A DNA stretch of 31,478 nucleotides from a virus. Position numbers and translations under genes: made by a program. Where the stretch lies: IMG/VR virus record IMGVR_UViG_3300030106_006487, positions 1 to 31,478 of that record. One strand, 5' to 3'. This document shows positions 1 to 31,478 of this stretch, in pieces. The notes beneath the pieces were generated by a model, which did not search any database, was not told where the DNA came from, and saw nothing but the letters and a program-made list of their open reading frames with translations. Position 1 is the first letter of the stretch. Each line of letters begins with the position of its first letter.

Positions 1-1
1 C

Positions 2-187
2 TTAAATAAAAAAGAAAAAAGAAAAGAAATAAAACACAATAGAAAACAATTTCAAATTTGGGTGGCTAAACAATTAGAACATTTTGACAACGCTGAAAAT
101 AATATGGACGATTACTTTGAGTTCAGTGATGATTGTGTTCCTTTTGATATTAAGTTACACGGAATAGATCATATAAATCATGAGTAA
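2..187 (+). CDS. 3' end of an unknown phage gene (partial)
   Basis: An open frame enters from the left edge and stops with TAA at 185-187. It encodes at least 61 residues: a Lys/Arg-rich stretch, then an acidic tail containing MDDYFEFSDDC. The last 8 nt overlap the next start codon (ATGAGTAA), the tight overlap typical of this genome, which supports it being a real gene end. No family is recognised. The true start lies outside the window. An internal ATG at 104 could give a 27-residue product but has no convincing ribosome binding site. Confidence 0.5.
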   Translation, partial: LNKKEKRKEIKHNRKQFQIWVAKQLEHFDNAENNMDDYFEFSDDCVPFDIKLHGIDHINHE

Positions 188-473
188 AGAAAATCCCAAC
201 AACATTGTGTGGAGTTGTCCAGAGCACAGCTTAGACACATATTTTAAAATAAAAAAGTTCGAAAAGAAACCTGAAGCCAAGGATTACGTCTACGTAAGAT
301 TTAAAGATGATGATCAGTTTGAGTCGATGTGGGTGAAGATCCTTAAGGGGACGCAGCAGCAAGGTTACGGAGAACTAAACAACATACCTGTGAAACTAGT
401 GGATAGGAAACTTGGGGACACGGTCAGCTACAAAACAAACAAGGAGGGAATAACATGGGAAAACAAAAACTAA
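180..473 (+). CDS. small protein resembling DUF2314 (YegJ-like)
   Basis: A 97-residue soluble protein. The central part (about residues 33-92) has the pattern of the DUF2314 family as I remember it: a VRFKDD strand, then MWVKILKG, then a short GELNNIP turn, then KLGDTVSYK followed by a terminal Trp. The function of that family is unknown. It starts within the end of the upstream frame (8-nt overlap) and ends 19 nt inside the next gene, so the three look like one small operon. The assignment is by pattern and needs a profile search. Confidence 0.6.
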   Translation: MSKENPNNIVWSCPEHSLDTYFKIKKFEKKPEAKDYVYVRFKDDDQFESMWVKILKGTQQQGYGELNNIPVKLVDRKLGDTVSYKTNKEGITWENKN

Positions 474-754
474 GAGATCTCGTAAAAGAATTGAATGCAC
501 AAAACGCACCACCCGATGGGTGGCATCCGCAGGACCAGCTGCAGACCAAACCGAAGTGGCGCTACCGAAAGAATAAGGATGGTTTCATGGGTAGTGAAAA
601 TCGCATCATTGAAAAAGAAGACAAACCTGAAGCCGGTAAAGTATACGCTCTTACTGGAGGTCCCGGTTCTCGTTGCATTGCGAACGGTAACAGCTGGAAG
701 GATAGTGAAGTGCAGGAGCTGGCCAGGCATCCTGGCACGGAAAAGGGAAGGTGA
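455..754 (+). CDS. hypothetical small protein, GC-richer than its neighbours
   Basis: A 99-residue protein starting at ATG 455 behind a strong AAGGAGGG site about 7 nt upstream, which decides the start. It overlaps the previous gene by 19 nt. The sequence is polar, with a Trp/Pro-containing start (PPDGWHPQDQ) and a Gly-rich GGPGSRC segment. The DNA is richer in G+C than most of the window and its 3' end carries the hairpin gccagg-cat-cctggc (722-736). No known domain is recognised. An overlapping frame and an antisense frame are judged to be shadows. Confidence 0.6.
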   Translation: MGKQKLRDLVKELNAQNAPPDGWHPQDQLQTKPKWRYRKNKDGFMGSENRIIEKEDKPEAGKVYALTGGPGSRCIANGNSWKDSEVQELARHPGTEKGR

Positions 755-968
755 GCTTCGTTCTCGTTTACCTAAGCATGTTGTTTCTCTTCCCTAGATT
801 TACATTAGCTAGCACTGGCGTGCTGATGCTCGTTCTCGTTGGTCTGCTGTAATGTCGTCTCGTTTCTCGGTTAGTGGGGAGCTGGCCAGGCCAGAGTGCT
901 TCCCAGCTGGCCAGGCACCAGCAGGACTTATTCGGTAATTCGGTAAGAAGTGTGGTTTGTCTTTCTAG

Positions 969-985
969 TTTAGAATGATTCTAAA
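969..985. promoter_or_regulatory. perfect 17-bp palindrome, operator candidate
   Basis: tttagaatgattctaaa has 8-bp arms around a central G (977). It lies just upstream of a -35/-10-like pair and 70 nt before the gene at 1055, a placement expected of a repressor or activator site. The protein that would bind it is not visible in the window. Confidence 0.4.
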
Positions 986-991
986 AGATAA

Positions 992-1017
992 TTGTTGCGT
1001 TAATGGTGGGATATGAT
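992..1017 (+). promoter_or_regulatory. possible sigma70-like promoter before the gene at 1055
   Basis: TTGTTG (992-997) and TATGAT (1012-1017) are separated by 14 nt, shorter than the ideal 17. The palindrome at 969-985 abuts it upstream. The downstream gene begins after a leader of about 30 nt that contains its AAGGAGG site. Weak by itself, because AT-rich DNA yields such matches often. Confidence 0.3.
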
Positions 1018-1054
1018 AAGAGAGAGAAAACCATTTAACAAACAAGGAGGAAAA

Positions 1055-1483
1055 ATGGGATTAGACCAACACGCACACATAAAAGGAACAGAAATCAATT
1101 GGGAAAAATATTTCCAAGATGATGAATATTCTGATAAGGCAGGAGTTTTCGTGTGGAGAAAACACGCAAGACTTCAAGAGTTCATGGCGAGAAAGTGGAC
1201 TGAACAAAACCCTAGTATAAAAGTTCAAGGAATGTTAGCACATTTAGGATTTAATGGCGACCAAGAAGCACCCTGTTATATGACTAAAGAAGTTGTTCAA
1301 GAGTTAGGAGAACAAATTAAAAAAGGTTTTGCTGACTATCACGCAGAAGATGGTTTCTTTTGGGGGCAACAGTTCCAAAAAGAAAGCGTGAAAGAATACA
1401 AAGAGCAAGATTTAAAATTTTTAAAATTTTGCGAACAAGCCATTGATGAAGGCAAGGTCGTAGAATATTGGTGTAGTTGGTAA
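1055..1483 (+). CDS. conserved phage protein with MGLDQ start, function unknown
   Basis: A 142-residue protein. The ATG at 1055 is chosen over an upstream start at 1013 because AAGGAGG (1044-1050) lies 4 nt before it and because the protein then opens with MGLDQHAH, like a family of small phage proteins beginning MGLD that I recall. It is rich in Trp, Phe and charged residues (VFVWRKHARLQEF, DGFFWGQQFQ), suggesting a compact helical fold. No catalytic motif is recognised. Its stop overlaps the next start (TAATG). Confidence 0.7.
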   Translation: MGLDQHAHIKGTEINWEKYFQDDEYSDKAGVFVWRKHARLQEFMARKWTEQNPSIKVQGMLAHLGFNGDQEAPCYMTKEVVQELGEQIKKGFADYHAEDGFFWGQQFQKESVKEYKEQDLKFLKFCEQAIDEGKVVEYWCSW

Positions 1484-1698
1484 TGCCAAATAATAAAAAA
1501 CGAGCCGACCCTGTCGGCTCGTCTCGTTCTCGGTTAGTAAAGGATAAAGCTGTACCAAAATTAAAGCGTGGCGAGGCACACCAGGAACAGTTCCTGAACT
1601 TTTTAATTAATGCATTAGGAGATTGTGAAGATGTTAGTATTAGTATTGATGGAAATAAGAGAATACCTATTAAAGACTTTAAAAAAAAGATAAATTAA
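1483..1698 (+). CDS. small basic hypothetical protein
   Basis: A 71-residue protein whose ATG overlaps the preceding stop (TAATG), suggesting translational coupling; a TTG start at 1477 is possible but less likely. The N-terminal third is basic (NNKKRADPVGSSRSRL) and is encoded by unusual GC-rich DNA containing an 8-bp hairpin (1501-1521) and a copy of the repeat seen at 855-875. The C-terminal part (LNFLINALGDC to KDFKKKIN) looks helical then basic. It is unclear whether the first 20 codons are truly translated. Confidence 0.5.
   Translation: MPNNKKRADPVGSSRSRLVKDKAVPKLKRGEAHQEQFLNFLINALGDCEDVSISIDGNKRIPIKDFKKKIN
1501..1521 (-). terminator. hairpin with a U-tract on the minus strand, inside the start of the gene at 1483
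   Basis: CGAGCCGA (1501-1508) pairs with TCGGCTCG (1514-1521) around a 5-nt loop. Read on the minus strand the stem is followed by TTTTTTATTATTT, a textbook intrinsic terminator. On the plus strand no U-run follows. No minus-strand gene is evident for it to terminate. Confidence 0.4.
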
Positions 1699-1701
1699 CT
1701 A

Positions 1702-1751
1702 TTGCATAAGATATAATAAGATGTATTAATATGGAGTATTCATAAGAATAC
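1702..1751 (+). promoter_or_regulatory. promoter-like pair plus inverted repeat before the gene at 1774
   Basis: TTGCAT (1702-1707) and TATTAA (1724-1729) have a 16-nt spacer. Just downstream, gtattc-ataa-gaatac (1736-1751) is a 6-bp inverted repeat that could bind a regulator or form a small 5' hairpin. The gene at 1774 follows. Supported only by pattern. Confidence 0.3.
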
Positions 1752-1773
1752 ATAACTTAACAAAGAGGTAAAA

Positions 1774-2100
1774 ATGCCAAATGCAATAAAAAAGCTAAAG
1801 CAAGAAGAAAAAAAAGTTGTTCTTGCTTATGCTCAATTAAAGCTAAAAGCAAATAGACTGTCTAAAGAGTTAGACACCATGAAACAAAACGTGGTGGATT
1901 GCTTTGATAGAACAAATCAAAACTTAATCATTGTTCAAGACGAACATGGAAATAGTTTTGGATTACAAAAAATAAATCGTAAGCGTAAGAAATTTGAAAC
2001 AGCAAATTTCAAGATTGCTCATAATGATTTATATAATAAATTCACTACTGATATTGAATATAGTGAATACAAAGCAATAGGAGATAATAATGCCCAATAA
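1774..2100 (+). CDS. hypothetical protein with N-terminal coiled coil
   Basis: A 108-residue protein. Residues 1-45 are strongly helical and Lys/Glu/Leu-rich (KKLKQEEKKVVLAYAQLKLK), consistent with a coiled coil. The second half alternates beta-like segments (QNLIIVQDEHGNSFGLQKI) with a basic NRKRKKFE turn. It starts after GAGGT and overlaps the next gene by 11 nt. With the following gene it lies immediately before the large terminase, where small terminase subunits often sit, so one of the pair could be TerS. That is inference from position alone. Confidence 0.55.
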   Translation: MPNAIKKLKQEEKKVVLAYAQLKLKANRLSKELDTMKQNVVDCFDRTNQNLIIVQDEHGNSFGLQKINRKRKKFETANFKIAHNDLYNKFTTDIEYSEYKAIGDNNAQ

Positions 2101-2350
2101 TGATTTAATTAATATTGCTAACGTGTTAAGTGAAAGGCTTAACACGTCAACTCCTACATCACTTGCGGATATGTTTATTGAGAGTGGTCAAAAGAAACAA
2201 CTCAATTATGAAATCATGTTTCAACTATTAATGGGTGAATGTGAAAAACATATATTAGAGAATGTAGGCAATCCAATCGTTGACGAGTTCAAGGACAATG
2301 TATTAAAGAAGTTTAGCACATTAGTTCAAGCCTTACACTCGCAAGAATAA
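2090..2350 (+). CDS. small helical protein upstream of the terminase (TerS candidate by position)
   Basis: An 86-residue, mostly helical, slightly acidic protein, for example LINIANVLSERL and YEIMFQLLMGECEKHILE. It overlaps the previous gene by 11 nt. No HTH or known TerS signature can be asserted. It is the last gene before the structured gap and the large terminase. Its coding sequence contains a perfect 10-bp inverted repeat (2121-2147), unusual for a gene body. Confidence 0.5.
   Translation: MPNNDLINIANVLSERLNTSTPTSLADMFIESGQKKQLNYEIMFQLLMGECEKHILENVGNPIVDEFKDNVLKKFSTLVQALHSQE
2121..2147. repeat. perfect 10-bp inverted repeat inside the gene at 2090
   Basis: ACGTGTTAAG (2121-2130) and CTTAACACGT (2138-2147) flank a 7-nt spacer. 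It begins 31 nt after the start codon of the gene at 2090, so it could form a hairpin in the mRNA that affects early translation, or be a protein-binding site. Confidence 0.5.
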
Positions 2351-2360
2351 TAATAAACAA

Positions 2361-2388
2361 ACCAATGGCGTTTAACAACGCCATTGGT
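2361..2388 (-). terminator. 12-bp perfect hairpin, terminator-like on the minus strand
   Basis: ACCAATGGCGTT (2361-2372) pairs perfectly with AACGCCATTGGT (2377-2388) around TAAC. On the minus strand the stem is followed by TTGTTTATTATTATT, a U-rich tract; on the plus strand no U-run follows. It lies 10 nt after the stop of the gene at 2090 and could still act there as a processing or stability hairpin. It also lies 4 nt beyond the stop of a minus-strand mini-ORF. Confidence 0.55.
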
Positions 2389-2392
2389 GTAC

Positions 2393-2461
2393 CTACGTCA
2401 TACAAGGCTCATAATTTCCAACAACCTGCTTTTCTAAATTTACACAGCCAATTCCACGCAT
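2393..2461 (-). CDS. possible minus-strand mini-ORF (22 residues), doubtful
   Basis: On the minus strand an ATG near 2461 opens a 22-residue frame (MRGIGCVNLEKQVVGNYEPC then MT) ending with TAG at 2393-2395, right before the hairpin at 2361-2388. It is the only minus-strand frame in the window followed by a terminator-like structure. The frame is open further upstream, to about 2602, inside the terminase start. The product is too short to judge and no strong ribosome site is seen. The frame may be chance. Confidence 0.2.
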   Translation of the reverse strand: MRGIGCVNLEKQVVGNYEPCMT

Positions 2462-2488
2462 AGTCCTGTGCCTGACAGGGCGAACGGG

Positions 2489-2516
2489 TTTACAAAGTAG
2501 GATATATAAATATACT
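2489..2516 (+). promoter_or_regulatory. sigma70-like promoter for the terminase operon
   Basis: TTTACA (2489-2494) and TATACT (2511-2516) have a 16-nt spacer, both near consensus. Transcription would begin at about 2523, leaving a leader of only about 9 nt before ATG 2532. It sits in the 140-nt gene-free gap where a morphogenesis operon promoter is expected. Confidence 0.5.
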
Positions 2517-2531
2517 AGGGTCCCAAACGGT

Positions 2532-4010
2532 ATGAATATTGAAAACCTAACTGAAGAAGAATTAAAAGATATTATTCTAAAAAAGCAATTAGAGTGGATC
2601 AAGTTATGCCAGGATAATTTTATAATTTTTGCTGAGTCTGTCTGGCAAGATTTTATTTACCGAAAGACAAAGGACCCAAAGAAATTTGGTCATCATCAAA
2701 TCATTGCTGAATCTTTTCAAGAAATAGCTGACGGTGATGCAAAGAGGCTCATAATCAATATGCCTCCTAGACATACTAAATCTGAATTTGCATCTTATTT
2801 ATTTCCTGCTTGGTATATCGGAAAGTATCCAAAGAAAAAAATTATGCAGGTATCACACAACGCTGAATTAGCTTCAAGGTTCGGTAGCAAAGTTCGTAAC
2901 TTAATGAACACTAGAGAGTACAAAGAGATCTTTGGAGATGTTACACTTAGAGAAGATAGTAAAGCAAAAGGTAGGTGGGAAACCAATCATGGTGGTGAGT
3001 ACTTTGCAGCGGGTGTAGGCGGTTCGATCACGGGACGAGGGGCCGATTTGCTTATTATCGATGATCCACATACTGAGCAAGATTCAATGTCGGACTCAGC
3101 AATGGAACGTGCATATGAATGGTACAGTTCAGGACCCAGACAACGTTTGCAACCTGGAGGAAGAATTTTAGTTGTAATGACTCGTTGGGCCACCGATGAT
3201 TTAACAGGAAGGCTCATCAAAGCACAATCAGAACCAAAAGCAGATAAATGGGACATTATAGAATTTCCTGCCATACTTCCAAACGATCAACCTGTATGGC
3301 CTGAGTATTGGAGTAAAGAAGATTTAGATTCTGTGAAAGCTTCAATCTCAACAAAGAACTGGAACGCACAGTACATGCAGGACCCAACTTCAGAAGAGGG
3401 TGCAATTATAAAACGTGAGTGGTGGCAAGACTATGATAAGGAATATCTTCCAAAACTGCTCCACGTGATACAATCTTATGATACTGCATTTTCTAAAAAA
3501 GAAACTGCAGATTACTCTGCTATTACAACTTGGGGAATATTTGAACCTGTAGAGGGTTATGAGAAATGTATTATTCTACTTGATGCACAAAAAGGTAGAT
3601 ATGATTTTCCTGATCTAAAAAATCTTGCACTAGAACAATATCATTATTGGGAACCTGAAACAGTTATCATTGAGGCTAAGGCTAGTGGTCAGCCACTAAT
3701 ACACGAACTTAGACGTGCAGGTATACCTGTAATTGATTTTGTTCCAGCTCGTGGAAGAGACAAGCATACACGTATAAATAGCTGTGCACCTGTCTTTGAG
3801 TCTGGTATGGTGTATGCACCAATAGATGAGCATTTTGCTCAGGAAGTGATTGAGGAATGTGCAGCATTCCCTAATGGTCAGTATGATGACTATGTTGATT
3901 CTATGACCCAAGCTGTGTTAAGATATCGACAAGGTGGATTTGTTTCTACGTACTCGGACGATTGGGACGACCCACCAATGAAATTAGAAAAAGAGTATAA
4001 ATATTATTAG
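2532..4010 (+). CDS. terL: terminase large subunit (packaging ATPase and nuclease)
   Basis: A 492-residue protein with the two-domain layout of large terminases, which pump DNA into the prohead and cut it. The ATPase domain has a Walker A-type loop MPPRHTKS (77-84), a Walker B LLIIDD (173-178) and a coupling motif VMTRWA (215-220). The RNase H-fold nuclease domain has acidic residues D317 (SYDTAF), D327 (ETADYS), E381 (IIEAKASGQ) and D452/D453/D456 (YDDYVDSM). The length is usual for the family. No canonical Shine-Dalgarno lies at the ideal distance. It heads the packaging and head series. Confidence 0.96.
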   Translation: MNIENLTEEELKDIILKKQLEWIKLCQDNFIIFAESVWQDFIYRKTKDPKKFGHHQIIAESFQEIADGDAKRLIINMPPRHTKSEFASYLFPAWYIGKYPKKKIMQVSHNAELASRFGSKVRNLMNTREYKEIFGDVTLREDSKAKGRWETNHGGEYFAAGVGGSITGRGADLLIIDDPHTEQDSMSDSAMERAYEWYSSGPRQRLQPGGRILVVMTRWATDDLTGRLIKAQSEPKADKWDIIEFPAILPNDQPVWPEYWSKEDLDSVKASISTKNWNAQYMQDPTSEEGAIIKREWWQDYDKEYLPKLLHVIQSYDTAFSKKETADYSAITTWGIFEPVEGYEKCIILLDAQKGRYDFPDLKNLALEQYHYWEPETVIIEAKASGQPLIHELRRAGIPVIDFVPARGRDKHTRINSCAPVFESGMVYAPIDEHFAQEVIEECAAFPNGQYDDYVDSMTQAVLRYRQGGFVSTYSDDWDDPPMKLEKEYKYY

Positions 4011-4018
4011 GATTTATT

Positions 4019-5104
4019 ATGGCAAAAGAAAATAAGAAAAAAACTAAAAAAAAATTAAATCAAGGTGATATTTTAGGAAATCGTTTTGATAAAAAATTTG
4101 CAAAATATGCTCTTTCAAAGGAAGCTCAACTTCACGCAAAAGATTATGATGCGGGTATAGATAGAGGTGAAAGAAGAGCAGCTAACGAAGTGGCTCAAGA
4201 AGCAGGTCTTCCTACGATGTCTAAAGGTGGTCTTAAAGGTAACCAAAAGAAGATAGACAAAAATAATAATAATAGAATTGATGCAGAAGATTTTAAAATC
4301 TTAAAAGCAGAAAAAGCAAAAGGCAGAGGCATGGGTTTACAAGATGAGAAAGTAAAACCTGGTAAAGTCATGAAAGCTAAAAGAGGTAAATCTATATCAT
4401 CTTCAGGTACTACTGCTAAATCTGCAATGGGAAAAACTTTTTCTGGATATCAGAAAGTATTTAAAACAGGGGTAAGTGCTGGAGATAAAGCAAGAGCTAC
4501 TAGCACAATTGTTGGAGTAAAACCAAAACTTCCAGAGGCGGCTAAATCATCTAAAGTAGCTAGAAGAGCTTTGAAAGTAGCACAAGCAACATCACTTGGT
4601 AAAAAACTTTTACTACCTGTAGCTGCAGGAGTTGCTGCAACACAATATTTAAAATCTAAAATGAAAAAGAAAAAAGAAGAGCCTAAGAAAAAAATGGGTG
4701 GTGGCATGATGATGAAACCTATGGGTTACAAAACGGGTGGTCCAAGACCTGGTCAACAATCAAGAGGCCAAAAAAGTGGAAGATCATTGAAACTACTTGG
4801 AGCAGGAATTGGAGCTGGAGCATTAGGTGGAGTTGAAAATAAAACAAAACCAAAATTAAAGGTTGTAATTATGGGCGGAAGTAAAAATTCACTTACAGGT
4901 CAAGGTGGTTTAGAAAGAGACGCTGAAAATAAACCATACAGATATAGCTACAGTACAGACCCATCTTTGAAAGATGCAGTCATTATTAAAACAACAAAAA
5001 AAATGGGTGGCGGAATGATGAACAAGCCCATGGGTTACAAATCTGGTAAGTCTATAAAAGTAAAATGCAAACTAGGTAGAAACAAACCTACAAAAATGTA
5101 TTAG
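4019..5104 (+). CDS. Lys-rich protein with EF-hand-like loop and duplicated Met/Gly motif
   Basis: A 361-residue, very basic protein between terminase and portal, starting 6 nt after an AGGA site. Residues 80-91 (DKNNNNRIDAED) fit a 12-residue EF-hand or dockerin-type calcium loop, with oxygen-bearing residues at positions 1, 3, 5, 9 and 12 and Ile at 8. The motif MGGGMMMKPMGYK (about 226-238) recurs as MGGGMMNKPMGYK (about 329-341). The middle (about 160-222) is Ala/Lys-rich, including a short hydrophobic stretch LLLPVAAGVAA. Similar proteins recur in marine phage genomes as I recall, without known function. A DNA-associated or internal virion role is a guess. Confidence 0.75.
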   Translation: MAKENKKKTKKKLNQGDILGNRFDKKFAKYALSKEAQLHAKDYDAGIDRGERRAANEVAQEAGLPTMSKGGLKGNQKKIDKNNNNRIDAEDFKILKAEKAKGRGMGLQDEKVKPGKVMKAKRGKSISSSGTTAKSAMGKTFSGYQKVFKTGVSAGDKARATSTIVGVKPKLPEAAKSSKVARRALKVAQATSLGKKLLLPVAAGVAATQYLKSKMKKKKEEPKKKMGGGMMMKPMGYKTGGPRPGQQSRGQKSGRSLKLLGAGIGAGALGGVENKTKPKLKVVIMGGSKNSLTGQGGLERDAENKPYRYSYSTDPSLKDAVIIKTTKKMGGGMMNKPMGYKSGKSIKVKCKLGRNKPTKMY

Positions 5105-5112
5105 GAGGGACA

Positions 5113-7017
5113 ATGTCCCTTACGAATATTTTACGAGGGATCGGCCGAAGGATTCTTGGAGGTAAAAAAGAATCAGCAACACCGACCACCGGAACACAAC
5201 AAAAACAAATTACATACACTCCAAAGCCATCACAAGCTCAAGGTCAAGAGTTAGCTATTCGAGAAATAAAAAATCCACCTATAGTTCTTAAAAAAACCAA
5301 ACCATTACAAATGGGTGATGATATGGCTCCAGGCTTTGGATCATCTACTTATGATTGGGTAATGAGAAAAGGTAGAGGATCTTATACTGCAGATGAGTGG
5401 TTAGATCATTTAACTTCTACAAGAAAAGTTAACTTTACTGTGTTTGGTAAACCATCAACAAGAATAGAAAGAGCAGAGAAAAAATTTAAATATGATTCAG
5501 GACCCTTTGTAGGAAAAGAAGTTAATATCTCAAAAGAAGAATTGTTTGATACCAATGTTGCTATATTTGATCAACAAGGCAACTTGACCGGCGGTCTGTT
5601 AGCAGCAGCCAAAAAGTTTGGAATAAAATTAGATGCCAACGAAATAGGTGCAATGATCAAATTAAATCCTTTGAACAGATTAAAACCAGTTGAGTTAGGT
5701 AGACCATCAGGTGCTGGAGAAAAATTTGATAAGACCGCAAAAATACTTGGAGATAGATTACAAGCACTAAAAGTAAAATATAGAAACGATGATGATATTG
5801 TTAGACAACTAAGTGATGCTCAGTTTGAACTTGTTGCAATTAAACAGGGTGAGATGGGAAAAGGAGCTTTTAGAAATTTAAGTAATTCTTTAAAGCTTGC
5901 AAAAGCTAGACCTAACTTTGATAAATCACAAAAATTAGTTTTAAATAAATTAGAGGGAGAACTTAATGCTGCAGCAGCTCCACTAAGAAGTGTAAAAACA
6001 TATTATGGTGGTGAATCTAATTATACTCTTCAAGGAGGTAAAAATTACAGAGAAACAATTATGACACTTCCAGAAGAAATCATAACAAACAAACAACCGT
6101 TTAACAAAGGTGGTCACTTTACAGATATTCTTGATGACAAAACAAATAATTTATATCACATTAGATTTGATACAAGATTTACACCTGAAGGTAAAAAAGT
6201 ATTTATGATAAATGAAATACAATCTGATGTTAACCAAAGTGTTGCAAAAAATTTAAAAAAGTTTGAACAGCTTGATGGTATAAAAAGAATTAATCCTTTT
6301 CAAAAAGATATTGAAATAAAACTTCTTGCCAATGAAAGATCAAAACTTATTACTTCTTTAGAAAATGCAATGACAAAGAATGATACAGCTGCTGCAAGTG
6401 CCATATCAAATCAATTAGCTAAGACGACACAATCAATACAAAAAATGACAGCTCAGGGTGGTTCAAGAGATTACTATCCTATGGTAGAAGCAGATCAATA
6501 TGGAGATCATGCACTAAAATATTTGATGCAAAGAGCAGCAAGAGAGAATGTTGATTACGTTGCCGTTGCCCCGTTTGACAAATTAAGTTTCCGTCAAGGG
6601 TACAAAGCTGGTAACGAAAGATTCTATGGTTATGCTAATGGTAAAGGGATAAACAAAAGTGGTTCAGCAGTGATGCCAAATCTTATGAAAAGAGCAGCAA
6701 GACTATATGGATCGAAAGCAGGGCCAACAAAAATATCTTTATCGGATCCATCCAAACCTTACAAAAGTATATCAACAGATAGATTCAAATACCCTGAAAA
6801 GCATAAACTATCAGGTAAAGAAATAAAAAGCACATATCATTCAGATTCTTCTAGTTCTAAGGATCTTAATGCAACCTTTATTGAATCTTCTAATCCTGCC
6901 TTGTATTTTGATGCATTTGCTATTAAAGTGAATCCATTGATGAGAGGTACACAAAAAACCTACAAGAAACTTGGTGGACTTGTAGTAGATATGTTTAAAC
7001 CAATAAGGTACAATTAA
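5113..7017 (+). CDS. polyvalent-protein-like large protein
   Basis: A 634-residue protein starting 3 nt after AGGAGGG. The N terminus is cationic and amphipathic (LRGIGRRILGGKK). Residues about 88-112 (RGSYTADEWLDHLTST and on) and 287-362 (YYGGESNYTLQGGKNYRETI, then HIRFDTRF, then FMINEIQSD) match the pattern of the large polyvalent-protein-associated domains seen in phage and conjugative-element proteins. The block around 455-523 (HALKYLMQRAARENVDYVAV and MPNLMKRAARLYG) is also typical of that fold. Such proteins are thought to enter the cell with the DNA. An ejected protein is the best inference; no catalytic activity can be assigned. Confidence 0.65.
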   Translation: MSLTNILRGIGRRILGGKKESATPTTGTQQKQITYTPKPSQAQGQELAIREIKNPPIVLKKTKPLQMGDDMAPGFGSSTYDWVMRKGRGSYTADEWLDHLTSTRKVNFTVFGKPSTRIERAEKKFKYDSGPFVGKEVNISKEELFDTNVAIFDQQGNLTGGLLAAAKKFGIKLDANEIGAMIKLNPLNRLKPVELGRPSGAGEKFDKTAKILGDRLQALKVKYRNDDDIVRQLSDAQFELVAIKQGEMGKGAFRNLSNSLKLAKARPNFDKSQKLVLNKLEGELNAAAAPLRSVKTYYGGESNYTLQGGKNYRETIMTLPEEIITNKQPFNKGGHFTDILDDKTNNLYHIRFDTRFTPEGKKVFMINEIQSDVNQSVAKNLKKFEQLDGIKRINPFQKDIEIKLLANERSKLITSLENAMTKNDTAAASAISNQLAKTTQSIQKMTAQGGSRDYYPMVEADQYGDHALKYLMQRAARENVDYVAVAPFDKLSFRQGYKAGNERFYGYANGKGINKSGSAVMPNLMKRAARLYGSKAGPTKISLSDPSKPYKSISTDRFKYPEKHKLSGKEIKSTYHSDSSSSKDLNATFIESSNPALYFDAFAIKVNPLMRGTQKTYKKLGGLVVDMFKPIRYN

Positions 7018-7019
7018 TT

Positions 7020-9338
7020 ATGGCAATCGAAAAAGTAACAGAAGAGATCAAAGAAGAAGAAATTCAAGAAGAACCTGAAGGTTTACCTGTAGACGTAACA
7101 GTTGAGGGTGAAGAAGAAATGGTTGAAGAAAGACCTCAAGATGAATTTAATGCAAATCTTGCAGAAGGAATGGATGAACGTACCTTAAAAGATATGGGTA
7201 TGGAGCTTATTCAAGAATACAAAAAAGATAAAACTTCTAGAAAAGAATGGGAAGATGCATATATCAAAGGTTTAGATCTATTAGGAACAAAATATCAAGA
7301 AGTCACAAAACCATTCAAAGGCGCATCTGGTGTCACTCATCCGTTGTTAGCTGAATCTGTTACGCAATTCCAAGCACAAGCTTATAAAGAATTAGTGCCC
7401 TCGGATGGTCCAGTTCGAACCCAAGTTGTAGGTGCAGTAACACCGGCCACCGAACAACAAGCAGACAGAGTTAAAGATTACATGAACTATTTGTTAATGG
7501 AGGAGATGGAAGACTACACAACTGACATGGATCAAATGTTATTTTATTTACCATTATCAGGATCTACATTTAAAAAGATTTATTATGATGCCATGCTAGA
7601 TAGACCAGTATCAAAATTTATTCCAGCAGAAGATTTAGTAGTCCCATACTATGCATCCGATTTAAAAGATTGTGAAAGAATTACTCACGTTATAAAAATG
7701 ACAGCTAATGAAGTTACTAAAAAAATGGCTGCAGGGTCTTATAGAGATATAGATTTAATTGATTCAAACAGTGAACCTGATCAAGTACAAAAAAAATTAA
7801 ATGAGCTCGAAGGTATTAAAGGCACAGGATCAGATTACTTACATACAATTTTAGAAATGCATGTTGATCTTAACTTAGATGATTTTGAAGACTTTGATGA
7901 CAAAGCTAAAAAAATAAAAATACCTTACATTGTAACTATTGATGAAGGTTCAAGTGAAGTTTTATCTATTTATAGAAATTACCAACCAGATGATCCAACA
8001 TATCAAAGAATAGAATACTTTGTTCATTATAAATTTTTACCTGGTTTAGGTTTCTATGGTTTTGGTTTAACTCATATGATTGGTGGTTTGTCTCAAGCAG
8101 CAACACAATCACTAAGACAATTGATTGATGCAGGAACTTTAAAAAATTTACCTGCTGGATTTAAATCTAGAGGTATGAGAGTAAGAGATGATGATCAACC
8201 AATACAACCTGGAGAGTTTAGAGATGTGGATGCACCTGGCGGAAACATCAGAGATCAGTTTTTTAATTTACCATTTACAGAACCATCACCAACTTTATAC
8301 AACTTAATGGGCTTTGTAGTACAAGCAGGACAGAAATTTGCTGCGATAACAGACTCAAACATTGGTAATGACTTACAAAATAGAGCTGTTGGAACCACAA
8401 TGGCTTTGATGGAGCGTGGCTCACGTGTTATGAGTGGTGTTCACAAGCGTTGTTACTATGCAATGAGACTAGAATTTAAAATTTTAGCAAGAATTTGTGG
8501 TGAATCTTTACCACCTGTGTATCCTTATGATGTTTACGGTGGCCCAAGAGAAATAAAACAGTTAGATTTTGACAACAGAGTAGATATTTTACCTGTTGCC
8601 GACCCAAATATTATGAGTATGGCTCAAAGAGTTACACTTGCACAGTCACAATTACAAATTGCACAGTCAAATCCTGCAATTCACAATATTCATGAAGCAT
8701 ACAGACGTGTTTATGAAGCGTTAGGTACAAAACAAATCGAAGCTTTACTTAAACCACCACCTAAACAACCTGAACCACAAGATCCTGCAAAGGAAAATGC
8801 ACGTGCTTTACAGATGAAGTTGCTTACAGCGTTTGAATTTCAAGATCATGATGCACATATTGCTGCTCACATGGCGTTTATGGCTACGAGGATGGTGCAA
8901 ATTAATCCACAAGTTTATGCATTGATGCAATCACATATATCTGATCACGTTTCATTCAAAGCAAAAGCAGAAGTAAAAGCTGTTATGATGGAAAATCCAC
9001 AAATGCAACAGTTAGCACAGTCAGATCCAGAGCAATTTAGTATTATGTTTGAAGCAGAAGTTGCAAAAGTTGCTGCAAGAATTACACAAGAGCTTGCGCA
9101 ATCTGAAATGCAAGCAAATGCTGCTAAACAAGACCCACTTGTAAGAATTAAACAACAAGAAGTTGATTTAAGAGCTATGGATCTTCAAAGAAAAGCAGAA
9201 GAAACAAAATTTAAGGCAGATCAAGAAAACCAAAGAAATGCTCAACGTCTAGAATTTGAATATGATAGACTTGCACAGCAAGATCAACAATCAGATGATA
9301 GATTAGAGATTGCGGAGAAAAAACTTGAGAAGAAATAA
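7020..9338 (+). CDS. portal protein
   Basis: A 772-residue protein, the size of large P22- or N4-type portals, which form the dodecameric ring at the vertex through which DNA is packaged and ejected. The N terminus (1-45) is Glu-rich; the core begins near ELIQEYKKDKTSRKEWEDAY and contains the characteristic GVTHPLLAESVTQFQAQAY (about 103-121). The last 80 residues are a Lys/Glu/Gln-rich helix typical of a portal barrel or crown coiled coil. Position after terminase, ahead of the scaffold and capsid genes, fits. It starts 2 nt after the previous stop. Confidence 0.88.
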   Translation: MAIEKVTEEIKEEEIQEEPEGLPVDVTVEGEEEMVEERPQDEFNANLAEGMDERTLKDMGMELIQEYKKDKTSRKEWEDAYIKGLDLLGTKYQEVTKPFKGASGVTHPLLAESVTQFQAQAYKELVPSDGPVRTQVVGAVTPATEQQADRVKDYMNYLLMEEMEDYTTDMDQMLFYLPLSGSTFKKIYYDAMLDRPVSKFIPAEDLVVPYYASDLKDCERITHVIKMTANEVTKKMAAGSYRDIDLIDSNSEPDQVQKKLNELEGIKGTGSDYLHTILEMHVDLNLDDFEDFDDKAKKIKIPYIVTIDEGSSEVLSIYRNYQPDDPTYQRIEYFVHYKFLPGLGFYGFGLTHMIGGLSQAATQSLRQLIDAGTLKNLPAGFKSRGMRVRDDDQPIQPGEFRDVDAPGGNIRDQFFNLPFTEPSPTLYNLMGFVVQAGQKFAAITDSNIGNDLQNRAVGTTMALMERGSRVMSGVHKRCYYAMRLEFKILARICGESLPPVYPYDVYGGPREIKQLDFDNRVDILPVADPNIMSMAQRVTLAQSQLQIAQSNPAIHNIHEAYRRVYEALGTKQIEALLKPPPKQPEPQDPAKENARALQMKLLTAFEFQDHDAHIAAHMAFMATRMVQINPQVYALMQSHISDHVSFKAKAEVKAVMMENPQMQQLAQSDPEQFSIMFEAEVAKVAARITQELAQSEMQANAAKQDPLVRIKQQEVDLRAMDLQRKAEETKFKADQENQRNAQRLEFEYDRLAQQDQQSDDRLEIAEKKLEKK

Positions 9339-9459
9339 CGAAAAAGGACTAAGTGGAGGAGTTAAATCTGGGCCACCACCCAAGAAAGGACCTAACCCAC
9401 AAGGAATTACAGTTAAGGATGCCAAAAGAGTCTTACGAAAATCTAAACGAAACAAATAA
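9325..9459 (+). CDS. small Pro/Lys-rich ORF overlapped by the homing endonuclease
   Basis: A 44-residue frame from TTG 9325 (CGGAG 7 nt upstream) to TAA 9457-9459. It contains VKSGPPPKKGPNPQGI followed by a basic tail. A Ser-Gly-Pro-Pro-Pro-Lys motif of this kind recurs in small proteins of related marine phages as I recall. It overlaps the portal end by 14 nt and the homing endonuclease frame by 41 nt. It is too short for certainty, and another start could be used. Confidence 0.4.
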   Translation: MRRNNEKGLSGGVKSGPPPKKGPNPQGITVKDAKRVLRKSKRNK

Positions 9460-9757
9460 ACTATTATTCTTAGCTGGATTGTTTGATGGCGAAGGAAGTT
9501 TTGGTGTTTGGGGCAAAGGTAATGGTAGAAAATCGTTTCAATGCTCTGTTGAGATGTGTGATAAAGATTCTGTAGATAAATTTGCCGAGTTCTTCGGTGG
9601 AAAAGTAATAAAACCTAGATTAAGAAAAGCTCATTGGTCACAAACTTACAAATGGAAGTTATCAGGTGGTAGGGCTTACGAATGTGTTGAGATGATGATA
9701 GAATATATGAGTTTAAGAAGACAGGAGAAATACGAAAATGTGGTTAAGCGCAATTAA
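9419..9757 (+). CDS. LAGLIDADG homing endonuclease, single motif
   Basis: A 112-residue protein when read from ATG 9419; a GTG at 9353 would add 22 residues that are out-of-frame sequence of the small Pro-rich ORF, so the shorter start is preferred. LAGLFDGEGSF (residues 18-28) is a LAGLIDADG signature with acidic residues D23 and E25, followed by beta-strand-like SFQCSVEM, then FFGGKVIKP and YKWKLSGG as in one LAGLIDADG repeat. Single-motif enzymes act as homodimers and spread by cutting cognate DNA. It sits between portal and the gene at 9738, which it overlaps by 20 nt. No intron is apparent, so it looks free-standing. Confidence 0.85.
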   Translation: MPKESYENLNETNKLLFLAGLFDGEGSFGVWGKGNGRKSFQCSVEMCDKDSVDKFAEFFGGKVIKPRLRKAHWSQTYKWKLSGGRAYECVEMMIEYMSLRRQEKYENVVKRN

Positions 9758-10124
9758 ATTAGCCGTCTCTGCTGGAAGTAAAATATATGCTAACAAGCAG
9801 AAAACAAAAATGGCAATGTCAGAAGCACAGCTTTTACATGCCGATCGTATGGCCCGTGGTGAAGAGCAATACCAGGGAAAACTCTTAGAAGCTCGGCAAT
9901 CAGACTGGAAGGACGAGGCAGTTTTGATAATTTTAAGTTTGCCCGTGTTGGTGCTCGCGTGGGCAGTCGTATCGGACGATCCGACAGCAATGGACAAAGT
10001 AAAATTATTCTTCGATATGTTCTCGCAGCTCCCGTCCTGGTTCACAAATCTCTGGATCCTTGTCGTGGCGAGCATTTATGGTATTAAGGGAACACAAATA
10101 TTCCGTAACGGAGGAAAAAAATAG
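9738..10124 (+). CDS. membrane protein, holin-like by topology
   Basis: A 128-residue protein with a helical, charged first half (residues 20-58) and then two hydrophobic segments at about 61-79 (AVLIILSLPVLVLAWAVV) and 100-116 (WFTNLWILVVASIYGIK). AGGAG lies 10 nt before the start. The WKDE then hydrophobic arrangement resembles phage membrane proteins sometimes called holins, but the gene is in the head module far from the endolysin, so a virion or ejection role is equally possible. The DNA between 9840 and 10080 is clearly richer in G+C than flanking genes. Confidence 0.6.
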   Translation: MWLSAIKLAVSAGSKIYANKQKTKMAMSEAQLLHADRMARGEEQYQGKLLEARQSDWKDEAVLIILSLPVLVLAWAVVSDDPTAMDKVKLFFDMFSQLPSWFTNLWILVVASIYGIKGTQIFRNGGKK

Positions 10125-10874
10125 ATGACTAAACTATGTCCAAGAGGTAAAGCCGCAGCAAAGCGAAAATTTAAAGTGTACCCGTCTGCATACGCGAATG
10201 CATACGCTAGCAAAATCTGTGCAGGAAAAATTAAAGATCCATCAGGAACTAAGAGAAAAGATTGGGGACCTAAGAAAGCTAAAGTTGGTATGGCTGTTAC
10301 TGCAGGATCACAAACAGGAATGGGTAGATTACAGAAATCAGGACTTAAATTAAATAAAGGTGGAGGTGCTGATTTTGAAACTTCAGCAACAAGAATTAAA
10401 TCTTATGGTAAAACTAAAAAAGTAAAAACAAAAAAATTAAAACCAAGTCCTTTTGCAAAAACAAAAAAATTTTATGGTCCAGATGGAAAACTTATGGCTG
10501 AAGGTCCATTGCCTAGATTAAAAAGAGGAAAAGCAATAGCTATTATGATTGCTGTTGGTAAACCTAAAAAAGCTAACACAGGTGAATTCATTGAACGTCC
10601 AATACAAAGAAAAAGAAGAAAAGTTGGAATTTATACAAAACCAGATTATGAATACATGAAAAAGAAAAAGGCATATGATATTCTTACAAACGAAGATAGA
10701 AGACCACAAACTAAATTGAAAAAATCTAAAGGTGGTGACATAATAAAAAAAGTTGCAAGTAAATTAGAAAAAGCATCAAAAGCACATGCAGGCCAAGCTA
10801 AAACTTTAAGATCAATTAAAGTTAGAGGTGGTGGTATGGCAGTACAAGGAATGAATTTTAAAGGTGTCTACTAA
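10125..10874 (+). CDS. Lys-rich protein with KVYPSAYANAYASK domain
   Basis: A 249-residue, very basic protein. Residues 5-35 (CPRGKAAAKRKFKVYPSAYA then NAYASKICAGK) are a conserved motif seen, as I recall, in small basic proteins of marine phages and large algal viruses, function unknown. The rest is low-complexity Lys/Gly/Pro with GGGADFE (residues 80-86). The C terminus ends GGGMAVQGMNFKGVY, like the terminal motif of the gene at 11360. GGAGG precedes the start by about 10 nt and the stop overlaps the next ATG. Confidence 0.65.
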   Translation: MTKLCPRGKAAAKRKFKVYPSAYANAYASKICAGKIKDPSGTKRKDWGPKKAKVGMAVTAGSQTGMGRLQKSGLKLNKGGGADFETSATRIKSYGKTKKVKTKKLKPSPFAKTKKFYGPDGKLMAEGPLPRLKRGKAIAIMIAVGKPKKANTGEFIERPIQRKRRKVGIYTKPDYEYMKKKKAYDILTNEDRRPQTKLKKSKGGDIIKKVASKLEKASKAHAGQAKTLRSIKVRGGGMAVQGMNFKGVY

Positions 10875-11218
10875 TGTACAAGAGAGGTACTTGTTGGGAA
10901 GGTTATGTCCAAGCAGGCATGAAAAAAAAGGGAAACAAAATGGTTCCCAATTGTGTTCCAGCAGGATCAAAAAAAATGAAAGAAGGTGGACTAACTAAAT
11001 GGTTCAAAGAAAAATGGGTAGATATTGGAGCAAAGAAAAAAGGTGGCAAGTTTCAAGAGTGTGGAAGAAAATCTGCCAGTGGTTCAACACGGAAGTATCC
11101 GAAGTGCGTTCCACTTGCAAAAGCCACAGCGATGACAAAGTCACAAAAGGCCTCTGCTGTTGCCAGAAAGAGAGCAGCAGGTAACACAGGGCCAAAACCA
11201 ACTAACGTGAGGACATAA
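10874..11218 (+). CDS. basic Cys-containing protein, DUF5872-like C-terminal region
   Basis: A 114-residue basic protein whose start overlaps the previous stop (TAATG). The first part GTCWEGYVQAGMKKKG ends with a Cys-Pro-Ala-Gly motif. The second part (LTKWFKEKWVDIG, CGRKSASGSTRKYPKC, then a basic helix) resembles a conserved domain I remember as DUF5872; this is from memory and unchecked. Paired Cys residues at 68 and 83 could bind metal or form a disulfide. It belongs to the run of small basic proteins at 10125-11725; the shared chemistry suggests DNA or virion association. Confidence 0.6.
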   Translation: MYKRGTCWEGYVQAGMKKKGNKMVPNCVPAGSKKMKEGGLTKWFKEKWVDIGAKKKGGKFQECGRKSASGSTRKYPKCVPLAKATAMTKSQKASAVARKRAAGNTGPKPTNVRT

Positions 11219-11219
11219 A

Positions 11220-11360
11220 ATGTGGATATGGAAATGGATAAAAAAATGGTTTACACCAAAACCAGCTGTTAAAATTGATGAGCCAAAAAAACCAAAGGTG
11301 GACTTAACAGGTCTTACAAAAGGTGATATAAAGAAACTAAGAGCACAAGGAAAATTATAA
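11220..11360 (+). CDS. 46-residue Trp/Lys-rich small protein
   Basis: ATG 11220 to TAA 11358-11360 encodes MWIWKWIKKWFTPKPAVKID and a Lys/Pro tail ending AQGKL. Five aromatic residues alternate with Lys in the first 11, which would form a cationic amphipathic membrane-active helix. It starts 1 nt after the previous stop and its stop overlaps the next ATG (TAATG), so it fills the gap exactly, strong evidence that it is translated. No family is recognised. Confidence 0.6.
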   Translation: MWIWKWIKKWFTPKPAVKIDEPKKPKVDLTGLTKGDIKKLRAQGKL

Positions 11361-11725
11361 TGGCTAGAAGAGAAAAACAAATTAAAATTGTAGAGATTGA
11401 ACCCTACGGTCCTCAACTACCAAAAAAAGGACCTTATAAATTAAGAAGACCTTGGCAACAATGGGAAGGTGGACCTTACAAAAGACCTAAAACTGAAACT
11501 TATGAATTTGGTGGTAAAAAATATGAATTAAGTAAAGGTGGTGGAGCTGATATGGGGGCTAAAAAGAAAAAATATAATAGACCTCCACAAACAAGAAATA
11601 AAATGCAACCCTCAAGATCTATGTCTATTGATACAACAACAGGTATTTCTAAAATGAGAGAGGGTGGTATTTGTAGAGGTGCTGGTGCTGCAGTAAAAGG
11701 CACAAAATTTCAAGGCGTTTTTTAA
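11360..11725 (+). CDS. basic hypothetical protein with GAGAAVKGTKFQGVF tail
   Basis: A 121-residue basic protein behind an AAGGA site. Tyr/Pro/Gly-rich repeats GPQLPKKGPYKL and GGPYKRPKT lie in the first half, then KGGGADMGAKKKKY, and it ends REGGICRGAGAAVKGTKF followed by QGVF. The KGGGAD and terminal motifs echo the protein at 10125, indicating a shared domain or paralogy. It ends the block of small basic genes just before the methyltransferase promoter. Confidence 0.6.
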   Translation: MARREKQIKIVEIEPYGPQLPKKGPYKLRRPWQQWEGGPYKRPKTETYEFGGKKYELSKGGGADMGAKKKKYNRPPQTRNKMQPSRSMSIDTTTGISKMREGGICRGAGAAVKGTKFQGVF

Positions 11726-11741
11726 TTGCATCCTGATATCT

Positions 11742-11747
11742 TATAAT
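11742..11747 (+). promoter_or_regulatory. -10 element for the methyltransferase gene
   Basis: A perfect TATAAT ends 13 nt before ATG 11761, so the leader would be only about 6 nt, and it carries no Shine-Dalgarno (the bases are cctcc). A TTGCAT lies at 11726-11731 but the 10-nt spacing is too short, so the -35 is uncertain. Confidence 0.4.
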
Positions 11748-11760
11748 ATAAAAAACCTCC

Positions 11761-12333
11761 ATGATCCGTGGAGATAGTTCCGAATATGAATTATTAAAAA
11801 AATGGTGTGAGACATTACCATTTTTTGAAGAACCAAAATCTATAACAACATGTGAAATAGGTGTAAGAGAAGGACTTGGATCACAAGTTATTATGATGGG
11901 TTTGAAAGCAAGGATTGGTAACAAACCTTATGAGCATATTGGTATAGATCCATATAATAATCTTAAATATCAACATTATGATGATTCACCAGAGTATACT
12001 TGTGATTATACGGATGAAATGAAAAATCAAATGATACAAGATTTTGCTAAAAACAAAGAATTTACTTTTTATCACATGACAGATATTCAATATATGGACT
12101 TTTTTAAAAATACAAAAAAGGTTTATGATTTGGTTCACTTTGATGGACCGCACATGACAAGAGATGTGATAAGAGAAGCTATATGGTTTGCTGACAAATC
12201 AAGAAAAGGTACAAGATTTATATTTGATGATTACACAAAATATGGCATGCAAGATATTGCTCAAGCATTAAATTACTGGGATTTTAAAATACATGAAAAA
12301 GGCAACAATAAAATTTGTTTGGAAAAAATCTGA
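11761..12333 (+). CDS. class I SAM-dependent methyltransferase
   Basis: A 190-residue protein with a Rossmann-type methyltransferase layout: motif I CEIGVREGLGSQ (31-42), an acidic loop after strand 2 HIGIDPY (59-65, D63 expected to hold the SAM ribose), YDLVHFDGPH (122-131) in the motif IV region, and FIFDDY (153-158). It resembles stand-alone small-molecule or sugar methyltransferases rather than DNA methylases, as no DPPY or PC motif is present. It has its own -10 and no Shine-Dalgarno, so it looks like an inserted cargo gene. Its stop overlaps the next ATG. The substrate is unknown. Confidence 0.8.
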   Translation: MIRGDSSEYELLKKWCETLPFFEEPKSITTCEIGVREGLGSQVIMMGLKARIGNKPYEHIGIDPYNNLKYQHYDDSPEYTCDYTDEMKNQMIQDFAKNKEFTFYHMTDIQYMDFFKNTKKVYDLVHFDGPHMTRDVIREAIWFADKSRKGTRFIFDDYTKYGMQDIAQALNYWDFKIHEKGNNKICLEKI

Positions 12334-12551
12334 TGGATATTGAAACCATCTCATTAGTACAAAAAACAGTTAAGAAAAAAATTCTTCGACTCAAGGACCA
12401 CGCTATATATGGTGTTGACACTATGGAGAAACTACAATATGTTAGGGGTCAAATCAGATCACTAGAAGATCTGCAACAGGATTTAAAAGACCTGCTGACA
12501 ACAACGGAGTATGAAGATGAACAAGTCCACGGAGACACCGAAACGGACTGA
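12333..12551 (+). CDS. small coiled-coil hypothetical protein
   Basis: A 72-residue protein starting at ATG 12333 in a TGATG overlap with the methyltransferase stop (a TTG at 12315 is less likely). It is largely helical with heptad-like spacing (LVQKTVKKKILRLKDHAIYG; LQYVRGQIRSLEDLQQDLKD) and an acidic end. It overlaps the co-chaperonin gene by 35 nt. No family assignment; position before the co-chaperonin and scaffold suggests an assembly factor, which is only inference. Confidence 0.6.
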   Translation: MDIETISLVQKTVKKKILRLKDHAIYGVDTMEKLQYVRGQIRSLEDLQQDLKDLLTTTEYEDEQVHGDTETD

Positions 12552-12963
12552 ACCACTTCTTGATGCCTATAAGGCCAAAGAAGAAGTTAAAACAGTCCTC
12601 GATCCTAATGCGATCGCTAAATCAACATTAGATAAACTACCTACACCAACTGGATATAGAATTTTAGTTCTGCCCTATGCAGGACCAAAAAAAACCAAAG
12701 GTGGTATTATTTTATCTGATACAACACAAGAAACTATACAGATGACAACGGTGTGTGGTCTTGTGCTAAAGATGGGAGATCTTTGTTATCATGACAAAGA
12801 TAAATTCCCAAAAGGACCATGGTGCAAACTAAATGATTGGATAATTTTTAGTAGGTACGCAGGGTCAAGATTCAAAATAGATGGAGGAGAGGTAAGAGTT
12901 TTAAATGATGATGAAGTCATTTCTACAATTGCTGATCCAAACGATATTTTGCACCATTATTAA
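12517..12963 (+). CDS. GroES-like co-chaperonin (Cpn10)
   Basis: A 148-residue protein from ATG 12517, chosen over 12511 because GGAG (12506-12509) is 7 nt upstream. After a 40-residue extension comes a Cpn10 fold: PTGYRILVLPY (44-54), a mobile-loop region PKKTKGGIILSDTT (57-70), VCGLVLKMGD (79-88) and a C-terminal VRVLNDDEVIS (127-137). Co-chaperonins cap GroEL; T4 gp31 shows that phages use their own version to fold capsid protein. Placement just before the scaffold and capsid genes suggests the same here. No GroEL is in the window, so it would use the host chamber. Confidence 0.88.
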   Translation: MNKSTETPKRTEPLLDAYKAKEEVKTVLDPNAIAKSTLDKLPTPTGYRILVLPYAGPKKTKGGIILSDTTQETIQMTTVCGLVLKMGDLCYHDKDKFPKGPWCKLNDWIIFSRYAGSRFKIDGGEVRVLNDDEVISTIADPNDILHHY

Positions 12964-12973
12964 GGAGGACTAA

Positions 12974-13981
12974 ATGGCTGAAGAAAATAAAAGCCCAGAG
13001 GTTGAAATAGATACCGATGGCGTAAATGAAGAAACTATAAGTGTAGAAGCACCTGAAGTATCCAATGAAGCATTTGAAAAAAAACAAGATGTTGATTTAG
13101 GATATGTAGATGTTAGCAGCGGTGGTAAAACTGCAAAAGAGCTTTTACAAGAAACAAAAGAACCAGAAAAAGAAGTTGAAGCGGAACCTGAACCTAAGTT
13201 TGAACAAAAAGAAGAAACTGAAGAAGATCCAGGACTTGCTGAATATTCTGAAAAAGTACAAAAAAGAATTAAGAGATTAACCTTTCAAGCTAAAGAAGCA
13301 GAACGTAGAGAACGTGCTGCAGTTGAATATGCTAAAGGTTTAAAAAATAAGTATGAAAGTATTGAAAAGAAATTTGAAGATACTGATACTAATTATCTTA
13401 AGGAGTACGATGCAAGAATTGAGTCAGAAAGAGAAAAAGCAAAATCTGAACTTAAAAATGCATTGGATAATAATGATACAGATCAAATTTTAGAAGCTCA
13501 AGATAAGCTTACAAAATTAGCTGTAGAAAAAGAAAAAGTTTCTATGTCTCTTGCTGATAAGGAGACTAAGAAAAAAGAAGTAGAATCACAACCTGCTGAA
13601 CAAGTAGCAGAGCAACCACAACCTCAAATCAGTCAAAGAGCTCAAGAATGGGCTTCAGAAAACGAATGGTTTGGAAGTGATAGAGTGCTTACATCTGCTG
13701 CGATGGGAATACATGAAGACCTCTTAGGGGAGGGAATTGACGCAGAGAGTGATCAATACTATAATCAAATCAACAAACGTATGAAGGAGTATTTCCCTCA
13801 GAAATTTGCCACTTCTACTGAAGAAAAAACTAAAGCTGCACCCGTCCAAAACGTAGCTTCTGTAAGTAGAAGATCAGGTGGACGCAAGTCTGTGAAACTC
13901 ACCAAATCACAGGTAGTTATCGCTAAGAAATTAGGGGTGCCACTAGAGGAATACGCAAAATACGTGAAGGAAGGAGCCTAA
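12974..13981 (+). CDS. scaffolding protein
   Basis: A 335-residue acidic protein, starting 5 nt after AAGGAGG. Residues 1-85 are Glu-rich and probably disordered; about 90-205 form long charged helices (coiled coil); a Gln/Pro linker follows; and the C terminus is basic (RRSGGRKSVKLTKSQVVIAK), the feature by which scaffolds bind the coat protein. Composition, length and placement between portal and capsid genes fit a head scaffold. No protease motif is seen. Confidence 0.8.
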   Translation: MAEENKSPEVEIDTDGVNEETISVEAPEVSNEAFEKKQDVDLGYVDVSSGGKTAKELLQETKEPEKEVEAEPEPKFEQKEETEEDPGLAEYSEKVQKRIKRLTFQAKEAERRERAAVEYAKGLKNKYESIEKKFEDTDTNYLKEYDARIESEREKAKSELKNALDNNDTDQILEAQDKLTKLAVEKEKVSMSLADKETKKKEVESQPAEQVAEQPQPQISQRAQEWASENEWFGSDRVLTSAAMGIHEDLLGEGIDAESDQYYNQINKRMKEYFPQKFATSTEEKTKAAPVQNVASVSRRSGGRKSVKLTKSQVVIAKKLGVPLEEYAKYVKEGA

Positions 13982-13982
13982 T

Positions 13983-14450
13983 ATGAATAAAGTAAAAACT
14001 TCACGCGAGTCTGAATCTAGAACAAAACTTTCTAGAAAGAAAGATTGGACTCCACCATCCAGTTTGGATGCGCCAGCTGCACCGCAAGGTTATGCACACA
14101 GATGGATAAGAACTTCGACAAATGGTTTTGATGATCCAGGTAATGTATCTAAAAAACTGAGAGAGGGTTGGGAATTTTTAAAAGCCGAAACACTTTTAAG
14201 TGAGATAGGTGAAAATGATTACCCTACTATCCATGAAGGAAAACACGCTGGTTTAATCGGAATTGGTGGCCTTGTGTTGGCAAGGATACCGGAGGAGATA
14301 TTGAAAAGTCGTGCTGAGTATTTTAGAAAAATAACTCAAGACAGAACAGACGCGATTGATCGGGATCTTATGAAGGAGCAACACCCGGACATGCCTATCA
14401 ATATTGATAGACAGTCTAGAGTTACCTTTGGTGGTAGTCGTAAAAAATAA
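13983..14450 (+). CDS. conserved head-module protein, function unknown
   Basis: A 155-residue protein starting 1 nt after the scaffold stop. The N terminus is basic and polar (TSRESESRTKLSRKKDW), then APQGYAHRWIRTS and a globular core containing GKHAGLIGIGGLVLARIPEE, then a charged helix. Proteins with the GYAHRWIR-type start occur next to scaffold and capsid genes in related marine phages as I recall, without assigned function. A minor head protein is inferred from position. Confidence 0.65.
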   Translation: MNKVKTSRESESRTKLSRKKDWTPPSSLDAPAAPQGYAHRWIRTSTNGFDDPGNVSKKLREGWEFLKAETLLSEIGENDYPTIHEGKHAGLIGIGGLVLARIPEEILKSRAEYFRKITQDRTDAIDRDLMKEQHPDMPINIDRQSRVTFGGSRKK

Positions 14451-14508
14451 TTTTTTTGCATTACCTACCCGATGTAGCTTGGATTAATAAATAAAAGGAG
14501 AAACAACT

Positions 14509-15087
14509 ATGGCTAATGTCTCAGAAAAGTTCGGTCTAAGACCGTACAGAAAACTAGACGGTACACCTTTAGCTGGAGCTCAAAACAGATATACGATTGC
14601 ATCAGGATATGCCTCTGCGATTTTCCAAGGAGAAATGGTTGAACCATTAGGAACTGGAAATATTCAAAGACATGGTCCTAATACTTCGGATGCTGTTATT
14701 GGGGTTTTTAACGGATGTTTCTATACAGATCCAACTACTCAAAAGCCAACTTACAGTAACTATTATCCTGGTGGCATTGCTGCTAGCGATATTACTGCAT
14801 TCATCATTGACGATCCAGATGCAGTATTTTTAGTTGATGCTGACGAGGCTTTCACTAGAGCAGATTTGTACAAGAACTACTCTGTTACAAACACTACTGG
14901 TGTTACACAAACAGGAATATCTAAACAGCAACTTGATGTATCAGTATCAGGAACTGCAACTACTTTCGCAATTCAAGCGATTGACATTTCGCAGGACCCA
15001 GATAACTCTGACACGTCTTCTGCTAACGCAAATATTCTTGTTAGAATCAACAATCACTTCTTTAGAAGTGGTACAGGTATAGCGTAA
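14509..15087 (+). CDS. putative capsid decoration protein
   Basis: A 192-residue protein directly before the major capsid gene, behind AAAAGGAG. It is Ser/Thr/Ala/Gly-rich with beta-strand alternation (RYTIASGYASAIFQGEMVEP; AIQAIDISQDPDN), as expected of a small outer or inner capsid protein. The pattern FGLRPYRKLDGTPLAGAQN at the start is familiar from marine phage structural proteins next to capsid genes. Decoration or head fibre is an inference from position and composition. A 58-nt gap precedes it, with a T7 run and a TTGCAT but no clear hairpin. Confidence 0.65.
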   Translation: MANVSEKFGLRPYRKLDGTPLAGAQNRYTIASGYASAIFQGEMVEPLGTGNIQRHGPNTSDAVIGVFNGCFYTDPTTQKPTYSNYYPGGIAASDITAFIIDDPDAVFLVDADEAFTRADLYKNYSVTNTTGVTQTGISKQQLDVSVSGTATTFAIQAIDISQDPDNSDTSSANANILVRINNHFFRSGTGIA

Positions 15088-15102
15088 TAAAGGAGAATAA
15101 CT

Positions 15103-16020
15103 ATGGCGATATCACGATCACAACTAGTTAAAGAACTAGAGCCAGGTTTGAATGCTTTATTCGGCCTGGAATATAGTCGTTATGAAAATCAGCATGCTGA
15201 AATTTATGCGACTGAAACATCTGACAGAGCTTTTGAAGAAGAAGTAATGTTAAGCGGTTTCGCTTCTGCACCAACTAAACAAGAAGGTGCTGGAGTAGTG
15301 TTCGATCAAGCAGGTGAAACTTTCACAGCTAGATACAACCACGAAACAATTGCTTTAGCATTTGCTATTACTGAAGAAGCAATCGAAGATAACCTATATG
15401 ATAGACTTGCGGGCAGATACACAAGAGCTCTTGCAAGATCTATGGCAAATACGAAGCAAGTTAAAGGCGCAAACGTATTGAACAATGCGCAAGTTACAAC
15501 TGTAACAGGCGGTGATGGAGTATCATTAATTAATGCTTCACACCCACTAGCGACAGGCGGAACTTTCTCAAACGTTCTTGCAACTGCTGCAGACCTTAAC
15601 GAAACTTCACTTGAGCAGTCATTAATTGACATTGCTGGGTTTGTCGATGAAAGAGGCTTAAAAATTGCAGCCTCTGGGAGAAAAATGATTATTCCAAAAG
15701 AACTACAGTTCACAGCGGAAAGAATTATGAAATCTCCAATGAGACCGGCAACAGCAGACAATGACATTAATGCGATCAACAACATGGGTATGGTACCTGA
15801 AGGTTACAGAGTTAATAACTTTTTAACTGACACAGACTCATACTTCTTGTTAACTGATGTGCCTAATGGACTAAAAATGTTTGTTAGATCACCGATCAAA
15901 ACTGCTATGGAAGGTGACTTCGATACAGGTAACATGAGATTTAAAGCTAGAGAAAGATATTCTTTTGGATTCTCTGATCCAAGATGTATTTTTGGTAACG
16001 GAAATTTACCAACTAGTTAA
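15103..16020 (+). CDS. major capsid protein
   Basis: A 305-residue protein behind AAAGGAG. The opening QLVKELEPGLNALFGLEY, the FEEEVMLSGFASAPTKQEGA segment and the TIALAFAITEEAIEDNLYDR helix are typical of HK97-fold capsid proteins of the Mu gpT-like group found in marine phages. Its placement after scaffold and decoration genes, and the strong intrinsic terminator right after it, fit the most highly expressed virion gene. Antisense open frames here are by-products of its regular codon use. Confidence 0.9.
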   Translation: MAISRSQLVKELEPGLNALFGLEYSRYENQHAEIYATETSDRAFEEEVMLSGFASAPTKQEGAGVVFDQAGETFTARYNHETIALAFAITEEAIEDNLYDRLAGRYTRALARSMANTKQVKGANVLNNAQVTTVTGGDGVSLINASHPLATGGTFSNVLATAADLNETSLEQSLIDIAGFVDERGLKIAASGRKMIIPKELQFTAERIMKSPMRPATADNDINAINNMGMVPEGYRVNNFLTDTDSYFLLTDVPNGLKMFVRSPIKTAMEGDFDTGNMRFKARERYSFGFSDPRCIFGNGNLPTS

Positions 16021-16040
16021 TAGTCTATAAAATTATATTA

Positions 16041-16076
16041 AAGGGCGGTGCATTAATTTGCACTGCCCTTTTTTTT
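16041..16076 (+). terminator. strong intrinsic terminator after the capsid gene
   Basis: AAGGGCGGTGCA (16041-16052) pairs with TGCACTGCCCTT (16059-16070), with one G-U pair and a 6-nt loop, followed by an unbroken run of T to 16076. It lies 20 nt beyond the capsid stop. Confidence 0.93.
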
Positions 16077-16081
16077 ATGAT
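16076..16081 (+). promoter_or_regulatory. -10-like element right after the terminator
   Basis: TATGAT overlaps the end of the U-tract and ends 11 nt before ATG 16093, allowing a leader of about 5 nt. No Shine-Dalgarno is present. The -35 is unclear. A promoter is expected here because the capsid terminator would otherwise isolate the next gene. Confidence 0.35.
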
Positions 16082-16092
16082 ACAGATTTTAA

Positions 16093-16764
16093 ATGAACTT
16101 ACATTTACTTTGTGGTTTTCCTATTTTATATACAAATATAGATCCAAACAGCTATGATAAAGAAAAAATAATAGAAACAATAACTAATAATTATAAGAAA
16201 CAAAGTATAAGACAAGTGTGGTCAACGAGTGCTTATGAAACTAATATTCATCATTCAGCTGGAGATGAAGATAATGAAAAATTTATTACCCCAAACTATG
16301 ACAAACTTACAAAAACTTATGTTGAACCATTACAGGAATACAAAAAATTCTTAGGTTTAAAAAAAGAAATAGGATTTGATTTATGTGTAGCTAATTATAC
16401 ATGCAGCTCACATAAATCTTTCATGGAGCCCCACATACATTTTGAATGTGAATTCTCTATGATTCATTATTTAAAATTTGATCAGTCACAACATGCTCCA
16501 ACTATATTTCTTAATCCTTATGAATCTTGGGAGTGGTGGAGTAGAACACTTAAAAATAAAATTAATTGTGAAAAAACACACCAAGCATGGGTTTATTCTG
16601 AGTTAAACTATCCTACAAAAGAAGACGATTTAATAATTTTTCCTTCAATGTTTAGGCATTTTGTAAATAATAAACCTTCAAAAGACCCTAGAATAACTGT
16701 AGCATCAAATATTACCCTTATTCAAGATGAGAGGACTTCCAAAGACAAAAAATTAAATGTATAA
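16093..16764 (+). CDS. 2-oxoglutarate/Fe(II) dioxygenase-like protein (copy 1)
   Basis: A 223-residue protein resembling the phage-type 2OG-FeII_Oxy_5 group. The iron-site region is MEPHIHFECEFSMIHYL (from residue 111; H114, H116, E118), followed by FLNPYESWEWW, and the distal ligand lies in DDLIIFPSMFRHF (H189), with R200 as the expected 2-oxoglutarate anchor. These enzymes hydroxylate proteins, nucleobases or small molecules; the substrate is unknown. It is a lone gene between the capsid terminator and the gene at 16854, has no Shine-Dalgarno, and is markedly AT-rich, so it looks like cargo. Confidence 0.8.
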   Translation: MNLHLLCGFPILYTNIDPNSYDKEKIIETITNNYKKQSIRQVWSTSAYETNIHHSAGDEDNEKFITPNYDKLTKTYVEPLQEYKKFLGLKKEIGFDLCVANYTCSSHKSFMEPHIHFECEFSMIHYLKFDQSQHAPTIFLNPYESWEWWSRTLKNKINCEKTHQAWVYSELNYPTKEDDLIIFPSMFRHFVNNKPSKDPRITVASNITLIQDERTSKDKKLNV

Positions 16765-16853
16765 TCAAAAGACCTAGAAATAAATTATTATGTAGACTGG
16801 CTAGGCAGACGGTATAGAGACTACATAACTAACGCTATACAAAGGAGAAAATT
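16765..16853 (+). promoter_or_regulatory. leader of the structural gene at 16854
   Basis: An 89-nt gap ending in an AAAGGAG site. It contains the inverted repeat gtatag (16812-16817) and ctatac (16835-16840), 17 nt apart, and a GC-richer patch (16791-16812). A promoter is likely because the gene to the left is cargo, but no convincing -35/-10 pair is seen. Confidence 0.3.
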
Positions 16854-17624
16854 ATGGCAGGAACACACTTTACAAACGCAGTAATGTTTGCTGGTTTGAA
16901 TAATAATAAAAAATGGTTTAAAGATCTACCCGTAGATAACAACCCAAACTACGTATGTTATAAAGATGATTTTATTTATAACACTTTACCTTCATCAGAG
17001 TGGTCAACATCTATTGCAGATGGTGGTGCAGCAGCTGGAATTTCAAACGAAGTAGGTGGAGCAGTAACTTTAACTTCAGCTAATACTACAGATAACAATG
17101 GATTAGCTTTAGTAAAAACTGCAAACACTTTTCAAGCTGTAGCAGAGACTCAAGATAGCACAGGAGCAATTACTAACCCTGGAACAATTATTTGGTATGA
17201 AGCAAGAATACAAAATAATGATGCTAATGCTACTGACTACGGAACTGGATTAGTTGAAACTTTCACAGGAACTTCTGGATGGAGATCTGCAAACAGAATC
17301 TCTATTGAGTCGAACAATGGTGAACAGTTTTACAGATTTGTAACTAAAAATGCAGATGGAACAAATCAAGTTCAACATACTGCATATACTATTACTGATA
17401 GTTCATATGATACAGTTGGTTTTAGAGTTGATAGAGCTGGACTAGTTGAATTTTTTGTAAACAGAGAGCTAGCAGCTAGTGTTACATCAAATATCAACAC
17501 TGATGATATGCAAATGTTTGCAGCTTCAGTGTCAGCATCTGCTTCTGGTCAAAGAGTAACTAAGTTAGATTATATTACTTGTACTCAAAACAGAAACGGT
17601 TCTGAATTGATTGGTAAAATATAA
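16854..17624 (+). CDS. virion structural protein, beta-sandwich type
   Basis: A 256-residue protein with a good AAAGGAG site. Composition (Thr, Ser, Asn, Ala, Gly) and regular beta-strand alternation (TIIWYEARIQNND; DSSYDTVGFRVDRAGLVEFF then VNRELAA) suggest a concanavalin/LamG-like jelly roll such as seen in phage capsid-attached or fibre proteins. It sits behind the capsid gene after a single cargo gene. A head fibre or surface protein is an inference. A GC-rich hairpin follows its stop. Confidence 0.6.
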   Translation: MAGTHFTNAVMFAGLNNNKKWFKDLPVDNNPNYVCYKDDFIYNTLPSSEWSTSIADGGAAAGISNEVGGAVTLTSANTTDNNGLALVKTANTFQAVAETQDSTGAITNPGTIIWYEARIQNNDANATDYGTGLVETFTGTSGWRSANRISIESNNGEQFYRFVTKNADGTNQVQHTAYTITDSSYDTVGFRVDRAGLVEFFVNRELAASVTSNINTDDMQMFAASVSASASGQRVTKLDYITCTQNRNGSELIGKI

Positions 17625-17630
17625 TAATTA

Positions 17631-17650
17631 GTGGCTCCTTCGGGAGCCAC
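17631..17650 (+). terminator. 8-bp hairpin with UUCG tetraloop, no U-tract
   Basis: GTGGCTCC (17631-17638) and GGAGCCAC (17643-17650) enclose TTCG, a C(UUCG)G extra-stable tetraloop. It lies 6 nt after the stop of the gene at 16854, but is followed by AAACAAAAGGAG, the ribosome site of the next gene. Without a U-run it is more likely an RNA stability or processing element than a terminator. Confidence 0.5.
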
Positions 17651-17668
17651 AAACAAAAGGAGAATATT

Positions 17669-17962
17669 ATGTCAGGTGGAGGAAGTTTTTCATCAGATCA
17701 ATCGGTTGCTCATGCTACAAGTACAGTACAAATGGTGCCTACAACAAGAAGAGCGAGATTGACTTCAATACAGGGAAAAGGAAACAGTGCAAGTGGGTCT
17801 ATAATTTTTAGAACCGGTGGTGCTACTGGAGATATTATTGCAACATATCTATTTGGAGAAGAAGGTTTAGATATGTATTTACCTGGTTCTGGAATTTTAT
17901 TTGTAGAAGGAATTCACGCAACTATAGCAGGAACAGGTGGAGTAACTATTACATTCACGTAA
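17669..17962 (+). CDS. small beta-rich virion protein candidate
   Basis: A 97-residue protein starting after AAAAGGAG, just downstream of the UUCG hairpin. It is Gly/Ser/Thr-rich and beta-like (MSGGGSFSSDQSVAHATSTV; SIIFRTGGATGDIIATYLFG). Small proteins of this style occur among structural genes of pelagiphage-like genomes. A capsid-decorating or spike-like role is possible; no motif proves it. Confidence 0.6.
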   Translation: MSGGGSFSSDQSVAHATSTVQMVPTTRRARLTSIQGKGNSASGSIIFRTGGATGDIIATYLFGEEGLDMYLPGSGILFVEGIHATIAGTGGVTITFT

Positions 17963-17963
17963 G

Positions 17964-18680
17964 ATGAGTAAAATAAAACTGATTGAGTCTGGTGGCAGAT
18001 TTGCCGGTAAAAAACTTGCCGATGTATTAAAAAAAATAAAAAGAAGAAAAAGTGTACAAAGAAGTAGAGAAAGATTTAAAAAAACATATGGTTTTGAAAA
18101 AAATCAATCAGTAAAAATACCTGGAAAAGCTAAGCATTATCAAGCAAGTGCTGGAAGCACTGATACTTCAGCTATCGTTCCTGTAAAAGCTCAAACAAAA
18201 AAAGGAAGCTCATTTAAAGCTCATAAATTAAGAGGTAAAGGAAAAACTTCATATCAAATAAATAGACAAGGTACAGAGGGTTCATATGAATCATGGAGAT
18301 CTGATATGGAAAAATTGACCAACATGCCTTCTTTTAATGAAGTGTTTAAAACAATATTTAAGAAAAAAAGAAAAGCTTTTGGTGGTATGTTAAAATTAAA
18401 AAGAGGTGGAGATAACATGCCAGCTAGAAATAAAAAAAATTTTAGACCTACTGAAAAGGGTGCAGGTATGACAAGAGCAGGAGTAGCTGCATATAGAAGA
18501 GCAAACCCTGGTTCAAAATTAAAAACAGCTGTGACTGGTAAAGTCAAACCTGGTTCGAAAGCTGCTAATCGTAGAAAAAGCTTTTGTGCAAGATCTGCAG
18601 GGCAAATGAAAAAATTTCCTAAAGCTGCTAAAGATCCTAACTCAAGATTAAGACAAGCAAGAAGACGGTGGAAATGCTAA
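17964..18680 (+). CDS. Lys/Arg-rich protein with DUF6321-like C-terminal domain
   Basis: A 238-residue basic protein starting 1 nt after the previous stop. The C-terminal 87 residues (PTEKGAGMTRAGVAAYRRAN, PGSKLKTAV, SKAANRRKSFCARSAGQMKK, ending RRRWKC) match a conserved basic domain I recall as DUF6321, of unknown function. ATG 18418 (MPARNKKNF) lies behind a GGTGGAG site and would produce this domain alone, so internal initiation is plausible. It shares the KRGG and Lys-rich linker style with the proteins at 4019 and 10125. Confidence 0.7.
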   Translation: MSKIKLIESGGRFAGKKLADVLKKIKRRKSVQRSRERFKKTYGFEKNQSVKIPGKAKHYQASAGSTDTSAIVPVKAQTKKGSSFKAHKLRGKGKTSYQINRQGTEGSYESWRSDMEKLTNMPSFNEVFKTIFKKKRKAFGGMLKLKRGGDNMPARNKKNFRPTEKGAGMTRAGVAAYRRANPGSKLKTAVTGKVKPGSKAANRRKSFCARSAGQMKKFPKAAKDPNSRLRQARRRWKC

Positions 18681-18707
18681 TTGATTTTAAGTAATAATTA
18701 GTATAAT
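18681..18707 (+). promoter_or_regulatory. promoter of the carbamoyltransferase genes, leaderless
   Basis: TTGATT (18681-18686) and a perfect TATAAT (18702-18707) are separated by 15 nt. The -10 ends only 8 nt before ATG 18716, so transcription would start at or next to the start codon. There is no Shine-Dalgarno. Confidence 0.5.
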
Positions 18708-18715
18708 TTTCCTAA

Positions 18716-19630
18716 ATGATCTTAGGGATAAATATTTCTCATCATCCTTCTATATGTTTTTATAAAAATGGTAAAATAACTAATTTTTATAATGAAGAAA
18801 GATTTTTGTTTAACAAAGATTGGATTCCTACATCAAATAACTTTAAAGTTTTTAAAAGTATTTTAGAAAAAGTAAAAGAAAAACCTAAATTTGTTTGTTA
18901 CAGTTCTTACAATAGATTTGAACCTTTTGTAGATGAAGATTATCGAATTATTCAAATACTTCAAAATCAACTAAATAATCCAAATTATTTTTTTGAGGAA
19001 AAAAAACATCACTTATATCATGCTTGTGCGGGTTTTTATTTTTCTCCATTTACGGATGCTGTAGCTATAATTGTAGATGGTGGTGGGTCATGTAATTATA
19101 AAATTCCATTTAGAGAAACTGAATCCATATATTATATAAATAAAAAAACATTATATCCAATTTACAAACATAGTTCTAATAAGGCTAATCAAGATTTTCC
19201 TACAAAAGAATACGAAATGATAACAAATTTTACTGATGGTTTTGAAAATAAATTCTCACAAAATTCAATAGGAGGTTGGGTTTTTGTAGAAGGATGTAAA
19301 AAAGTTGGTTTTAAAGAACAACATGCAGGCAAGCTTATGGGTTTAGCGTCTTATGGTTATTGTAAAGATAAATATAATTTAAATTATGATTATGTTCAGA
19401 TTGCTAAGGATGCTCAAGAAAAAACGTTTAATGAAACTTGTCTTTTAATAGATAAAGCAAAAAAATTTTCTAATAATATTATTTTGTCTGGTGGGTATTT
19501 TTTAAATTGTTCAAATAATTTTAAATATGTAAAAAAATATCCAAATTTAAATTTTTTTATTGATCCAATACCTCATGATGGAGGCACAGCTATAGGAGTA
19601 TGTTATTACTATGAACATTATCACAAATAA
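18716..19630 (+). CDS. O-carbamoyltransferase, N-terminal (ASKHA-fold) half
   Basis: A 304-residue protein matching the first domain of NodU/CmcH/TobZ carbamoyltransferases, which move a carbamoyl group from carbamoyl phosphate to a hydroxyl via an adenylate. Recognisable blocks: GINISHHPSICFY (4-16), NEERF (26-30), a His-rich HHLYHACAGFYFSPF (98-112), VDGGG (120-124), GKLMGLASYG (205-214), ILSGGYFLNCSNN (256-268) and PHDGGTAIG (286-294). The frame stops exactly at the usual domain boundary; the second domain follows in another frame, overlapping by 20 nt. It has its own promoter. Confidence 0.85.
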   Translation: MILGINISHHPSICFYKNGKITNFYNEERFLFNKDWIPTSNNFKVFKSILEKVKEKPKFVCYSSYNRFEPFVDEDYRIIQILQNQLNNPNYFFEEKKHHLYHACAGFYFSPFTDAVAIIVDGGGSCNYKIPFRETESIYYINKKTLYPIYKHSSNKANQDFPTKEYEMITNFTDGFENKFSQNSIGGWVFVEGCKKVGFKEQHAGKLMGLASYGYCKDKYNLNYDYVQIAKDAQEKTFNETCLLIDKAKKFSNNIILSGGYFLNCSNNFKYVKKYPNLNFFIDPIPHDGGTAIGVCYYYEHYHK

Positions 19631-20150
19631 AGATGAAGCTATAAAAATATTACTTGAACAAAAACCACTTGTAATATTTCAAGGTGAAAGTGAATGGGGA
19701 GCTAGGGCTTTGGGTAATAGATCAATTTTATTTGATGCAAGAAATCCAAATGCAAAAGAAATTGTAAATAAATTTAAAAAAAGGGAATGGTGGAGACCTT
19801 TAGCTGGATCTATTCTATTAGAACATGCACATGAATATTTTAATTTTGGCTCATTAAAAGAAAGTCCAACCATGTCATTTGCAGTTGACGCTAAAGAAAA
19901 AGCATTAAAAGAGGTTCCATCCATAGTACATGTGGATAATACTTGTAGAGTTCAAACAGTGTCACCTAATGATAATAAAAATTATTATGATTTAATAAAA
20001 TTATTTTATGCTAAAACTAATGTTCCCATACTTCTCAATACATCTTTTAATTTAGCAGGATATCCTATTGTAGAGGATTTTGATCAGTTAAAATTTACAG
20101 TAGATCAATCTCAGTTCAAAGATATTTATATGCCAAATAAAATGTGTTAA
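19611..20150 (+). CDS. O-carbamoyltransferase, C-terminal domain as a separate ORF
   Basis: A 179-residue protein matching the C-terminal domain of the same family: IFQGESEWGARALGNRSILF (23-42), KKREWWRPLAGSI (57-69), a DNTCRVQTV motif, and PILLNTSFNLAGYPIVED near the end. The start ATG 19611 lies inside the end of the N-terminal frame (+1 relative to it); AGGAG is 12 nt upstream. All landmark motifs are intact in both halves, so the pair probably makes a working two-chain enzyme, though a recent frameshift or programmed slippage cannot be excluded. Confidence 0.82.
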   Translation: MNIITNKDEAIKILLEQKPLVIFQGESEWGARALGNRSILFDARNPNAKEIVNKFKKREWWRPLAGSILLEHAHEYFNFGSLKESPTMSFAVDAKEKALKEVPSIVHVDNTCRVQTVSPNDNKNYYDLIKLFYAKTNVPILLNTSFNLAGYPIVEDFDQLKFTVDQSQFKDIYMPNKMC

Positions 20151-20158
20151 TCTAGTGC

Positions 20159-20803
20159 ATGTCTTACTTAAATGCTAATATACCACCTATATATTGTAAA
20201 ATAAGAAAGGAATATTTATATGATCTTAAAAAACATCATAACGAAAGTGAAGAGTGTGTTATCTTTGGGCTCACCTCCATATCAGGACGTGCGATCTTAT
20301 TTAACATCATGCTTCCCAACGGTGCATGCTTTTGGCGTTTGCCTATCTCAGCGTTTTTCCAAAAATCGTATGATAGAGCCGATGTGCCGAATATGCAGAC
20401 GCACGAATTGGAACTGTGGAACTGTTTCAGTTATTGGCCTAGTGTTCATCGGTTTGATTGGCTGGCTGGTCTAAATGGCAAATTCCTAGGTATAAACAAA
20501 AAGTTTTATCATGGAAACTATTTATTTACAGTTGATTGGGGTCATCCAGAAACTAACATATTGGATGTTGAACATTCTGAAATACCTCAAGAACATAAGT
20601 GTGCGCATATATTGGCTCTTAATAACGGTAATTATGCAGCTCAGCCTAATAATCGTATTCTCTGGCACGTTAATAGTTATACTACTGATAACAGTTGGCC
20701 AGATTACAAAGTTCAAACTACATACTGGGATGCTGAAGATAGTGGATTGGTTACAGAAGACAGTGATAAAATGTTTTATGAAATGGAAAAAAAAGGATTT
20801 TGA
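20159..20803 (+). CDS. conserved phage protein (MSYLNANIPPIYCKIRKEYL start), function unknown
   Basis: A 214-residue protein that I recognise as a widely conserved uncharacterised family of marine and other short-tailed phages: it opens MSYLNANIPPIYCKIRKEYL, has GLTSISGRAILFNIMLPNGA, then ELWNCFSYW and FTVDWGH, and a late KCAHILALNNGNYAAQPNNR. Trp and His are abundant, hinting at a ligand-binding fold. No Shine-Dalgarno is seen. DNA from about 20260 to 20480 is richer in G+C than the rest of the gene. No function is known to me. Confidence 0.75.
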   Translation: MSYLNANIPPIYCKIRKEYLYDLKKHHNESEECVIFGLTSISGRAILFNIMLPNGACFWRLPISAFFQKSYDRADVPNMQTHELELWNCFSYWPSVHRFDWLAGLNGKFLGINKKFYHGNYLFTVDWGHPETNILDVEHSEIPQEHKCAHILALNNGNYAAQPNNRILWHVNSYTTDNSWPDYKVQTTYWDAEDSGLVTEDSDKMFYEMEKKGF

Positions 20804-20817
20804 AAAGGAGTAAAAAA

Positions 20818-20988
20818 ATGATTAATAAATGGATTTATAAATTTGTTGAGGCACTAGACAAAGCAGGTTTAATAGTTGATAATCTTATCCAATTTATGAG
20901 CGAGATAAAAATGAACTATTATTTTACCGGTGCATTGATTGTAATGTTGGTGGTCTTGGCTTTTTGTGGAGGGCCTGGTGTCCAATAA
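20818..20988 (+). CDS. small single-span membrane protein
   Basis: A 56-residue protein from ATG 20818, preferred over 20800 because AAAGGAG precedes it by about 7 nt. An amphipathic helix (1-30) is followed by a transmembrane segment at 35-50 (FTGALIVMLVVLAFCG). It is the first of four small, partly hydrophobic genes leading to the endolysin, so a holin or antiholin role is plausible. It overlaps the next gene by 11 nt. Confidence 0.6.
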   Translation: MINKWIYKFVEALDKAGLIVDNLIQFMSEIKMNYYFTGALIVMLVVLAFCGGPGVQ

Positions 20989-21400
20989 ACCACTAAACAT
21001 ATCTGAGGAGGCTGCTGTGCAAATGCCGATGAAGACGGTGGCTTCGTTAATAATTATCGTAGCACTTGGAACAATGGGCTACTTTCAAATTATAGAACGT
21101 CTTAATGTTGCAGACACTCGTATACAAATAATGGAAAAAGATCTCGAAGAAAACACAGAGTTTAGAATCAAATGGCCTCGGGGTCAACTTGGTTCGCTCC
21201 CGGCAGATTCCGAACAATTTATGATGATTGAAGATCTTTACAAGACCACGGATAAGTTAAATGCACATATTGAATCGATGGCTTTGAATAAAGTAAACAT
21301 AGAATTTTTAAGAGGACAAATGGATAAGGTTTTGATTGATATTGAAAAGTTAAAAGATGCAAATCGTGAAATGAAATATACAAATGGAGGTCCACAATGA
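20978..21400 (+). CDS. membrane-anchored coiled-coil protein in the lysis cluster
   Basis: About 140 residues from GTG 20978, 4 nt after GGAGGG; a GTG at 20966 or an internal start near 21017, behind GAGGAGG, are alternatives. One membrane span at about 21-37 (VASLIIIVALGTMGYFQ) is followed by a helical region (ERLNVADTRIQIMEKDLEEN), a conserved KWPRGQLGSLPADSEQFMMI patch and further coiled coil. This is a familiar hypothetical family in marine phages next to endolysins. A spanin-like or holin-associated role is inferred from topology and place. Confidence 0.6.
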   Translation: MSNKPLNISEEAAVQMPMKTVASLIIIVALGTMGYFQIIERLNVADTRIQIMEKDLEENTEFRIKWPRGQLGSLPADSEQFMMIEDLYKTTDKLNAHIESMALNKVNIEFLRGQMDKVLIDIEKLKDANREMKYTNGGPQ

Positions 21401-21648
21401 TAGAAAAACTAATGACAATGTTGGTAGGAATTTTATTAGCACTTGCTGGATGGAGTTTATCTCGTACGTTTGAATTATCTACAGGTCAAGCAGTTCTTTT
21501 AGATAAAGTTGAAAGATTAGAAATGCAGTCAAGATTATTAGAAGATAAACTTGCTGAAATGGCTGACTCTGACGAAGAAATCATGGAACAACATGAAAAA
21601 TTATTTGAAAAATTAGAACGAGGAAATACGGGGTATAGTTATAATTAA
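21397..21648 (+). CDS. small membrane/coiled-coil protein, holin or spanin candidate
   Basis: An 83-residue protein overlapping the previous stop (ATGA) with GGAGG upstream. An N-terminal membrane span (5-20, LMTMLVGILLALAGWS) is followed by an acidic coiled coil (VLLDKVERLEMQSRLLEDKL). The layout of one span and a periplasmic-type coiled coil resembles inner-membrane spanin components, but no partner lipoprotein motif is seen. The ATG of the next gene overlaps its stop. Confidence 0.6.
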   Translation: MIEKLMTMLVGILLALAGWSLSRTFELSTGQAVLLDKVERLEMQSRLLEDKLAEMADSDEEIMEQHEKLFEKLERGNTGYSYN

Positions 21649-21860
21649 TGATAGAATCTGTGGTAGCCTTATTAATGTTTGTAAACGGAGAAATTCGTGA
21701 ACACCTTGTGCAGCCCAAAGGAATGGCACAATGCCTTCGAGGAAAACGCCACGCGGAACGTGAGTATAGTGAATCTGTGTCTTATAAATGTTTTAAAGGT
21801 AAAGCAGAGATAGAAATATACAAAGGTAGAAAATATATTAAAGCTTTAATATTGGAGTAA
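21648..21860 (+). CDS. small hypothetical protein before the endolysin
   Basis: A 70-residue protein with a short hydrophobic start (MIESVVALLMFVNGEI), then a basic polar region with two Cys (MAQCLRGKRHAEREYSESVS and YKCFKGKAEI) and a beta-like C terminus. The two Cys could form a disulfide if the protein is exported, but the hydrophobic stretch is short for a signal peptide. It is coupled by a TAATG overlap to the gene before, and the endolysin starts 2 nt after it. Function unknown. Confidence 0.55.
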   Translation: MIESVVALLMFVNGEIREHLVQPKGMAQCLRGKRHAEREYSESVSYKCFKGKAEIEIYKGRKYIKALILE

Positions 21861-21862
21861 TC

Positions 21863-22339
21863 ATGAATCTTAGTCGTAATTTTACTCTTCAAGAGTTAAT
21901 TAAATCTGACACTGCAATTAGGTTAGATATCAATAACAATCCAAACTCAGGTCAAATAGAAAAACTAAAAGATCTTTGTGAAAATATTTTACAGCCAGTG
22001 CGTGACCATTTCGGTAGAGTAAAAGTGACTAGCGGTTTCCGTAGCGAGCAGCTGTGTCTAAAGATAGGTAGCTCAGTCAACAGCCAACATGCCCGTGCAG
22101 AAGCTGCGGATTTTGAAGTGATGGGCACAGATAATGCTGAACTAGCTGACTGGGTTAACAAGAACCTAGATTACGATCAATTGATACTCGAGTTCTACAC
22201 TCCTGGCGAACCCAATTCGGGATGGATACACTGTAGTTACACTAATGACCAACCTAGAAAACAATTCTTGCATGCTTATAAATTTGAAGGTAAAACTAAA
22301 TACAAACCAATAATTGGAAAAGCAAAAGATTTAGTTTGA
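21863..22339 (+). CDS. endolysin, M15-type zinc peptidase
   Basis: A 158-residue single-domain enzyme matching peptidase M15 (PF08291-like) endolysins, which cut peptidoglycan stem peptides. SGFRS (57-61) is followed by zinc ligands H76 and D83 in SQHARAEAADFE, a probable catalytic acid E110 in DYDQLILEF, and the third ligand H123 in WIHCSY. There is no signal peptide, so release must depend on one of the upstream membrane proteins. It closes the lysis cluster; its TGA overlaps the TTG start of the next gene. Confidence 0.93.
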   Translation: MNLSRNFTLQELIKSDTAIRLDINNNPNSGQIEKLKDLCENILQPVRDHFGRVKVTSGFRSEQLCLKIGSSVNSQHARAEAADFEVMGTDNAELADWVNKNLDYDQLILEFYTPGEPNSGWIHCSYTNDQPRKQFLHAYKFEGKTKYKPIIGKAKDLV

Positions 22340-22848
22340 ATCCACATATAAAAAAATTTAAAGTTGAAGATTTTAAAAAACATCAAGAAAATTTAATTAA
22401 TCTTATAAATAAAACTGCATCAAAAAGCTTAATTGAAAATAATCAAAAAATATTAGCTACAGATTGGCAAATTATTTCTGAAAATGTAAAAAGAGATTAT
22501 GTGCAATATTTTATATTTAATATTCTAAATAAACTTTCTCCGCTTTATGGTAAAGAATTTAATTGTGAAAAAATTGAACTTATAAATATTTGGTTTCAAA
22601 TATATGGTAAAGGTGGATTTCATGGAAAACATAGGCATTCAAATGCTCATTTTTCTAACGTTCTTTTTTTAAAATTACCAGAAAAAAATTTAAAAACTAA
22701 AATATATGATTTAAATAATTCAATAATTGAAACTGATATTAATGAGGGTGATATTATAACTTTTCCTGCATATTTAAAACATGAATCTTTAATAAATATA
22801 TATGACGAAAATAAAATTATAATTTCTTATAACATAAACATTGTATGA
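22336..22848 (+). CDS. 2-oxoglutarate/Fe(II) dioxygenase-like protein (copy 2), TTG start
   Basis: A 170-residue protein starting at TTG 22336, which overlaps the endolysin stop; no internal Met exists, so TTG is the credible start. The core reads IWFQIYGKGGFHGKHRHSNA (H96, H99, H101), then SNVLFLKLPE, then NEGDIITFPAYLKHES (H149) and IIISYNI. This is the small phage dioxygenase pattern, but the usual acidic iron ligand after the first His is not obvious (HxH), and Lys replaces the Arg near the end, so activity is uncertain. It is very AT-rich. Confidence 0.72.
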   Translation: MNPHIKKFKVEDFKKHQENLINLINKTASKSLIENNQKILATDWQIISENVKRDYVQYFIFNILNKLSPLYGKEFNCEKIELINIWFQIYGKGGFHGKHRHSNAHFSNVLFLKLPEKNLKTKIYDLNNSIIETDINEGDIITFPAYLKHESLINIYDENKIIISYNINIV

Positions 22849-23390
22849 TTAATTTTGAATTAATAAATCTTCCCATACCTAAAAGAGTAAATAATAATAT
22901 CTTAAACTATTTAGGTACAAAAAAATGGAGTTTTGTAAATGACAGAGATGAAGATGAAAAAAATTTACTATCAAATATAGTTAGAGATATAGATAAAAAA
23001 GATGCGGGCCAAGCAATTATTACCTACAATAAACTTCATCCTAATCCAGAAGTAGATCAGGATAATATATTAAATTTTTTTGGTGATCTTATATTTGCTT
23101 CCATACAAGAAAAAACAAAATTTAAAGTAAAAGAAGTATCAAGAGTATATTGGAATCTATATTCAAAATCATCTAGTTGTCTCTATCATCAAGATGACAA
23201 GAGCATTGATAAATACATGTCTGCAGTATATAATTTACACACTAATGATGGTGGAACTATGATTGAAGATAAATTTATACCAGCTGTGGAGAGCCAAGCA
23301 ATTTTATTTAAAAGTGAAATAATGCACAAAGGTATGCCGCCTAAAAACGATAATTTAAGATTAAGTTTAAATATAGTAATGGAGTTATAA
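22845..23390 (+). CDS. 2-oxoglutarate/Fe(II) dioxygenase-like protein (copy 3)
   Basis: A 181-residue protein with a complete facial triad: H115 and D117 in LYHQDD, H161 in SEIMHKGMPP, and R172 in LRLSLNI as the 2-oxoglutarate anchor, with the intervening strand pair AVYNLHTNDGGTMI. It overlaps copy 2 by 4 nt (ATGA) and has no Shine-Dalgarno, so it is probably coupled to it. Its start region has the N-terminal helices usual for such enzymes. Substrate unknown. Confidence 0.82.
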   Translation: MINFELINLPIPKRVNNNILNYLGTKKWSFVNDRDEDEKNLLSNIVRDIDKKDAGQAIITYNKLHPNPEVDQDNILNFFGDLIFASIQEKTKFKVKEVSRVYWNLYSKSSSCLYHQDDKSIDKYMSAVYNLHTNDGGTMIEDKFIPAVESQAILFKSEIMHKGMPPKNDNLRLSLNIVMEL

Positions 23391-23521
23391 TGACAATAGG
23401 AAGGTCACAAATAAGAAAACAAGTAGAAGGTAAATTAAGAGGCGCAAGAGATGAAAAAAAGAAGAAAAAACGTATCCTTGCCAAATTATATAGCAAAAAG
23501 TCTAAGGTCTTCAAAGTTTAG
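23390..23521 (+). CDS. 43-residue basic small protein
   Basis: ATG 23390 overlaps the preceding TAA, with GGAG 5 nt upstream; the stop TAG is at 23519-23521. It is strongly basic (MTIGRSQIRKQVEGKLRGAR, then a run of Lys). Small Arg/Lys-rich proteins starting like this occur beside connector genes in related phages as I recall. The tight junction supports translation. Function unknown. Confidence 0.55.
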   Translation: MTIGRSQIRKQVEGKLRGARDEKKKKKRILAKLYSKKSKVFKV

Positions 23522-23531
23522 TCAAAAAGTG

Positions 23532-23552
23532 GTACAATCTAAGAAATTGTAC
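23532..23552. promoter_or_regulatory. inverted repeat upstream of the connector genes
   Basis: gtacaat (23532-23538) and attgtac (23546-23552) flank a 7-nt spacer. It lies 20 nt before the start codon of the gene at 23572, in the 50-nt gap where the connector operon begins. It could be an operator or a small leader hairpin. Confidence 0.35.
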
Positions 23553-23571
23553 AACCGTAAAAAGGATAATA

Positions 23572-24267
23572 ATGGCGACTTCAGGGACTACTAGTTTTGA
23601 CCTTTCAATAGAAGAAATTATACAAGAAGCATACGAAAGATGTGGGATGACCACAACTAGTGGTCATAGTCTTAAATCAGCTAGAACAAGCTTAAACTTG
23701 TTATTTGCAGAATGGGCAAATAGAGGAATTCATTTGTGGAAAGTTGCTTTACATGAAAACGCATTAGTTTCAGGTCAAGCAGAATATAGTGTCAGTGCAG
23801 GAGTAAGCGATGTTTTAGAAGCTTTTGTATCTTCAACTGCTGCAGCTTCTGATAGTGCAAGCACACAAGATGTATCTTTAACTAAAATAGACAGATCTGC
23901 ATATGCTGCACTTCCAAATAAATTAGCCACAGGACAACCATCTCAATATTATGTTGAAAGATTAACAACCCCTAAAATTTATTTATATCAAGCACCTGAT
24001 TTAAATACTTATACAACTTTAAAATATTATGTGATTAAAAGAATTGAAGATGCAGGTATATATACAAATGATGCTGATGTGGTTTTTAGATTTTTACCAT
24101 GTATGGTTGCAGGTTTAGCATATTACCTTGCTATGAAAAATGCACCGCAATTAGTTCAACAAAATAAATTAATTTATGAGGATCAATTAAAAAGAGCTTT
24201 GGATGAAGATGGTCAAAGAGCTTCTACCTACATTACTCCACAATCATTTTACCCACAAGGAATATAA
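23572..24267 (+). CDS. head-tail connector / tail adaptor protein
   Basis: A 231-residue protein behind AAAAGGAT. The N-terminal helical part (SIEEIIQEAYERCGM, then SLKSARTSLNLLFAEWANRG) matches head-completion and tail-adaptor proteins (P22 gp4-like) in marine phages. The C-terminal VFRFLPCMVAGLAYYLAMK and ALDEDG segments are typical too. It abuts the next gene (TAATG) in a three-gene connector set. The exact adaptor class cannot be fixed without structural comparison. Confidence 0.72.
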   Translation: MATSGTTSFDLSIEEIIQEAYERCGMTTTSGHSLKSARTSLNLLFAEWANRGIHLWKVALHENALVSGQAEYSVSAGVSDVLEAFVSSTAAASDSASTQDVSLTKIDRSAYAALPNKLATGQPSQYYVERLTTPKIYLYQAPDLNTYTTLKYYVIKRIEDAGIYTNDADVVFRFLPCMVAGLAYYLAMKNAPQLVQQNKLIYEDQLKRALDEDGQRASTYITPQSFYPQGI

Positions 24268-24674
24268 TGGCTAAATTTGCAACAGGAAAAAGATCACAAT
24301 CAATATCGGATAGATCTGGTATGGCTTTTCCTTACACTGAGATGGTAAAAGAATGGAATGGTTCTTTAGTTCATTATTCAGAATTCGAACCTAAGCATCC
24401 ACAAATAAGAAGAAAACATACAACTGCTGATGCGATAGCTTTACAAAATTCAAGAAACATGAAGTTTCAACAACCCTCTATAAAATTTTCTAATGATGTT
24501 ACAATATCAGATTCTGGTGGAGCATCTGTTGGTGTAGCAAATTTATCTTTACCTGGAGACTTTGCTTTTATAACACAAGGAACTTCAGCTATGAAACCAG
24601 CAGATCCCTCTTTACAAAATAGAAGAAGAAAACTTCTTTCAAATATAGGTCAAGTGGAGGTTAGTATTTCATAA
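24267..24674 (+). CDS. conserved connector-module protein, function unknown
   Basis: A 135-residue protein whose start overlaps the previous stop. The conserved-looking segment SDRSGMAFPYTEMVKEWNG, followed by SLVHYSEFEPKHPQI, recurs in marine phage proteins located between the two connectors. The C terminus is basic (LQNRRRKLLSNIGQ). A minor virion protein at the head-tail interface is inferred from position. Confidence 0.68.
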   Translation: MAKFATGKRSQSISDRSGMAFPYTEMVKEWNGSLVHYSEFEPKHPQIRRKHTTADAIALQNSRNMKFQQPSIKFSNDVTISDSGGASVGVANLSLPGDFAFITQGTSAMKPADPSLQNRRRKLLSNIGQVEVSIS

Positions 24675-25336
24675 TGGCAATTACACATTCAGATTTTTTA
24701 ACACAAGTACGAAACTATACAGAAGTTAGCAGCACTGTATTGTCAGATTCTCAAATACAAGAATTTATAAGAAACGTTGAATTAGATATTGCAGGTAAAG
24801 TTGACTATGATGATTTACGAAAGTATGCAAATTCTACTTTTACGGCAGGAAATAGAGCTGTATCAATGCCATCAGATGTTTTAGTTTTAAGATCTGTAGA
24901 GCGTTTAGATTCAAGTGGTGTTAGAAGCTTTTTAGAAAAAAGAGACACGAGTTTTATTTCTGAATTTAATGGATCTGGAGCACAAGGCACACCAAAATAT
25001 TTTGCAAATTGGGATGAGTTTAATATTATTGTAGCACCTACACCAGCTGCTGCAGATACAATACAAATAAATTATATAAAAGATCCACCTGAATTTACAT
25101 CTACTAATCAAACATATATAGCTAAATACCAAGAGTCTATGTTATTACACGGTGTCTTAGCTGAGTGTTTTAGATTTTTAAAAGGCCCTATGGATATGTA
25201 CAAGCTCTATGAAAGCAAGTACAATGAGGAAATACAGAATTTTGCCCTACAACAAATGGGTAGAAGAAGACGAGCGGAGTATGACGATGGAGTTCCTAGA
25301 ATACAGGTTCCAAGTCCTACTCCAAACACAAATTAA
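24674..25336 (+). CDS. phage adaptor / head-tail joining protein
   Basis: A 220-residue protein overlapping the previous stop, GGAGG about 12 nt upstream. Pattern: SDFLTQVRNYTEVSSTVLSD, then IQEFIRNVELDIAGKV, beta strands around GNRAVSMPSDVLVLRSVERL, then a C-terminal helix MLLHGVLAECFRFLKG, as in adaptor proteins of short-tailed marine phages. The tail ends with a Pro-rich extension. It completes the connector set. Confidence 0.75.
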   Translation: MAITHSDFLTQVRNYTEVSSTVLSDSQIQEFIRNVELDIAGKVDYDDLRKYANSTFTAGNRAVSMPSDVLVLRSVERLDSSGVRSFLEKRDTSFISEFNGSGAQGTPKYFANWDEFNIIVAPTPAAADTIQINYIKDPPEFTSTNQTYIAKYQESMLLHGVLAECFRFLKGPMDMYKLYESKYNEEIQNFALQQMGRRRRAEYDDGVPRIQVPSPTPNTN

Positions 25337-25349
25337 TAAGGAGGCCATT

Positions 25350-25793
25350 ATGGCAATAACAACAAATGCAATATGCGATTCTTTTAAAAAAGAATTACTA
25401 CAAGGAAAGCATGATTTTGATGGATCATCGGATACATATAAATTAGCGATGTACACATCATCAGCAACTTTAGGTAAATCAACTACAAACTATGCAACTG
25501 CAAACGAAGTATCTTCACCAAACTATTCTGCTGGTGGATCTGCTTTAGTAAATCAAGGTGTAAAAGTTTCATCTTCTGTAGCTATTACAGATTTTGCTGA
25601 TTTATCTTTTCAAAACGTAACTCTTACTGCAAGAGGTGCCTTAATATACAACACAACAACTGATGGTGGTTCAGGAACTACTGATGCTGTTGCTGTATTA
25701 GATTTTGGTGGTGATAAGACTGCAACATCTGGAACGTTTACAGTTCAGTTTCCAGCTTTCACAACTTCAGCAGCTATATTAAGATTAGCTTAA
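25350..25793 (+). CDS. virion appendage protein, beta-rich
   Basis: A 147-residue protein from ATG 25350, chosen because AAGGAGG lies 7 nt upstream; an in-frame GTG at 25209 would merely read through the preceding gene. The sequence has DSFKKELLQGKHDF then DTYKLAMYTSS and a Thr/Ser/Gly-rich beta region ending FTTSAAILRLA. Proteins of this kind lie at the start of tail-fibre modules in marine phages. A fibre base or tail structural protein is inferred. Confidence 0.62.
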   Translation: MAITTNAICDSFKKELLQGKHDFDGSSDTYKLAMYTSSATLGKSTTNYATANEVSSPNYSAGGSALVNQGVKVSSSVAITDFADLSFQNVTLTARGALIYNTTTDGGSGTTDAVAVLDFGGDKTATSGTFTVQFPAFTTSAAILRLA

Positions 25794-25814
25794 TAATTAT
25801 GGGAGCCCGATCTA

Positions 25815-27119
25815 GTGTCATACACAACATTTACTGTTACAGTATCTGACCCTGGCTCGGGTAACCGATATTATATAGATGGAGCTTTACAAGCTACTGT
25901 CCCTCTAGCTTATGGAGCTACCTATCGTTTTGATCAATCAGATTCTTCAAACGCAACTCACCCTTTAAGATTTTCATTAACCTCTGATGGAACACACAAC
26001 TCTGGTACAGAGTATACAACAGGTGTAACTTATGTTGGAACTCCAGGGTCCGCTGGAGCCTACACACAATTTGTTGTAACAGAAGTTGGTCCTCCAGCAA
26101 CAATGTATTATTATTGTTCAAGCCACCCAAATATGGGCGGAGCTGCAAATCTAACATCAAATTCTTGGGGTGGTTTACCTTGGGGCAATAGTACTTGGGG
26201 TGATCAAGGTCACGTTGATATATCAGCTACAGGACAATCTTTAACTTCAAGTATTGGGACTTTACAATCAGTAACAGGAAACGCTCTTGTTCAACCAAGT
26301 GGAATACAACTTTCTTCATCACAAGGAGCAACTGTTGGAGGAAGTTCTGTCACAGTTTCAGTAACTGGAAGTTTAGAATCTTTAGGTGTTGGCCAAGTTG
26401 TATCTGGAATTGGTGCTCTTACAACAGGGTCATCAATGACTTCAAGCATTGGAGCAGCTACTGTTGATGAATCTACACTAACAGGAGAAGGTTGGGGTAG
26501 GTCTGCATGGGGAGAATTTGCATGGGGTGTAAATTATTCTGTTGCATTAACAGGGCAAAGCTTAACATCATCTATTGGCGAAGAAGCAGGATTTACTGAT
26601 GTAACAGTTTCAGTAACAGGTCAATCTTTAACATCTACACTAGGATTAATTTCATTAATTGGAGATTTTGGAACTGTTGTAAATGCAGCCGAACATCAAA
26701 TAGATTTTACAATAGCAAGTGCTACTACTACTGCAGATGCTAACGTATCTCCTTCAGGTATTTCGTTATCTGGATCAATAGGTCAGGTAGTTCCTGAGCC
26801 TAAATTTATTGCAGAAGTTACAGGAATGCAAGCAACCTTTAGTATAGGTTCAATATCTTTAGTGCAAACTACCAATGAACCAGTTACAGGACAAACTATT
26901 ACTATGTCCTTGGGAGAAGAAGAACAAGCTAATGTTTACCCTGTTTCAGGGTCTACAATGACAAGTTCTGTAGGATCTGTAACGGTTGTAGGTGGAGCAG
27001 GAATAGACGTTTCAGGCATACAAATGACAGCTTCTGTAGGAAGTCCGATGATTACCGCTTGGGCAGAGATAGATCTAGGAGTATCTAATACTTGGACGGT
27101 AGTTGATTTGGCTGCCTGA
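25815..27119 (+). CDS. tail/appendage protein with cupredoxin-like domain and beta repeats
   Basis: A 434-residue protein starting at GTG 25815 with GGGAG 9 nt upstream. Residues 1-115 resemble a cupredoxin fold: H49 (NATHPLRFS) and C101-x2-H104-x2-M107 (YYYCSSHPNMGG) are spaced like type-1 copper ligands. A Trp/Gly motif WGGLPWGNSTWG follows and recurs as WGRSAWGEFAWG. From about 140 to the end there are about eleven degenerate repeats centred on (T/S)GxxxTxSxG, for example TGQSLTSSIG. Likely a fibre or adhesin; whether copper is bound is untested. Confidence 0.68.
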   Translation: MSYTTFTVTVSDPGSGNRYYIDGALQATVPLAYGATYRFDQSDSSNATHPLRFSLTSDGTHNSGTEYTTGVTYVGTPGSAGAYTQFVVTEVGPPATMYYYCSSHPNMGGAANLTSNSWGGLPWGNSTWGDQGHVDISATGQSLTSSIGTLQSVTGNALVQPSGIQLSSSQGATVGGSSVTVSVTGSLESLGVGQVVSGIGALTTGSSMTSSIGAATVDESTLTGEGWGRSAWGEFAWGVNYSVALTGQSLTSSIGEEAGFTDVTVSVTGQSLTSTLGLISLIGDFGTVVNAAEHQIDFTIASATTTADANVSPSGISLSGSIGQVVPEPKFIAEVTGMQATFSIGSISLVQTTNEPVTGQTITMSLGEEEQANVYPVSGSTMTSSVGSVTVVGGAGIDVSGIQMTASVGSPMITAWAEIDLGVSNTWTVVDLAA

Positions 27120-27155
27120 TTAATGTAAAATGTAAATTAATAAGGAGAATTTTTT

Positions 27156-28397
27156 ATGACATCAAGTTATTCAAGTGATCTTAAACTAGAGCTAATGGTA
27201 ACCGGCCAAAACGCTGGTACTTGGGGTGACAAAACAAATACAAATTTAAATTTAATTCAACAAGCCGTAGCTGGTTTTGAACAAGTAACACTTTCAAGTG
27301 GTGGCACTCTTGCTCTTGCGATGAGTGATGCAACTTTATCGAATGCAAGAAACATGGTAATCAAATTTGCAACAGCATCAATTGCTGCTAGCACAATTTG
27401 TACTATACCAGATTCAATTGAAAAATTTTATATTTTTGATGCAACAGGATTAACAAATCCAACAAACCTTACAATTAAAACTGCTTCAGGATCAGGATTT
27501 ACTTTAGACCAAGCAAAAATTTATGCAGCTTATTCAGACGGAACTAATTTAAACGAAATTTCTTTAGATACTTTAGGTGGAACTGTTGCAGCTGCAAATA
27601 TTACAGGCACTATAGCTACTGCCCAAATCGCAGATGATGCTGTTACTTATGCAAAAATTCAAGACACCACAACTGCAAACAGAGTTATAGGAGCTGCTTC
27701 TGCTGGAGCAGTAGGGGAAGTTCAAGTTGCTACTGACATGATTGCGGATGACGCTGTTACGGCAGATAAATTAGCAAACACTGCAGTAACTGCAGCTAGT
27801 TACACACTTTCATCAATTACTGTAGATGCACAAGGAAGAATTACTGCTGCATCTTCAGGTTCAGCTGGCGGAGGATTTCAACCAAAACATTATTTTGATG
27901 GTCCAGCTTCAGGAACATATACTTCAAATGGAAACAAAGTTACGATATATGCTGCTTCAGGTAATGGAGCAGGAGGGACTGCAAGAGGAGGATCTACCAA
28001 TGCGCAAAATGGTGGAGCAAGTGTTATAGCACTGATGACAGCTCCTATATCGGCACCTTTCTCACAACCATATGCAGTTGGAGGAGGAGGTATTGGTCCT
28101 CATCATCCTAACGGACCTCCAGGCACTGCGGGTGGTTCAACAAGTATTGCAAACTTATTTACTTTAAACGGCGGAGCTGGTGGTTTAAATGGTCCAGTAT
28201 CACCAAGAGATGGAACTGCCGGATCAGTAGATCCTGGCGGAAATAAAACTGTTGTAAAATCTACAACGTCTACAAATGATTGGTTTTACTTTGCAGGAAA
28301 CGTTATAAGAAGTTTTGGACCAGGAGGTATATCACCTTATGGTATGGGTACATCAGGAAATCCTGGAAAATTAGTAATCTTTGACGATGCGAGTTAA
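27156..28397 (+). CDS. tail fibre protein with Gly-rich tip
   Basis: A 413-residue protein behind AAGGAG. The N-terminal LMVTGQNAGTWGDKTNTNLN (13-32) is the signature start of many marine phage tail fibres. The middle has paired IADDAVTYAKI and IADDAVTADKL motifs, and DAQGRITAASSG leads into a C-terminal glycine-rich receptor-binding-type region (ASGNGAGGTARGG; GGGGIGPHHPNGPPG). It probably recognises the host surface. The next gene starts 2 nt after its stop and may be its assembly helper. Confidence 0.82.
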   Translation: MTSSYSSDLKLELMVTGQNAGTWGDKTNTNLNLIQQAVAGFEQVTLSSGGTLALAMSDATLSNARNMVIKFATASIAASTICTIPDSIEKFYIFDATGLTNPTNLTIKTASGSGFTLDQAKIYAAYSDGTNLNEISLDTLGGTVAAANITGTIATAQIADDAVTYAKIQDTTTANRVIGAASAGAVGEVQVATDMIADDAVTADKLANTAVTAASYTLSSITVDAQGRITAASSGSAGGGFQPKHYFDGPASGTYTSNGNKVTIYAASGNGAGGTARGGSTNAQNGGASVIALMTAPISAPFSQPYAVGGGGIGPHHPNGPPGTAGGSTSIANLFTLNGGAGGLNGPVSPRDGTAGSVDPGGNKTVVKSTTSTNDWFYFAGNVIRSFGPGGISPYGMGTSGNPGKLVIFDDAS

Positions 28398-28399
28398 TT

Positions 28400-28840
28400 A
28401 TGAGTAAACATATAATTTTTATGGAAAGTGGAAGAGTTGGTTTAGCACCAACAGATGAAAAAAAAGATGCGTGGGTAACAAGATATCCAAACGCTACAGT
28501 AAAAACATGTAGCGATGAAGAATATACAAAATCATGTTGGGTAACTCCTACATTAAGTGGAGACACAGTTTCGTGGGAAACAATGAATGATTCTGATCCA
28601 ATTTCTGATGCTAGTGAAGCTCAAAATCTTTTAAACATAACAAGAAATGGTTTGATAGATAACATCAAAGCAAAATGTTGGTCAGAGTATGATAATGACG
28701 AAGATGCTAAAACTTTGGTTTCTTTTTTAGAGGGGATAGATGTAACATCTGTAAGCTCGATACCAAGTAGCAACGTGCTTAAATTTATATATGAAATGCC
28801 AGGTTGTCCACAAATATTTATAGAAGAATTAATTCACTAG
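28400..28840 (+). CDS. tail fibre assembly / chaperone candidate
   Basis: A 146-residue protein immediately after the tail fibre. N-terminal beta-like segment (IIFMESGRVGLAPTDEK), then helical segments (NLLNITRNGLIDNIKAKCWS; AKTLVSFLEGIDVTSV). Its location and size fit fibre-assembly proteins, but no sequence signature proves it. No Shine-Dalgarno of quality is present, so it is probably coupled to the fibre gene. Confidence 0.5.
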   Translation: MSKHIIFMESGRVGLAPTDEKKDAWVTRYPNATVKTCSDEEYTKSCWVTPTLSGDTVSWETMNDSDPISDASEAQNLLNITRNGLIDNIKAKCWSEYDNDEDAKTLVSFLEGIDVTSVSSIPSSNVLKFIYEMPGCPQIFIEELIH

Positions 28841-28871
28841 ATTACTTTAATATTTTGTTGTAAAAATCCTT

Positions 28872-29447
28872 ATGGATTTAAATGATTTTTTAGAAGTTTA
28901 CGATAACGCACTTCCTTTAGAAAATATAGCAACTATTATAAAATGGGTAAATACGCAATCTGAGTTTGAATCTGGTGGCATTGGTAAAGATTGCAAAATA
29001 GATAAAACTATTAGAGATGTTGAAATTCTTCATTTAAATTATTACGATGGAAAATCTAAAACCAGAATTCATTGGGGTAACTATATTAATTTTATCATAT
29101 GGAATGGAATGAAAATGTATGAAAATAAAAAATGTCCCATACATGGCGGAATTTCAATTGAAGGTATTAATGAATTAAGTATTTTAAAGTATGAAAAAGG
29201 AGGATTCTATAGTATTCATTCTGATCATTTTGGTGCAAGACCTAGAACTTTATCGGCAATTATGTTTTTAAATAATGATTATGAAGGTGGTCATTTAGAA
29301 TTTTATGATCCAAGTAATAAATTAATGAGAGATATAGAACCAGTCCCTGGAAGATTAATTATATGGCCTAGTAATTTTATGTATAAACACAAGGTTACGC
29401 CTGTAACAAAAGGAACTAGATTTTCAATAGTAGCATGGGCGATATAA
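28872..29447 (+). CDS. 2-oxoglutarate/Fe(II) dioxygenase, prolyl-4-hydroxylase-like (copy 4)
   Basis: A 191-residue protein with all expected residues: H116 and D118 in YSIHSDHF, H173 in MYKHKV, and R183 in GTRFSIVAW as the 2-oxoglutarate anchor, joined by AIMFLNNDYEGGHLEFYD, the strand pair typical of P4H-type enzymes. No Shine-Dalgarno; the gap upstream (28841-28871) is AT-rich with only a weak TAAAAA -10 candidate. It opens a cluster of four dioxygenase-like genes directly after the fibre genes and overlaps the next by 13 nt. Substrate unknown. Confidence 0.86.
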   Translation: MDLNDFLEVYDNALPLENIATIIKWVNTQSEFESGGIGKDCKIDKTIRDVEILHLNYYDGKSKTRIHWGNYINFIIWNGMKMYENKKCPIHGGISIEGINELSILKYEKGGFYSIHSDHFGARPRTLSAIMFLNNDYEGGHLEFYDPSNKLMRDIEPVPGRLIIWPSNFMYKHKVTPVTKGTRFSIVAWAI

Positions 29448-29989
29448 AAAAAGATAAATATAAATTAGTTAAAAACTTTTTAAGTAAAGAAGAACTTGAG
29501 ATAGGTTTACATTATTTACATTTATGTCACGAAAGAAATGAAATTAATTTTGATACAGATCAAAATAATAATGGCGACTCTATGTTTTATGGTGATGCAT
29601 TTACAGATGTTATGCTAATAAAAAAATTAGCAAAAATGGAAGAAGAAACTGGCTTATCTTTGTTTCCTACATATAGTTTTTCTAGAGTCTATACATATAA
29701 TGCTGAGTTAAAAAAACATAAAGACCGTCCCTCATGTGAAGTATCTGTATCTGTTATGTGGGGTAGTTGTGGAACTGTATGGCCTTTTAAAGTTGAAAAT
29801 TCATCTTTTGAATTAAAAGGAGGGGACGCAATAATTTATTTAGGGTGTGAAGTTGAACATTGGAGAGAACCGTTTGAAGGAGATTATCATATACAATCTT
29901 TTTTACATTATGTAGATAAAAATGGTCCTAATAAAGAATGGAAGTACGATAAAAGAAACAAAAAAACAGATCCAATAATGAGAAAATGA
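29435..29989 (+). CDS. 2-oxoglutarate/Fe(II) dioxygenase-like protein (copy 5)
   Basis: A 184-residue protein with H95 and D97 in KKHKDRPSCE and H142 in CEVEHWREPFEGD; where an Arg anchor is expected, the sequence reads YHIQSFLHYV, so a different residue (perhaps Q154 or R144) would contact 2-oxoglutarate. The CEVSVSVMWGSCGTVWPF and GGDAIIYLGCEVEHWREPF blocks match a phage and marine-bacterial dioxygenase subgroup I recall. No Shine-Dalgarno; 13-nt overlap with copy 4 and ATGA overlap with copy 6 imply co-translation. Confidence 0.8.
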   Translation: MGDIKKDKYKLVKNFLSKEELEIGLHYLHLCHERNEINFDTDQNNNGDSMFYGDAFTDVMLIKKLAKMEEETGLSLFPTYSFSRVYTYNAELKKHKDRPSCEVSVSVMWGSCGTVWPFKVENSSFELKGGDAIIYLGCEVEHWREPFEGDYHIQSFLHYVDKNGPNKEWKYDKRNKKTDPIMRK

Positions 29990-30462
29990 AAATACAAGAT
30001 AATTTTCTTGAGGAAAATATTTTTAAAAATTTACAGAAAATTATAATGTCTGATGATTTTCCTTGGTACTATCAAAACAAAGTTGTTGATATAAATGATG
30101 ATTTCTTTTTTTCCCATATTTTATATATGGATGATCGTCAAAAAAGTGATTTATTTTATTTGTGTCATCCTATTATTGGAAAAATAAATTTTACAAAAAT
30201 AATTAGAGTTAAATTAAATTGTTATACAAGAAAAGAAAATCATATAAAACATGGATGGCATACAGATCAAGTAGACACTCCTAATGCTAAAGTAGCTTTA
30301 TTTTCTTTTAATACAAATAATGGATATACATTATTTAAGAATAATGATAAAGTTGCTTCAAAAGAAAATACAATTATTTTTTTTGATAACGATCAAGAAC
30401 ATGCAAGTGTCTCACAAACTGATAAATTTTTAAGAATAAATATGAATATAAATTACGTATGA
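29986..30462 (+). CDS. 2-oxoglutarate/Fe(II) dioxygenase-like protein (copy 6)
   Basis: A 158-residue protein with H92 and D94 in HGWHTDQ, H139 in FFDNDQEHAS and R150 in KFLRINMNINY. The region IIRVKLNCYTRKENHIKH before the first ligand is the expected strand and turn. It overlaps both neighbours by 4 nt (ATGA), the signature of a tightly coupled cassette. It is very AT-rich and without a Shine-Dalgarno. Substrate unknown. Confidence 0.82.
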   Translation: MKIQDNFLEENIFKNLQKIIMSDDFPWYYQNKVVDINDDFFFSHILYMDDRQKSDLFYLCHPIIGKINFTKIIRVKLNCYTRKENHIKHGWHTDQVDTPNAKVALFSFNTNNGYTLFKNNDKVASKENTIIFFDNDQEHASVSQTDKFLRINMNINYV

Positions 30463-31052
30463 TTGAACCAATAAAAAAAATTAATTACATAAAAGATTTT
30501 ATAGGAATTTTTGATAATTACGTTGATGAGGAAACTTGTGATAAAATAATTTCAAGTTTTGAATTAAATAAAAAAAATCAAGCTATTGACAGAAAAGAAG
30601 CTGATAACTCAACTGAAATAGTAAAAAAAGATTTGGCAATTCATTATTTTAAAGGTCACAATTGGATACCAGAATTAGATACTTGTGAAACTTATTTAAG
30701 AGAAGCTATAAAATTATATGACGACACTACTGGATTTACTAGTTTTATAAACATGACAGAGTTACACTTTTCACCTTACAAAGTTCAAAGAACTTTACCT
30801 GGAGAAGGTTATCATGTTTGGCATATTGAAAGAAATTATCAAGAGATTTGTTTTAGAGCATTAGTTTTAACAATATATTTGAATGACGTAAACGAAGGTG
30901 GAGAAACAGAATTTTTATTACAATCACAAAGAGTAAAACCAAAAAAGGGTAGAATACTTCTTTTTCCTGCTGACTTTCCATATGTTCACAGAGGAAACCC
31001 ACCTTTACAAAAAGACAAATATATATTAACTTCGTGGTTAGCATCAAAATGA
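30459..31052 (+). CDS. 2-oxoglutarate/Fe(II) dioxygenase-like protein (copy 7)
   Basis: A 197-residue protein with H122 and E124 in GYHVWHIERN (Glu instead of the commoner Asp), H177 in YVHRGNPP and K187 in KDKYILTSWL as the likely 2-oxoglutarate anchor. ALVLTIYLNDVNEGGETEFL is the P4H-like strand pair. This subgroup with a Lys anchor and VHRGNPP is familiar from marine phages. It ends the four-gene dioxygenase cassette; ATGA overlaps on both sides. Confidence 0.85.
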   Translation: MIEPIKKINYIKDFIGIFDNYVDEETCDKIISSFELNKKNQAIDRKEADNSTEIVKKDLAIHYFKGHNWIPELDTCETYLREAIKLYDDTTGFTSFINMTELHFSPYKVQRTLPGEGYHVWHIERNYQEICFRALVLTIYLNDVNEGGETEFLLQSQRVKPKKGRILLFPADFPYVHRGNPPLQKDKYILTSWLASK

Positions 31053-31279
31053 AATTTAAATTTAAAAAACAATTTTTATTATTAGAATTTTCTTGGAAAG
31101 AAATTTTTTGGATTCTTGTAAGAGGGCATTATAAATTAGATCGAAGATCCACTTATAATTTTGCCACTATTTTAATGGATTCAATTACACAAATGGTAGA
31201 GGTATATGGTGACTATAATACTCATGGCCCAATAAAAATTGATGAAATTGATAAAGAAGATCATAAAGAAGCTAAGTAA
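31049..31279 (+). CDS. hypothetical small protein after the dioxygenase cassette
   Basis: A 76-residue protein from ATG 31049, in an ATGA overlap with copy 7 (an earlier in-frame start at 31034 is less likely). The N terminus is basic and aromatic (MKFKFKKQFLLLEFSWKEIF), the C terminus acidic (IDEIDKEDHKEAK). No span long enough for a membrane helix is certain and no family is recognised. Its coupling suggests it belongs to the same cassette, perhaps as an accessory subunit. Confidence 0.5.
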   Translation: MKFKFKKQFLLLEFSWKEIFWILVRGHYKLDRRSTYNFATILMDSITQMVEVYGDYNTHGPIKIDEIDKEDHKEAK

Positions 31280-31308
31280 GTTAAGCAATAGATTTGATAA
31301 TTTAAAAA

Positions 31309-31317
31309 TGGTATAAT
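31309..31317 (+). promoter_or_regulatory. extended -10 promoter, leaderless, for the gene at 31323
   Basis: TGGTATAAT is a perfect extended -10 (TGn plus TATAAT at 31312-31317). ATG 31323 lies 6 nt beyond, so the transcript would start at or within the start codon. A TTGATA at 31294-31299 is too near (12 nt) to be an ideal -35, but extended -10 promoters tolerate weak -35s. Confidence 0.5.
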
Positions 31318-31322
31318 ATTGC

Positions 31323-31478
31323 ATGCCATTAACAAAAGTAGATATAGCCCCAGGATTCAACAAACAAGTCACTCAAACAGGTGCAGAAGGTAAATGGACT
31401 GATGGTGATTTTGTTAGATTTAGATATGGTCTTCCAGAAAAGATTGGAGGATGGGAACAGATTTTAGAAAGCACTTTG
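31323..31478 (+). CDS. 5' part of a large virion protein (P22 gp10-like stabilisation protein candidate), cut by the window edge
   Basis: An open frame from ATG 31323 to the right edge (52 residues): MPLTKVDIAPGFNKQVTQTG, then EGKWTDGDFVRFRYGLPEKI, then GGWEQI. This opening is familiar from large phage proteins that follow connector genes and that resemble the P22 DNA-stabilisation/tail hub protein gp10. The assignment rests on the N terminus alone. The start follows an extended -10 with essentially no leader and no Shine-Dalgarno. Confidence 0.6.
   Translation, partial: MPLTKVDIAPGFNKQVTQTGAEGKWTDGDFVRFRYGLPEKIGGWEQILESTL

Follow-up and report, generated by a model that had tools for sequence, protein, structure and literature searches.

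Collections of genes encoding Fe(II)/2OG oxygenases have already been published for relatives of the phage described here. Cyanomyoviruses commonly carry one to five such genes (PMC3037559), cyanophage S-CREM1 has 10 (PMC9964418) and S-SCSM1 has 24 (PMC9602691), while eight non-orthologous types were reported in 2022 from HTVC023P-type pelagiphages (Wittmers et al., PMC9599517). A sequence-only reading of this locus, which supposed that single copies were known and that the density seen here was unusual, is therefore at odds with the published record.

The window, the whole stretch of DNA analysed, comprises 31,478 nucleotides (positions 1 to 31,478) of IMG/VR record IMGVR_UViG_3300030106_006487, which is 49.6 kb long and represents a marine phage akin to HTVC023P-type pelagiphages (TerL 70%); these related viruses infect the SAR11 bacterium Pelagibacter. 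HTVC023P, HTVC027P and 023Pt (PMC9599517) are of the same lineage (TerL 60–70%) and, as here, have several non-orthologous 2OG genes near tail-fibre genes, with an adjacent 'ferrochelatase' in two of the three; the named genomes hold 3–5 2OG genes each when checked, compared with eight in this record. T4-like cyanophages and pelagimyophages (S-SCSM1, S-CREM1, HTVC008M) likewise possess multiple divergent PF13640/PF13759 genes, as well as T4-GC615 homologues of the gene designated Ox5 below, but these are larger myoviruses (HTVC008M 147 kb, S-CREM1 178 kb, S-SCSM1 229 kb) with fewer 2OG genes per kb. Elsewhere in our data set, another contig contains nine oxygenase genes within 5.6 kb, and 62 of 80 loci sampled via a neighbouring core gene have at least two 2OG genes, with a maximum of 8. 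More useful than the collection itself is the re-assignment of the 'ferrochelatase' as an oxygenase.

Results

The phage encodes eight divergent Fe(II)/2OG oxygenases of the double-stranded beta-helix superfamily, having a prolyl-hydroxylase-like fold and intact active-site motifs; judged from sequence and modelled structure, their identity as such enzymes is almost certain. Seven ORFs had been proposed within the window, and all were recovered intact, on the plus strand and at the positions given; because the window ended before an eighth gene (Ox8, 34502–34942 of the record, just outside it), that count was one short. Four of the seven pass the Pfam gathering score, namely Ox1 at 16093..16764 (PF13759, E 8.2e-9; phrog_81, E 9e-26; HIH...H, R+11), Ox2 at 22336..22848 (PF13759, E 3.3e-11; phrog_81; HRH...H, K+11), Ox4 at 28872..29447 (PF13640, E 3.7e-21; phrog_61; HSD...H, R+10) and Ox7 at 30459..31052 (PF13640, E 4.5e-11; phrog_61, E 2e-45; HIE...H, K+10), and Ox8 is also above the Pfam cut-off (PF13640; HDD...H, R+10). 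The other three match no Pfam family at E<=1: Ox3 at 22845..23390 (HQD...H, R+11) and Ox6 at 29986..30462 (E 2.5e-42; HTD...H, R+11) are placed in phrog_274, and Ox5 at 29435..29989 (HKD...H, with a non-canonical 2OG anchor) in phrog_2954/T4-GC615. The starts of Ox3, Ox6 and Ox7 overlap the stops of Ox2, Ox5 and Ox6 respectively.

The basis for assigning the fold differs among genes, being Pfam for Ox1, 2, 4, 7 and 8, structural models for Ox3 and Ox5, and profiles only for Ox6. Profile-profile comparison linked Ox3 and Ox6 to PF13640-type genes with 99.6–99.9% probability (99.8–99.9% for Ox6 by hhalign), and AlphaFold with Foldseek gave a prolyl-hydroxylase fold for both Ox3 (pLDDT 86.7; top PDB fold Pseudomonas putida P4H 4j25/4iw3, E 1.8e-6) and Ox5, while Ox4 matches 4iw3 (E 1.4e-5) and EGLN1 structures. 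The P. putida enzyme (4iw3, 4j25) and human PHD2/EGLN1 share the double-stranded beta-helix and HxD...H with the phage enzymes, although these fold matches have only 12–16% identity. The metal triad HxD/E (or HxH)...H can be read from the sequence of all eight genes, and seven have a basic residue +9 to +11 after the distal His; Ox5, unlike P4H and PHD2, is without the usual Arg/Lys there. Two solved but uncharacterised bacterial structures of PF13759, 2RG4 and 3BVC, resemble Ox2 in their C-terminal strand and align at its HxH first ligand (2RG4, E 6.6e-7), so an HxH first ligand is normal for PF13759. The sequence-only reading was correct in enzyme class and phage context, and its account of varied first ligands (HxD, HxE or HxH) and anchors (Arg, Lys or uncertain) proved exact when the sequence was read again.

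The genes differ strongly from one another, as had been claimed, with best pairwise matches among the eight of approximately 20–33% identity over partial lengths and a separate cluster for each gene at 40% identity. They are therefore not recent tandem duplicates, a possibility that had been raised as a question alongside separate acquisitions. Purifying selection is indicated by dN/dS of 0.03–0.22 in seven of the eight (Ox2, 0.22; Ox4, 0.06; Ox6, 0.05; Ox7, 0.07–0.08). Mis-assembly of the cassette is unlikely because gene order is reproduced by independent contigs: that of 28872–30459 in L085 and L086/L169/L248, and that of 22336–22845 in L250, with 86–97% protein identity.

Two PHROG labels need correcting. 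For phrog_274, labelled 'DNA endonuclease V', sequence and modelling identify a 2OG oxygenase: H115 and H161 (Ox3 numbering) are invariant in 41 sequences, the Ox3 model is P4H-like rather than an endonuclease V fold (Foldseek), and neither Ox3 nor Ox6 has a Pfam match to an endonuclease V profile at E<=1.

The gene called 'ferrochelatase' in pelagiphages and cyanophages (phrog_2954, T4-GC615), and published as supplying haem to these oxygenases, encodes by its modelled structure a further 2OG oxygenase. The Ox5 model (pLDDT 95.4) matches PHD2 (4bqy, E 1.3e-7) and P4H (4j25, E 1.4e-7), and the best 50 PDB folds are all 2OG/AlkB-type oxygenases, leaving no ferrochelatase fold among them; H95, D97 and H142 are invariant across 52 family sequences, in which the invariant R84, R144 or Q154 are candidate 2OG anchors. 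Direct profile comparison with phrog_274 was weak (13%, from the tool's alignments), while larger home-made profiles gave 90.5% against Ox3 and 85.7% against Ox8; the assignment therefore stands on fold and triad, not on sequence profiles. When the Ox5 family was searched against PDB sequences, only thymidylate synthase came up (E 0.09–1.1), which is regarded as chance, since the fold search points elsewhere. The published reading, that 29435 is a true ferrochelatase supplying iron or haem to the oxygenases, draws on the phrog_2954 label, many GenBank annotations and the adjacency to 2OG genes noted in PMC9599517. We consider it practically untenable given the fold and the invariant HxD...H, and because PF00762 (HemH) is absent at E<=1 from the 52 Ox5-family members and from the S-PM2, P-SSM7, HTVC008M, S-CREM1 and HTVC023P proteins, phrog_2954 has matches in 0/14 control genomes, the protein is just ~175–215 aa long, and it is non-haem iron, not haem, that 2OG oxygenases use.

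Four of the oxygenase genes (28872–31052) form a cassette of overlapping ORFs beside a Gly-rich tail fibre; Ox1, Ox2, Ox3 and Ox8 are distant from it. Upstream on the same strand are a tail-fibre-like protein (25815..27119; phrog_30742, E 6.5e-23; phrog_693, tail fibre, E 5.6e-17), a tail fibre/adhesin recognised by position and by its Gly-rich, Pro-Gly-containing C-terminal tip (27156..28397; dN/dS 0.21), and a 146-aa ORF (28400..28840) with no PHROG or Pfam match. From its position, and the start of its sequence, this ORF is putatively fibre-chaperone-like, and it resembles a recurrent family of ~149 aa lying one to two genes upstream of ~50 arrays. The slot that holds the cassette has the fibre and the ORF next to it at one end and a conserved tail gene at the other end, and in related phages it is filled by cassettes of differing make-up, with 52 distinct compositions among 84 arrays. 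In a set of 104 arrays, the conserved tail gene lies within three genes in 84 (downstream in ~80), a fibre is near 55 and the 149-aa ORF near 50, both mostly upstream; many arrays have a fibre cluster with a Gly-rich tip two to three genes upstream.

Array make-up follows the adhesin (n=41; partial r 0.58, p 0.001) but shows no link to the core gene (−0.02); within the adhesin it follows the C-terminal rather than the N-terminal part. Where the 149-aa ORF is present as well (34 loci), this effect is gone (partial r 0.02), and the chaperone-like ORF retains 0.21. In the core-gene sample, a Gly-rich fibre accompanies 49 of 65 loci with a 2OG gene compared with 2 of 15 without (p ~1e-5); phylogenetically independent pairs did not uphold the association (2 concordant, 0 discordant, 3 tied), so it may reflect clade structure. 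No Gly-rich fibre was seen in the visible part of 16 of the 62 loci with at least two 2OG genes, and HTVC027P has three 2OG genes and a fibre that is not Gly-rich. Pro-Gly is modestly enriched in fibre tips, at 1.22 times the shuffled expectation.

Discussion

Our tentative best guess for the substrate is a protein of the virion, possibly the tip of the fibre. By analogy with the superfamily, each enzyme would bind Fe(II) through HxD/E/H...H, use O2 and 2OG, and hydroxylate one target. Made late, alongside the virion proteins, the enzymes would modify residues of phage structural proteins, foremost the Gly-rich, Pro-Gly-containing tip, each having its own site; hydroxylation would tune folding or adsorption, which on this proposal is why enzymes would be swapped at the fibre locus. 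Among solved structures of characterised enzymes, the nearest are of ones that hydroxylate proline in proteins, and we count in favour the start/stop overlaps, the fixed slot, the adhesin-linked make-up, the co-occurrence with Gly-rich fibres and the Pro-Gly excess. Weighing against it are the loss of the adhesin effect with the 149-aa ORF, the independent pairs, the non-Gly fibres and the four genes away from the fibre. Taken over the whole picture our confidence is roughly 0.6, being very high for the enzyme identity and low for the virion-protein substrate.

Other substrates have to be set against this. The enzymes might act on host proteins (EF-Tu, ribosomal proteins or regulators), re-programming translation or oxygen/nitrogen sensing during infection; P. 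putida P4H, whose structure was determined in complex with EF-Tu (4iw3), is among the top structural matches, and ribosomal oxygenases are known in bacteria. Control through 2OG/NtcA was also proposed by cyanophage authors (PMC3037559). We find a host target doubtful, given that the genes sit among virion genes and not early takeover genes, and that make-up at the fibre locus varies between relatives, which would be odd were the target conserved. The phage also has a carbamoyltransferase, split into two ORFs (18716–20150), and two glycosyltransferase-like genes (35269–37060 of the record), which could work together with the oxygenases in modifying surface glycans, lipids or small metabolites, and the sugar/antibiotic oxygenases EvdO1 and SnoN are among the Foldseek matches; but these genes lie outside the oxygenase cassettes and the top matches are protein hydroxylases, making such a role unlikely. 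A TET/JBP-like or AlkB-like oxidation of nucleotides or of bases in DNA is improbable: thymidine hypermodification genes do occur in HTVC023P-type phages (PMC9599517), phrog_274 bears its endonuclease label and there are fold matches to the AlkB homologues ABH8 and ALKBH6, yet the Pfam families are PF13640/PF13759, with a single weak Oxygenase-NA match below cut-off, and eight distinct base oxidases would be implausible.

Re-assigning the 'ferrochelatase' removes the published explanation in terms of haem or iron insertion, and with it the gene's treatment as a seasonal auxiliary metabolic gene (PMC11561400). It also means that these genomes hold more oxygenases than had been counted. Arrays of 2OG oxygenases were already on record for phages that infect the ocean's most abundant bacteria. 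A speculative and rather unlikely extension of virion-protein hydroxylation is that pelagiphages and cyanophages hydroxylate their own tail-fibre tips post-translationally and in a combinatorial way: an exchangeable set of 2OG hydroxylases, each specific to a site and with the mis-named 'ferrochelatase' among them, would travel with the adhesin, altering tip chemistry and host recognition. If the fibre tip is indeed the substrate, these genes would constitute a virus-encoded protein-hydroxylation system controlling adsorption.

Identity of the oxygenase genes

The window spans positions 1 to 31,478 of a 49,588-base record that has a TerL 70% identical to that of Pelagibacter phage HTVC023P and 60-62% identical to those of 023Pt_psg01 and HTVC027P, and shares the gene order of these podovirus-type pelagiphages (TerL, SU10-like portal, GroES-like, capsid, tail genes, fibre region). 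The record is probably incomplete: HTVC023P, at 60.9 kb, is longer, and the record's ends cut through genes. At about 31479-31488 of the record (L004:1479-1488), where the window ends, a short run of N breaks into the beginning of the conserved tail gene, which therefore appears as two ORFs (31323-31526 and 31489-33495). The long ORF at 25209-25793 overlaps the preceding gene by 128 bases and probably starts at a later internal ATG.

All seven genes that the sequence-only reading called 2OG/Fe(II) dioxygenase-like (Ox1 to Ox7, starting at 16093, 22336, 22845, 28872, 29435, 29986 and 30459, plus strand) are real ORFs, and an eighth, Ox8, lies beyond the window at record 34502-34942. The enzyme assignment was also correct, on Pfam, PHROG, fold and metal-triad evidence. 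Pfam cut-offs are exceeded by five of the eight (Ox1 and Ox2, PF13759; Ox4, Ox7 and Ox8, PF13640), while Ox3 and Ox6 fall in phrog_274 and Ox5 in phrog_2954. The first ligands read as HxH in Ox1 and Ox2, HxD in Ox3, 4, 5, 6 and 8, and HxE in Ox7; the HxH form is a trait of the PF13759 family, as structures 2RG4 and 3BVC align at that place. All eight have a later His, followed 10-11 residues on by Arg or Lys in every sequence except Ox5.

Structures were predicted for Ox5 and Ox3, and absence of the fold or triad from most of the genes, which the sequence-only reading had named as refuting it, was not found. The Ox5 model, built from 52 aligned sequences (pLDDT 95.4, pTM 0.91), has PHD2 (E 1.3e-7) and P. 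putida P4H (E 1.4e-7) as its top PDB fold matches (TM 0.64-0.68), and H95, D97 and H142 are invariant in the alignment. The Ox3 model, from 41 sequences in which H115 and H161 are invariant, has a pLDDT of 86.7 and best matches P. putida P4H (E 1.8e-6). Oxygenase genes with a close relative have dN/dS of 0.03-0.22; the sole relative of Ox1 among the loci fetched is distant (26% identity). Ox3, Ox6 and Ox7 each begin with a start codon that overlaps the stop codon of the gene before, and Ox4 and Ox5 overlap by 13 bases, an arrangement that suggests translational coupling.

Ferrochelatase and endonuclease V labels

A search of 50,697 phage records found homologues of Ox5 in 156, almost all from cyanophages or pelagiphages; of the matches listed, most are annotated 'ferrochelatase'. 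Those of S-PM2 and P-SSM7 carry the tag T4-GC615, described in a 2010 cyanophage comparison as 'Hyp. with ferrochetalase domain' (PMC3037559). Wittmers et al. treated the pelagiphage 'ferrochelatase' as a haem-pathway partner always adjoining a 2OG gene (PMC9599517), and in a time-series study phrog_2954 is counted among the seasonal auxiliary metabolic genes (PMC11561400). We reject this identity because PF00762 matched none of 52 Ox5-family members, nor the five named phage proteins (S-PM2, HTVC008M, P-SSM7, S-CREM1, HTVC023P); phrog_2954 matched in 0 of 14 control genomes; the family is short, at about 175-215 aa; and it folds as a 2OG oxygenase and keeps the metal triad across the same five phages. 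Homologues in S-CREM1 and record PV340851 already bear 2OG/iron oxygenase labels and the annotation of 023Pt_psg01 wavers between the two names; our literature search found no paper that sets out the correction. Also labelled ferrochelatase, phrog_3531 matches Ox5 in its first half and Ox4 in its last part, and looks like a fusion of two oxygenases. On the Ox3 evidence, 'DNA endonuclease V' for phrog_274 is a second mislabel.

Frequency and genomic setting of the arrays

The earlier suggestion that such a density is unusual was mistaken. Cyanomyoviruses usually have one to five 2OG genes (PMC3037559, PMC9602691); S-SCSM1 has 24 (PMC9602691) and S-CREM1 ten (PMC9964418), and the HTVC023P type has eight non-orthologous kinds, summed across genomes (PMC9599517). 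Our own profiles found four in HTVC023P, five in 023Pt_psg01 (one weak) and three in HTVC027P, in the parts read. Contig L241 has nine 2OG-like genes in 5.6 kb, eight at E<=0.001 against 2OG-type PHROGs, although one of these (2742-3290) is better matched by a coat-protein family; the match of the ninth is weak, at E 0.0028. Nine-gene 2OG-like arrays within about 5.6 kb, their final three genes on the opposite strand, are seen in L241, L243 and L244. Among 80 loci sampled through the conserved tail gene rather than 2OG genes, 15 had none, 52 had two or three and the maximum was eight. We take the record to be a further example of a documented kind of collection.

Using 2OG genes as baits, we gathered 104 distinct arrays with at least three such genes; the counts that follow therefore characterise the slot itself rather than how common it is among phages in general. 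The conserved tail gene, a homologue of the phrog_3287-type gene after Ox7, lies within three genes of 84 arrays, nearly always downstream (immediately in 68); a Gly-rich fibre accompanies 55 and a 149-aa ORF 50, mostly upstream. The 84 arrays comprise 52 distinct make-ups (clustered at 40% identity); hence, the slot is stable yet its contents are shuffled. Directly before 39 of the 104 lies a member of a protein family about 244 aa long (phrog_7084, no assigned function; e.g. L205:1697-2452).

Among neighbouring genes, a NodU/TobZ-type carbamoyltransferase occupies two overlapping ORFs in different frames, 18716-19630 (N half, PF02543) and 19611-20150 (C half, PF16861); as phrog_20469 is a stand-alone C half, the split may be genuine rather than an error. 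The ORF at 20159-20803 matches phrog_3704 'ferredoxin' (E 2.5e-74), a label that looks doubtful, as the sequence matches nothing in Pfam at E<=1 and shows no clear ferredoxin Cys cluster. Two adjoining glycosyltransferase-like genes (record 35269-36198 and 36185-37060; L004:5269-7060) correspond in place to a pair in HTVC023P and HTVC027P, of which the first is annotated as a glycosyltransferase and the second as hypothetical.

Substrate and implications

Across 41 dereplicated loci, array make-up correlates with the tail-fibre adhesin (0.61; partial 0.58, p 0.001), against a partial correlation of -0.02 with the core tail gene, and it follows the C-terminal rather than the N-terminal part of the fibre. 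When the 149-aa ORF is also present (34 loci), however, the adhesin term drops to 0.02 and this ORF holds the signal (0.21, p 0.005). A Gly-rich fibre is present at 49 of the 65 loci that have 2OG genes and at 2 of the 15 that lack them (Fisher p 1.4e-5), but phylogenetically independent pairs gave only 2 concordant, 0 discordant and 3 ties. Pro-Gly is modestly enriched in fibre tips (175 observed, 143+/-10 expected). Hydroxylation of fibre tips is our leading guess, a tentative one with a probability of roughly 0.3. A useful product of the analysis is the correction of annotation.
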